From NCBI RefSeq assembly GCF_000003815.2, contig NC_049983.1, forward strand, positions 26,887,277-26,951,276: a DNA stretch of 64,000 bases. Reading direction: 5' to 3'. Each line of letters opens with the position of its first letter. Within the stretch, counting starts at the first letter, position 1. A program made the translations under genes and the position numbers. The DNA comes from Branchiostoma floridae (taxonomy: Eukaryota > Chordata > Leptocardii > Amphioxiformes > Branchiostomatidae). Positions 1 to 64,000 of this stretch are shown one piece after another. A model generated the notes under the pieces. That model had not been told where the DNA came from. It saw only the letters and a list, made by a program, of their open reading frames with translations, and searched no databases.

Positions 1-97
1 TTCCCACAGGTTTCAGTCGCATCAATGAAGGTCTTTTTTATCTTAAAGACCTTGTAGCAGATTCCATGGAACGCCATGTAACCGTTAGGACAAGATG
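1..97 (-). CDS. Gene A exon: start of C-type lectin domain (truncated by window edge)
   Basis: Acceptor CAG at 98-100, then a phase 1 entry reading A-S-C-P-N-G-Y, G-I-C-Y-K-V-F and A-T-E-T-C. These are the CPxGY, first disulphide and helix 1 signatures of a C-type lectin domain. The equivalent exon of gene C is 12202-12370, which shows the same spacing of cysteines. The exon runs off the left end of the window. Confidence 0.8.
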
Positions 98-3000
98 CTG
101 GAAACAATCAATTCAACAAAAGACGTTGATATGGACAATGTTGATATTGAAAATGTTCCAGAATTCCATCACTAACAACCATCAAATTTACTAGAAGAAA
201 TTTTCTCTCCATCAGTTTGCTTTGCTTCATTTCTTGTATATGTATAATTGTATATATATGTGTGTGTGTGTGTGTGCATGCATGTATATACGTAGTCAGC
301 CAGTCCTATCAGATTTGGGCAATTACTCCGCAACATTTTATATATGTACCATTAAGAATTATTAGAGACATTAATACATTACATTAAAACATAGCACAAT
401 GCCGAGTAACTCTTCAGTATACTCTGAAAGCAGCCGAGAGTTGGGTGAGGTCATTGACAGTGATTGTGACTACAGACTAATAATTCTGCAGTTGATGATG
501 AGGAAAATGGTACCATACGATGGAATAATGATAGTCAGTGCCCCACATTTTGCTCAATTCACTCTTATGTTGATCTTCGTGATGTTGGCAAATAAGCCAA
601 CAGAAAAGTTCACATAGCAACTCAACCCCAACTTACCTGGCGCAACCCCAACTTTACTTTCCACGGCCTCGGGAAGACGCTGCTCCAAGGCGGCTGCTCG
701 GCTTCGCTCCTTCAAGGCGTCCAGGTCGAGCTTCATGGCGTCAACAGCGGCGGACAGTTGGCGCATGTTGTCTTGGTCGCGCTTCAAGGCGTCAACAGTG
801 GTGGACAGCTGGCGCATGTCGTCTTGGCCGCGCTTCAAGGCGTCAACAGTGGTAGACAGCTGGCGCATGTCGTCTTGGCCGCGCTTCAAGGCGTCAACAG
901 TGGTGGACAGCTGGCGCATGTCGTCTTGGCCGCGCTTCAAGGCGTCAACAGTGGTGGACAGCTGGCGCATGTCGTCATGGTCACGCTTCAAGGCGTCAAC
1001 AGCGGCGGACAGCTGGCGCATGTTGTCTTGGTCGCGCTTCAAGGCGTCAACAGTGGTGGACAGCTGGCGCATGTCGTCTTGGTCGCGCTTCAAGGCGTCA
1101 ACAGTGGTAGACAGCTGGCGCATGTCGTCTTGGTCGCGCTTCAAGGCGTCAACAGTGGTAGACAGCTGGCGCATGTCGTCTTGGCCGCGCTTCAAGGCGT
1201 CAACAGTGGTGGACAGCTGGCGCATGTCGTCTTGGCCGCGCTTCAAGGCGTCAACAGTGGTGAACAGCTGGCGCATGTCGTCATGGTCGCGCTTCAAGGC
1301 GTCAACAGTGGTGGACAGCTGGCGCATGTCGTCATGGTCACGCTTCAAGGCACTAACAGTAGTGCATAGTTGAGATATTTCCTAGAGACGAACGTCAAAT
1401 ATCCAAACTTAGGAAAAAATTAAGGGAAAACGAAGTATGTTCTGATTCAACCATCAATTAGAAAGAATAACAGAAAATTTCAACAGTGTAAAGATGTTTG
1501 AAAAAAAAAGTTTGGAGCTTAGTGGTACACATGTACATGTAAATTACCTCTTTATTGATAAACGCCAGAGGGGCGAGTCCCACTGCTAAGAGGCTCAGCA
1601 GCACGGCAATGCCAGCAACCATAGAGCTTTGGTGGGAGCGGATGAAGCTACAGAGGGTACGGCGGCCGCTTGCTCCACCCGGGTAGGTGCGGTCTGTAGA
1701 GGTTACAACAAGTTTGCGTTCACATACTGACTCAAGAAGTTAATAGATTAACCAAATTAAGAAATAGTTAAGACCTTTGAATATTGATGTTGTATTGCCA
1801 ATTACATTTCTGAAGAAATTTTGGGTCGGTTAGTAAAGATTTCCTATTTTTAGTCGATGTTATGGTCTCTCATCACAGCCTTATGTTCAACAAGGGACGA
1901 AGAGGATAAGTAGGTAAAGTCAGTCCATCTGATACAAGAAATACAGTTTAATAATGAAAAATTAAAATGCTTTTTCAACATGGTGCAATTATACAAATCA
2001 CATAATATAACAAATATATCACACAATCACAACATAGCTGAATAAACTTAATAAAGAAGAAAATCACTAAAGAAAGAACCCATGTTTACTGCAGTGTTAC
2101 ACATCCTTGCATCAACTTTTCAAAGCATTGATCTCTTAACTCAGTGTGAAATTACAAGGGGTCTGTTTGAAGTTCTTCACTCAGATGTCAGATAAATAAT
2201 CCTATATAAGCGAGATGACATCAGACCATGCCATGATTGAGGACGGTGAGGCAGCAGCATTTTAACACATTGTAAATTCCATCGTAAATTCCATTTTATA
2301 TGCAGTTACCACAGATAGAAGTTGTTTGTGGCAATAGGGAGTCTTTTTTTAAGTTAATCTAAGCTACAAGTAACCTGTGGTCAAATAATCTGTAAAGTTC
2401 ACAAATGACTCGTGGGTAGAAATTAAAATCGTGTATATGAATTTGTTGTCCACGAATTCGTCGCGGCGCGTTTTTATCAGAGGGGGGGGGGGGGTCGCTA
2501 TGTCTCCTCACCTGTGGCAATATTCCATATTAGGTTCAGTAGTTATCGGCCGTATAAAAAAGGAGCCATACTGTAATTGCTAAAGCTGCATAATGAGCAA
2601 ATACATCGCAAAATATATATTAATGACATAAAATGCCGACATGAATTCCGAGGTCAATTAACAAGATGTGAAAGAACAAAAGTCAAGACTCCGTTACTCG
2701 GTATACCATACTTTGTTTAGTCATTTGTTCCACCTTTCTGACCATTTAGATTTCATAATGAATACAATTTTTTTTCTTCTATTCTTGCGCTCGCATCAGC
2801 TTTGGGGTTCCCAGAGGATTTAATCCAAATAATCAAATAAACATGGCCTTATCAGCTTATGGGCTATCACCACAAACTAGCTGTCAGACAATCAGAAAGA
2901 CTCCTTTGTGTTGTCAAAAGCTTGTTCTAAATAATGCAAGTTCATTAATATTCAAGACCCAAGCAATCGTATCACAACGTTCGACAGTCCTTTCTGCGTC

Positions 3001-6000
3001 CAAACTTGTGAACAAGGTACCAAAATTCAGATCTGTAGGGTCTGTTGGTAGAGGACGATTGCAGCCTCACCGAATACTACCCGAAAACATCAAGGAACCA
3101 TCATCCTCTCGCAAACAACAACAACAACAACAAAAATTTCGTCAGCCTGCATGCCCGCTATATTGGACATTTGAAATCTTGCTGCTGCGCGCTGATTGGC
3201 TCGTGCCGAACCCAAATAAGACAAGCTCATTAATACTCAAAAGCAGGACGGAAAATAGCGAGATCTATGGCGTGCTTAAGCAGAGTACGGGCCCGCCGGA
3301 GTTTTATGACGTATGTTCGTCTCTGCGTAGGAGAATGACGCAAGTGAAGATGTATCATTATATAATTTGTGGTAAATAAACACTGGAAATTCTTGTCGGA
3401 AAAAATACAATAAGTTACTCACTGTAGTCTTGTAATGATTTAGCGTGGATCTGGAGTTCATTCGACGGTCGCGCTGCTCTATCTGCTTATAACTTTATAC
3501 AAGTTTTGACAAATAAAGTCTATGTACCTGTACGTAATCATACACAACAGCTGCTGATTTTACAAATAGATGCAAGTTTTACAGAAACGGGCAAGTGACA
3601 AAATGTCGGCTACCTGCAGACGTGTACGTTGCGTAACGCTTCACCGCCTCGGCTTCTTCGTACGTGTGTGAAGACGCTTCTTGCTCTTCTTGCGACTTGT
3701 CAGCCCCGTTGCCATGGCGGCCACGCCCGCGGGAACCACCCTGGTGGACAGGAGGGGGTTTGGTCGGCGGCCCGCTGGTTTGGCCGCGGTCAGGGCGCGA
3801 GAAAGGGGACCGGACCGGCTCTGCTTGCTCGTACATTTGGACTGTACTGTACAGACAACCGCCGCGCAGTGTGTAAATACAAAACTCCGAAGAAAATACA
3901 TGAATATAGCAAATCATACCTTAATTAGTCTGACGACGTAAGGCCACATTTGCCTTTATCTGGAGGGATGACGTGGCATTAGGTGGTTCGAATGGCATTT
4001 TGTTTTTTCTGCAAGTGGCAGACTAATTTTCTGAGAAAAGAAGTTAATCTACGCTGGGAGGGAGAACATGAAAAAGTTTCTACGTGTGAACTCGTAATGT
4101 AGTCATTGAATCCCCATGTTTTTCTGGAGATGTTGCAAACCCTCCTGCAATTTTGGGTAAAACATATGAATTGTACCATAATACTAGTACATGATATAAC
4201 GCTGTGTGTTGTTGCCTTCGCAAACTTGTTCGTCTTGGACTTGTTGGGTCTGTATGTAGGTTAACAGCATATAACTCGAGAAGTTGTGGATGGATTTTGG
4301 TGATATTTGGTAGGTGTGTAGCAGTTGTGAAAAGGCAGGTCAGAATTGAAAATGGTTTACTTGGCGTTTCCCAGGGTTCTGTAGCGGGTTTTGTATTTTT
4401 GTGTGTCTGTTTGTGGACAATATTACTTGAGAAGCTGTTACTGTAACCTTACGATATCGTATAGGTGTGTAGCGAATGTAGAAAGAAAGGTCAAGTTAGA
4501 AAATGATTTACCTGGTGGTTTTCTACGGTACTGCACCTGGCTTTGTATGTTTGTGTGTTAACGTTCGTCTGTAAACAAGATAACTCGAGAAGCTGTGACT
4601 GTATCTTCACTATATTTGGTAGGTAACGTTAAGTAGTGGTTGTGAAAAGGAAGGTCAAGGTCGAAAATGGTTCACCTTGCATGTTCCTAATGGTCTGGAG
4701 CGAGCTTTGTACATACGTTCGTTTGTCTGAAAACAACATAACTCGAGATGTTGTGGGTGGATCTTCATATGACATTAGTAGTTGTGTAGCGGTTGTGGAA
4801 AGGAAGGCCAAGTTTGAATATGGTCCACTTGGCATTTTCCGTCGGTACTGCAGCGGGCTGTGTATGTTTGTGCGTTCGTCTGTGTACAACATAACTAAAG
4901 ACGTTGTNNNNNNNNNNNNNNNNNNNNNNNNNNNNNNNNNNNNNNNNNNNNNNNNNNNNNNNNNNNNNNNNNNNNNNNNNNNNNNNNNNNNNNNNNNNNN
5001 NNNNNNNTGAAGGTCAAGTTCGATGATGGGCTTCCTAGCGGCGTAACGGTGTATATAGCACTGTTTCTAAGTTTCTAACTTGAGTGCAGTGCAACATTGT
5101 ATTCGCCTGTCCAAAAAGCAAATAGAAAAAAAAACGTTTATTTCCAATGTATTTCAAAACTCGTTTGACTGCGTGTTGAAGTTTAAGATGACATAAATAA
5201 GATTGCTAAGTACAAAGGTCGACTTGAAACCAAAGCGGGAAACACAAAACGCAAGAACTTTTATGTTTTACCTTCTCCGGAGGCGTACAAAGGGTTGGGG
5301 AAACTCGCATCGGCGTCAGCACGTGCATGGCAATCATAAGTCTGAGGATCCACCGTAGGGGTGGAGTCTGGGGGAAAATGACAGAAATGTTACAGTCTAC
5401 AGCTATCATCGTACTTATCTGCAGAAATGCAACGGTGATTAATCAAGCTACTTGCACTGCATAAAAAAGTGGGATTAACCTTTAGCGGTAAATACCATTC
5501 ATCATCATCATCATAATCGTTATCATGACTGGTATGCCAAATGCCATTAATGACTGGTAATTTACCTGGCATTTACCCCTTTTGGTAAAGCCCACTTTTC
5601 GTACAGTGTTGTCACAGTAGACTTACCAGAGCCTGGGCATATTACTATTGTCATTTCTTAACTTCAGTGAACCAAGATCACTTTTATTTCTTGCAAATCT
5701 GACTACGAACATAGTCGTATCAAAAACAATACATAAAAAGACCAAACCGTTTTGTATACTTCTCCATTGTCTTTTGATGTAGAAGTAGTAGAAGAAGCAG
5801 AGGTAGTACATGTTCTAGACTATTTTTTCAGTATTCGGTAGGGTAGAGGGGCTTCTTTAAACCATATGGCTGATTTGTATAACATGAACTAGACAAAAAC
5901 GTAAAAGATCATCTTAAGAAAAGCTCGAAATGTTACCAGTCTGGGACTGCTGCTGCCCTCCCGACATGATGCCGCTTGTACTTGTCAGGTTTCTGCACGG

Positions 6001-7340
6001 CAAAAACACGTCCTGCTCCTGNNNNNNNNNNNNNNNNNNNNNNNNNNNNNNNNNNNNNNNNNNNNNNNNNNNNNNNNNNNNNNNNNNNNNNNNNNNNNNN
6101 NNNNNNNNNNNNNNNNNNNNNGACCACATGTAAAACGTCCTAGGAGATATACAGCAACCACAACACACTGTCAACTGATACGCTCTACAAATGAAATACA
6201 TGCAAACTATACCATTCCATACCAAGGGGGTTTAACATAAAATTAAAGCCCTGCTGCAGTACCACGGTCAACCACCAGAGGGCCGTAAATCCCTCAGAAC
6301 GGTCGGGGTCACAAAACTTACCTCCGTACCAAATATCATCACAATCCATTAACAGATTCTATAAGTCCTAAATGTACACAACATAAGCCTCAATTTAACA
6401 CATACCCATCACCTAAAACTCAACACCACAGCACGTCCAGGTGCAAACATATAATACAAAACGTGCTGCTGCAGTACCAAGGTCAACTAACAGGGGGCCA
6501 AAAATCGACCTGCACCATTACCAAACAGCCACCTACCAAAAACCATTGCAAACCTTCCAGCTGTTCTTGAGATATTTCCCCACATAACCTCCACAGTGAA
6601 AACATCTTGACGGACGGAATAAGACGGTAAGCGTTCTACTGTACTGTAGAAAGTTATGTAACTGTTAGGAAAACAAAGCGAAATGCTGGACGTAAATGCT
6701 AGCAGGATAAAACAATTGAGTCGATTGTCAAGCACTGGACCAACAACGTAGTAACGCCTCTCATTTGCTCATACCTCTATCTTCATGGAGGTAACAACTA
6801 TTTTGCCGTTGCCATTTGTAGAATTTCAACAAATCTAAAAGAAAAATAGATAAAGGACTGGTGTAAACTTTACCTTTGAACAAGAATCAAAGTGAGAACA
6901 AAAACAAGACCAGGACGCCGTAAGTGGACTTGGAAACGTTTTACCTCTTACAGAGGTGTACACGCGCAGCGGCGTCGGCAAGTGACTGCCAATCAGTCTG
7001 AGGCCCCACCATAGGAATGATTTCTGCACGCATTCCAGAATTGTATCAAATCATCTAGAAAGCCTAGGGCAATTAACTGCACTTTTTGACAAAATGATGT
7101 ATGTTTTTTTACATGTCTTTTGCATTTTCTAGTAATAGTAATAGTAGACTTAGTAGCAGTAGTACACCCAGTAGTAGATATTTTCCTATATTCGGTAGGC
7201 CAATGAAGCCGTTTTGCTGCCATGGGCTTCTTTAACATATGGCTGATTTGTATAACATGAACTAGACAAAAACGTAAAAGATCATCTTAAGAAAAGCTCG
7301 AAATGTTACCAGTCTGGGACTGCTGCTGCCCTCCCGACAT
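1..7340 (-). CDS. Gene A: type II membrane C-type lectin receptor with 17-residue-repeat stalk (3' end outside window)
   Basis: Predicted cell-surface lectin receptor, N-terminus in the cytoplasm. Exons in transcript order are 7310-7340 (start), 5272-5367 (NPLY module), 3614-3841 (proline-rich cytoplasmic exon), 1548-1693 (membrane segment), 637-1381 (repeat stalk) and 1-97 (start of the lectin domain, continuing past the left edge). All junctions I can read are GT/AG and the phases match (1-1, 1-1, 1-1, 1-0, 0-1, 1). A second copy of the start exon lies at 5937-5967 and a decayed NPxY exon at 6945-7023. Lancelet genomes carry many C-type lectins; a binding specificity cannot be given because the ligand loop is outside the window. 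The exon chain is inferred, and two assembly gaps fall inside the introns. Confidence 0.68.
637..1381 (-). CDS. Gene A stalk exon: thirteen 17-residue coiled-coil repeats
   Basis: The 745-nt exon enters at phase 0 (AG at 1382-1383) and leaves at phase 1 through CCAG/GTAAGT (donor 631-636). It encodes 248 residues: thirteen units of consensus MRQLSTTVDALKRDQDD, followed by about 26 non-repeat residues (LKERSRAAALEQRL...). Leu, Val and Met spacing suggests an alpha-helical coiled coil, so this is probably an oligomerising extracellular neck between membrane and lectin domain, as in other type II lectins. The repeat DNA is a 51-bp minisatellite, which explains the long open frames on the opposite strand. 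Confidence 0.8.
716..1378 (-). repeat. 51-bp coding minisatellite, 13 copies
   Basis: Thirteen head-to-tail 51-bp units inside the gene A stalk exon, differing mainly at the DHDD/GQDD/DQDD/DQDN positions and STT/SAA. The near identity of units suggests recent expansion and probable length polymorphism. Confidence 0.93.
1548..1693 (-). CDS. Gene A membrane-anchor exon
   Basis: Acceptor CTACAG at 1694-1699 and donor GAG/GTAATT at 1542-1547. The exon enters at phase 1 and leaves at phase 0. It encodes a basic juxtamembrane stretch (S-G-R-R-T-L-C-S-F-I-R-S-H) and then a hydrophobic segment of about 23 residues beginning M-V-A-G-I-A-V-L-L-S-L-L and ending A-F-I-N-K-E. Positive residues before the segment and the lectin domain after it predict a type II (N-in) anchor. 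Confidence 0.75.
2480..2850. other. Intron segment paralogous to 12500-12830
   Basis: Stretches such as GATGTGAAAGAACAAAA, TTGTTTAGTCATTTG and CGCTCGCATCAG occur in the same order in the gene C intron, so this is duplicated intron sequence from the common ancestor of A and C. The rest of 1694-3613 shows nothing further apart from a poly-G run at 2483-2495. Confidence 0.55.
3614..3841 (-). CDS. Gene A proline-rich cytoplasmic exon
   Basis: A 228-nt phase 1-1 exon (acceptor TACAG just 5' of 3841, donor GCAG/GTAGCC at 3608-3613). The 76 residues include Y-E-Q-A near the start, a basic Pro/Gly/Arg-rich centre with T-K-P-P-P-V-H-Q (possible SH3 ligand), and the end Y-E-E-A-E-A-V-K-R-Y-A-T-Y-T-S-A. 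The end resembles the NPxY modules (R-A-D-A-A-A...Y-A-S-G-A) without the NP. Phases fit between 5272-5367 and 1548-1693. Several overlapping frames are open because the stretch is GC-rich; this frame is chosen because its phases and ends match. Confidence 0.6.
4200..5050 (+). repeat. Degenerate tandem repeat, period about 157 bp, five visible copies
   Basis: The core ACTCGAGAAG(T/C)TGTGG recurs near 4271, 4429, 4581, 4739 and 4891, followed each time by a GTAGGTGTGTAG-like block and an AAGGTCAAG-like block. Gap 4908-5007 cuts the fifth copy. Related single copies lie at 17077-17280, 57930-58110 and, inverted, around 6240-6500, so this is a dispersed element family amplified locally. Confidence 0.7.
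4908..5007. other. Assembly gap (100 N)
   Basis: Run of N inside a tandem repeat; its true length is unknown. Confidence 0.99.
5066..5138 (+). mobile_element. 3' tail of a SINE
   Basis: Matches the reverse complement of the SINE tail at 20870-20940: ACTTGAGTGCAGTGC, then TGTCCAAAA(A)GCAAATAG and a poly-A tract. Only the 3' end is present; the rest lies in or beyond the gap at 4908-5007, or the copy is 5'-truncated. Confidence 0.6.
5272..5367 (-). CDS. Gene A NPxY cytoplasmic module exon (NPLY)
   Basis: A 96-nt phase 1-1 exon with acceptor CCCAG/AC and donor GAAG/GTAAAA. It reads T-V-D-P-Q-T-Y-D-C-H-A-R-A-D-A-D, then S-F-P-N-P-L-Y-A-S-G-E. F-P-N-P-L-Y fits the FxNPxY endocytosis/PTB-binding consensus known from the LDL receptor family. 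This is the one intact module seen in gene A. Confidence 0.7.
5937..5967 (-). CDS. Duplicate first exon of gene A (start codon, [10 protein letters not shown])
   Basis: Identical to 7310-7340 including the donor G/GTAACA. The identical block runs from about 5863 to 6021, where a 100-N gap begins. It may be an alternative promoter/first exon or an assembly duplication at the gap. Confidence 0.5.
6022..6121. other. Assembly gap (100 N)
   Basis: Run of N directly upstream of the duplicated first exon of gene A. Confidence 0.99.
6945..7023 (-). pseudogene. Decayed NPxY module exon of gene A
   Basis: Aligns with the gene C exon 21593-21685 but lacks 14 nt that would encode the I-P-N-P-T part, so the exon is 79 nt, no longer a multiple of three, and has lost the motif. 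AG and GT borders remain. Inclusion would shift the frame, so it is probably dead or skipped. Confidence 0.7.
7310..7340 (-). CDS. First coding exon of gene A
   Basis: ATG at 7338-7340, ten codons ([10 protein letters not shown]) and a phase 1 donor G/GTAACA. The same start and 5' leader occur at 5937, 21952 and 29116. In genes C and B the donor lies 15 nt further on, adding G-D-T-D-A or G-D-T-G-A. No signal peptide is encoded, as expected for a type II protein. Confidence 0.7.
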
Positions 7341-7530
7341 GATGCCGCTTGTACTTGTCAGGTTTCTGCACGGCAAAAACACGTCCTGCTCCTGGCAAGG
7401 CGCTTGTTGACTCCAGAGTAGACCCAGACTCAAAGGAATATGAAGCCTTACATCACAACATCAGAAACCAGAGATGGAAGCAACTCATGTAAGCCAGGTA
7501 ACACCGCCCACACCGAGACTAATTATGTGT
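7341..7530 (-). promoter_or_regulatory. Conserved 5' leader and proximal promoter region of gene A
   Basis: About 170 bp upstream of the ATG is closely matched at 21998-22150 and 29162-29350, including the stretches around GGGTCTACTCTGGAGTCAAC and GTCTCGGTGTGGGCGGT. Conservation across three paralogues outside coding sequence suggests shared leader and promoter. No TATA box was identified and the start site is unknown. Confidence 0.4.
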
Positions 7531-8473
7531 ACACGCAATAGGTTTGCTCGCTGAATATTGAAAACGAGTTTTTGACAAAGGTCTACGAAAGGCATCTACT
7601 GCGTTCATGGACATGTCAGAGGGTCTTTCAGTGGTTTTTAACCGAAAAAATGCTCTAACCAACATCCTTTTCTTTTTTTTCAACATCAACTCAGCATCTC
7701 TGGTCACCAGGGAGAGCTTCTACTGTGCAGTTCACACATGGGCCTGTAGGTGGCGCGCTGAAACGGGCGGGACTACGTTCTTGGACTTCGTTGTTAGCAT
7801 TTGTGATTAATAATCATCAACAATGCAGGCATTGTATAAGGTATGTGCGCGGGCCAGGTAGCAGCTTATAGTGTCTGTCTACATAACCTGACAACAATCG
7901 AACATGAGTATTCAAGATATATCGATAGAAAGTTAAGAACAATGCAAAGACCACGTTTACGTTCGAATAACTATAGATTTACACAATGCGAATAGAAAAA
8001 ACACAATAAAATTTCGTCACGAACACATTTTTTATTAGCGTCTATGGCCTTTTACAGATATATTTCATTAACCTTCGTTTTTATCAGTATGTAGAGGCCC
8101 ATTAGACGAGTTACATACTTCTTATCGAAATCTTCTCTTTTTCATGTAGCTTCTCAACATCATGTCAGGCACATACATTTCAAGACTATTGGTTATTACA
8201 TTTCTTTATCCAGATCTTTTTCGGAGCTTCTCAACATCAGATTGGCTACAGAAACATTAATGTTCTATATGATTAAGGCTGTAGATTTTACAATATTTCC
8301 ACCTTATCCAGATCTTTTCAGTTGCAGCTTCTCTACACCATATTAGTTACAAAACCATCTAAGTTTCTATATGATTTATGCAGTAGATTATTACAATACC
8401 TCCTGCTTATCCAGATCTTTTTCACTTGCAGCTTCTCAACATCAGATCAGGTTCAAACTTATCTAAGTTTCGT

Positions 8474-8893
8474 TGTGGAAAAACTAAACTTTACTTAACC
8501 AACACCAAGTTTAATTGGGACTTACCCCAAATTTTCAGCCGACTCCGTCAGCCTTGGTCACGGAATGGACCCGTCTGCTGTAGCTTCCGGACGTGACGTC
8601 AGGGACACACGACTGCAGCAGAGGGTCGTAAATGCCAGATAACCTGTGTCGCCCCGCGTCTCTGTTCAGTGATGGACGGTGGGCGCGAATGTACACAGCC
8701 TCCTTCACTCCTCTTGCAAAGAACTCCGGCTCTGAGTCAAGGATTTTGACTTTTTCAAGAGAAACTGAGTGTCCTGGCGACTCAATGTGTATATGTTTGG
8801 AAACCTCCGAGCCCACAGAACTTGGTCGCTGGTGTTCCAGGAATCTCGTTTTTAATGCGCGCTCTGTTTCTCCGATATAGTTTTTCCACAATG
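8474..8893 (-). mobile_element. Penelope-like element fragment, GIY-YIG endonuclease region
   Basis: The minus strand 8535-8897 encodes about 120 residues with Y-I-G-E-T-E-R at the start, then L-K-T-R-F-L-E-H, F-F-A-R-G-V-K-E-A-V-Y-I and H-R-P-S-L-N-R-D-A-G-R-H. This is the GIY-YIG endonuclease signature at the C-terminus of Penelope-like retroelements. No reverse transcriptase is present, so it is 5'-truncated. The 14-mer TTGTGGAAAAACTA at 8474-8487 appears inverted at the element's other end (8878-8891), as is common for Penelope insertions. Confidence 0.8.
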
Positions 8894-9570
8894 TCATTTA
8901 CCAACACAGATGAACTTTCATGCTAAGATTCATCTAAGTTTCGATATCATTAAAACCCACTACTGGAAACATACATTATTCTTACCAGTAGATTTTTCTT
9001 TCTACATGCAGCTTCTGAGCCTCTCATAAAACTAAACATCCATACAGGTTTTTGTGCATATAAAGCCCATTGCTACAAATCACTGTATGTTCTCTATTAG
9101 ATCAGTTACATGATTTTTATACAAATCTTCTGCTATTTTTCATGCAGCTTCTCAACATCAAGTCAGTTATAAACCATCTAATTTTCTATATGACTAAGGC
9201 CGTAGATTATTAAATTACTTCCACCTTATCCATATCTTCAAAATATTAGTTGCAGCTTCTCAACATCAGATCAGGCACAAAACCTTCTAAGTTTCTATAT
9301 GATTAATGCAGTAAATTATTACAATATTTCCTCCTTATCCAGATCTTTTTCACTTGTAGCTTCTCAAAATAAAATCAGGCACAAAACATTCTAAATTTCT
9401 ATGTGATTAGGTCCTTGGGTTATTACAATGTTTCCTGCTTATCCATATCTTTAGAACATTAGTTGCCGCTTCTCAACATCAGATTAATTATAAAACCATC
9501 TAAGTTTCTGTATGATTAAGTCCTTAGATTATTACAATACTTCCTCCTTATCCTGATCTTTGGAATATTA

Positions 9571-9778
9571 AAGGGTTGTCTGTGTAGCGCAACGGCTAGA
9601 GCGTTGGAATCAGAATCAGTAGGTCCTGAGTTCGATACTCGCCACGCCCCTGTCCCCAAGACGGAGTGACGCCCACCGATCCTCACGGCTAATCTGTCTA
9701 AAGGTGCCAAAAACACCTACGGATTTGGTGCTGCCAGTGTGTCAACATCTGCACACTTGCCACTAAGATCCGTGAACC
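9571..9778 (+). mobile_element. tRNA-derived SINE
   Basis: An A-box-like stretch TAGCGCAACGGCTAGAGCG (9585-9603) and a B-box GAGTTCGATACTC (about 9628-9640) are spaced as in a tRNA promoter, followed by a non-tRNA body. It sits inside the satellite and is flanked by near-identical TTTGGAATATTA and TTTTGAATATTA, consistent with a target-site duplication. It does not fold as an intact tRNA. Confidence 0.7.
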
Positions 9779-10479
9779 TTTTTGAATATTAGTTGCCGCT
9801 TCTCTAAATCAGTTTAGTTACAAAATCATCTAAGTTTTTATTTGATTAAGGATGTAGATTATCACAATACTTACTCAGATCTTTAAAATATTAGTTGCCG
9901 TTTCTCAACATCAGATCAGTTAAAAACCATCTAAGTTTCTATATGATTAAGACAGTAGGTTATCAAAATGCTTCCTCCTTATCCAGATCTTTTTCACTTG
10001 CAGCTGCTCAACATCAGATCAAGGTCAAACTCATCCAGGTTTTTATATTATGAAACGCACTACCACAAACATACATTAGTCACGTGCCTCGTACCAGCAG
10101 ATTGTTCCTTCTACATGCAGCTTGAGTCTTATATATAAGTAAAAATCCATTGCGAGATTTGTGCATATAGATTCCATTGTTCCAGATCACTCCATGTTCC
10201 TATAAGTCTAATTGCTAAGGGTTGACTAACATTGTACAGGTACATGTTATATTCATTAATTCCTTCATTACTGTCTATACTTATTGTGTTTCTACATTAG
10301 ATGTTTAAGTAACAAATCCCTAAGACAATTCAGCAAATAACTTTCTTAAAAATGAAAGTTGACCTTCAATTCATATTATTCAGATTTGAAATGCTATCTC
10401 CGTTCAAAGTAAAACGCTTGCCAGCAAAACAAACATCCGGTCAAGCCATTGGTCCTCTTCAAGTTGAAATGACCCGAAG

Positions 10480-10680
10480 CTTAATTAACTCACGTGACCG
10501 GGACGGAAGTGCAACAGATCAGAGCACATCGACCATCCCTCAACCGAGACGGGGGCCGATACCGATTGCCGGGAACATTCGACCCGTTGCTGACGTCACG
10601 CTTCCGTCCAGGTCACGTGACTTTGAGATGGATCAGAGGACTGATCGAAAGCTTGATGGGAATTTGCAAGCGCTGTGTAC
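10480..10680 (+). mobile_element. Penelope-like element relic
   Basis: The plus strand reads I-R-A-H-R-P-S-L-N-R-D-G-G-R-Y-R-L-P followed by F-D-P-L-L. This is the end of a Penelope GIY-YIG domain and a close relative of the relic at 8535-8897. The rest of the domain is missing. Confidence 0.7.
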
Positions 10681-10839
10681 GGAAAAAGCGTTTCGAATCT
10701 CGACAACTCAGTTGAATCATTGGTTTGATCCCAGCTGTAACATTTCACCTGTCAGTTGTAGACTTGCAGTTTGCCGAAGAGCAGTTTTGGACCAGTGGCG
10801 AGAGATCGGCGTGTCGCCTATAGACGTTCTGTAACAAAA

Positions 10840-11565
10840 CAATATGATCTCTCCTCATTGATCATGCAAAATAGCTGATGGGTCGCATAAATTTTATCTA
10901 AATAATTGTTGTTTTCATCTAAGTTTGGGTAATTGTTTCGTACATGCATAACACAAGGCAGTAACCAATGCAGTGTAGGAAGCCGGAGCCTAACATCTGC
11001 TTGGAGGCTCTGATTGTACCCAGGTTCCCATCGGACTGACAACAGCTGTTTAATGCATCAGGCCGCTAAGCAAAGAACGTGGAGACAACACATGTACATA
11101 ACCCAACCTCTACTGACGCTAAGGTCACAACCGGTACATACGTGTTTTTCTTTTTTTTACGTACGTTTCTTTTTTTTTCTTGGGAGGCCATGCCCGCCCC
11201 GTTTTTTTTTAAATGTGGGGAAGGGAAGGAATGGAAAGAGCAGAGCAGAGAGGGGGTACGTCAACGCACGTCACTCACATGGATGCGCAAGGTGTAACCT
11301 TGGACGTGGTCTGTACGCCACGCCTGGCCGTGAGCGGTTGCGTGCATCGTTCTTTGCGCAAGAAGTAGGTGAATTGTACGTGCTTACAACGTACGATCTC
11401 TGTGCGATTGCCACGTTACCGCGTGCAGGCCGTACTTACACGAATTCTCACGAACGGTTTTCTTACTCACATATATCATCTCAACATACTAGCAGAAGAC
11501 GTGACAAACTGAGTAGCTGCGAACGTACGGACATGACCAAGGATGCTGTTCATCCACATATGAAG

Positions 11566-11567
<2 letters not shown>
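10840..11567. other. Intergenic stretch 5' of gene A satellite and 3' of gene C
   Basis: No exon, RNA gene or clear mobile element seen. Poly-T runs at 11150-11215 and a GC-richer block at 11220-11420 are the only features. An open frame at 11014-11682 has no recognisable domain and ends in the CA repeat. Confidence 0.5.

Positions 11568-11630
<63 letters not shown>
11568..11630. repeat. (CA)n microsatellite
   Basis: About 31 CA dinucleotides, ending 5 bp from the predicted stop codon of gene C. Confidence 0.97.
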
Positions 11631-11633
<3 letters not shown>

Positions 11634-11634
11634 C

Positions 11635-11905
11635 TTAAAACATAACCTTCTTAGCGAATGTAACAAAGTCGAGTTCACATGACGTACCTGAAGCGACTTG
11701 ACAGATGAAGCCTTTAGTGAGGTCACATGGCCAGACCATCCACTTGATGACTGGTCTATGTGGCTGTACAAATGAGACTGAGTGAGAAACGCAATCACCA
11801 GGTTTTTCCGGACTCCACGTGCTGTAGTCACCAAGTGCAGAACCGTCCACCCACTCAAAGCTTCTCTCTTCACGCAGGCCGATCCAGAAGTCCAGACTCT
11901 CATTC
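11635..11905 (-). CDS. Gene C exon: C-terminal half of C-type lectin domain, stop at 11635
   Basis: Enters at phase 2 through TATAG (AG at 11906-11907). It contains F-W-I-G-L-R-E-E (WIGL motif), [27 protein letters not shown] and F-I-C-Q-V, giving the conserved cysteines. The calcium/sugar motifs EPN or QPD and WND are absent (E-K-P and W-P-C-D instead). Gene B stops right after G-T-S (TGA); here that codon is TGT, so the frame continues 14 more residues to a TAA at 11635-11637. An alternative is splicing at CAG/GTACGT (11682-11687) to an unseen exon. Confidence 0.72.
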
Positions 11906-14900
11906 CTATAAATGAACCTGAACCGACCAATGATAGGTTACACAGTATACAAAATGCACATTGACACAGTACTAGACGTGCGACAGGAGGCGGGTTAAGA
12001 TTTTCGTTATGATCAATTATGGAATGATATTCCATTATTTGTAGACCTCCAACTTTGAAGTTCACCATTTTGTTTATTCATATTTCTTTGTCAACCATTT
12101 GTTTTAATCTTAATATGTATTAATGTCATTGGACTCCAGGAAGAATACTATGACAGCATTGTAACACTAATTCAAATCTTGAAAAACAAACAAACACATA
12201 CCAGTACATGCTGTAAATGAAGATGTTGTGGAGTTCGTCGCGGGGCATGGCGAGTGTGCCATTATCTTCACGACAGGTCTCGGCCGCATCACTGAACTTC
12301 TTTTGTGTGTTAAACACCTTGTAGCAGATTTTGTTCCAAAGTAATTTTGTGTAACCTCCGGGGCAAGATGCTGAAAGAAAGATTTGCATCAAACGGGAAT
12401 TATTTCTCACTGAATTCTGCTTTTCTTCTATTAGGCCATATTGATTTGATGGTATGAATGACATTCCCTAGCGCATCAATTTGTGGCCGTTTGTAAGTTT
12501 TGAATCACTCTGTAAATCGTAAAAAGCAGCTGTAAAATGAGCATGAATATACCGTAAATTTGAATTGCCAATATAGATCCTAATGTCATAGAATGCCAAA
12601 TAAAATTTCAACGTCAAAGAAGATGTGAAAGAACAAAAATGTATACGTATACCTCACTCAGTGTGTTTAGTCATTTAATCAACATTTTGTTCTGACTACT
12701 TAGATTTCATACTAAAGGCAACTAGTTTTAAACAACTAAACTATTGCTAAACTATTTTATATTCACACGCTCGCATCAGTTTAGGGGTTCCAATAGGATG
12801 TCATCCATATCAAATCAACATGGCCAGTGATCGGTCCAGTGATCCGAATCAACATCATTTTGTATACACTATGATTATTTTAAAGGACTTTAGAATCCAA
12901 ACATACAAGGGAAGCGGCTAGAATTGCATGATAAAGCATTATGGAATGCCTCACCTGTACGTCCAGCCGGTCCGGCAGGACTTGAAGACTGGGGCATCCC
13001 TGTTGGACCGGGCGGCCCGACGGGTCCCTTCGGCCCTCGGGGCCCAACTGGTCCGGGCGGCCCATCCTTTCCTGCCTTTTCTCCCGGAGGTCCAGGTGGC
13101 CCGACAGACACAGGGCCAACTGGTCCCATGGCTCCCTTTTCTCCCGGAGGTCCAGGCGGCCCGGCAGACACAGGGCCAGCTGGCTCAATGGCTCCCTCTT
13201 CTCCTGGAGGTCTGCTTGACCCAGGAAGCCCAAGAGCCCAAGAGTTTCCTGAAAATGAACCTTCTAAGAAGACCCAGACATACATGTACCAACTTTGGCC
13301 CAACGGTCCGTTTTGCACCAAATAATTTGGTGCAAAAGAGACCGTTGGACGAAAGATGGTACATATCAGATATGACCTGATATATCAGGTTCTAATGAGC
13401 ATCTGTGATCCTTAGCTTGGAAGGAATCACCAAATGCAGCTTGAACGTACAAAATGTCCATTCAGGGGCAGATCACATTCCAAATTTCAGAACAAACCAA
13501 ATATACTTTTTTTATGTTTAATTACCTAGCATGAAGTTATAGTGAAAAAAATGCATTGTACTTACTTTCTAGCTCCTGCACACGTGCTTGCAGCTTTCCC
13601 ACCTCCTCGAAAACAGTGAATCTGGCTGTATCAACAACAATAAAATTTACGGTTACTACAAAAATGTGGGCTCCATCCCTGACGGGCACCGGTGCAATTG
13701 GGACCTAAGCTTGACGAGTAATGTGAGGAAAAGGTACTCAGGATCAGACTGATTGTCTGAGAGAATATCACGGTCGCGAAGTTTTGCATGATGCAAATAT
13801 TCAATAGACAGGTCATTTCAACAGCACGTTACAAGCTGATCGATCATGCTGGACAGGAACATGTGGAGACGATGGTGTCCCCTTTCCGAGGATGAACTGA
13901 ACTGAACTGAACTGTTACAAGCTTTCCGACTCCATATTCATAAGTTCGAAAATTAAGAGAAAACTGACCTGCAAAATAGGACGATACAACAGCGATGACC
14001 ACGAAGATCACGGGGCTCGAGAAAAGCCACAACGCCATGCATTTCTTCCTCCTCTGGTTAGAGGGTGCTTTTGTATATAATGCAAAAATCATTTTTAAAC
14101 ATGAAATGTGTATATGAAGAGGTAAGAACAGTACAACAGTATAACATGTAACTCAATGGGTGTGGTGTCTGACAACATGAGTCATGACAAACATGTAACT
14201 ATACAGTTATTTGTGGAAATATTAGACTAGTACGAATAAGTTCACCAAAATATAATATGTCTCAGTTTTAAGAAATGACCAAAAGTGCGCACAGTTGTAG
14301 AAAATAGAAGGAAATGATTTATAAAAATGATACATCACTTGTAACAACATTGCCTTAAACCAGGAAACAAAGAGAGAACCACAAAGAAGCAACAACAGAA
14401 AGCCCTATGATAGCTCGGAATGAAACTTTACCTGCTCTAGAGGCGCACATGGGGTTGGGTATTTTCGCAGCGCCGTCCTCACGTGCATGCCAATCAGGTT
14501 GAGGTTCTTCCATAGGTTCGGCGCCTATAACAAACTTGCATGATCATTTTTCCACAAACCAACCGTGGAACGTTGAATGCACTTTACTTTCACTTTTACA
14601 TTGAACTGACGTCTGGCCAAATTACAAAAATGTATGGTGTCGCATATAGCAAAGCTGATGCAAATACGAGGGGCGTTCAATAAGTAATGCCCCTGACTCA
14701 TTTTCCATAGCAGGAGATAAATGAAACTTGACACAGTTATTAGTCTTTCTCTGCATAGGAACCACCTAGAGTTATGAATGTCTCCCATTGTTTGATGCAT
14801 CTCTGGACACCGTTTTTGTAGGACACCCCAGGTTGGTCCTCTAACAGATACCTCATCAATGACAGAAGAGGGACGACCAGGTCTGGGAGCTGTTTCCACA

Positions 14901-17900
14901 GACTTCCGGCCATGTTTGAATTCACGATGCCAGCGTTTTACAACGTCATATGATGGGGCATCATCACCATAAGTTTCTTTCATTTCATCAAAAGTCTCCT
15001 TTGGTGTGCGTCCTTTCAAATACAAAAACCGAATCACTGGGCGACACTAAACTGGCTCCATTTCACACCTGGCTCATTTCACACCTGACTCAGTTCAAAC
15101 ACCTTTAAATCAGAAACTACTAATAGTTCAGAGCTGGTTTTTGCAACAAAACTTATAGAGATATTAATCATTATACATGCTAAATTTCATCTAGATCAAA
15201 CAACTGAAAGTGGGTCAGAGACATTACTTATTGAACGCCCCTCGTATGCTTACCAACACATAATCTGAGTATCAAGAATGACCACTTCATTCGTATAATA
15301 TGAAGTATAGGATTGCTTCATTTTACAACATGTCACTTTTGCCTAAACGCTTTTCAGCACACACGCAAAAAAACAATTTTTGTAACCATTTGTAAAAAAA
15401 AGTAGGAGACCATTCCAAAATTGAAATACGACTTGTGCGAACTTTGCCAAAGAACAAGATTCAAACCGTGAAACATAAAAAAGACAGAACGTGATGACTT
15501 TTTACCTGCTATTGACGCATACACGTGTTCAGGTATGCTCGCAGCGGCGTCGGCACGTGCCTGATAATCAGTCTGAGCTTGAGGCTGCTGCATGGGTGTG
15601 GTGTCTGGCAAAATGACAAACATGTAACTATACAGTCATCTGTCAAATAAATAAATCTGTAGAAATGTTAGTGCGGGTAAGTTTACCAGATAACAAATCT
15701 GAGCTCATGCAATGACAACATAATTTATACAATTGTACAATTGAATTGTAGAAGATGTAAAGTAACTATTTTTAAGAAATGATACATAACTTGTAGCAAC
15801 TTTGCTTTAGACCAGGAAACAAAGCGAGAACCACAAAGGGGGACACAGAAGGCCCTATGATAACGCGGACTGGAACTATACCTTTACCATATAAACTATA
15901 AAATTGCTTCAACTTAAATCATGTTACTATTGCCTAAAAGCTTGTCAAGGCAAAAAGACAAAACTATTTTCGTAACCATTTGTAAAATGATACACCTTAC
16001 CAAAAATGAAACACGACTTGTGTGAATTTCGCCTTAGAACAAGATTCAAACCAAGGAATAGAAAAATACAAGAACAGAACGCGTAAGGGGACTTGACGAC
16101 TTTTTACCTGTTAATGACGCGTAGGCGTGGTCAGGTGTGCTCACAGCGGCGTCGGCACGTGCCTGACAATCAGTCTGAGGCTGCTGCATGGGTGTGGTGC
16201 CTGGAAAAAATGACAAACTTGTAACTATACAGTCATTTGTAGAAATATCAGTGCGAGTAAGTTTACCGGCTATTTAGAGATCATCTGAGCTCATGCAATG
16301 GTAACATAATTCATACAAATGTAGAAGATGGAAAGTAACTTTTGAAAAATGATACATAACTTGTAGCAACTTTGCTTTAGACGAGGAACAAAGCGAGAAC
16401 CACAGAGACAACAAACCCTGTGATAGCTCGGAATGAAACTTTACCTGCTCTAGAGGCGTACATGGGGTTGGGTATTTTCGCAGCGGCGTCCGCACGTGCC
16501 TGCCAATCAGGTTGAGGTTCTTCCATGGGTTCGGCGCCTATGACAAAGTTGCATAATCATTTTCTACAAGCCAGCAGTGGAACGTTAAAGGTACTTTACT
16601 TTCACTTTACACATTTTGTGGCGTCTGGCAAAATTAATATCACAAAAATGTATGCTTCTACACTTCGAACCTGGTGCGAATATGCTTAACAACATAATCT
16701 GAGTATTAGAAATGTCCACTTGATTCGTACCATATAAAGTATAACATTGCTTCATCTTACAACATGTCACTATTGCCTAAGCGCTTTTCAACACAAGAAG
16801 ACCAACAAAATATTTTTGCAACCATTTGTAAAATAGTAGGAAATCATTTCATAACTGATACACGACTTGTGTAAGAACAAGATTCAAACCAAGAAACAAA
16901 AAAGACAAGAACAGCACGCCGTAAGGCGAGTTGACGACTTTTCACCGGCTAATGACGCGTAGGCGTGTTCAGGTGTGCTCGCAGCGGCGTCAGCACGTGC
17001 CTGACAATCAGTCTGAGGCTCCTCCATGGTTGTGGTGTCTGGTAAAATTGACAAACTTGTAACTATACAGTCATTACCTTTGCCAGAATGGCTAAGGTTA
17101 TGTTTTGGGCTTGTGAGTCTGTGTGTGTGTCTGTCTGTTAACAGCATAACTCAAGAAGTCTTGGATGGATCCCGATAATATTTGGTAGGTGGGTAGGGGT
17201 CGGGAAAACGAAGGTCAAGTTCGATAATGGGCCCCCTAGCGGCTTGCTAAGGTACTGCAGCAGAACCTCAATTTTTGATATCTCGTGTTCTGGACATGCT
17301 GTGATCATGATTTTTGAGTGGTAGATAGCCCTCGAGGCAGAGAGTAAGTGCTGTGAGTTTGGGCCCCCTAGCGGCTTTTTTATTATGCAAATGATGACCT
17401 CATTTGCATAATTAATGAGAAAATATGAACATGTTGACGGATCATCATGTTTTTTTGTAAGTAGGTAGCGTAAGTGAAGACCTACATAATGAGATAACAA
17501 TTATGCAAATCAACAGCTAATTTGCATAATTAATGAGGATATTTTATAAATTCACTACATTCCATGATAGGGCTTTAAAACTTGTCACATATGTAGCTGA
17601 GAAAGAGAGAAATGTCAATACATATTTATCATGCAAATGATGATCTCATTTGCATAATTAATGAGAAAATATTAACGTGTTGACGGATCGTCATGATTTT
17701 CGGCATGTAGATAGCCTAAATGAAGACTTATATAATGTGATACTTATTATGCAAGTTAACAGCTAATTTGCATAATTGATAGGAAAAGTTCATAAATCCA
17801 CTGCATTCCATTATAGTACTTTCATCAAAGTTGTCACATATGTAACTGAGAAAGAGGGAAGAGAGTAAGAGGTGTATTTAAAGACTTTGAAAGAGAATAA

Positions 17901-20900
17901 GTCAAGAATGGATCAAAGGATCATCATGATTTTTGGTATGCTGATAGCTTAAGTAATGCTTGATACAATTTGATATCAATTAATTGTAAATTGGGATCTA
18001 ATTTGCATACTAAATGCCGAAATTTTATAAACCAACTCCAAGCATTTAATTATAAAGAAAATGAAATGAGTAACGCATTTGTCTACAGACATCATTCTAC
18101 ATAACAAACCTGGTTTATTTGGCAAAGGTATGTGTTCGTGGAACTCTAGTTTGGAATAATATCAGTGCGAGTAAGTTTACCGGATAACAGATAACCTTAT
18201 AATTTATACAATTGTAGAAGATAGAAAGTAACTATTTTGAAAAATGATACATAACTTGTAGCAACTTTGCTTTAGACAAGGAACAAAGCAAGAACCACAA
18301 AGACAGACAACAAAAGCGGGCTTGAAAACGATTTACCTGCTCCGGGGGCGTATATCGGGTTGGGTATACGCGCGGTGGTGTCCACACGTGCCTGACAAGC
18401 AGTCTGAGGCTCCCCTACGAGTGTGGCGTCCGGGAAAATTATGAATTTATTTTCTTACAGACCAACTTTGGAATGTTTAAGGCACAGTACTTTTGCAGCG
18501 TTAACAGAAAATATGAATATAAAAAAACACAATGCACAAAATGCTGTAATATTGCTACATTTTCAAATATTTCATCATTGCTTGGGAGCTTTTTTTAACC
18601 AAACAACAACGAAATTGTATACTTTTATTGATTGACGTTTAAAGAATATAGATAAAGAGGCACAGACAAAAACAATATCTCCATTTTTCATAGCGATAAT
18701 TACGGCTGAGAACAAAACGATCAGATCAGTTCCCAGTGTCATTACAAACATTCAGAGACCAATGTATACTGTAGTTCTTGTATGCATTTAAACATATTAT
18801 AAACTCATTAAAACACTTTCTAAGTACAATAACTTTACAATAGACTTTAAACCTAAGCGAAAACTAGAAGGCCAGAAAAGAACACAGTTACATAACTGGA
18901 TTCCGTCAAGTTAAAAGTCACTGGCATTTGAAACAACTATCGTCTTTTAGCAGAACGGCAAACTTTAAGCTTTTGACTTAGGTATGTATTCATAAGGGTC
19001 GGAGCTGGTGCACTTTCCTTTTTCACTAATTTAGTTTACTATTCTTCGCGATATCGTCGTACATCTATAATCAAAATGTCTTCACAGGCTTTTGCCCCCT
19101 CCCAAAATTATAGTACACTCTGATCGACCGGTGAGTGATATGGCATCGACAGTTTGCGGGACAGACATGTACGATATATATATAATCACTGTTCATTGTG
19201 ACTAGTATATCTCCTATGTTTATATCATGTACTTGAAATTAGCCTCCGGGCATGAACTTGCAAATAAACATCTTTAATATAATCGGAACTAAAACGTTTT
19301 ACCTGCTCCGGGGACGTAGAGAGGGTTGGGTCCGCTCGCAGAGGCGTAGGCACTGACCTGCGAATCAGTCTTGTCTTGCTCAGTTGGTGTGGCGTCTGTT
19401 GGAAAATGTAGTTGAAGCATTTCAGAGACCAGCGTATACTGTATGTCTACACCAAAGCAAGAGCAACAAAGGCAACAAAAGGAAACAGTTGAGGAGGCAA
19501 TGTACAACAGAGCCCAATGGCCAACCCTCAACAGAGACGGGGGCCACATAGACTTTCTGCTACTTATGCCCCCCTCCTGCAAAGGTCAAAGGCACTCCAC
19601 ATTTACTTTTCCATGGGATTGGTGTCTGGCAAAATTACAAAAATCTCTGCTGTCACAAATAGCAAAATTTGTGCGAATATGCTTACCAACACATAATCTG
19701 AGTACCAAAGATTACAACATAATCCGTACCATATCAAGTATAAAGTTGATTTATCTTACAACATGTCATTATGTGCCATGCAACTTTTTAACACAAAAAA
19801 AAACTCGTTACCATTTGTTAGATAGAAAGAGGCCACTTCAAAAAAATATACACGATTTGTGGAGTAAATGAAAAATAGATAAATAAATAAACTTGTGTGA
19901 ACTTTGCCTTAGAAAAAGAATGAAATGAAGAAACACAAATAAAAGAAAAGGACGCCATAAGCGCACTTCATGAAAACATTTTACCTGCTCCGGAGGCGCA
20001 CATAGGATTTGGTATACTCGCAGCGGCGTCGGCACGTGCCTGCCAATCAGTCTGAGGCTCTTCCGTGGGTATGGGACCTGGTAAAATGACGACCATGTAA
20101 CCATGCAGTTACTTATAGAAATATTAGGGCGATTACGTTAACCAACAGATTATCTGAGTTAAGCAATGACAACACAATCCATACCGCTGTAGAAGGTACA
20201 TGTAGAAGGTAACTATTTTAAAATATTGTACATAACCTGTAAAAACTTTGCCTTAGACCAGGAACAAAGTGAGAATCATAAAGAGAAACAACAAAAGGGA
20301 GTCGGAAGCAGATTTGGAAATGTTTTACCTGCTCCGGAGGCGTACATAGGGTTTGGGAAACTCGCAACGGTGTCGGCACGTGCCTGCCAATCAGTCTGAG
20401 GCTCCTCCATGGGCGTTGCACCTGGCAAATTACAATTTTTATTTTTTTGTACCAGCAAACCTTGAATTGTAATGACCACATAGGGTGTACGATATCAAAT
20501 ATAAAATTACTGCATCTTACATGTCATTATTACCAAACAGCGTTTTAACACAACAAGAGTTCGTAGACTTCATACCTCCATGGAATATTCACATATATGT
20601 GTTTGCATAGGGGTTGGTTGGATTTTGTGATGGTGTTTTATTTGGTGGGGGACATGGGCAATAGTTTAAGAGAAGACAGATGATTAACAGTATATGGTCT
20701 AAGCAAGGACTAGCAGAGGGAGATCAGTTTCCAACACACTATAAATAACAGCTTTTTGCATAATCCATTCATCTATGTACTAGTAGTACAGAATCAGTAT
20801 TGTAACCTGTTAAGGCCACAGTAAGTGATGACATGGACTACCAAAGTAATGAGATAGGACGAAATATTTTTTTTTCTATTTGCTTTTGGACAGACGAGGA

Positions 20901-21997
20901 CGATGTGGCACTGCACTCAAGTTTTTGTAACTTATATCAACAATGCCACATACACGGTACAGACAGAAGGAAAGGCGTGTAAAGTGCCTTTCCCAAGGGC
21001 ACAACGTCGGGGGCACGGTGGGAATCGAACTCAGGACCCATAGATTCCGAGCCGAAAGCTCTACCAGTTACGCCACGCCCGACGCCACGACGAAATATTT
21101 CAAATGGCTACATTTTCCAAATAGACACCGTAAACGTTGTAACAACAAATGAAGCGGTAAAAGTAACTATCCTACCTCTGCTTGTAGTCCTTCATTAGAC
21201 CAACAACTAACAAAGAACTTTCTGATCACCCCCTCGTATCTTGCAAACAATGTGCATATGTCGAAACACTGTTTACGCGAACTAAGACGGTACGTGACAG
21301 GGTGTGACAAGAAGGGGTGACGCAACAATAAGCGCCTGCGCCTAGATCCCGTCGTCAAATAAAAACAAGGCTTTAAACCATTGAAAAGAGGTTCTTGAGA
21401 TATACCCCACATAATCTCCAGAGTGAAAACAGTATGGCAACAATGGAGGTAACAACTATTTTGCCGTTGCCATTTGTCAAATTTCAACATATTAAAAAAA
21501 AAGACTTGTGTAAACTTTACCTTCGAACAATAATCAAAGTGAGAACGAAAATCAAGACCAGGACGCCGTAAATGGACTTGGAAACGTTTTACCTTTTACA
21601 GAGGTGTACGTAGGGTTGGGTATACGTGCAGCGGCGTCGGCACGTGACTGCCAATCAGTCTGAGGCCCCACCATAGGCGTGGTGTCTGTAGGAAAATTCC
21701 AGAATTGTATCAAATCATCTAGAAAACCTAGGGCAATTAACTGAACTTTTTTTTCCAAATGATGTAACGTTTTTTACATGTCTTTTGCATTTTCTAGCAA
21801 TAGTAATAGTAGTCTTAGTAGTAGTAGTAGATCTTTTTCCAGTATTCGGTAAGACAGTGAAACCCTTTAACTGCCATCGAGCTGATCTATATGGATTGAA
21901 GGTGAGAAAAGGGAAAAGAATGTCCTGAGAAAATCACCAATTCAAACCTACCGGCATCTGTGTCCCCAGTCTGGGACTGCTGCTGCCCTCCCGACAT
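11635..21997 (-). CDS. Gene C: type II membrane collagenous C-type lectin receptor with NPxY exon array
   Basis: Exons in transcript order are 21952-21997 (start), NPxY modules 21593-21685, 20329-20421, 19985-20077, 19303-19395, 18337-18429 (dead acceptor), 16946-17038, 16445-16537, 16108-16200, 15506-15604, 14432-14524, then membrane exon 13969-14067, coil 13566-13625, collagen 12955-13248, and lectin exons 12202-12370 and 11635-11905. Phases match throughout. With every module included the frame is 1875 nt (624 residues); without 18337-18429 it is 593. The layout (cytoplasmic tail, one membrane span, Gly-X-Y stalk, lectin domain) resembles membrane collectins and suggests a trimeric endocytic lectin. 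Lectin loops lack the textbook calcium/sugar motifs. Splice usage is inferred. Confidence 0.72.
12202..12370 (-). CDS. Gene C exon: N-terminal half of C-type lectin domain
   Basis: A 169-nt exon, phase 1 in and phase 2 out (TACTG/GTATGT). It reads [21 protein letters not shown] and G-T-L-A-M-P-R-D. These are typical first-half C-type lectin signatures, with the first disulphide pair and helix 1. It is homologous to gene A 1-97; gene B has lost this part. Confidence 0.85.
12955..13248 (-). CDS. Gene C collagen-like stalk exon
   Basis: A 294-nt phase 1-1 exon (acceptor TTCAG, donor G/GTGAGG). Gly-X-Y triplets include two copies of G-P-P-G-P-P-G-E-K, then G-P-R-G-P-K-G-P-V and G-P-P-G-P-T-G, with a few interruptions. 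The triple helix predicts trimerisation. Two imperfect 60-nt internal repeats (near 13085 and 13145) suggest the helix grew by duplication. The open frames on the plus strand here are shadows. Confidence 0.85.
13566..13625 (-). CDS. Gene C short coiled-coil exon
   Basis: A 60-nt phase 1-1 exon reading [19 protein letters not shown]. It is homologous to the four stalk exons of gene B (25705-26314). It probably forms a short coil that registers the collagen helix. Confidence 0.75.
13969..14067 (-). CDS. Gene C membrane-anchor exon
   Basis: A 99-nt phase 1-1 exon (acceptor AAAAG/CA, donor GCAG/GTCAGT). It reads P-S-N-Q-R-R-K-K-C and then a hydrophobic run [16 protein letters not shown]. The basic cluster before the span supports N-in topology. 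Same length as the gene B exon 26447-26545. Confidence 0.8.
14432..14524 (-). CDS. Gene C NPxY module exon with Tyr to Cys (NPMC)
   Basis: A 93-nt phase 1-1 exon with intact borders (TATAG/GC, GCAG/GTAAAG). It reads [14 protein letters not shown], then [11 protein letters not shown]. It is nearly identical to 16445-16537 except that the motif tyrosine codon TAC is TGC. Confidence 0.72.
14667..15244 (-). mobile_element. Non-autonomous mariner-type element with transposase N-terminal fragment
   Basis: Terminal inverted repeats of about 35 bp (CGAGGGGCGTTCAATAAGTA at the left, its complement at the right) are flanked by TA target duplications at 14665-14666 and 15245-15246. The interior (15037-14850, minus) encodes [21 protein letters not shown] and P-R-P-G-R-P-S, the N-terminal helix-turn-helix of mariner transposases. 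The catalytic domain is deleted. It inserted in the intron between two NPxY exons. Confidence 0.85.
15506..15604 (-). CDS. Gene C module exon, variant motif EHVY
   Basis: A 99-nt phase 1-1 exon with intact splice sites. It reads [18 protein letters not shown], then [12 protein letters not shown] two-codon insertion (Q-A) makes it longer than its relatives. NP is replaced by EH, so it is not a classical NPxY but keeps the tyrosine. Confidence 0.7.
15870..15900 (-). pseudogene. Deletion scar of a lost NPxY exon
   Basis: Flanks match those of 16445-16537 (…CTATGATAACGCGGACTGGAACTATACC… against the region before the intact donor, then ACCATATAAACTATAAAATTGC against 16728-16750), but the exon and part of the upstream intron are missing. 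So the duplicated two-exon unit lost one member here. Confidence 0.5.
16108..16200 (-). CDS. Gene C module exon, variant motif DHAY
   Basis: A 93-nt phase 1-1 exon, acceptor TTCCAG and donor ACAG/GTAAAA. It reads [16 protein letters not shown], then [12 protein letters not shown] sister of 16946 and 15506. Confidence 0.7.
16445..16537 (-). CDS. Gene C NPxY module exon (NPMY)
   Basis: A 93-nt phase 1-1 exon with intact borders, reading [16 protein letters not shown], then [11 protein letters not shown]. Intact counterpart of the Cys variant at 14432. Confidence 0.75.
16946..17038 (-). CDS. Gene C module exon, variant motif EHAY
   Basis: A 93-nt phase 1-1 exon, acceptor ACCAG and donor GCCG/GTGAAA. 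It reads [16 protein letters not shown], then [11 protein letters not shown]. Confidence 0.7.
17077..18128. mobile_element. Inserted repeat element with short TACCTTTGCCA terminal inverted repeats
   Basis: TACCTTTGCCA at the left and TGGCAAAGGTA at the right form short inverted ends, with TA at both borders. The paralogous introns at 16218 and 15630 run straight from CAGTCATTTGTAGAA to ATATCAGTGCGAGTAAG, which shows this block is an insertion. Inside are repeats with period about 248 bp carrying AATTTGCATAATTAATGAG and TTGACGGATC(A/G)TCATG. Confidence 0.65.
18337..18429 (-). pseudogene. Gene C NPxY module exon (NPIY) with mutated acceptor
   Basis: The frame is open and reads [14 protein letters not shown], then [11 protein letters not shown]. 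The donor GCAG/GTAAAT is fine but the acceptor is CCCGG/AC where paralogues have CCAG/AC. Without an AG it should be skipped, which leaves the frame intact because the exon is symmetric. Confidence 0.7.
19303..19395 (-). CDS. Gene C NPxY module exon (NPLY), divergent
   Basis: A 93-nt phase 1-1 exon, acceptor AACAG and donor GCAG/GTAAAA. It reads [15 protein letters not shown], then [11 protein letters not shown]. The most divergent module but intact; an extra tyrosine (S-A-Y-A-S) lies upstream. Confidence 0.7.
19470..19580 (+). mobile_element. Penelope-like element relic
   Basis: The plus strand reads [20 protein letters not shown], the degenerate end of a Penelope GIY-YIG domain (compare K-E-A-V-Y-I-R-A-H-R-P-S-L-N-R-D at 8600-8700). 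Located in a gene C intron. Confidence 0.6.
19985..20077 (-). CDS. Gene C NPxY module exon with Tyr to Cys (NPMC)
   Basis: A 93-nt phase 1-1 exon, acceptor ACCAG and donor GCAG/GTAAAA. It reads [16 protein letters not shown], then [11 protein letters not shown]. The tyrosine is replaced by cysteine, independently of 14432 because the two exons belong to different subfamilies (S-G-A against S-R-A ends). Confidence 0.72.
20329..20421 (-). CDS. Gene C NPxY module exon (FPNPMY)
   Basis: A 93-nt phase 1-1 exon, acceptor GCCAG and donor GCAG/GTAAAA. It reads [16 protein letters not shown], then [17 protein letters not shown] fits FxNPxY. Confidence 0.78.
20870..21088 (-). mobile_element. tRNA-derived SINE with 12-bp target-site duplication
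   Basis: GACGAAATATTT occurs at 20858-20869 and 21089-21100. On the minus strand the element has an A-box-like GTGGCGTAACTGGTAGAGC, a B-box GAGTTCGATTCCC, a body with CTTGGGAAAGGCACTTTACA and a tail ending in A-rich sequence (T-run at 20867-20875). This is a complete SINE insertion in a gene C intron. Confidence 0.85.
21593..21685 (-). CDS. Gene C NPxY module exon (NPTY), first module after the start exon
   Basis: A 93-nt phase 1-1 exon, acceptor CTACAG and donor AAAG/GTAAAA. It reads [16 protein letters not shown], then [11 protein letters not shown]. Orthologous position to the decayed gene A exon 6945-7023. Confidence 0.78.
21952..21997 (-). CDS. First coding exon of gene C
   Basis: ATG at 21995-21997, fifteen codons ([15 protein letters not shown]), and a phase 1 donor G/GTAGGT. 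The leader is conserved with genes A and B. Confidence 0.75.
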
Positions 21998-22150
21998 GAT
22001 GCCGCTTGTACTTGTCAGGTTTCTGCACGGCAAAAACACGTCCTGCTCCTGGCAAGGCGCTTGTTGACTCCAGAGTAGACCCAGACTCGGAGAAATATGA
22101 AACCTTACGTCATGTGTGCTGGGTAATACCGCCCACACCGAGACAAATTA
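21998..22150 (-). promoter_or_regulatory. Conserved 5' leader and proximal promoter region of gene C
   Basis: Homologous to 7341-7530 and 29162-29350. It contains TGACGTAAGG on the minus strand (CREB/bZIP-like); genes A and B have TGATGTAAGG at the same place. Functional status is inferred from conservation only. Confidence 0.4.
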
Positions 22151-22199
22151 TGTGCACATGTAGTCGGCTTCGTCCCTAAATATTGAAATTCAAAATAGT

Positions 22200-24990
22200 C
22201 TACGAACTATCTGTATCTGTATCTATACAGCCGGTATAACCGCCCATTCGATGTAACACACCAGCTTCGCAGGCACGCGGCGTGGCAGCAGCTGGTCATA
22301 TTACACTGAACGACCCGTCACACCTAACTTTTGCACATCTATCTGCAAATACTCTCTTAAAACTATCCAATGACGATGCCTGCTGTGCTTGGTGATAACA
22401 GATTCCATTCTATGGTAGATCTAGGAAAATACGAATTTTTGAACACATCAATCCTAGGTTGGTAACTCTGGTACTTGAAGGCATGACTATTCCTTCGTCT
22501 TTTTGAGTTGGTATTAGGTACTTATCAGTCGGTACGCCCACCAGTTTAATGGTCATTTTGTACATCATTAAGGTTCGTTGTGAGCATTTGTAAATCGACA
22601 ATGCAGACATTGTATAGCATATGCGGGCCAGGTAGTAGCTGGTAGTGTCTGTGTACAGAACCTGACAATAATCCAACATCAGTGTTCAAACTAGAAAATC
22701 ATCAAGACCTACAACACAAGGACCTAGTTTACTTTCGAATGAGAGCAATGTATAAAGGCTTACGCAATAACAATAGAAAAGGCACAACAAACTTCCATCA
22801 CGAACACAATTTATTGTTAGCGTCTTTTAGCGGCCTTTACACAGATTTTTCGTCAACTCAGTTTGTATCTGTAGAGCATTTTGCTCATTAGATCAGTTAC
22901 ATACTTCTTATCGGAATCTTCTTTGATTCTTTAATTCTTCTGCTTCTCTTTCTCTTGAAGCTTTTCAACATCAGATCAGACTCAAACACATCTAAGTTTC
23001 TACACTCGCATTACAGCTTTTGAAGTTATAGATAGTTTCAATACTTCTTCTCTTCTTAATGCAGCTTTTCAACACCAGATCAGCCTTAAAAGCACATCTA
23101 AGTTTCTATATGATTAAAGCTATACATTATTACAGTACTTCTTTTCCACATCTTCTTCTTACAGCTTCTCAACATCTGACCGGTCGACCAGACCCAAAAC
23201 CCATCTCCGTTTCTGTATGATAGAAATCCACTAGTACATGTACAAACAACACATTAGTCACTTGACGTTTACTACAACATTTTTCCTTCTACTTGCTGCT
23301 TCTGAGCCTCATACAGAAGTCAAAAACCATGGAGAGATGTGTGCATATAAAGCCCATTGTTACAAATAAATCAATGTCCCTACAAATGTGCCCATACAGT
23401 AGATTAACGCTATAGAATCTTTCATTTAGGTTCAATCCTGCCTTTTAGAACATTCTTTCTCTACACACGTTAGTTCTAGATGTCATGTTGATTTACAGCT
23501 AAAACAAGCTTATCATCCAGGCTCATTAGCGTGAACCATTTAATGATCTGACCCTATGTATAATTTAGATCATTAAATCTAAAACGTTTAGAAAACAGTT
23601 GTATAAAGCACATCTACATTACATGTTCCCTGGTCAATATTCAATTAAGGGTTAATGACCCGTCCCGCGGTGTATATGGTGTCATAACGCAAAAAAATGC
23701 AAAATTATGGATATCGCAGACATCAGATTACAGCAGTAGTCAAGATCACGCTTTTGAGATGATGAGACCTGTTTAAATCCCGTCAGATCTCAGAAACAGT
23801 TAAAAAGACGAAATGTATTGCGGTAGGAAACACCGCACAACTTAGTTGCCCCTTTTGTATCCATCCGCGAACGGTTGTACGTACAGGAGTGGTTCGGATA
23901 ATGACGTTGAGAATGAAGAAAGCAATGTCGTAAATCTTTCCAAAAGTGGTATCTCTGAAATAGTACTGAGCTTGGAGACGTTTAGAAATTGGTAATTATG
24001 AGCAGCAGTTTCGTTTCGAGGTATAAAATCTTTCGATCAGGCCCGAAATTGACACTTTATAGGTCGGGAAACCCTGCCAATATCAGTTTTTTATGGGTTA
24101 AAACTCAGGTGACATTTGATAGCATCTTTCTTACATGTATCCCATTACATTACTAGTTTACGTTTGAATGAGTACAATGTATATACAATTATGCACTGAA
24201 AAAAGGCTCATCACGAACACAATTATTTTTAGCGTCTACGGCCTTTTACACAGATTTTTCATGAAATTATCTGAAATCTGTAGATTAGTTTGCCCAATAG
24301 ATCAGTTACATCCTAGGCCTTCTTATCCAAATCTTCTTCTCTACATCTTGAAACTTCTCAACATCACATCAGGCTCAGACACATCTAAGTTTCTACACTC
24401 GGATTAACGATTTATTCGAATCTTCATCTTGAAGCTACTCAACATATGTATAGATTGGTCATTAAATCTAAAACGTTTAGAAAACAGTTGCATGAAGCAC
24501 ATCTACGTGACATTTTTCTTGTTTTCTTGTTCAATATTCAATACGTCATAATTCTTTCTCTCTCACCCAGAGCATGATAAGAACCCGCATCTTCAGTGAC
24601 GTCTTTCAGTCCTGAGGCTTTTAGAGTTTCAAAAATAATTTTACGACTCTCTACACGATATTCGGAAGTGACACACACTTCTAATGAGTCACTAAGATTT
24701 TCCTCGTGCTGAAAAAGAAACGAAACTCTGATCAGTAAAATTCGACTAATATATATTTGGAAGTTTCAAAGTCCAACAGCGCAAGCGTAGAGGGAAACCG
24801 TTATCAATAAGAGTGAATGACAGAGTAGTTAAGGGGGATATATACGAGGGGTGATCAATAAGTTCTCTGCCACAGCCAGAAATGATACGCACAACGCAAA
24901 TTCTGAGTATGTAGAGAGGAGACCAGTTTGGGTGGGTGGGTGAAATGAGTGCTAAAGCTGTTCCATATCATTTAATGAATTTCCATCAAA
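22200..24990. other. Intergenic region between genes C and B, duplicated flank plus satellite
   Basis: 22600-22900 matches 7830-8110, 23650-23900 matches 29590-29790, and 24150-24440 partly repeats 22770-23010, so this is duplicated flanking DNA of the lectin genes. Satellite cores (CTTCTCAACATCAG) recur at 22960-23300 and 24330-24440. A half mariner-type end, TACGAGGGGTGATCAATAAG, sits at 24842 without a partner. No gene was recognised. Confidence 0.55.
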
Positions 24991-24999
24991 GGCAGGTTG

Positions 25000-25339
25000 T
25001 CATGACGTACCTGGAGCGACTTGGCAGAAGTAGTGACTCTCCATCGTACATCTTAAGTCGTACCACTCATATTTTCTGGAATAAACACAATCACCGGAGC
25101 CATAAGGTTCTTGCGGACCCCACGAGTTGTAGTCTCCAAGTGCAGAACCATCCACCCACTCAAAGATTCCCTCTTCGCGCTGATCGTGCAGGCCGATAAA
25201 GTAGTCCTCATCGTCGCCGAAAGGATTGTTGGTGTACAATGAGGCCAGGAATTCGTTGGTCCCAGCGTCTCGGGGCATGGCGAGGGTGCCGCCGTCTTCA
25301 CGACAGCTCTCGGCCGCATCGCTGAAGGTTTTTTCTATC
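25000..25339 (-). CDS. Gene B exon: most of a C-type lectin domain, intronless, stop at 25000
   Basis: Acceptor TTTTCAG precedes 25339 and the frame ends at TGA 25000-25002. It reads [46 protein letters not shown] and Y-F-C-Q-V-A-P-G-T-S. Unlike gene C it has no intron after helix 2. Loop residues P-Q-E-P and W-Y-D are near the sugar-binding consensus but not EPN/WND. The N-terminal part of the fold is missing. Confidence 0.7.
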
Positions 25340-25399
25340 CTGAAAAGGTTATGATTTCAATTTTATCTATTTTTTATATTTCAAACCATACCACTTTTT

Positions 25400-25560
25400 C
25401 TTATGTTTTTTCTTCTTCTCCTGTTAAATCTTCAAATCGATTCATCTCTATCATTTCTGCCCAAATGACCTGAAATTTGGCACAAATGTACAGTGGGCCA
25501 ATACCCAGGTGTTCTTTTCATTTCTATTTCTTTAAATGATTCTATTGACGCCCATAGTTT
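25400..25560. repeat. Dispersed repeat occupying the place of the lost lectin exon
   Basis: Matches 45250-45420 over stretches such as ATGACCTGAAATTTGGCACA, TGGGCCAATACC and TCAAATCTTCAAA-like. Its presence between the stalk and lectin exons suggests the deletion or replacement that removed the first lectin exon. Confidence 0.6.
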
Positions 25561-25704
25561 GGAAGAAATCGCCAAAAAGCAGATTTTCTCCACATCACGT
25601 GAACGCATTTATATCCAATCATGATTATTCAGAATTTTTCAGATATATCTTTTTAATTGATCTGTCCTTTTTTATCTTCTTAGTGAAAACTGCATCGCAT
25701 TTAC

Positions 25705-25758
25705 CTTGAAGCTCCTGCACACGTGCCGGCAGCTTTCCCATCAGCTCAGTCAACCTGA
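25705..25758 (-). CDS. Gene B stalk exon 4
   Basis: A 54-nt phase 1-1 exon reading V-R-L-T-E-L-M-G-K-L-P-A-R-V-Q-E-L-Q. Last of four duplicated coil exons. Confidence 0.7.
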
Positions 25759-25863
25759 CTGTATCAGCAACAACAAATATCACGATTGTTAATAATGTCT
25801 GCATAATACCAGTATTCTCAATTCAACAGAATATTACAGGTGATGTGATGAGAATGTACTTAC

Positions 25864-25917
25864 CTTCCAGCTCCTGCACACCTGCTTGCAGCTTTCCCAT
25901 GTCTTTTGTGAATCTGA
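25864..25917 (-). CDS. Gene B stalk exon 3
   Basis: A 54-nt phase 1-1 exon reading V-R-F-T-K-D-M-G-K-L-Q-A-G-V-Q-E-L-E, with acceptor GACACAG and donor G/GTAAGT. Confidence 0.7.
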
Positions 25918-26057
25918 CTGTGTCGGCACAAGAAAAAGAAAATCACAGTCGCGAAGTATGATCTGCTTGATACTAGATTATGATCATGTTAATAATGTCT
26001 GATTAATACTCTCATTTCTGCAGACTATTACAAGTGACGTCAGGACAAAGTACTTAC

Positions 26058-26117
26058 CATTCAGCTCCTGTAGATCTGCTTGCTGCTTTCCCATGTCTTC
26101 AAAAATAGTGAATCTGA
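26058..26117 (-). CDS. Gene B stalk exon 2
   Basis: A 60-nt phase 1-1 exon reading V-R-F-T-I-F-E-D-M-G-K-Q-Q-A-D-L-Q-E-L-N, closest in length to the gene C coil exon 13566-13625. Confidence 0.7.
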
Positions 26118-26257
26118 CTGTGTCGGCAAAAAAAATAGAAAATCACGGTCACGAAGTATGATCTGCTTGATAACAGATCATGGTCATGTCAATAATGTCT
26201 TCATAATACTCTCATTTCAACAGAATATTACATGTGATGTGATGACAAAGTACTTAC

Positions 26258-26314
26258 CATTCAGCTCCTGCAGACCTGCTTGTAGCTTTCCCAAGTTGTC
26301 TTTTGTGAATCTGA
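26258..26314 (-). CDS. Gene B stalk exon 1
   Basis: A 57-nt phase 1-1 exon reading V-R-F-T-K-D-N-L-G-K-L-Q-A-G-L-Q-E-L-N. The four stalk exons and their introns are about 190 bp repeats of one another. Confidence 0.7.
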
Positions 26315-26446
26315 CTGTGTCGGCAAAAAGAAAAAAAAATCACGGTGATCTGCTTGATGCTAGATCATGATGCAAACATTACAACATACATGTCATTTCT
26401 ACAGCATCTTTCAAATTTTCCAATATAAACGAAAGAGAAATCTGAC

Positions 26447-26545
26447 CTGAAAAATAGGACAATAGAATAGCGATGGTCACGGCGACCACAGGACTGGAGA
26501 TTTGCCAAAATCGGCTGACGCATTTCTTCCGCTTTTTGGAGGCTG
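26447..26545 (-). CDS. Gene B membrane-anchor exon
   Basis: A 99-nt phase 1-1 exon, acceptor CAACAG/CA and donor TCAG/GTCAGA. Basic A-S-K-K-R-K-K-C-V-S-R-F-W precedes the hydrophobic segment S-P-V-V-A-V-T-I-A-I-L-L-S-Y-F. Homologous to 13969-14067. Confidence 0.78.
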
Positions 26546-26703
26546 CTGTTGGATATAAAGCATAAAATCACTGAGCATGAGATTATTTGAAGCATTAAAT
26601 GTTTTATGCATTCAAGTTTTCTAAGTACAAGAGTGGGCTTAACACCAAAGCGAGAGCAAGAACAACAGGGCGTCGTAAGCTAGCGGACTTGAAACGTTTT
26701 TAC

Positions 26704-26796
26704 CTTTTCTGGAGGCGTACATAGGGTTGGGTATACGTGCAGCGGCGTCCGCACGTGCCTGCCAGTCATTCTGAGGCTCCTCCATGGGTGTGGCGT
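26704..26796 (-). CDS. Gene B NPxY module exon (NPMY)
   Basis: A 93-nt phase 1-1 exon, acceptor ACCAG and donor AAAG/GTAAAA. It reads [16 protein letters not shown], then [11 protein letters not shown]. It directly precedes the membrane exon. Confidence 0.75.
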
Positions 26797-26881
26797 CTGG
26801 TAAAATCATAAATCCATTTTCTACAAGCCAAACTTACAATGTTCTAAGCACACAAATGTCGGTCATGTAAAAGGTCACTGC

Positions 26882-27314
26882 TAGGGCTGGGTACCGGTAC
26901 AGAAAATTCAGGTCCAGGTCCGGTTCAGGTCCAAAGGATCAGGTCCAGGTCCGGACCTGAACCTGGACCTGATGCAGTATGACTCATACCAATGGTCCAT
27001 TTCACTACAAAGAAATCTGTTTGGTGGAATATTAGACTTACACTGGCGTTTTAAAATCCTACAACGCTAACTGCACATGTACGATTGGCTGTAAAACTTG
27101 GTAGAAATTAATATAAACTCTACTCTACTTCACTCTTGTTATTTTCTTCCATCTGCAAGCGCCAAAACGTGTGAATACCTGATAAAATAATCTGATAATT
27201 TTCCAATCGGTCCAACATCCGGTCCACCTAATTTTTTCAGGTCCGGTTTTTCTGGACCGGTCCAATAAGAAAAACCGGTTTCGTACCGGTACGCTGTACC
27301 GATACCCAGCCCTA
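26882..27314. mobile_element. hAT-type MITE with 8-bp target-site duplication
   Basis: The element begins TAGGGCTGGGTACCGGTAC and ends GTACCGATACCCAGCCCTA, imperfect inverted repeats of about 20 bp. It is flanked by the direct repeat GTCACTGC (26874-26881 and 27315-27322). An 8-bp duplication with these ends is typical of the hAT superfamily. The interior has CAGGTCCAGGTCCGG-type inverted repeats and no transposase. Confidence 0.88.
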
Positions 27315-27582
27315 GTCACTGCCAGTTGCAACAGTTGATCGCAGAACGGTACATTTCAAGTGCCGTCACCGCTTTGACTCATGGTTCGTGGCGCAGAGTG
27401 ATCTTATTTCAGTGTGGGTCTGTGCTGTGCACGTTCTTTTTTTCACTGATTTTGTGTGAAATTTTTCATGGTACACTTTTTCATTTTAATGCTTGTAATT
27501 GACATGTTGCTTTTCGTACGTTTCCCAGCCATTTGCCCAAGAAAAAGTCATGATGCGCTGATACGGAACTGACAACGTTTGA

Positions 27583-27641
27583 CCTTTTCCGAGGGGGGGG
27601 GGGGGGGGTACATATGGATGCGATTTTGCTCCATGGGTCTG
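27583..27641 (-). pseudogene. Decayed short module exon in gene B with poly-C tract
   Basis: Flanks match 28015-28065 (CATGTACC…, acceptor AACAG), but a 17-base G/C run (27593-27609) replaces the tail of the exon and the frame does not carry the motif. Donor is AAAAG/GTCAAA. Probably dead. Confidence 0.5.
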
Positions 27642-27762
27642 TTGGAAAATTACAGCATCTCAGAGACCAGTTACTGTACATCTACTACAGCAGACATCAA
27701 ACCAGAGAACCACAAAGGGAGAGTCAACAAAAGGACGTCGTAAGCGGACTTCAAAACTATAC

Positions 27763-27855
27763 CTGCTCCAGATGCGTAAGTAGGGTCTAGAACATCCGCA
27801 GCGGCGGCGGCACGTGCCTGCCAATCAGTCTGAGGCTCCTCCATGGGTGCGGTGT
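27763..27855 (-). CDS. Gene B module exon (DPTY)
   Basis: A 93-nt phase 1-1 exon, acceptor GCCAG and donor GCAG/GTATAG. It reads [16 protein letters not shown], then D-V-L-D-P-T-Y-A-S-G-A. Asn of NPxY is Asp. Confidence 0.7.
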
Positions 27856-28014
27856 CTGGCAAAAGTCATTAATTTATTTTCTACAAGCCGACCTTAGAAT
27901 GTTCTAAGCCCTTTTACATTTTGCTACAGATAGTCTGAATATCAAATATGACCAGTAAAGAGTGCCTCGCAACTTAAGTTATGATACGCTGATGCGGTAC
28001 TGAAAACGTTTTAA

Positions 28015-28065
28015 CTTCACCGGGAGCGTACAGCAGGTTGGGATCTTGCTTCATGGTTGTGGCGT
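28015..28065 (-). pseudogene. Short gene B module exon (NLLY) with mutated donor
   Basis: A 51-nt open stretch with acceptor AACAG/AC, reading T-M-K-Q-D-P-N-L-L-Y-A-P-G-E. The donor is GAAG/TTAAAA where paralogues have G/GTAAAA, so the GT is lost. Confidence 0.6.
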
Positions 28066-28192
28066 CTGTTGGAAAATTACAGCATTTCAGAGACCAGTGT
28101 TTACTGTAGATCTACTACAACAGACATCAAACCAGAGAACTACGAAGAGAGAGACTACAAAAGGACTTCGTAAGCGGACTTCAAAACTATAC

Positions 28193-28285
28193 CTGGTACA
28201 GATGAGTAAGTAGGGTCTACAACATCCGCAGCGGCGTCGCCACGTGCCTGCCAATCAGTCTGAGGCTCCTCCATGGGTGTGGCGC
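28193..28285 (-). pseudogene. Gene B module exon (DPTY) with mutated acceptor
   Basis: Open 93-nt frame with [16 protein letters not shown] and D-V-V-D-P-T-Y-S-S-V-P and a donor CCAG/GTATAG, but the acceptor reads CCTG/GC instead of CCAG/GC. Likely skipped. Confidence 0.65.
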
Positions 28286-28583
28286 CAGGAAAAAAATTAA
28301 AAAAAGTCATTATGTTTACCCACACATTATCTGGTTGTCAAAAATAACGTTACGACATAAATCATACATTTTGAAGTAAAATTGCTGCATTTTATAACAT
28401 GTCATTATTGCCTAAAAGATTTTTAAGAAAGCGACAACTTTTTCAAAATCAATTTGTAAGATAGATAGAAATAGAAAGATACCATTTCAAAACATTATAC
28501 ACGACTTGCATAAACTTTGCTGTCTTAGACAAAGAAACAAGGCGACAACCGCAAATCAGCACAAGGGCTTGAAAACGTTTTAC

Positions 28584-28670
28584 CTGCTCCGGATTCATAC
28601 ATGGGGTTGGGAAAAACGGCGTCGTTACAACCCTGCAAATCAGTCTGAGGCTGCTGCATGGGTGTGGTGT
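28584..28670 (-). CDS. Gene B NPxY module exon (FPNPMY), first module
   Basis: An 87-nt phase 1-1 exon, acceptor TCTAG and donor GCAG/GTAAAA. It reads M-Q-Q-P-Q-T-D-L-Q-G-C-N-D-A, then V-F-P-N-P-M-Y-E-S-G-A. FxNPxY intact; two codons shorter than the usual module. Confidence 0.75.
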
Positions 28671-29115
28671 CTAGAGGAAAATTACACAGGTATAAACAAT
28701 GATCTGTAAAACTGTAAAGGTATATACAGTCATCAGTACGTATTGAAGTTAGCAACAGGAGTGCCAAGTATACAACAACATTCAAAAACGAGTCAGTGAA
28801 ATAAAGTGTACAAAAAATGCTTTGCGACCTGACAGAAACTCGGCATATCACTATTGGCAGCTGTTAGCAGTGTTCACAATGCACTCTTTTCACTTATATA
28901 AGTTTCGAAGGTTTTGCAAAATATCACGACGTGGAAGATTTTGACAAAATGAAACGTTTTCTTCATCATTCTTCTATGACTACTGTGTTCTATGACTACT
29001 GTGGTAGTAGTTTTTTGTCAGTATTCAATGTGACAGTGAAGCCTTTTTACAGCATTTAGGCTTCCTTGAAAAGGGGAAAATGAAAAGAATGTCCTAAGAA
29101 AATCCCCAAACCTAC

Positions 29116-29161
29116 CGGCACCCGTGTCCCCAGTCTGGGACTGCTGCTGCCCTCCCGACAT
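29116..29161 (-). CDS. First coding exon of gene B
   Basis: ATG at 29159-29161, fifteen codons ([15 protein letters not shown]), and phase 1 donor G/GTAGGT. Nearly identical to the gene C exon 21952-21997. Confidence 0.75.
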
Positions 29162-29350
29162 GATGCCGCTTGTACTTGTCAGGTTTCTGCACGGCAAAAA
29201 CACGTCCTGCTCCTGGCAAGGCGCTTGTTGACCCCAGAGTAGACCCAGACTCAAAGGAATATGAAGCCTTACATCACAACATCAGAAACCAGGAATGGAA
29301 GCAACTCATGTACGCTGGGTAACACCGCCCACACCGAGACTAATTATGTG
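29162..29350 (-). promoter_or_regulatory. Conserved 5' leader and proximal promoter region of gene B
   Basis: Shares about 150 bp with 7341-7530, including GGGTCTACTCTGG and the distal GTCTCGGTGTGGGCGGTGT. The stretch 29350-29980 beyond it matches 23650-23900 in part and shows no gene. Confidence 0.4.
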
Positions 29351-30007
29351 GACATGTAATCGGTTTGCTCGCTAAATATTGAAAGACGTTCTCTAAAACA
29401 GCATAAAATCTGACATGTCAGAAAAACCTGCAGTGATTTTAAACCATTAGAACCTGTTCGTGTCGGCTGTTCTTTTTATCGTGTGCCTCTACTATGCAGT
29501 TCACGATTGGGTCTGTAGATGGCGTGACAGGAGGACGTTCTTTAGTTTCACCTTCATCCATCGAAAAAAGTAGGTCCAAGAAAAACAAGGCAGCAAAATT
29601 ATGGATATCAGCAGACAATAGGTTAAATTATTCATGTTTAAGCCTTGGGATAATGAAAGCCTTTGGAAAACCCGCTAGATTCCATAAAAAGTTGCGAAGA
29701 CAAAACATAGTGCGGTAGGAAACACGTAGGAAACACCGCGCAACCTAGTTGCCATTTTGTATCCATCCGCGGACGGTTGAACAGGAATTATCCGGATAAT
29801 GACCTTGAGAATTAAGAAAATAATGTCCGAAATCTTTTCAAAACTGACATTTTTGAAACAGCACTGAGGCCTTAGAGGCGTTAAGGGACTCTGAGGAGTG
29901 AATTTCTGTCAGTGTTTCACAATCAACAACATAAATATTGTGTTATTCTATGAAATGTAGAAACACAACGCCAAGATCATTCCTCCCGTCTGCTTGTGCT
30001 CAGCTGG

Positions 30008-30083
30008 GTTGCCATGGAGACGGCGTTCGGAGCAACACCACAGACGACTTATTCAGTCACACAGAAAAGCCGAGATAAAAACG
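30008..30083 (+). promoter_or_regulatory. X-box-like palindrome and presumed 5' exon of gene E
   Basis: GTTGCCATGGAGAC at 30008-30021 fits the RFX X-box consensus (half sites GTTGCC and GGAGAC). The sequence stays open to AAAACG/GTGAGC at 30083, a good donor. If transcription starts upstream, the ATG at 30014 opens a small frame (M-E-T-A-F-G-A-T-P-Q...) that splices out of frame with the main ATG at 31588 and ends near 32096, so it would be an upstream ORF. If it starts downstream, the X-box is promoter. Confidence 0.4.
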
Positions 30084-31587
30084 GTGAGCTTCATTTTTGC
30101 ATTTTTCCGTGATTAATTTGTGATTTAGCGGGAAACTATCACACAGACTTCATGATGATATGTTGTAGAAACAATAGTGACAGAGGTTTGACGTTTGTCA
30201 GCGTTTGTTTTGCAAATTTGAGTGATATTCGGGAGCTGTGCAGGACTGGACCAACAGAGGTTTCCAGTCTGTATATAAATGTGGGGAATATGTCAAAGTT
30301 GTTGCACGATTCTCGCCTTTAAAATGTGCCGTATGGAAACTGTGAACCGTCAAAAATAAGTACAACACAGCTGGATTCATGGTATATTGAAGCACTTCAA
30401 TCATGTACATTTTAAGCCGTGAAAATACTTTTTTTCTTGTTTTGTTGATGTAAAGTTTAGGAGATTGTGACTATCAATGTGACGATTGGTTATGGTGTTC
30501 TAAAGATACAAGTTCAAAAATTTTGCAGACACAAGTTTAGAAATTATATGAGTCCCATAGAAAATATTAGAACTAAAGCGAGGTTACTGTGAGAGAGAAT
30601 AAACATTGTTTCAAAATTCTGGGTTTATTTTGGGACCGTTAGAAAGGGCATGACTTTGTTTGTGTTGTGTAAAACCTAATGTTGTTGTTTGTGTTGATGG
30701 TGGGTGGGGAGGGGGGCGTTGCCATGGACGAAAACAATGGGATTGTTGACTTTTTACTCGGTGACCAGTTGAAATTAGCTCATTAAAGTAAAATGTTTCA
30801 GCCGTGTAATATTTAATTGTTTAGAAATGATTTATTTACAAACTCAGAGTGTACGTACCATGTTCCGTAAGGTCCTAGAGTCAGAGATTGTTTTTACATG
30901 TGGCGACCAAAACAATGTAACTCAACTTTGTGATCGTTGACTTTTTACTTGCTGACCAGTTATGTCATTTATATCGTTCTCCTCATTTTTCTGCCATGTA
31001 AGATTTGATTGTTTAGAAATGATTTCTTTACAAAGTCAGACTGTTACCAATTTTTAGTAAGGTTCCAGCAAAGGTAAGGTCTGTCGTATTATTACTGACG
31101 TTAACGTTAAGTGTCTTTTGCCATCAAGTTTCCTGTATTTTGAGGATTTTGTGATAGTCCGAGAGTAAGGCAGGGACACTGTTTATACATGTAAAGACTT
31201 TTCTTGTTTAGCTGTTAGCAATTTTTCACTTGTGATTTCCCTTTTAGAATTATATGATTGTACTTTACCCTGGGAATCTTTGAGGAAAGCTCAGATGGGA
31301 GAATCTGCAATTTTTTTGCTTTGTGGGAAAGATAAAATATTACTCAACATGGTATGGTTGCAAACAGCACACGTCACTGTACTTTCCAGTTGTTGAACCA
31401 GTCGATAAATGCCGTATGGCCCGTGGTCCCCTGGTTAGGGGCCAGAGCGAGGAACCTATGCCCAATTTTTTATTGAATTATAAACTTTGATGAGTTTCTC
31501 CAAGTCTGGAGAATGGACAGGTTTGTCTGACTGTACTGTACATGTAGTTATAAATTTTCTGGCGTAATTTTTCCCTTACAGTAGAAG

Positions 31588-32137
31588 ATGTCTGGAAATG
31601 TAGAGATGAGGAAGGAGAGAACCAAGAAGAACAGCCAGGAGAGAGGGGAGAACACCACCGTGAGTACATCACCATATCTGACTAACCAACATGCACCATA
31701 ACAATAAAGGCTGCAGTCCTTTGTATGGGATGTTATAAGCTATGGTGATTTTGTCCTTATTGGAAAGAGCTATTGGACCTTCCCTGGTACATTGAACCTG
31801 TAAATACTGTACATAGCATTTGTCTTCTCAGTCACCACCAGCGGAAGATTATAGCTCTGCCAAACTGGATCAAGATCACTTCCACTTTTTCCATCACAGA
31901 ACTAACAATGATCATGTATCCCCCCCCCCCCCGACTTGCTTCAAAACTGAAGTAGACTTCCTAATACAAATGGCCTCCTCAATCCAATGTACTGATGGTT
32001 GCTCTGTTTCCCCCCAGCCCCCAATCAGCAGTCAAGACACCTCCCCCCAGCCCCCCAGCAGTGGCAAGCTTTCCCCCCAGCCCCCCATCGATGACCCCGA
32101 CCCCCGGTCGGTAACAGATGTGAGCCAGTCTGCACAG
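31588..32137 (+). CDS. Gene E exons 1-2: basic N-terminus and Pro/Ser-rich linker
   Basis: Exon 1 (acceptor TTACAG, ATG at 31588) encodes M-S-G-N-V-E-M-R-K-E-R-T-K-K-N-S-Q-E-R-G and ends at phase 0. Exon 2 (32018-32137) encodes a low-complexity stretch with T-S-P-Q-P-P-S-S-G-K-L-S-P-Q-P-P and D-D-P-D-P-R. The other frame of exon 1 is also open but does not fit the phases that follow. Confidence 0.72.
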
Positions 32138-35100
32138 GTAGGTGTATTTCCCAGACATCCTGACACACTTAGTCTTACACCTACAGAAAACCTGCCCACT
32201 GTGAGAGGCAAAGACACAAGAAGTCACCAGACCACACTTAGTCCTACACCTACAGAAAACCTGCCCACTTGTGAGAGGCAAAGACATGAAAAGTCACCAG
32301 ACCACTCTTAGACGCACCTGTCCTAGGTGCTGACCAGTTCGCTGCACTACTGGTTACACCAGTTTAACCCCTCTTTAACCCTCCCTATGCTTAGTTCAGT
32401 AGACCCTTGACCTCCTGTATATACAACAGTATCTGCTGCTTGTCACAGTGAGAAACTGGGCTGTAAGGTTTGTGTCCAGTATAGTGTGTCCTCACTCCCA
32501 GTATGTGTACTTTTCTGTTGCAATCTTTGTAACACCTTTTCTTAACATTGATATTCATGATTATCAGTTCTGAGTTTTGCTCTAACAAATTATATTATTT
32601 CTGTTGATGATAATTCCAGTTTCAAGCTTGTTTTTGTTATTTTTGCCTATGTTTCCAGTACCACTGTTAGTTTGATGGCTGACTTTATTTGACCTTTCTG
32701 ATACTTAAGTTTGTTTTTGTACTTCTTCAGGCAGAACAGATCAGGCAGACTTACACTAAGGAGGCAGTAGACAGCCAGTAAGGACTCAGTTTAGCTAGAT
32801 AGATCTGAATTAGCATAGGGTCCAGTTGAGCTAGATAGATCTAAATTATTTAGCATAGGTCCAGTTGAGCTAGATAGATCTAATTTATTTAGCATAGGTC
32901 CAGTTGAGCTAGATAGATCTAAATTATTTAGCATAGGTCCAGTTGAGCTAGATAGATCTAAATTATTTAGCATAGGTCCAGTTGAGCTAGATAGATCTAA
33001 ATTATTTAGCATAGGTCCAGTTGAGCTAGATAGATCTAAATCATTTAGCATAGGTCCAGTTGAGCTAGATAGATCTAAATTAGTTAGCACAGGGACCAGT
33101 TAGTTAAATGAAACTGAATTAGTTAGCATATGGACCAGTTTAGCTAGATGGAACTAAATTAGTAATAGATAGTATAGGGGCCAATTAGCTAGTTAGATCT
33201 GAATCAGTTAACATAGGGGCCAGTCTAGCTAAATGGAACTTAATTAGTTAGCATAGGGGACAGTTTAGCCAGAAAGATCTAATTCTAAATCAGTTAGCAT
33301 AGGAAGCATTTTAGGAACCAGTTAGCTAGATAGAATTGTATTAGCTAGCATAGGGACCAGTTAATTAGAATAGGGATCAGTTGAACTAGCTTGAATTAGT
33401 TAGCATAGGGACTGCACAGTTTAGCTAAGCAGAACTTAGTATTCCTGATAGTCAGAGTAGTGACCAGTTATGCTAGGTAGAACTGAAAAAGTACTGGTGT
33501 AATAAGAGAATAGTTAAGCTTATATCACCTCAGGGATCCGTTAGCAAGACAGCATAACAAAAAGCCCCAGGTATTTTATTGCATTGTTCAGCAGATTTGA
33601 AGTCAGAGCTTAATTGTAGTGTTTGTGTTTCTCACAGCACCAACAAAGAGCTTGAGGAAGAGGCAGAAGAGGAGGAATCCGAATTGGGCCGGTAAGATTT
33701 ACAAAATGGGACCAAGAACTTCTTGTATGATGCAAATACATTGTATCTAACAATACCAGTCCTGTATTGTGGAATAAAATCACTGATATTCCGTGTTCCT
33801 TTTTCTGTATGGTTTGAGACTAGTTCATTCATACTTTGTTTCTTGTACTTCCAACAGACTTCTTCGTGAGTTCGAGAAGGACCTTCAGAGGTAAGGGAAC
33901 ACTCTAACTATATGGGCGAAGCCTTAGTGATTTTTGCATACCATAAAATAGGCAAATATATCAAGGATTTCTCTGCTATTAGAAAGAATACTGTAACTAA
34001 TGATGAGCCTACTCCATTGTAATACTATATCAAAGAATTATGTTAGCCCTCATTCTTCTGTTAATTAGGTTGTTAAGTTTTATTCTATACCTCTATTTTG
34101 ACTTTATGTAATAGTTGTATCATGTACAATTGTCGTGCAATAAAGTTCTTCTACAATGTAGCAACTCATAATTTTTGTACATTATCCATAACTCTAAATG
34201 ATGTAGCTTTTTTTCTAAACCTACATCTGCTTAGTTTTTAGACCTGGTCATTAACATAATATTATACTATACCATTAGGCTCACCCTTTAGTATTGTATG
34301 TTATTGTGAACCTGTAGAAATTGATCATATTCACATAGACAGCTGATATCTAATCTAAGCTCTGATTGGCTACTGACAGAAGAAGAAAGGAAAAGAGAAA
34401 GAACACACCAGCAAAAACAAATGTTTTTCCCTACTGGGGATTTTGTCTGAATCAGTCAATAAAACACATCAACATGTCACTGACGATGTCTGACTCCCTT
34501 ACAGAGTGGAAAGCCGAATGCAAGTACTTGATGACTGGCTGTCTGATGAAGATGAGGAGGAGGCAGAAGAGGAGAAGGCAGAAGTAGATATGTAAGATAT
34601 ACAAAATGGGACCAAGAACTTCTTACATGATGCAAATACATTGTAATGATCAATACCAGTCCTGATAATCAAACAAAGGATAGTGAGTGTGAGTGAGAGT
34701 ATTGTGGAATATGATCACTGATATTCTGTGTTCCTTTTTCTGTATGGTTTGAGACTAGTTCATCCATACTTTGTTTCTTGTACTTCCAACAGCCTCGTAG
34801 GTGAAGCGGACATGGACCTTCAGAGGTAATTATAAGGGAGCACTCTATCCATATGGGCAGTCTGTTGTTTGTGTGCTGTTTTTGTGCTGTCTGTGTGTTG
34901 TTTATGTGCTGTTTATGTGTTGTTTATGTGCTGTTTGTGTGTTGTCTATAGACATTTTCTCTGCTTGATGGTTTCAAAGACCTACAACAAGTTTTGAAAC
35001 ATGTCTCATGAGTTCTTAAGCTTCTAACTTACAACTTCTGTTTAGTACTTCTTATATTACCTAGAAGTTTACGATTTTTGTAAGGTGATTAAGATTTAGG

Positions 35101-38100
35101 ATAACCTAGGATGTAGATTTAAACTGGAATTGTTTAAAATGCATTTTTGTAAGATTTTAACAGCAAACATTCATAGGCTCCGAAACAATAAGTGGGATGG
35201 GAAAGATTAACACAGGAAACAGTCTTGATATCTCAAGCCTGTTGTTTCTAGCAAAGTCCTTTCAGTCCTGCTAACTTGTTGGTACTTACAGAGTGGTGCA
35301 GGCTGAGGCACAGCAGCAGGGAGCTGCACAGATGGCCACAACGATGGTGCATGAGGTGCAGGCTGAGGCACAGCAGGGAGCTGCACAGATGGCCACAACA
35401 ATGGTGCATGAGGTGCAGGCTGAGGCACAGCAGGGAGCTGCACAGATGGCCACAACAATGGTGCATGAGGTGCAGGCTGAGGCACAGCAGGGAGCTGCAC
35501 AGATGGCCACAACAATGGTGCATGAGGTGCAGGCTGAGGCACAGCAGGGAGCTGCACAGATGGCCACAACGATGGTGCATGAGGTGCAGGCTGAGGCACA
35601 GCAGGGAGCTGCACAGATGGCCACAACGATGGTGCATGAGGTGCAGGCTGAGGCACAGCAGGGAGCTGCACAGATGGCCACAACAATGGTGCATCAGGTG
35701 CAGGCTGAGGCACAGCAGGGAGCTGCACAGATGGCCACAACAATGGTGCATCAGGTGCAGGCTGAGGCACAGCAGGGAGCTGCACAGTTGGACACAACAA
35801 TGGTGCATCAGGTGCAGGCTGAGGCACAGCAGGGAGCTGCACAGATGGACACAACAATGGACCATCAGGTGCAGGCTGAGGCACAGCAGGGAGCTGCACA
35901 GATGGCCACAACGATGGTGCATCAGGTGCAGGCTGAGGCACAGCAGGGAGCTGCACAGGTGGACACAACAATGGACCATCAGGTGCAGGCTGAGGCACAG
36001 CAGGGAGCTGCACAGGTGGACACAACAATGGACCATCAGGTGCAGGCTGAGGCACAGCAGGGAGCTGCACAGATGGCCACAACAATGGACCATCAGGTGC
36101 AGGCTGAGGCACAGCAGGGAGCTGCACAAATGGACACAGTGATGGTGCATCAGGTGCTGGATGAAATGGAGAAGCTTAAGTAAGTCTGTCAGAATCTATT
36201 CACTGTTCATTTATCATTTAATTGATTCATCTTGGAGACAGTTTGGTAATAATAGGTATCAATGAAGACCTCCCTCCTGCACCTTGTGTTACAGCAAGAA
36301 CCATCTTCAGCAGTCTGACCAGGAAACTGACGTGCTGCAGTACTTCCCAAGCTTCCATGGAACCAAGGAGGAGCAGCTACAGGAAGAGCTGGAGCAGATG
36401 GAGTTCATGAAGAATGAGGCACAGTGCCAGCTGGAGCACGAGATGGAGTAAGCAAACTTCAGGTTATACATTCTACAGTAAACTGTAGTCATTTATGTCA
36501 TATCTGGGTTGTGATAATGTTTGATACAGGTGTTCCTCTTCCTGTTGAAGCGACCACAATCAACGTGCTGATTATTCTGTCTCTTAAAACCAGACCTGGT
36601 GATAACTTTTCTTTATTGCATGCGATTCTACTGTTCTTAGTCCGGCTTTTATGAAAATAATTTGAAAGCACTTTGCTTGCATCATGTGCAGTATCGCTGT
36701 AAAAAGATCAGAATAGCAGATTTGGACAATGGAATTGCTGTTACAATCACTTTTTCAAAGACATCAACATTTTCTTAATGTCTAGGCATACCACAAACTT
36801 AAATAAATAGGAAATGTGTGTTGTTGTTTGTTTTTTCTTGTGTTGGTATGACATCAATAAAATGCACACACACACACACACACCCTCCTCCCTGTTGCTG
36901 ACCTGTTCCCATCTCTACAGGAAGAACCAGAAACTGCAAGAACAGTTGGACAGGTGAGCAGGAATTCTTTAATGCAGCTACAGCTGTTCCTTGTAACACC
37001 TGGACACATATCTAATTTACTGTGGTGAAATAAGCAAACTGCGCGATTGTCTTTTCTAACACTTCTAACATCTAGAAAGCCTAGAAGGCCTCTTTAACAC
37101 AGTCATTTCTTGTTGCAGGAAACAATTAGATCCATGATGTTTGTTGTGCAAAATGATCCATTCTTCTAGCAGTTTTACTATTGGCATAACTGGCTGTACT
37201 ATGTTTAACTATTGACATGTAGCATGGTGCTAAAAGTCTGTAAGATGTAAAGCATACATATTTTAAACACCCAAATCAGGATTAAAACTATGAAGATGTA
37301 ACCCTCAGGCTGCTAAGGTGCCAGTTTGTCACTAAGTTTCTATTAGTTATGGCAATAGGCAGCATGGAGAGGGTTAAACTTCAGCTACATGTACAAATAT
37401 TTTATTCTAACCTTGGAAATTTGTGTTCACAGTGTCTCTGGTGTGGTCAATGAACTGAATGATTCCCTGCGCCAAACAACAAGGTGAGAACACTTTCTTT
37501 TGGTGCTGAACACCATCCAAACACAGGTAAACACACCTGTCCCTGGTGCTGAACACCATCCACACACAGGCAAACACACCTGTCCCAGGTGCTGAACGCG
37601 CGTGCACACACACACACAGGTAAACACATCTGTCCCTGGTGCTGAACGCGCGTGCACACACACACACACAGGTAAACACACCTGTCCTTGGTGCTGAACA
37701 CCATCCACACACAGGTAAACATACCTGTCCTTGGTGCTGAACACCATCCACACAAGTGAATACACCTGTCCCTGGCGCTGAACACAATCCACACACAGGC
37801 AAACACACCTGTCTTTGGTGCTGAACACCATCCACACACAGGTAAACACACCTGTCCTTGGTGCTGAACACCATCCACACACAGGTAAACACACCTGTCC
37901 TTGGTGCTGAACACCACACACACACACAGGTAAATACCCCTGTCCCTGGTGCTGAATGCACACACACACACACAGGTAAACACATCTGTCCCTGGTGCTG
38001 AACGCGCGTGCACACACACACACACACACACACACAGGTAAACACAACTATCCCTGGTGCTGAACACCATCCACACACAGGTAAACACACCTGTCCCTGG

Positions 38101-38291
38101 TGCTGAACACCATCCACACACAGGTAAACACACCTGTCTCTGGTACTGAACACCATCCACACACAGGTAAACACACCTGTCCCAGGTGCTGAACACCACA
38201 CACACACACAGGTAAATACCCCTGTCCCTGGTGCTGAATGCACACACACACACACAGGTAAACACATCTGTCCCTGGTGCTGAACGCGCGT

Positions 38292-38331
<40 letters not shown>

Positions 38332-41300
38332 AAACACAACTATCCCTGGTGCTGAACACCATCCACACACAGGTAAACACACCTGTCCCTGGTGCTGAAC
38401 ACCATCTACACACAGGTAAACACACCTGTCTCTGGTACTGAACACCATCCACACACAGGTAAACACCCCTGTCCCTGGTGCTGAACACCATCTACACACA
38501 AGTGAATACACCTCTCCTTGGTGCTGAACACCATCCACACACAATATCCCCATAGTTGTTGTTTTTTGCTTTCATGAAGAATTTGTCCATTTTTTACAGG
38601 ACACTTGAATCCCAACAGGCAGCCCACTGGGAGGCAGAAGACCAACTAAAGAAGTAAGGTTTACAAAATCTGTGCCAACCCCAATTCTGATCAATAAAGT
38701 CCACTTGTTTAAATTGCTACATTTCAGAGAAAGTGTTCTGCCATGAAATGTTGTGATGTTGGATGGGTTAGCGTACATTTTCCTTCCATCCCAGGGATAA
38801 GAAAGCCAGTTAAAGGTGTTGCAAAACTTGTGCTGAAAAGACAACAACAATAGCTGCTGTTCTTTTACCATTCAGAACCAATTGCAACACACAGACAAAA
38901 TTGATATTGAGACAATGTTTACATGGAACATTATAGAGTACCGTGCAGCATTATATGTTACCCATGAGTCCCAGCTACAGCCGCTTGTGTTGAACATAAT
39001 GGGAAATGTTGTGTTCTTACAGGAAACTCCGAGAGAGCCAGGAGAAGTTGGATTGGTAAGATTGTTTCCTTACTTTAGTAGTCTTTGAAAGGAAAAAGTT
39101 TTGTGATAGAGAAATCCAAATTTTCTCTCCAATGTTGAATATAGTATGTGTGTGCCTACTGCTGAGAGAATGCCTGTAATGAACCAAAAATGGTCACCAG
39201 AAAGCCTATTTGTGCTTCTTTTTTTGCTGGATTGACTTGAAGAAATGAAGAAAAAGCACTCCTATAGAACCAATTGGATGCATGTGGATTCCTTAAATCA
39301 TACAATGTACTTGATGTAATTTAGTGAAAAGCATGTTGATATGAAACCCCGTCAACAGATGATGATGATAATGTCTTAATTCTGGCTTTAAAAATCAACA
39401 TAACAAATTTTTTCATGTCTGTATCTACAGTACCAACAAGGGCATCTACAGTGCCGACGAGCGATTATGTTCCATGGACGTGGTGTAAGTTTTGTTTTAC
39501 TTTCCTATATATATTTTTTCTCATATAAGTTACTCTAGGATGAATACAATATGTAATGTTTTACACAATAGTGATAGCTGACATGATTTGTTTGAAGTTC
39601 CTGGTGTCTTTCCAAGTTGTTTTGTATAGAAGCTTAATTGACTGAACAAAAGGCACAGTGACACTACAGAATACATAACAAAACATTTTGTATATATTTG
39701 TACAGCATCTTTCTTCTATCAGTGAACATCTTTTCCTGATAAACCACAGACATTTTTTTTCCTTATGCAGAAAAAAAATCTGTTTTGTTATTGTTCATGC
39801 AAATAGATCTATCGTTATGTTGCCCACAGTATGAACCTTCAGATGAAAGAGCTGTCGGAGCAGGGTGCGTATCTTGAGGCGTTGAGGAGGAAGTACATAA
39901 GACTACGGGAAGAGCACAACAACATGATCAACATCAACAACAGGAAGGCAGACATGTGAGTCTCAGAACCCAGCTCTGTAACATTCTAGCTTTGTAGAAA
40001 GGACAGGATGAATTTTAGATATAAGATTTTCACTACAAAAATCTACACTACGCGATCCTTGTTTCCTCTTGAATTCAGATCCTATTCTTTGGCCATTTTT
40101 TCTTTGCACAGTCATTTGATGGATATTATTGCCACTTCTTGCTTGTTCCAAGAAATACTGAATTGTTTATTCACTCACCCAACCTGCTGAATCTCTGTTG
40201 CATACTGTAATGTTGAGTTTTGTAGTGGAATCAGACAGAGACAACAGAAGTTGGTAGGTCTTATATTCTGGTACGTTTATTTCTACAGACCATGGGTCTG
40301 CTCATACATTTGTATTGGTCAATTATGCCTGGAACCTTGCACCAGCCCACTTCTGTTGGGGTCATGTGATCAGGGGGGTCAAACTTGCCTGGGACCTTGC
40401 ACTTCTCTCTTCAACCTTGTTTGATAAAATCTTCCTTGGGATGTAAAAGAAAAACCTGTTGTATCTATAGCTAGATCCTGGTGTGTTGTGTGAAAACATT
40501 TCAAACCAGTCTCCCTCCCCACTTTCTGCAGAACTATCCAGGAACTCCAGGCCGCACTTCAGCATGCGTACAGGTCAGGAGAACATATTATATCTTATAT
40601 ACTTTGGTCTACCCTTCTAATCTTATTATACGCTTTTAGGCTGATGCTGAGTATTCCTGACCTTACTATGCTGTTATTGCTGTCTTAGATCTAATTGACT
40701 GCTGAAATAGTTCTACTTTTATGCTGTTTTAGTTGCATTGAAAAATATGCCGTCACAGCTGTAAGGTGACTTGCCAAATTCTGACATGATTTAAGAAGAA
40801 TGCCAGCTTCGTCCTTTGCCTTCACTGCCTATCCAGACTGGTGCTGATGTGTATGTTTCATATCTGATACCATCTATCATATACAGCTACCTCGGGCCCC
40901 TGAGCAACAAACACCGGACACTTGCAATAACGAAGGCCAGCATCATCTCCATTGAGCCCTTCTCCAAACAAAGGCTCGCTGTTTCAGCGCCCGAAGTGTT
41001 CTCCTTGGAACCCCCCTCCTCTCAGTGCCTGTTGGATCATGTGACCAACCTGAAGCTGCAGCCCACTAGGTAGGCAGCAACATCTAACTATTCAAACTGA
41101 ATCATCAAAGACTGACTAAGAGACTATTTTACTAACACTAGTTCACCTGTATCCACATAGTAACCTATATTAGTGTCTTGAAAAATGGGACATTTAGGAT
41201 ATCAGTCAATGGACAGTAGTTTCAATTTAATCTTGTTCTTACTCACCTGCTAAGGTTTAAGAGAAGAAAAGAGATGACCATTCCTTAAAATTGTAACTAC

Positions 41301-44300
41301 CCCCAACACCCCCCCCCCCCAGGTGCAATGGTGGTGGCGACTTGGAGCTGGATGCATTTGAGGTAGTCCGCCTGGAGTCAGAGCTGGTAGCAGAGCGGCT
41401 GTAAGTATTTAGCAAACAAAGTAAAAATTGTCAAATTTAACCCTCCGCATGTTATTAGGTGGTTACTGGACACCGCTTAAATTTCTCAAGTTAACAATGA
41501 CAGATAAAAGTCTTTTCTTCATCATGATAAATAAATAAACCTTTCTACAAGTGATCTCACCAACTTTTATCTCTCCTTGCAGGCTCCTTGAAGACTTGAC
41601 CCATGCGAATAAGAGGTAAGAGGTGTCCCCGAGATGGGCATGCAATGTTCAAAGTTTATGTTCAAGTAACTTGTATCATTCTATTGTACTAAAAATGGTG
41701 CTTAGGAATATCAAGTCGACAGACTGAGGCTTCAATTTGGACAATATTTCAATTTGAAACCACCGTTTTTCATTTAATGATGATAATATACACAATAGTT
41801 TGTTTTCTTAGGCTCAGTTCTTTTTGTATCTTCCCCTTCAGCTTGAAAGAAGACCTGGACAAGGCGCAGAAGAAGTAAGTAAAAACATCACCAGTTATAT
41901 TACAACCTTGTTGCTCTCAAATGGATACATTTGTTCTCTCTACTTTCTCTTGAGTTAACTCCATCTTTCAAGAAGGGATTTTCCAATATGAAGATACAAA
42001 ATATCTAGCTATTATATACATTGTTGAACCTTTCCTCCAAGTGATGCATTGTTACATTGAAGCTGTGTTTGTTTTAATACTATGCAGATACAGCACCACA
42101 AGGGCAGATCTCCTGAACAAGGACAACGAGATCAAAGATCTTCACACACAGCTAGAATGGTAGGTCAAAAGTCCTCAGGTTCTTTCTGCTTCCTCTCAAT
42201 TCAACTTGATCTATTAAAAACTAAGAACTTTCTTAAGATAAGAAAACTGAACAATCAACTAGTATCTATCTCTGTAGACTGTAGACGCTATTCTAGACCG
42301 TCTAATAACAAATAAACGGTTTGCTTCCTTAGCGTCAGTTCTTGACGGCAATTTTGTATCTTCCCTTCAGCCTAAAGAAAGAACTCGACACAGCACAGAA
42401 AAAGTAAGTGAAAACACTACAGGTCATATTTACTTACAACCTTGTTGCTCTCAAATGGGTGTACTTTGTTTGTTGTTGCTTATCATATATCCATATATCA
42501 ATTAAGGATAAGATATAATTTGGAAAAAGAGAAATATGGAGCAGCAGTCCTTGTATCTTTGCCAGGAATGGTCCAGGTTTCATGCATCTCAAACTTTTCC
42601 TCCAATAGGATCACTGAGCAGACTGACATCGCTGAAAAGCTCCAAATGGAAAAAGAGGCCCTCCTAGCTGAGCAAAAACAGTGAGATATTTTTGTTTCTT
42701 GTTTCCTGATACAGGATGGGACTAGGTGAGGTGAGGTGATACAGTCAAAGTTTGATTTTAAGATGGGGTGCAGCAGTTGTATCTATTGATGCCAAGACTG
42801 GTTGGTTCAGTAAACCCCTGAGAAAACTATGAAACTCTGAGAGAGGAAAAGGACTTCCTGGCCGAACAGAAAGATTGAGATATTTTTGTTTGTAGTTTCT
42901 CGATACAAAATTTAGTTTTAAGATTAGGTTCAGTAATCAATGTATCTTTAAATATTGCCAAAATTGTTTGGTTCAGTGAATTCCAAATAAGTTGCTAAAA
43001 ATCTGATAAAAGAAAAGGAGGACCTCCTGGCCAAACATAAAGATTAAGTCAGAGATATTTTTGTTTGTATTGCTTGTATGGTAAAACTTAAATTTCGTCT
43101 TTTGAACTTTAATGCATCCCAACATTTCCTCAAACAGGGTGACTGAAGAAACCAACAACGCTGCCACCTGGTTAAAGAAGGCAAACAAAAAACTGCTGGT
43201 CGAGCAGAAACACTTCAACAAGTGAGATAGTTTTCTTTATTGTTGCTTATATGGTTTAAGTGTAATTTGATTTGGGATGCAGCAGTTCTTCAATGTATCT
43301 TTGCTGCTTTCTCTTCCTTTTGCTCCCAACCTAGCCTGGTATCCAGCCGTATCATAGCTCCCGAGTCTCTTCTGTCCTGTATTTGTGGAGAGGACAGAAG
43401 AGACTCGGGAGCTATGATAAGGCTGGATACCAGGCTACTCCCAACTCACCTTTTTTGTATCACTAAAATTCGGAGTCTCATCAACCCAACCGAGGGAAGT
43501 TGCCGATGACTTTGTTGTAATAATCTAATGAGTTGATGTATCTAATGGAGTAACACCAGTTCACCTTTATCCACTGGTAACCTATATCCGTTGGCTGTTG
43601 TATTGAAAAACAGGGTAGTTAGGAATATCATATCAACGGAGAGTAGTTTTACTTTTATGCTGTTTTAGTTATTCTGCATATTAAGTCCCTGTGACAATAC
43701 CTTCAGCACCCATCCAGCTGGTACTGATGTGTATGTTTCATATCTGATGTCTGACATATTAATTTTATCTTTTACAGGTACCTAAGTGGTCATCACGTGA
43801 ACACCCCAAAACCTCACACCGCAGAACCACCACCGATCACCAGGTAGGCTATCAAAGACTGACTTGAGGTTTTTTTAATACTTAAACCAAAATGATACAA
43901 AAGATCATCTATGGTGGATTCATATCTTATATGATTTCTGTATCAATTTCCCCTTATTATTCTCATCATTCAGTATTTGTCAACTTCCCAAGCTAATAAT
44001 GCCTTACCTATGATTTTAGAGGCAAATATGCTTGAAAACACATTAAATTTTGTTCTTATTCTAATATTCAAGACAAGCTTCCTGTTATAGAAAAAAGATT
44101 CTATAGAGTTGTAACCAAAATGAAATCCCTACACGGCTACACCCCCCCCCCCCTTCTAGGTGCCCCCAACACCTTGCTGGTGGTGATGACCTCGATACAG
44201 ATGCCTTTATTACAATATCGCTGGAGGCGCAACTCATCGCTGAGAGACTGTGAGTTTACACACAGAAAACTAAGTAGAAACTATCAAATCTAAGCACAGG

Positions 44301-47300
44301 ATGGACATTGACGTATGATCAGATGATTTACATAAAAAAGTTTCTATATCTTAAAGCTCATCATCTTCATCTTTGGTAGACGTGCTTACACGCGACTGGG
44401 TTATACCGAGTCTTACTGGGTGACATCCCTTTCGTTAACTGATTACAAGACGGGGATGTATCAGGTCTTGTTATTATTATCATCATCATCATCCGGGCGT
44501 GCTGTTTCACGGATGGCCATGACTCTCTTCCTCCATAATATTATTAACCAATATCAATTCCTCCTCTCCCAGTGATGCATTAAAGCTGTGTTTGTTTAAC
44601 ATTTTGCAGAGAAATTTCCACCAAAGACCATCAGATCATAGAGCTGAAGAATGAACTAGTCAGGTAGGTCAACAATCTAATAGCTTGATCTTTTGAAGGA
44701 AGGCCTTTCAAAATAATTGAACAAACAATAAGTGATCATTGTAGACACATGATTGTAGGCACTGTTTTATACCCTTCATATGCAATTATTTATATATATT
44801 ACTTAATACTGATTGTTATTCTGTCCATATCAAATAATATTTTTATCTGCATTGTCTTTGTCTCTGTCAGCAGAGCTGAGCCCAGGCTAGTTGGGCCTTG
44901 ATTGTGGGTGTTAATGAACAAACCAATAAATAGATAAAATCTGGATCCCTCCTTTTCTTGAGCAAGTGCTGACCTAAAACAGTGTTGAGTTTGTTTCCTT
45001 TTAACTTCTTGACGGCCATGTTGTATTCTCATCTTCAGCCTGAGGGCAGACTATGACAGGGAGCACCAGAAGTAAGTGGAACCACTGCCGCTAGTTTTCA
45101 CACTTACGTTGATCTGAAAGTGTGACTTTAAGGCCCTATGAAATCAAGCATTTTTCTCCTTACTCCACAACTATGATTATTGTAGTATATAATTATATTT
45201 CAGCCATACATAGTATGGTGAAATATATTGTATTCGTAATGTTTCTTCTTTCTTCTTCTTCTTCTTCTTCTTTCTTTCTCCTGTCAAATCTTCAAAGTGA
45301 TTCATCTCCGCCGTTCCTGGACCGAATGACCTGAAATTTGGCACAGGGGTAGAATGGGCCAATACCTTGATGTTTTTTCTCAGTTTTTTCATATCTGCCT
45401 CTAAAATGATTTTATTGAGATTTTTTGGTCAATTTTAGACCAAAACTGTATATTTTGGCCCCTGTACCCTGGTATTACAACCAAATGAGCTGAAATTTGA
45501 CAGAGATGTGCCTTGATAATGCCCCCATATAAATTTGATAACACTTTTGGTGTACAGTACAACAAAATGCTTATTTTTGCGATTTTTTGACCAATTTTTG
45601 ACCAAAAAGGACACTTTTGGCCCCTGTACCCTGGTATTACAACCAAATGAGCTGAAATTTGACAGAGATGTGCCTTGATAATGCCCCCATATAAATTCAA
45701 TAACACTTTTGGTGTACAGTACAACAAAATGCTTATTTTTGCGATTTTTTGACCAATTTTTGACCAAAAAAGGACACTTTTGGCTCCTGTACCTTGGTAT
45801 TGCAACCGAATGAGCTGGAATTTGACAGAGATGTGCCTTGATCATGCCCCCATATAAATTCAATAACACTTTTGGTGTACAGTGCAACAAAATGCTTATT
45901 TTTGAGATTTTTGGCCAATTTTTGACCAAAAAAGGACACTTTTGGCTCCTGTACCCTGGTATTACAATTAAATGAGCTGAAATTTGGTATAGATAGGCAT
46001 TAGATACTTGGTAACAAGATTCAAGTAAAATTATTGACATAAACATTAGACGTATACAGCATGAGTCTGAAACTCACCTGCCTAGTAGGCTTGCTACTTG
46101 TCGCACTTTCCAGCGCCATGAGTTGCAGAAATCATCAGTCAGAACCACCTCTCATCGGTCGTTTCGTCCCCTAATCTGAAATGATTAATTTTGGCACTTT
46201 TCTGAGGGGAAATTTGTTTTCTTTTGGCCTCCTGACGTGACCTTCCGTGACCCCGCACAGAGCCACACCTGTGCGCGTCAGCCGGAGAGTTAATTGAATC
46301 AAAGACCTAGCCAATCAGCGAAGAGGAGGCCAAAGGCTAATTAATATTCATAAGCGGGGCCTCATGATCCCGTATATAGCAGTGTTCCCGCCAGGGGGAG
46401 CGAAGCCCGCCTAAGGCTCTCGCATTTTAGACTATTCAGAAGGCTTTATATTGTATCAGTTCTTAGGGGCATGTCTATGATAATCGCAGCAGTCTTCAGG
46501 AGTTTAGCGTAACACTATTTCAGGTCAAACCGTCAAAGGCAACTAAAAACAAACTTTAACGTTACTGAGTTCAACAGTACTTATAACTTGTTATCCGAAG
46601 TTGAAACGCTAGCGATGGTATTTTCGCTGCGCTGTTAGCTCCGTGCGACTGTTGTTGACGGTCTTATAACGGTATATTTTGCACCCCTGTACCCTGGTAT
46701 GAGTAACATTTGGTATAGATAGGCATAATATAGTTGGTAAAATGATCCAAGTAAAATTTTTGGCATAAAGTACTGTAAAAGGCTTAATTACAGCACTTTT
46801 TTTAGGGGAAATTGATTTTCTTTTGTTCTCCATGCCATGACTTTTCGGACGTTCACCCCACAGAGCCGACATCTGCACCTGCGTCTAGCCGGCAGGAAGA
46901 GTTAATTCAATTAATGGTTCAGCCAATCAGCGAAGAGGAAAGCGAAGGCTAATTAATATTCATAAGCGGGACCACACAATACGTTAACTTGAAGACTCAG
47001 GCCGTACAGACTTCTCGCCAGGATTTTTTCAAAGCGTCGGACAGGGGTCCGGGGGCCGCCGAATGTCCCTGGCGGGGTCCAGGGGCAGGGCCACTGTGGG
47101 GGGGGGGGGACCCAGGTGGGCGAAGCCCCCCTGGAAGCTCTTGCATTTTAGACTATTGAGAAGGCTTCTTTTATCAGTTTTTTTAGGGCCATATCTACGA
47201 TAATCGTAGCAGTCACTTACTTCTCTTCAGCAGTTTGACTTTAAAATATTTCGGGTCAAAGCTTCAAAGACAACTAAAACCTCATAAACAACAAACTTTA

Positions 47301-50300
47301 CTTAGCTCAACAGTATACAAAAATATTGTCTAATCAACAGCCGTGTTTGATTGATAGGCGGCGGTCCTTTGATGAAGTCGGCGAAAGGTGCGTTAGTTAG
47401 AAAATCTGCGTTTAGTTTTGATACGTAATTATAAGTTAGACAGTGGCGAGAATGATTATTTTCTCATCAATATTTCTCTTCAGAATTATTTGAACTTAAT
47501 TGTACATCTAAACAATTGGCTTACCTGTGCAATGTTTATATGATTAATGATCAGTGTACTGAAATCATGTGTAACGTATGGCTCCTAGTCAATAGATCAG
47601 CATTTTCTCTATAGTGACCACCTGTCTATAGTGGCCACATTTCCTAGTGCTGTTGTTGTTTGACATAAACTTTGAACATTTAAATTGTAAGTAACTTTAA
47701 ACTGCCAGAGTTTCAGCCCAATAAAACACTCTCAGCGCCAGGGTATGAACAGACTGACCAGACAGACGAAAATAAATCCTCGAACAAGGTTCAATCGTAT
47801 CTTCCGGGTCTGGCAGGAAGTTGTTAAACTAAAATAAGAATAGGCTCGATGGCTGATTGCATACAAAGTAAAACAGTTTAACAGTTTTACAGCTTGAAGA
47901 AAACAAACGCTCCTACAGTACCTGCACCTGCTTGATAATTATTAAATCGTATGCCCTACTTGAATAAAAAAAGTTCACTGCAATAATAAATGTACCCACA
48001 TCACAAGGAGCTTATACTTTTTTAAACTTACACCTAGTTATCGTATTGAAAATTGTTAATGACATTACATGAAGTCATTCAACAATTTTCAGTCATGATG
48101 AAAGTTTTCTAAATGGAAGGTGTGATTATTGTCATTTTCTGAAAAATAGAAGCGAGCTCTGTTTTTACCTGGAATCAATTCACAATACCAGTCCACTTTG
48201 GGGGATAATGTACTGTTAAGAGGATGTTCCATTTTTGCGCAGGGGTGATTTGGAACAGTCCAATGTTGCGTGGGAAGGGGTATGGCTGAAATATGCTGTA
48301 TTTGCTCTCAAGCAAATGTCGGCCTTTCTAGTTTATTCATTAAACTTATACACGTGTAGGTTTGCCCAAAATATACAAAATGGGAACGTTATGAATTTAT
48401 GGATCTTGGTTGTTGATCTTGAGAGAATGATGTAGCCTCGCAAACATATTGTTTCATTATAAACCTTCCATTTCACACTTTCTGTACACTGCACATTGCA
48501 CAGCATGGCACACTCTTGCTCTTAAAACCAAATGTCTGTCTATTGGTTGCTTTGTCTTTTGAAATTCAATTTATCCAAAACATTTTCCTCCAACAGGATT
48601 GTCCACCAAACTCAACTGGCAGCTGATCTGAAGAAAGAAAATACCACCCTGGCCCAGCAGAAACAGAGATATTTTTGCTTGTTGTTGGAGTTAAGAGAGT
48701 GAGACATTTTTGTTTCTAATTGCTTGTACCAACTTTAAGTTTAATGAAAGAAGGGGTCCTTCTATTTTTGCTGCTTGCTGCTTCTTGTTCTCTTGCAAAC
48801 CATTTAGCAAGTTGTTCTCAGCAGCCCAACTGAGGTGCTGATGACATTGTTGTATTGGTCTACCCTCTCATATGAGAGTCATAGCGCTCATCTGTTATGG
48901 TGATGCATTTCTCTCTGCTGGCACTCAACCAGACTAAATGTTTGTTTATCTTTAACTTACAGGAAAGTATTGGACATGCAGAAGGAATTAAACAGGTTTG
49001 TGAACTCTCTTGATCTTTTATCTTTAATTATTAATTAGACTAAGCCTGGTTCCTAATTGTCAACACTTTGCTCCAGAGCTGTTGATCTTTCATCATTATT
49101 CATTAAAGTGTGTTTCCTAATTGTAAACATTTTGCTCCAATTTTCTGTGTTTTGTTCAGACAAGAGAAACACAAGCTGAAACAAAGGAAAGCAGAGGCCA
49201 CAGAAGCCGCCAAGACCAAAAGGTATCACACAGACAATTAATTGAGGTTTACATTATACATGTATATTATCAAGTTTAAATTAGACATCTTTCGACATTT
49301 CTAGTGACAAAAAATTCTGCATATCTTGTTAAGTTTTCCCTGTAGAAAGCCAAGTACAGGAACACTGTGATCATAACACCAATAGTAAAAGTATCCATGG
49401 AGGTTTACATTATAAAATTTTAGATTGGATTCCTTGAACCCTGTGCAAAACCACATCCAGTGTCGTATCAGGAACACTCTTATAACAAAGCCTTTCTCAC
49501 TGACCTTACAGAGAGCTGGAGGAGATGTCCCAGGATAAAGCAACGTAAGTATTTCAGGACTTGTACTGTGGAAAAAGTTCAGAAGTTCTGTCAACAGTGC
49601 ATCAGACCTATACAATGATGATGTTTTAGATTTCCCTTTAACCGTAAGAAAACATTTCATTCCACAAACATAATGGTATTGTTTCAGCTGTAGAGTAAGA
49701 CTTGATTATGTAAAAAGTTTGTTCTGAACCTCAAAGCTTTTAGACTAATAAAATTGTCTTTTCTCCATCATCATCTTTATTCTATCCCTACTTTTTCATG
49801 ACCTTCCTACAACTTACAAGTGATCTTACCAACTTTTCTCTGTGCCCTTTTGTAGTCTTATCGAAGAGCTGAGTGCTGCGAATATGAGGTAAGAGATGTC
49901 CCCAAGATGGGCATAAAACAGTTCAAAGTTAATCTGTGAGTAGCCTATAATGTATATCTATTGTGCTAAAAAATACAGGGTTGACAGACTGAAGTTTCAG
50001 ACTTGAGTGTTTTGACAATATTTCAATTTGAAACCACACTAACTGTTGTTGTGAGCTTTGTATGTGGAGTGACTCAGGTAGAGAATTGGGCACGGACTCT
50101 ATAGGATGAGTTTGATACAAAAATGAGAAAAAAATAGTAAAACTAGAAGTAGTTTGTAAATATAGTTTGTATGTCATTGTTTTTACATGAAGTCCAGGAA
50201 GATACTATGTATTCATTATGTACTAATGTTAGCTAATGGACTGAATGAAGCACCATTCAAATGTATGCAAGGAATTCAGCAAGTTTTGAACAACTTTCAA

Positions 50301-53300
50301 AGGACATTTTGGTTAATGATTACATGCTTGGTGCATGCATGCAGCTCAAAGGAAGGTGCAGTAGGTGTTATAATTAAGAAGATTATAAGCAACTACAGAA
50401 ACTCCTAACTTCTGCCCATCCCTTCTACAGCCTTGCCAGAAGAGCACTAGAAGTGGAGGCCCTCAAATCCAGACTTGCTATACTGGAGGGTGGCGGATTC
50501 TGGGTGCCGTGCAAGTAAGTTAGTTCCCTTATGTCCAACTCACACATCAGAACTTTTCCTTAAAATTCTTTCATTACCCTCCTGCCATTGATCCAGGGAA
50601 TATCCTCTCTGGTCATGTAACCAGTTTTATTGTTACAGGTGCGAGGACATCGAGTGGAGTGATCCAGAACAGGAGGTCGCCCTGAAAAGGTAAATATCTG
50701 TCAGTTGAGAAGTCGGCTCAAACGTCTCTCATGTTTCAGCACCAAGGACAGCACTGTAACAACAAACAGTACCAAAAGAAATCAAAGCACAGCATAAAAT
50801 ATCCAGCACTATGACTCAGACCGACTGCATTGAATCACATTCTGTAAATGCAGAAATATTCGCGGTGGATTAATGTTCGCGGTTTTTGCGGTAAACACTT
50901 CACCGCGAACTTAAAACCACCACGAACATTTTTCTGTTATGGTATTAGACTGCAGTCTATGGTGTTACCACGAACTTAAATCCACCGCGAAGTCCCTTTT
51001 CCAGCTTCCGCAAAATTAAATCCCCGCAAAGTTAAATGCATTTACAGTACTTTATTGATGTTCAGCCTAACCCAGACCAGGGCAGGTTGGTGTTTATCAG
51101 CTTCCTCCACCCCATGTACCTCTGTAGACCCTAATTATTCTTACCACCGAGTCTCATCATGAAGGATGTTGGTTTGTTGATACAGATAATGTTTCTGAAC
51201 AGAAATTCAGATGAGATTGGGTATTTTAGTTTGTGTTATGCAAACTTCACTTTTCGGGGTTGTAACTCACTCCTGGCTCCTCCGAATGTTTGACATGTCG
51301 CTATAAGCGCAATTATATCAAGTTATGGATTTTTAAGATTCTAGTTTCATGAGTGAACCATAAGCTTTAAGAAGATTTGAGGGTGGGAGAACGTTAAGAG
51401 AACTACCAATTAAGGGCCGGTATTGAAGTCACTATGGCAACTCATGTAAAACAGATAAACAGAACAGAAACGTTCTACAAACATTGCATAAGCTGCGTAA
51501 CTATAAGCCCAAACTCTGAAACAGTAGAACATCTAGTTAGTAACCAGTTCCCCAGTTGTACAGGTAAGTTGTCTCAAAAGAGTCTCTGAGGCAGATCAGC
51601 CAGATGGCCGCACCAGAAGTGCCACTTAGTCAGGCTCATACACTGCTATGGTACTGCTATCATTTTCCATGCACTCAGACTAAAATTCTCTTCTTTTTTT
51701 TATTATTTACAGAAAAGTGGAGGCACTGGAAAATCAGCTGAGAAGGTTTGTAAACTCTCTTCTTTTGTTTCATTATTTTTGGGATGTTCTTATAGCTTCA
51801 TACCTTCAAGGAACACTTGCACTGAGGCACATTATAGATGACTCATTTGTGTCAATTTCTTACAGAACAAAGAGAGATAGAGAAGAAAAGGAGGCACGCT
51901 TGGAGAAAGTGCAAAAGTAGGCAACACTTTGCATGTTCATTTGCTATCTGTGTGTTGTTCATGTGCCATCTTGGACTTCTCAGCTTAGTTTTCATGCTGT
52001 TTATGAAGCTGTAAGGCTTTTTTGGTACCGATTAATCATAGATATAGTTTCAATTGGGTATCCAGAAAAGCTGGGCTACCTCGGTCATAGAATTAAAATT
52101 TCCATTGGAGGCAAAACCCCCATACATGACTTTGAGGAAGCCCACCCTGAACTAAGCCCCACCCCTAATGAACAAGAACGGGTCTAACGTGGTGTGTAGT
52201 ACATGGAGCCAGTGCCAATGTGCAAAAATAAATAAATGTGCAAATTATGATTTCAATACATGCAGCAAGTATCAACCATTTTTCATGTTGTTCCGATTAT
52301 TTCAAGACAGAATGAAGTTGAATGAAAATGATTATATGCTTTCATTTGAGGCTTAAATAAACTTTGTATACAAGTTGATAATGATAAAAGTTGGTCAACT
52401 TAAACATAACATTACTTCACCTTTATCCGTTCAAAGTAACCTGTACCCGGTATTTGTTGTTTAAAGAAGGAGGGTATTTAGAAATATTAAGTCGAAGGAC
52501 GGCAGCTTCAAATTACAATTCTTTCAATTTACTGCAGTTTGATATCACTGTCTGTCGACTTGGCATCCTTATAAAATACCCCATATCTCAAAGCAACGGA
52601 TATAAGTTACTCTGCGGATAAAGGTGAATTAGCGTTATAAACAAGATGTTCAATTCTTATTGTAACATTTACTTTCTTAAGATTCTCCTCCATCCTATCC
52701 TCCTTTATCTTCAGCACACTTAAGATGATACTCCTGTAGACTCTCCCTGAGAAAAACCAAGTTGTGAGTTAACTTTTGTGTCATCCTCCTAGAAGTGGCT
52801 TGATTAAGACTGTACCTAACAACTGGTTTGTTTTCCCTGTAGGCTGTCTGAACAGCTGCTGCAGAATGCTCACAGCAGGTGAGAAATGTTTTTGATTTTG
52901 TGATCAGGGTGTCCTGGGAGTTCATTGCTGTTTCAACTTGCACATAAATCCTGTTTTCTCACTTTGTTAAAAACGTAAGTCCTATGGTTTCCTTTATATC
53001 TCAGAATCATTTGACTCACTGGACTGCATTACAATTATTATGGTGGCATCGCTGCATTTTAAATTAATGTGTTACTCTTCATTCAAAATGTGCTGACTCT
53101 CTCTCTCTCTCTGTCTCTCGGCTTGGCTTCAAGAACGAAGATCATGACAAGTATGACTAAAAAGACAACAAAACGCACAATCATGCAGAGTGTAAAAGTT
53201 TTTTTTTTTCAAAGAATTACGCTGAGCTCACTTTCAAATCACTGGGCCGCAGCAACAACACCAATGTACCGCAGCTTCGAGTAAAGTCATTGCAATAGTT

Positions 53301-53772
53301 TTTGGCATGCCCAAGGCTAACTGCGCGTGAGCAGAGAGGAGGGGGTCAGGAGACGGAGAGGTTGGCAGTGTGAAGTCCTGCTATGTAGATTTAGAGGTTT
53401 CATGCATTAAAAGAGCAACATCGGAACAACAGCGTCAGTCTATCTTGTGACACCATCCATACTTTCCAGCCACAACATCAGACGTGTTTTTCTCATCTGT
53501 CTCTCCTCAGGTCCCCCGTCTCAACAGATGCTGATCCTCCAGCTGACCAGCAAAACAACATCGCCGCATGCGTGCCACTTCTCACCGTACAGCTGCCAAA
53601 CAATCCGCCGTTCCAAATCCCCGCTGGCCAGTACCAGACCGAGACCTCACTCCCAGCAGGGGTTACCTACAGCAGTACGGTTGAAGTGAATGGTCAGGCA
53701 ACCACCTTCACTTTGACCTCTGACCACGACCTTACCGTGGTTCAGTACATCCACGGTCACGAGGGTGGTTGA
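31588..53772 (+). CDS. Gene E: 39-exon coiled-coil protein of about 1163 residues
   Basis: Coding exons: 31588-31659, 32018-32137, 32731-32777, 33638-33691, 33858-33890, 34505-34591, 34793-34825, 35292-36179, 36295-36447, 36921-36953, 37433-37483, 38600-38653, 39023-39055, 39431-39484, 39830-39955, 40532-40573, 40887-41069, 41323-41400, 41583-41615, 41842-41874, 42088-42159, 42371-42403, 42609-42680, 43138-43221, 43778-43843, 44160-44249, 44610-44663, 45039-45071, 48597-48698, 48963-48995, 49160-49222, 49512-49544, 49856-49888, 50431-50514, 50639-50689, 51713-51745, 51866-51916, 52843-52878, 53511-53772. The joined length is 3492 nt, in frame throughout. Order of the protein: basic N-terminus, Pro/Ser linker, acidic coil, 19-residue repeats, long broken coiled coil, beta-like C-terminal domain. 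No signal peptide or membrane span is seen. Family not recognised; a cytoplasmic scaffold or ciliary protein is possible. Confidence 0.8.
32731..34825 (+). CDS. Gene E exons 3-7: acidic coiled coil, recently duplicated exon pair
   Basis: Exons 32731-32777, 33638-33691, 33858-33890, 34505-34591 and 34793-34825. Exon 3 changes phase 0 to 2; all later ones are 2-2. Sequence includes E-L-E-E-E-A-E-E-E-E-S-E-L-G-R, L-L-R-E-F-E-K-D-L-Q-R, then D-E-D-E-E-E-A-E-E-E-K-A-E and I-L-V-G-E-A-D-M-D-L-Q-R. The pair 33638/33858 with its intron is nearly repeated at 34545/34793. Confidence 0.78.
32793..33095 (+). repeat. 39-bp tandem repeat, about 7.5 clean copies
   Basis: Unit GGTCCAGTTGAGCTAGATAG plus ATCTAAATTATTTAGCATA. 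Copies are almost identical to 33095 and then decay until about 33420. Intronic in gene E. Confidence 0.93.
35292..36179 (+). CDS. Gene E exon 8: fifteen 19-residue repeats
   Basis: An 888-nt phase 2-2 exon, acceptor TTACAG and donor TTAA/GTAAGT. It encodes fifteen units of V-Q-A-E-A-Q-Q-G-A-A-Q-M-A-T-T-M-V-H-E (first unit has an extra Q), then V-L-D-E-M-E-K-L. Units 1-6 end in H-E and 7-15 in H-Q, which suggests two expansion episodes. Ala/Gln/Met-rich, probably helical. All other frames here are open because the DNA is a stop-free 57-bp minisatellite; this frame is set by its neighbours. Confidence 0.85.
35296..36153 (+). repeat. 57-bp coding minisatellite, 15 copies
   Basis: Head-to-tail units beginning GTGCAGGCTGAGGCACAGCA, with few differences between copies. 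Likely length-polymorphic. Confidence 0.95.
36295..40573 (+). CDS. Gene E exons 9-16: central coiled coil
   Basis: Exons 36295-36447, 36921-36953, 37433-37483, 38600-38653, 39023-39055, 39431-39484, 39830-39955, 40532-40573, all phase 2-2. Residues include E-E-L-E-Q-M-E-F-M-K-N-E-A, K-N-Q-K-L-Q-E-Q-L-D, L-E-S-Q-Q-A-A-H-W-E-A-E, K-L-R-E-S-Q-E-K-L-D, and M-K-E-L-S-E-Q-G-A-Y-L-E-A-L-R-R-K. Exon 14 (39431-39484) is non-helical with C-T-N-K-G-I-Y-S-A-D-E. Confidence 0.8.
37501..38545 (+). repeat. 43-bp minisatellite with embedded CA tracts
   Basis: About 22 copies of a unit reading CACAGGTAAACACACCTGTC plus CCTGGTGCTGAACACCATCC and variable (CA)n. Sits in intron 11 of gene E, starting 18 bp after the exon 11 donor. 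Most units contain CACAGGTAAAC, which resembles a 5' splice site. Long minus-strand open frames here are repeat artefacts. Confidence 0.93.
40887..42403 (+). CDS. Gene E exons 17-22: first copy of a duplicated exon block
   Basis: Exons 40887-41069, 41323-41400, 41583-41615, 41842-41874, 42088-42159 and 42371-42403. The 183-nt exon 17 (S-Y-L-G-P-L-S-N-K-H-R-T...L-K-L-Q-P-T) is not a coiled coil. Exon 18 has G-G-G-D-L-E-L-D-A-F-E and E-S-E-L-V-A-E-R and is paralogous to 44160-44249. Exons 20 and 22 (L-K-E-D-L-D-K-A-Q-K and L-K-K-E-L-D-T-A-Q-K) are sister hendecads. Confidence 0.8.
42609..45071 (+). CDS. Gene E exons 23-28: second copy of the duplicated block
   Basis: Exons 42609-42680, 43138-43221, 43778-43843, 44160-44249, 44610-44663 and 45039-45071. 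Exon 23 reads I-T-E-Q-T-D-I-A-E-K-L-Q-M-E-K-E and ends A-L-L-A-E-Q-K. Exon 24 is related (V-T-E-E-T-N-N-A-A...L-L-V-E-Q-K). Exon 25 is a Pro/His linker. Exons 26-28 mirror exons 18, 21 and 20/22. Confidence 0.8.
42821..43060 (+). pseudogene. Two dead copies of gene E exon 23 in intron 23
   Basis: 42821-42890 (GAGGAAAAGGACTTCCTGGC then CGAACAGAAAGATTGAGATA) and 42990-43060 (AAAAGGAGGACCTCCTGGCC) resemble the 3' half of exon 23 and its donor, but the donor CAGTGAGA is now GATTGAGA in the first and interrupted by AAGTCA in the second. No usable acceptor remains. Confidence 0.65.
43333..43436. repeat. Near-perfect 46-bp inverted repeat (foldback hairpin)
   Basis: Arms 43333-43378 and 43391-43436, one mismatch, 12-nt loop. 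Ends are AGCCTGGTATCCAGCC and its complement. A related foldback with TAGCCTGG ends lies at 55310-55413, so this is a dispersed MITE-like family, not a locus-specific RNA. Confidence 0.88.
45240..45290. repeat. (TTC)n microsatellite and start of dispersed repeat
   Basis: TTCTTC-rich tract leading into a block (45290-45420) that matches 25400-25560 in gene B. Confidence 0.7.
45425..45990 (+). repeat. 162-bp tandem repeat, about 3.4 copies
   Basis: CCTGTACCCTGGTATTACAA recurs near 45462, 45625, 45787 and 45947; between them lie GCCCCCATATAAATT and CTTTTGGTGTACAGTACAAC. A further partial copy is at 46683. Minus-strand open frames across it are artefacts. Confidence 0.9.
46030..47210 (+). repeat. 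Two tandem copies of an unknown ~580-bp block in intron 28
   Basis: GGCTAATTAATATTCATAAG occurs at about 46337 and 46946, AGCCAATCAGCGAAGAGGA at about 46310 and 46920, and CTC(T/G)TGCATTTTAGACTATT-like sequence at about 46420 and 47140. Copies have diverged. CCAAT-like and TATATA motifs occur but no ORF. Probably a mobile element duplicated in place. Confidence 0.7.
47211..48596. other. Remainder of intron 28 of gene E
   Basis: AT-rich sequence without recognisable exon, RNA gene or element. An open frame at 48235-48435 has no domain and no fitting splice phase. Confidence 0.5.
48597..48995 (+). CDS. Gene E exons 29-30, exon 29 extended into former intron
   Basis: Exon 29 (102 nt) begins like exon 23 (I-V-H-Q-T-Q-L-A-A-D-L-K-K-E, then T-L-A-Q-Q-K). 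Where exon 23 has the donor CA/GTGAGATATTTTTG, exon 29 has CAGAGATATTTTTG: the GT is missing. The frame runs on for 33 nt (R-Y-F-C-L-L-L-E-L-R) to a new donor GA/GTGAGA, still phase 2. Exon 30 (48963-48995) reads K-V-L-D-M-Q-K-E-L-N with the weak donor GTTTGT. Confidence 0.75.
49160..52878 (+). CDS. Gene E exons 31-38: distal coiled coil
   Basis: Exons 49160-49222, 49512-49544, 49856-49888, 50431-50514, 50639-50689, 51713-51745, 51866-51916 and 52843-52878, all phase 2-2. Sequence includes Q-E-K-H-K-L-K-Q-R-K-A-E-A, E-L-E-E-M-S-Q-D-K-A, L-I-E-E-L-S-A-A-N-M, then a non-coil segment G-G-G-F-W-V-P-C-K-C-E-D-I-E-W (Cys-x-Cys, Trp-rich), then K-V-E-A-L-E-N-Q-L-R and L-S-E-Q-L-L-Q-N-A-H. Exons 33 and 36 are sisters of 19 and 30. 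Confidence 0.78.
50842..51048. mobile_element. Palindromic MITE
   Basis: Ends CTGTAAATGCAGAAAT and ATGCATTTACAG are inverted, and the interior alternates TTCGCGGTGG, ACCGCGAAC and CCACCGCGAA blocks in both orientations. Non-coding foldback element in intron 35 of gene E. Confidence 0.75.
53511..53772 (+). CDS. Gene E last exon: C-terminal beta-like domain and stop
   Basis: Acceptor CTCCTCAG, phase 2 entry, TGA at 53770-53772. After a linker (S-P-V-S-T-D-A-D-P-P-A-D-Q-Q) come L-L-T-V-Q-L-P, F-Q-I-P-A-G-Q-Y, T-S-L-P-A-G-V-T-Y, T-V-E-V-N-G and T-L-T-S-D-H-D-L-T-V-V-Q-Y. Alternating hydrophobic strands and the pattern 'aG..q...LP....v.vng....l.SD.D.TVv.y' recall the beta repeats of IgGFc-binding-type N-terminal domains; this resemblance is only suggestive. 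The last residues are H-G-H-E-G-G. Confidence 0.75.
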
Positions 53773-55300
53773 GTTCTTTTAAGAAAAAGGTCACTGGGTG
53801 TCATGTGTAGTTGTTATCAAGTCTGTGATTGTAAACATGTAAGCATGTTTGTGTTATCAAAGTTTGTCATAATGTGGAGGGATCTCCCAGGAAACAGAAT
53901 GGAGGAGGGTGCAGAGCACCCTTAGGCATCGTGCAGTCCAGAAGGGGGGCGGGCCCCCTTTTCTGGGGTAGAAGCTCTTGTAGTTTTCCTTTAAACTATA
54001 AAGTCTACTTACTGACAGTATTGAAAATAATCTCATATGCTATTGTGTAACATTACCAACGATTAGAATCCTCCTATTAAAAGAATGTTAAATCAGGGCA
54101 GATATAGTTGTGACGACGGTTTTTGTCATTTACAAACGCAAACTGGTACGAGAATTTGGAAACGATACTTGAAAGGGCTGGGCAGCTTATAGATTGGGGA
54201 AGGTGCATGAACTGGGCAACTAGCCTGTAAATATCTCAAAAGTCCAGTCAATATGTCAAACAGTTTTATGCTAAATTCTGGTCATAGAAATCTTTCTTTT
54301 CCCAATTTTAGTCATTTTTTGGTTGATGTATTTTCTTAAATTTTATTTCCTTTTCTTTTACTAGCCATGCATTGCTGAGAGTTGTGGATGGTCTCGCTGT
54401 TTGGCGTGGCCTCTCTCTAGTTCAGACGTGCCTGGCAGCAGCGTTACACCGGCTCAGCCTATGCCAGCTGCTCCCACTATACCACAAAAACACAAAAAAA
54501 TGGAGATGCTGGACAAACTTGTGTAATGCTGCTGCCAGGCACTGTTGAACTAGAGTGGAGCCAAGCAACACAGCAAGACCATCTGCAACTTTCAGAGACA
54601 TTCCCTCCTGGTAAATGTTATTTTTTCCCCATTTCTAATTAATAATTGTTTCAAAACTTTCCAAAAAACATTTGTGAAACTTTTACGTTACAGCAGTTAC
54701 ATTACAGGTTTTGCCCAGATAAAGGCCATCACGAGAATAACACCTTTAACATTGGATTTGGCCAATTGTACCCTTCCCCCTTAGCCCACAATAAACTTTC
54801 AAATGATGATGCTCTTGCTCGTAGAGTGCTATTCTAAAGAAAACTCACCAATTTGTGTCAAGCAGAGACACAGGAGTCCAATACTTATCAAAACAAGACT
54901 GGAAGTAAGAAAACTGTACAAAAAGTGTGGGTGATGTACATGTTGACAATGTGAAAATAACTGTCTCATGTGTAAATAACTGAATGTATTTTATACTTAG
55001 AAGTGTCTTACATGTGAAAATGGTTGCCTTATACATTCCACAGAGCTCACAGCTTTTAAAACAATGATGACATTGTGTATGTACTGTACATTATGTGAAT
55101 TTTAGATAATATATTTTTTTAAGAAATGATATATATTTTCCCAACGCATCAAGAAATATCTATAGCTGTATAAATGATGCTTCAATACATGCCCTGTGTG
55201 ACCTTACAAAAGTCTCTGTCTTCATTATTCACAGTTTGTTTTTAAAACTGTTCTTGTATCATCATCGTAGCCCACTTTAGAGTCCAGGTCGGCCAGGGCA
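53773..55300. other. 3' flank of gene E
   Basis: Probable 3' UTR at the start, with an ATTAAA at about 54077 as a possible polyadenylation signal. 53900-53990 resembles part of the block at 47040-47150 (AGAAGCTCTTG-like). Otherwise only the foldback at 54377-54593. Confidence 0.4.
54377..54593. mobile_element. Foldback element with about 73-bp inverted arms
   Basis: The left arm 54377-54449 (GATGGTCTCGCTGT ... TGCCTGGCAGCAGCGTTACAC) and right arm 54521-54593 are inverted copies with around 85 percent match. The 71-bp centre is unrelated. MITE-like. Confidence 0.8.
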
Positions 55301-55309
55301 GCCATAAAG

Positions 55310-55413
55310 TAGCCTGGGTACCATCTTACCAGTACTGGGGCTCCCAACATTCGCCGTGCTGAAAAAAAAGCAAGTGTAAGGAGCCCCTGTAGTAATCGGA
55401 TGGCACCAGGCTA
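55310..55413. repeat. Small foldback with TAGCCTGG ends
   Basis: TAGCCTGGGTACCATC and its near-complement GATGGCACCAGGCTA form the ends. Same end family as 43333-43436. Confidence 0.6.
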
Positions 55414-55926
55414 GTGATATAGCCACACTTCAAACGTTTCTGGGGATAGCTCGGTTCGTCTTTGTTTTCTGAGTTGAAAAAGTTGAAGGCAGCTAAACCA
55501 TTGGCGAGGGCATTGACAGAAAAAATCATAAAAACTGGCTGAAGTTCTTCACGAAAATTCCTGTATTGATTAATTGTATTCTCTATTGTAGAATTAGGAT
55601 CCCACAATTATGCACCTTGTATCCGTCGTGTAATCTAATTTCAAAGTCAAATCTCTCCTGATAAAGAATTGAAATTCCTTCTCTGATAAGTTACTCGCGA
55701 GATCGAGACTAGACCATTCTCCGCGTCCAAGATGTGCTGACAGACATCGAAAATTTGGATGTACGTCCTCCACCTTTAATAAACAGTCACTGTTGGATGA
55801 AAAACTGATAGTAACTGTACACATACGTGACTGATGAATCTCTTCAACGCTTCTCTGACAAGTTCGCATTAATATGTTTTTCTTTCCTTTCCGTATGTTA
55901 CCAGAAGTGAGAACAAAGTGGTACAT
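55326..55926 (-). other. Two overlapping unassigned minus-strand open frames
   Basis: Frames 55594-55926 (110 residues) and 55326-55607 (93 residues) overlap by 14 bp in different phases, as if one frame were broken by a frameshift. No domain recognised, no clear splice sites, and the second runs into a foldback repeat. They may be chance frames or a relic. Confidence 0.2.
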
Positions 55927-56223
55927 GAAAATGATCAGTAAACACGTGCCAACTAACCAGCAACTGAGTTGCTAGCAGTGGCAGATCCAGAATTAACAGT
56001 AACTTCTTCACAAGTAGATTCTGAATAAAGTGAAACCCTAATTTTCAACCCAACCCATCGTACAGATAAAGTACCGCTAGATCTCCGTGTAACGTTCATG
56101 TTGGAGGTATACTTACGTTTTCAAGTTCAAGCGGGGTGTAAAAAAAAACAAAGAGCTCAAGCCACGACGAAAGCGTAAAAATAGCCCACCCTTTGAAAAC
56201 ATTCATTTGTCACATTCCTCCCG

Positions 56224-56323
56224 NNNNNNNNNNNNNNNNNNNNNNNNNNNNNNNNNNNNNNNNNNNNNNNNNNNNNNNNNNNNNNNNNNNNNNNNNNNNN
56301 NNNNNNNNNNNNNNNNNNNNNNN
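56224..56323. other. Assembly gap (100 N)
   Basis: Run of N. To its right 56340-56480 is a copy of the lectin-flank satellite sequence seen at 8090-8190; 56480-57168 shows nothing recognisable except a poly-G run at 56782. Confidence 0.99.
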
Positions 56324-57168
56324 TCGGACTTTTACGAGATCTACCGTTATAATTCTCTGTGTCTGTAGAGCAGTTTGCCCATTAGATGAGTTACATGCTT
56401 CTTATTGAAATCTTCCCTTTTTCATGTAGCTTCTCAACATCATGTCAGACACAGACCCATTTCATTTCTATATGTCGAATATGATTGAAACCAACCACTA
56501 AAATATACAATGGTTACGTGCTGTTTAACATTTCTCTGCCTCCTTCAGACTAAGTTGTGTTAATGAATTACACAATTAATTAATTTAACACTAATAAACT
56601 GCATAATCACATTAAGCATTACTTTGACTTGCTGAAGAAAGCTGTATCCATGATCATTTGTTATATGACTCCTATTTCATTAAGATAATCCATGTTATGA
56701 TTTCAACTCATTTCATTTGATAACTTTGTTTAATTTGATTATTTGTAATTTCAACATTTAATATTACATGTATCTAGTTTCGGGGGGGGGGGCACGAAAA
56801 GCCCCAAAGGCTTCTGCCCTCCTCTTGTATGTTTTTATTTTCTGTATATTGATTTGTTTCTAATTGGTGTTATTTGTGCAAATAAATAAATCACATGGCA
56901 TTCAGAATGCTCTACCAACCCCTTCGAAATAGTTACTAAAGGTTATCCCACACTGTACAGTTTTAATGCTCCATTGTATTACTCAGTGGAATTTTCATCC
57001 AAGGCGACTCCCTTTAGCAGGTGATAAAGAGATTTGCACTTTTCATAACGAATATAGAAATGGATTAAACAAGATATTTCCGTACACAAAGAAAATATGC
57101 ATACCAATAGAACAAGCTTCCTATCATGCCTTTTGTACCACTAATGATAGTCAGAAATTACCGAGAAC

Positions 57169-57268
57169 NNNNNNNNNNNNNNNNNNNNNNNNNNNNNNNN
57201 NNNNNNNNNNNNNNNNNNNNNNNNNNNNNNNNNNNNNNNNNNNNNNNNNNNNNNNNNNNNNNNNNNNN
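57169..57268. other. Assembly gap (100 N)
   Basis: Run of N just downstream (in gene D direction) of the last visible gene D exon. Confidence 0.99.
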
Positions 57269-57307
57269 CAGTATTCTGATGCTCATTTTTGTAATGAAGA
57301 TACCTAC

Positions 57308-57487
57308 CACAGAGTGGCTCCGTCATGTTCCAGCAACCCAGCAGAAACCTCGTAGTCGTAGCAGGAGCCGCTAGGCTGCTCGTTGTCGCTACAGGTCAGA
57401 CCGGTCCACAGGTTACAGTTGATGTTGTTCTGCATGCCCATGTTCACAACATCCTGGTATGGCATGGCGAATCCAGCAACCTGGCAC
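57308..57487 (-). CDS. Gene D exon 5: second half of WxxW domain
   Basis: A 180-nt phase 2-2 exon, acceptor CTCTAG and donor TGTG/GTAGGT. It reads K-C-Q-V-A-G-F-A-M-P-Y-Q, N-I-N-C-N-L-W-T-G-L-T-C, E-Q-P-S-G-S-C-Y-D-Y-E-V. Spacing of C, GxxCxNxxQPxxxCxDYEV matches the WxxW domain core. Confidence 0.8.
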
Positions 57488-59386
57488 CTAGAGGAGACAG
57501 GAGATGTAAATACACCGTTAAATCCATACTATAGTTATGCTGTGCGTTTTTCACAATACCTGTACCTTGGGGGTGGAGCTTTTTTTGTAAGACTACTTCA
57601 TCAAGTGTTGAGTTTTGAACAAAATGTACTTTATGAAATTCATGTTATTTGGCTTAAAGAACCGTTGTAAAAAAGCTTAATTTTCTTAAGTATTACTGTG
57701 GTAATTTTTGTCATATCAGATATACAATGAACCCTCCTGATGTTGAGAAATGGAAATGACAGGATAGTTTACTCACTTGATGTCCACAGGGTTCTTGCAG
57801 GTAGATGCAGCTATCACGTTGGTGATGTTCTCAAAGTCTCCACCCTCAACAGGAGTTGGGTAGTTGGTGTTGACATATGGAGCCCAAATGATACAGTCTG
57901 AAAGTTAAAGAAAAGCATTTAATGAAAGCACCTTTGTTTGTTTGTTTGTGAACAGAAACTCGAGAAGTCGTGGATGGATCTTTATGACACACTGTGCTAT
58001 GAACTGGTAAAAGAACAAATGGTTAGATTTCGGGAGCCCTGGCGGCTGCGCACGGTACTGCGATCGAACTCCTTTTTTTGATATCACGTGTTCTGGACAT
58101 GCTACGGTCGTGTTTTCTAGATTTTCTTGCTAGTCAAATCAAATGTCAGGTTAGATCAAGCAAACTTTCCTAACTCATGATCAGGCGATCAGCGTCTTTG
58201 GTCTCACGTCAGACCACCGCACCCATGCTGACTAACTTCTAAACATCCTGCTTGTCGTCCTCTGTATTCAGACTAATTGGTTCATGTTGACGGAACCCAT
58301 TAATTTTCAACAACACCTGTTATAGACCCTGTCTAACCAGGACGCCGCATATACACGTGATTAAGAAAGGGCGATGACAACCGAAGAGGTGGTATCTCAC
58401 TGCACGTGGGGTACCGATGCGGCACTGCGGGGTTCGGGAGATATCTCAACGAATATCAGAGATAAAGAACGAATCTTTTTACTTTTTTGTGTATTTTGCT
58501 GTCTTCTAAGTCATACTTTTACGTGTTACGCTTTATCTAAATTATTAGAAAAATCGGCGAAAATAGTACAACGGTGCCGCCGCAGTGAACAAACCCCGCA
58601 GTGCCACACCGTGCCTCAAGTGCATTGAGATACCACCTAGAGATGATCAAGATGTTAAGAGTATCCCAATGGGCTACGAAGTATCGTGGTCGGACGACAT
58701 TTTCCCTCTGTGACGGTTTAGCCATGGATCTACTATCTACATACTTTTTTGAGGTAAAACATTGAGGTTGTTGCCCAGTTCCTCTGGAGGGTGTATAATT
58801 AAATCGAGCATCTCCTCGTCAAGCTTCCATATTGACTTGTATGCGGCCTTTATATTAGAATTTGTACTGCACACACTCATTAGAAAATAGAACGAAGTGT
58901 GCATGATACAGTACACACTGACGTAAAGCTACAACTTGTTAAAGAAGACTTTACACGAATCATTGATTGAAACAAATTTCTAAGGCATTTTTCTCTGGGA
59001 ATATGGCATAGCTGAGATTGCAATTTTGCAGCTTCTCTTGTTAGGAGAGTAAAACTGCCTCATACATATCTACGAAAGCTAGTGATGGCGTTCGCTTGCC
59101 GCTCGAGTGGGCGTCAGAACATAATACTTAATCCAAGGCGTCAATAATGTCACCAGCTTTGTTTAACGTCGCATTCACCTCTATTTCCATATGTGCTGTC
59201 TAGCGACCACTCCCTACATGTTAACCCAACATCAATAGCTTCTCCGCCTCGGACAATACAACTGCCACACGCTTACTAGTGAGCAAATAAATGATTGCCA
59301 AACTATTTGCTGCCACAGGATTGGCTTCAAAGAAGATATAAAACGTAATGGTGTTACTTACGGATTCGGAGTTGTCCTTGGGCTGT

Positions 59387-59443
<57 letters not shown>

Positions 59444-60811
59444 TTAGTGCATACTTCGCCACAAGGTCATATCTTTACTATACAACGGGAGAACTGTCAC
59501 ATGAAGCTTATAGGTCTTACTAATACTCACAAATGACAATGAAACAAGCATTTTACATTTGTAATTGTTAAATGATATTTTGCTCCAGGACATTTGCGAT
59601 GTTAAGCCCATGCTACACATTCGGGACCTTTAAGACCTTGTTCCCGGCTTCTTCGTTTGGAGTAGCTTGGACTTTGTGAGTTTTCAAGATTCATAGTCGG
59701 CTGCCGTAAACTCTTAAAGAATAAGCAATCTCCGCCGCCTAACCCTCAACCACAGATAACCTTGCTCACACATAGCCAGTTAAAGGTCGGGAGGCCATCC
59801 ATGGTCGGCGCCATTTGGATATCTTTACATACTAGATAAAACAAGCCTCTGTCGTCTATAGAAATATTTCTGTACAAAACGTTCAGTCTTTGAGTAAAGA
59901 AGAGTACGGTACTAGGACGGTCGGTATGCAACAGCAATTTCTCCCTCTTTTTTTAGAGTACATTTCTGTGAATCGGTAGCTTTAAAATTTATGAAACAAT
60001 GAATGAAACCGGGCTAGTTATTCATATCAGGACAGCTAATTATCATTTGGCAATGCAAGAAGAGTTGTGAAAAAGATACTTACGAATCATCATCGCCGAT
60101 CTCTGCTGCCTCCTGCAATATGAACAGAATCCATATGTTTTTGATGTGAAAGTGCAAAGATATTTCGTTGAAAACTAGCGTGCCCTATCACTTTTGATGT
60201 GAATCTTTTTTCAGATTAGCTACTTTAATGCTGCATTCAAGTCATTAGCAAAGTCGAGAACATTGTTTCATACAACGGCTGCTTCCGTTATGTACTATAG
60301 GTATCGTTTTTTTGACCTCTCGGGTAGACATGGCTATGCAAATTTCAGAATTCCTGTAGAAAGCAAGTAGAATCTAAAAAGGCGAATTTCACACGGTGTC
60401 CAATCTTTCAACTGAGCGGTAGGCAAGGAAAATCATCTCGGTAAGCTCTGCAGATGACCAGAGACGGGTAGCACCCGAAATGTAAAAAGTTCGATCCTAC
60501 CTTTCGATGGCGAACTATCGCTCTACATAGCGGCAAAACTACCAACTACGGAAGCAAAGCACGGTGCTGAAATAGCGCTGCAGTCCACTAGGCTTTTCTA
60601 GAGGGACATTGGGCTCCATTTCCCCGTCTAGGATCATGCAACTTTCCGGCTAAGGCAGAATTTGGCGACCACGTTTTGAAGGTGCTCTTGGTCACATGCC
60701 GCTCAAGCAGTAGCACAACTCTCCGGAAAGGGTTCCTTACCCGGCTGCGTCGGTCCCGCCGAGGCAGAGAAGGGCGAGGCAAGTCCATAGTTGGGCTTTA
60801 GTTAGCCCCAT
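57308..60811 (-). CDS. Gene D: secreted WxxW-domain protein (3' end not found)
   Basis: Exons in transcript order are 60741-60811 (start, signal peptide), 60084-60112, 59362-59382, 57777-57897 and 57308-57487. Phases run 2, 2-1, 1-1, 1-2, 2-2 and match at every junction. The signal peptide is M-G-L-T-K-A-Q-L-W-T-C-L-A-L-L-C-L-G-G. The last two exons form a mucin-2/CILP-type WxxW cysteine domain. That domain occurs in secreted matrix and mucus proteins; the exact role here is unknown. The last visible exon ends in a good donor (G/GTAGGT), so the gene continues into the gap or beyond. Confidence 0.7.
57777..57897 (-). CDS. Gene D exon 4: first half of WxxW domain
   Basis: A 121-nt exon, phase 1 in and 2 out (acceptor TTTCAG, donor CAA/GTGAGT). 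It reads C-I-I-W-A-P-Y-V-N-T-N-Y-P, G-G-D-F-E-N-I-T-N-V and T-C-K-N-P-V-D-I. The GGDFE motif and CxNPxDIxC spacing are diagnostic; the usual first Trp pair is W-A-P-Y here. Confidence 0.8.
57930..58110 (+). repeat. Dispersed repeat copy in gene D intron
   Basis: ACTCGAGAAGTCGTGGATGG, then GCGGCTGCGCACGGTACTGC and TTTTGATATCACGTGTTCTG match the family at 4200-5050 and 17077-17310. Confidence 0.65.
59362..59382 (-). CDS. Gene D exon 3 (21-nt micro-exon)
   Basis: CTAACAG acceptor and ATCC/GTAAGT donor bound 21 nt; in the linked frame it gives P-Q-G-Q-L-R-I. The phase fits both neighbours. It is too short to stand alone, so this depends on the chain. Confidence 0.5.
59391..59440. repeat. (GA)n microsatellite
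   Basis: About 25 GA units directly upstream (minus strand) of the 21-nt exon acceptor, so on the gene D strand it is a long CT polypyrimidine tract. Confidence 0.97.
60084..60112 (-). CDS. Gene D exon 2 (29-nt micro-exon)
   Basis: TTGCAG acceptor and ATTC/GTAAGT donor bound 29 nt, reading G-R-Q-Q-R-S-A-M-M-I in the linked frame. Phase 2 in, 1 out. Confidence 0.5.
60741..60811 (-). CDS. Gene D exon 1: start and signal peptide
   Basis: ATG at 60809-60811, 23 codons and donor CCGG/GTAAGG. Basic N-region (K), hydrophobic core L-W-T-C-L-A-L-L-C-L and small residues G-G-T-D-A-A before a likely cleavage. First ATG downstream of the TATA box. Confidence 0.7.
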
Positions 60812-60990
60812 TGTTGCACTTTGTGCAGGTAGTTTTAGTATTGTCCAGGTCCTCTTGAATCTTTTCTTGATCTTTCGCGAGGATCTGATGAGGATGGTAC
60901 TGTCTGCAGCTATTTAGCTACAGATCCTTTTACGATCTGTAATCAAAGCTGTTTCAGTCCTCCGGTCGCCGTTCTCACCTCTCATCGCCC

Positions 60991-60997
60991 TTTTATA
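60991..60997 (-). promoter_or_regulatory. TATA box of gene D
   Basis: The minus strand reads GGGTATAAAAGGGCG, a consensus TATA box, about 180 bp upstream of the ATG. Predicted transcription start is near 60960-60968, giving a 5' leader of about 150 nt. Confidence 0.65.
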
Positions 60998-60999
60998 CC

Positions 61000-63900
61000 C
61001 GAACAAAGGCCGTCATTTATCAGTGACCAGATACACAGATTGCCCACACCAATCACAGTCCAGCCTGTCCGTCCGCAGCCAATGCGAGCGCAAAGTCCGG
61101 TCAAAAGTTTGAGCAACACATAGCGACGCTGTCATCGCATGTAAGCATGACGCAGAAGGATGTTTCATAAACCGCAGGAACATGACTTACGAAACCTGCT
61201 ATGTAATACAACTTACACAATTTGATTGCCTTCACCTTCAGCCGTTAAAATTCTAACAGTTTTATTCGTCTGTTGAAGAAATTCTTTTGGTCCAAAAGTT
61301 AGACAAGGAATGAATCGGGGATCGTCATCTATCTAAAGACAATAATCTGGAACATGAGTGTGTTTTGGTCGGTTCCTATGCAGCGAAGAAACATGTAGAC
61401 TCGCCCACCATTCCGACCTGCCTTCGTTGGTAGGTGTAGATGATGAAGCTATGACTTTTAGGTATGTAGTATTTGCAAGGCATAATTAGCGAGCGAATAA
61501 CACATAAACTAATGCCAGACTCCGTCCATTGTATCTCTAGTGACATAACAATTGTCATCTCAGTATACGAACGCCATTTCTTTATTCCAAACTTTTTTTT
61601 CTAAACAAGAACCTTGCATATCTTTATTTTCTATGGACTTTATGATTTAGCAGTTCGAGCAACTATCTACTACATTTTTGAAGTACTTTCAAAAGTCTCT
61701 TAAGATACCGATCCTACAAGATGATATGCCTTGAAGATACGTGATGCCCAGAAGGCAAATTAGGAATTGGATTCTTGTTAAACTTTGGAAAGGCGATGGT
61801 CCATTTTCTCGTTCCTTTGTTATAAATGTTGAATGGACATCTGTGACACTAAATGCAAATTTTTCATGCATTTTTCGAGTATTACACGGTTCACACCTCC
61901 ATCACATAATTGGGCTAACATTTTAGTTACTGTGCGGCCACGTTCGTCGCTGGTCGCAGTGCGCTTTGGATGTTGTAGAATTTTCAAGTGGGCTGTGAAC
62001 GAACCAACCACAGGCAAAATTTGTTTCCGTAAAAAGACGGCTAAATTTTGCAAGACACATGCATGGGTATCTCTAGAATGCCCTCAGTTTGCGATCTTAC
62101 GGTGTTCGATCGCAACTTCTCTTAGATAACTACACTACAGGGACGCAATGTCCTGATGTAATGCCGTGGAAACTTCTAGACCACAGGGGGCGTCAACATC
62201 CTTGAACACCGCGCTGATTAAGTGATATTCTATAACAACGAGCATTAGAAATACCGCTGACATGCGCCAAACTGATCGATATCAGGGGGATACCTTAATA
62301 CATCTGTAAACAATTCACTTTGTTGGAAGTGATTTTTTGGATGATGTTCATTTTCTTTACTCTTTTGTTTGTCTGAGTTTTCCGGTTCCTTCAACAATAC
62401 GCCGTTCTAAAATTAACAAAGAGTTGTTAGCAGTTAAAGCTAATAACCTTTCAAGCATGTTGCATCATACAATGCGTTAAGCATGTTTAAGTTCCAAGTT
62501 CATTTTCCTTGTTTACCGAGACATTATGCCAACTGAATGCCAACGATAGCTTGCAGGTGTTTCTTTCAACATTTAGTACCCAACGGTTTTCTTCTTGATG
62601 CGTGATGCCGTTTTACTAGTATGAGGATGCTTTAGGTGTTTTGATGTTGTGATAATTCAATGTAGAATTGTACAGAACAAATGGGTGCCTAACGAGAATA
62701 TCATCAGAGGCAACCTGACAAATGACAGCATACGCTGATAAGCAGGCTCATTTGTCCCACCTTTGTGTGCCTACCAGTGTTCGGTTGCCTCCCCTGTTCA
62801 TCATTAGGGTCCTAGTAAATTACTGTGGGATTATCTCAGGCGAAAAGAAGCTTTTGTCACATATCGTTACCTTTGTGTGGATAATACTGTACTACCAATT
62901 GATGAAGTCTACATAATGTCTCTGCCAATGTATACTGTGAGTTAACGAGAATCAAACTGGTTCTTAGATTGCAGGGTATGTGCAGTATAAACTACCGGAC
63001 AGCTTCTTTAATCCTCTAGTGTGCTGGTTTTTACCACAGCTAATCTGTGGATCACCCGATAGGTATTTGTCGTAGAGCTACTAATATTTGGATCTCAAAC
63101 AACTAAGGCTTTGTGATGGTTTCTATTCGTTTTATATGCAGTAAAGGGAAATGGGCGGACTTGCTTATCAGAATTTAGCTCCCCGTTTGGTTATTTGTTT
63201 GCCCACTGCCACCACACACAAATAATGTCGCTGATGTTTCGACATCATTTACATGATAGATGTTGTCAATGATTCGTTGATAACGAATTGCTTGGACAGT
63301 AAGTCTAATTTAGATACCATACAGACAATATTGCTCTGCAGCTGGTTATCTATCTTGATTCCTGTCAGCTCCTCTCCCAATAGACAGGAGACAGGAACGA
63401 ATTCGAATTAATCATGAATGTCTTTGCCTGCACATCACCTTCAAAAGCTTCCAGTAGTTGTTTCAACGTTATATGTCTCAATGTGCTACGTGTACTTCAC
63501 AATAATAGGTCCCTAGGACTTGTTTTTGTACCTAATTGCATACCCAGTAAACAGCCTCATGGCATTACACACCAAGTTTGTACTGAAGAGTACAAGCCGC
63601 AGATCCGGGCAGATTTATTTCCTGCACTCTCACCGGAAAGTCATCAATCCCTACCACAAGGTCACTGTGCCGCCCGGATCTTTAATCCTTATCTCTTGAT
63701 CTCTTTTTTGAGGGAGAGGGCATGTGTGGTTCACGCACAATTAAAAATATTGTACGCGAACCACATATGTGCCCAAAGAGTACCCCCTGCGGCCCAGTAA
63801 TGTTTATTTGATGCAGGCATGTCCGGCAGGTACTTTAGAAACATTGCAATTTGTCTACGACACACTCACGTGCCATCTGCCTGTAGAAGATGGAATGCAG

Positions 63901-64000
63901 CGTTATGTAATGATGTTATATCATCCTCATGTATTCATTTTCGTAACAGATCTTTTATGCAACAAACGGCATATTCTAACTGCTGACAGTGCTTTTCTTT
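61000..64000. other. Region upstream of gene D
   Basis: No exon, RNA gene or mobile element could be supported. Open frames at 61833-62129 and 63414-63800 lack domains and fitting splice sites. Confidence 0.5.

Follow-up and report, generated by a model that had tools for sequence, protein, structure and literature searches.

The closest described receptors in overall architecture are the vertebrate type II C-type lectins ASGPR, DC-SIGN, Dectin-1 and CLEC2, with which the lancelet genes described here share a (putative) N-terminal cytoplasmic tail, a transmembrane (TM) segment, a stalk, a C-terminal C-type lectin domain (CTLD) and tyrosine signals in the tail. We know of no vertebrate receptor of this kind whose tail is built from a repeated exon; the repeats of DC-SIGN lie in the extracellular neck, not the tail. 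Tails of the LDLR/LRP type belong mostly to type I receptors and hold few motifs. They and the amnionless (AMN) tail, whose (F)xNPxY/F is read by Dab2, ARH and Numb, share cytoplasmic NPxY-type motifs with the lancelet modules (PMC6912373, PMC2882754). FxNPxY is one of three motifs shown to be both necessary and sufficient for entry into clathrin-coated vesicles, and it is read by the PTB domains of Dab1, Dab2, ARH and Numb (PMC2882754); the other source states that PTB adaptors recognise [FY]xNPx[YF] and that AMN carries two redundant copies (PMC6912373), more than one motif copy in some such receptors being a further likeness. The lancelet tail differs in that it appears to be type II and N-terminal, is made of one repeated symmetric exon in 1–10 copies, has mostly I or V rather than F at −5 and seems to switch motif. 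Dscam1-type arrays (PMC4835542, PMC3236188, PMC5465998) likewise consist of tandem duplicated exons in a receptor gene; those are ectodomain exons spliced exclusively, whereas the lancelet modules are symmetric and putatively cytoplasmic. Our literature search, which covered mostly non-subscription papers, found no description of such a module: both NPxY tails and C-type lectins of type II are familiar, but no large family with a repeated and switchable cassette in its tail turned up there. The original prediction, made from the letters of this DNA, likewise knew of no described equivalent in C-type lectins.

The window, that is, the whole 64,000-nucleotide stretch analysed (C5:26887277-26951276), carries on its minus strand 16 module-like exons within 5272-28670, headed by four start exons, those of genes B, C and A and of a fragment A' (Table 1); the original prediction had missed this kind of exon. 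They follow the consensus [D/G]xTPM(E/Q)(E/Q)...(S/R)(I/V/F)PNPMYASG, of about 31 residues. A protein HMM found 0 matches in 20 shuffled windows, and a DNA model found 0 in reversed sequences. The repeated exon array that had been reported is thus partly confirmed: the minus-strand pattern is there, in 16 rather than about 18 exons, and the length of 93 nt, given for nearly all, applies to 11 of the 16 (12 if 18337-18429 is taken from its lost acceptor), the others measuring 87, 96 and 99 nt, and one copy being truncated (6956-7018). AG and GT stand at the expected places, lengths are divisible by 3 and the phase is 1-1 wherever both sites are intact, as had been claimed for all; phase and divisibility by 3 are built into our extraction rule. 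Independent support for the phase comes from the window start exons, which end at phase 1 because their coding parts measure 46, 46, 31 and 31 nt, and from the TM exons of genes B and C, which by eye begin at phase 1. Acceptors are damaged in 28193-28285 (TG) and in 18337-18429 (AG lost); in the latter, splicing at an in-frame AG located 15 nt further in would leave an exon of 78 nt, and the same is seen in a paralogue (L026).

NPxY is kept in 8 of the 16 window modules (5272, 16445, 18337, 19303, 20329, 21593, 26704 and 28584). The variants are NPMC (14432, 19985), P[DE]H[AV]Y (15506, 16108, 16946) and DPTY (27763, 28193), and the truncated 6956 is without any NPxY-type motif. FxNPxY occurs, as listed originally, at 5272, 20329 and 28584. 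Gene C, credited with up to nine modules, has ten between its start and TM exons: five NPxY, three [D/E]xxYxxPhi and two with C for Y.

Table 1. Features of the lancelet window (positions within the window; TM, transmembrane).
Feature	Position	Strand	Remarks
Gene B start exon, coding part	29116..29161	-	ATG at 29161; 46 nt, ends phase 1
Gene B module 1	28584..28670	-	87 nt; VFPNPMYES, F at -5
Gene B module 2	28193..28285	-	93 nt; VDPTYSSV (DxxYxxV); acceptor TG
Gene B module 3	27763..27855	-	93 nt; LDPTYASG
Gene B module 4	26704..26796	-	93 nt; IPNPMYAS, membrane-proximal
Gene B TM exon	26445..26542	-	ASKKRKKC...PVVAVTIAILLSYF, positive charges on the N side; read by eye as phase 1-1; lower boundary approximate
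Gene B stalk, four coiled-coil-like exons	25703..26315	-	VRFTxxxGKLQAxVQELxG
Gene B C-type lectin domain	25015..25356	-	Lectin_C 4e-19
Gene C start exon, coding part	21952..21997	-	ATG at 21997; 46 nt
Gene C module 1	21593..21685	-	IPNPTYTSV
Gene C module 2	20329..20421	-	FPNPMYAS
Gene C module 3	19985..20077	-	IPNPMCAS (C for Y)
Gene C module 4	19303..19395	-	GPNPLYVP
Gene C module 5	18337..18429	-	IPNPIYAP; usual acceptor lost; in-frame AG gives 78-nt exon 18337-18414
Gene C module 6	16946..17038	-	TPEHAYASL (ExxYxxL)
Gene C module 7	16445..16537	-	IPNPMYAS
Gene C module 8	16108..16200	-	TPDHAYASL (DxxYxxL)
Gene C module 9	15506..15604	-	99 nt; IPEHVYASI (ExxYxxI)
Gene C module 10	14432..14524	-	IPNPMCAS (C for Y), membrane-proximal
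Decayed module remnant	14120..14170	-	..cag ACACCACACCCATTGAG..; by eye, span approximate
Gene C TM exon	13967..14067	-	positive charges on the N side; read by eye as phase 1-1
Gene C coiled-coil-like stalk exon	13564..13626	-	
Gene C collagen (GPP) stalk	12992..13162	-	
Gene C lectin domain, first part	12165..12368	-	local CTLD model 3e-19; Pfam Lectin_C 0.0053, below cut-off
Gene C lectin domain, second part	11692..11934	-	local CTLD model 1e-16
Fragment A' start exon, coding part	7310..7340	-	ATG at 7340; 31 nt
Fragment A' truncated module	6956..7018	-	HMM span; 72-nt AG-GT reading exists; no NPxY
Gene A start exon, coding part	5937..5967	-	ATG at 5967; 31 nt
Gene A module	5272..5367	-	96 nt; FPNPLYAS, F at -5
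Gene A TM exon	1530..1693	-	TYPGGASGRRTLCSFIRSH...IAVLLSLLAVGL; ends approximate
Gene A coiled-coil-like stalk	767..1327	-	17-residue repeats
Gene A lectin domain start	3..95	-	runs off window

With its TG acceptor, gene B module 2 is probably not spliced normally. Gene B may be incomplete or decayed and lack part of its lectin domain: no CPxGY exon was seen by eye upstream of the lectin exon (25356-25700), whose phase seems not to match that of the stalk exon. Inside the gene C array, 14525-15046 is an ORF that resembles a piece of a mariner transposase. The gene A start exon is 100% identical to the gene B block across the matched 86 nt; it and its near-identical neighbour (5937-5967 and 7310-7340) stand beside a 100-N assembly gap (6022-6121), and the pair represents either gene A with a partial duplicate or an effect of assembly. 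A 51-bp tandem repeat (724-1351, 12.3 copies) encodes the 17-residue stalk repeats of gene A, whose number varies among loci. Large tandem arrays also lie outside the lectin genes, at 35295-36164 (57-bp unit), 32787-33282 (39-bp unit), 37501-38543 (43-bp unit) and 45403-45986 (162-bp unit).

A search of the genome (assembly of 513 Mb, 431 contigs) with the module consensus peptide gave at least 150 scored matches, the best of 414 candidates (E < 4e-7), a single one containing an in-frame stop; they fall into 89 clusters spread over 20 contigs. For the start block of gene B there were at least 40 scored matches, the best of 149 candidates, and both counts are minimum figures, since scoring was confined to the best candidates. 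Across 33 loci and the window, the order start, modules, TM, (stalk), CTLD recurs on a single strand, with coiled-coil or collagen exons as the stalk. Start-to-TM chains that read unbroken (n = 14) hold 1, 2 (five chains), 3 (five chains), 4, 8 and 10 modules, one 3-module chain, on C3, counting damaged modules; copy number is therefore variable, as had been proposed, at 1–10 per gene, and the variation is between genes. Arrays of 6, 6 and 7 modules (C5, C10 and C8) also precede a TM exon, their start exon not being found in the stretch. Of 23 genes that have a TM exon and at least 3 kb read downstream of it, 20 show a CTLD there, including L023, where it is weak and far off, and L013, where it is in pieces; none was recognised in the stretch read of L024, L028 and L033. 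On C3, two TM exons precede the CTLD. L020 has a CTLD with a weak TM match, and in L022 neither was recognised. Lectin_C scores are 1.2e-20 in L016 and 4e-19 in gene B. Some genes of the family may be dying, or the domain models may miss exons, given the broken modules (28193, 6956 and the remnant at ~14150), the missing CTLD or TM exons and the possibly incomplete lectin domain of gene B.

Upstream regions of 26 first modules were compared, and 16 of those sharing a blastn-matched block were aligned: an M[S/P].. start is coded in 15 of these, the exception being L018 (MPGDKKPSQTGDT), and the ATG of the L020 start exon is displaced. At the other end, the membrane-proximal module is a subtype of its own in 8 of 16 TM1-type arrays, with the proline replaced and N..Y.S kept in 8/8; a related module in L010 and L011 carries H at the place of Y. 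Orphan start exons occur on C2, where C2:34742586 and 34760899-34770103 (L013-L015) hold start exons with no recognised module before the next start or the end of the stretch. Downstream of a start exon at 26956494 (L028:2811-2885 and below, running into the window) lies a gene with three modules and a TM exon, in which no CTLD was recognised as far as gene B. On C2, a minus-strand ORF of ~440 codons (L012:4371-5688) sits between an 8-module array and the TM exon; it contains DRTYPGGASSYGAL, TIDDTNPVYGQ, DPYTDLRPDSMEPYAVRY and a long GNDAGTSG-like repeat, and is possibly an extra tail region.

By eye, and following the positive-inside rule, K/R-rich residues precede the hydrophobic TM stretch and the start exon is hydrophilic. 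Because a TM segment with positive charges on its N side, the stalk and the CTLD all come after the modules, these most likely make up the cytoplasmic tail at the N terminus of type II lectins; the hydrophilic N terminus and the N-side charges make a type II protein with its modules inside the cell the simplest reading, and the charges, with no hydrophobic leader, point to the cytosolic side. The assignment of the modules to tails of lectin receptors is supported by the recurrent exon order and strengthened by the genome search. We put the probability at roughly 0.6 that these tandem-duplicated phase 1-1 exons encode the N-terminal, modular endocytic or signalling tail of type II C-type lectins.

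One could instead assign each module to a gene of its own, or take the modules as alternative first exons, with translation starting at the ATG within PMEEPQ; M does stand at residue 5 in 37 of 60 modules. A conserved start exon lies ahead of the arrays, however, the M is replaced by K, I, V or T in several first modules, no copy of the start exon was found within the gene C array, and the modules have acceptors, all of which makes this reading highly improbable. The module ATG was rejected as start codon on the strength of the upstream start exon.

Selection was assessed against neutral simulations along the estimated tree. Among 102 module copies from the loci read, collected with stops read through, 5 have an in-frame stop (2 of these full length), against a neutral expectation of about 29% of copies; this comparison uses the 102-copy set since the 59 modules in the simulation were pre-filtered for stops. 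NPxY is kept in 38 of 59 distinct 93-mers (0.644; neutral mean 0.345-0.353, midpoint root), a level reached by 0-1 of 300 simulations and, with three random roots, by 3 of 900, and picking copies by HMM similarity may somewhat inflate such conservation. NxxYxS (0.661 against 0.336) and TDW (0.746 against 0.316) were each reached by 0/300. By column, Q9, T10, D11, W12, D17, A18, A20, P23, N24, Y27 and S29 were reached by at most 13/300 simulations (counts uncorrected for 30 columns), and the pattern retained relative to neutral is T-D-W....D..A..P-N-x-x-Y-x-S. In the wider set NPxY is present in 62 of 96 modules and absent from 34. NPxY as the shared pattern therefore stands in one respect, its family-wide retention above neutral, and falls short in another, half of the window modules being without it.

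The codon model gives a different picture for the module as a whole: tree-based omega comes to 0.965 and does not differ from 1 (lnL −1995.50 with omega free, −1995.55 with omega fixed at 1), so that the model does not demonstrate purifying selection across the whole module. By column class, omega is 0.75 for the core and 1.33 for the others; it is 0.56 for TM1 and 1.06 for the CTLD, the last a rough value, since its fixed fit outscored the free one. Between C5 paralogues, position-matched dN/dS is 0.30-0.87, from few sites. The module is a constrained skeleton within a loosely evolving frame, and the constraint is patchy, since a whole-module omega of about 1 stands beside columns kept above neutral. 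In an ungapped comparison, third positions were conserved in the modules and introns looked random. Constraint on the DNA at synonymous sites was considered and rejected: 4-fold identity is 0.81 in distal modules and much the same, 0.82, in the lectin domain (TM1, 0.71), so the modules do not stand out at such sites.

An omega near 1, broken acceptors and remnants, and a module number that differs among close paralogues (10 in gene C, 6 in the L026 gene in the stretch read) would suit an account in which most copies are neutral by-products of unequal exchange and each gene uses only one or two of its modules, perhaps the one nearest the membrane. We consider this unlikely: stops are far rarer than the neutral expectation, of the 96 extracted copies, 92 have AG and all 96 have GT (partly selected by extraction), and identity falls to background just beyond the exon in the ungapped comparison.

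The constraint extends beyond the tyrosine motif. The TDW...ARADAAA half, quoted in the original prediction and left uninterpreted there, is at least as constrained as the NPxY half. By contrast with the columns above, the middle P (P25; 159/300 simulations reach it) and a hydrophobic residue (I/V/L/F/M) at −5 (0.729 against a neutral mean of 0.805; 244/300) are no better kept than under neutrality, which tells against PhixNPxY as the conserved unit; F stands at −5 in 8 of 60 modules. AlphaFold places a helix at residues 11-20 of the 31-residue module, before the turn (mean pLDDT 73, weak evidence for so short a peptide). Against Pfam, the module gave nothing above cut-off (best 0.024, a phage family), and against the PDB no match at E up to 10.

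These features could mean that the tail exons act mainly as a spacer of variable length or as a helix-based binding site (TDW...ARADAAA), with the tyrosine secondary: T10, D11, W12, D17, A20 and S29 are constrained as much as N24 and Y27 or more, P25 and −5 are not above neutral, the helix is predicted in that very part, and modules without Y persist (13 of 96). Such a role is improbable as the main one, though, as N24 and Y27 are each above neutral (8/300 simulations, uncorrected for 30 columns), NxxYxS was reached in none, and where N is lost YxxPhi is present in 9 of 10 modules.

A tyrosine could be scored in 82 of the 96 modules; the other 14 comprise 13 without Y and one partial copy (L016) whose NPMY was misread. 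N stands at −3 in 72 of the 82, and 2 of these 72 have a hydrophobic residue at +3; the remaining 10 have D or E in place of N, and 9 of them have the hydrophobic residue (Fisher 1.8e-9, with ancestry ignored). The adaptor-signal reading is thereby qualified: NPxY is retained above neutral, and in some variants [D/E]xxYxxPhi takes its place. A tree of 92 modules has N lost twice and the hydrophobic residue gained three times. One lineage comprises gene C and the L026 gene, and its outermost member has NPAYASL, as if the hydrophobic residue had come first; in the other (position 2 of gene B and relatives) the residue is present in 4 of 5. A switch from PTB-type to YxxPhi-type signals in two module lineages is suggestive only, resting as it does on two N-loss events.

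Half-ITAM motifs, which the [D/E]xxY[AES]S[LIV] variants resemble, several tyrosines in series and a lectin ectodomain would also fit a phosphotyrosine signalling tail that is not endocytic, docking Shc/IRS-type PTB or SH2 proteins, with [D/E]xxYxxL/I acting in a hemITAM-like manner; the CTLD omega of about 1.06, a rough estimate, is as in fast-evolving recognition domains. We regard this as rather unlikely. Only 10 of 82 tyrosine modules are without N at −3, 71 of 82 are without the +3 hydrophobic residue, and the link to kinases and SH2 proteins is putative. Of the 11 with that residue, 9 are [D/E]xxYxxPhi: in this test for hemITAM/YxxPhi, YxxL/I/V with an upstream acidic residue is a minority variant and not the family rule.

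PTB adaptors of vertebrate type comprise Dab, ARH and Numb, and nine PTB/PID exon matches occur in this genome. We favour the endocytic or signalling tail because FxNPxY/PTB uptake is known and PID exons are present. The earlier interpretation as a whole is partly supported. Each module of ~31 residues would form a short helix followed by a tyrosine turn (PNPxYxS), and modules in series would give the mature tail several docking sites. NPxY-type modules would engage PTB-domain endocytic or signalling adaptors, and the rarer [D/E]xxYxxPhi modules AP-2 mu2 or SH2 proteins; the number and kind of modules per gene would then set the avidity of uptake or signalling. The number of docking sites would be fixed mainly by gene and exon duplication, and in-frame skipping of modules by splicing, the tuning proposed originally, is no more than a possibility. 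We infer that module-bearing receptors are transcribed, bind adaptors and are endocytosed. A more elaborate version, which we offer tentatively, is an adaptor code: a cassette of helix and tyrosine turn used 1–10 times per gene, with at least two switches from PTB to YxxPhi/half-ITAM signals, gene C integrating adaptor classes and the mix possibly chosen by splicing.

Immune receptor families are best known for diversifying their outer, ligand-binding part. In the lancelet family, the overall architecture is steady, and it is the putative inner docking part that varies among paralogues in copy number and motif type. The genes may offer a possible case of convergent motif switching within a single exon family, and they would provide a natural series, from 1 to 10 modules on one scaffold, for learning how the number of docking sites sets uptake or signalling.
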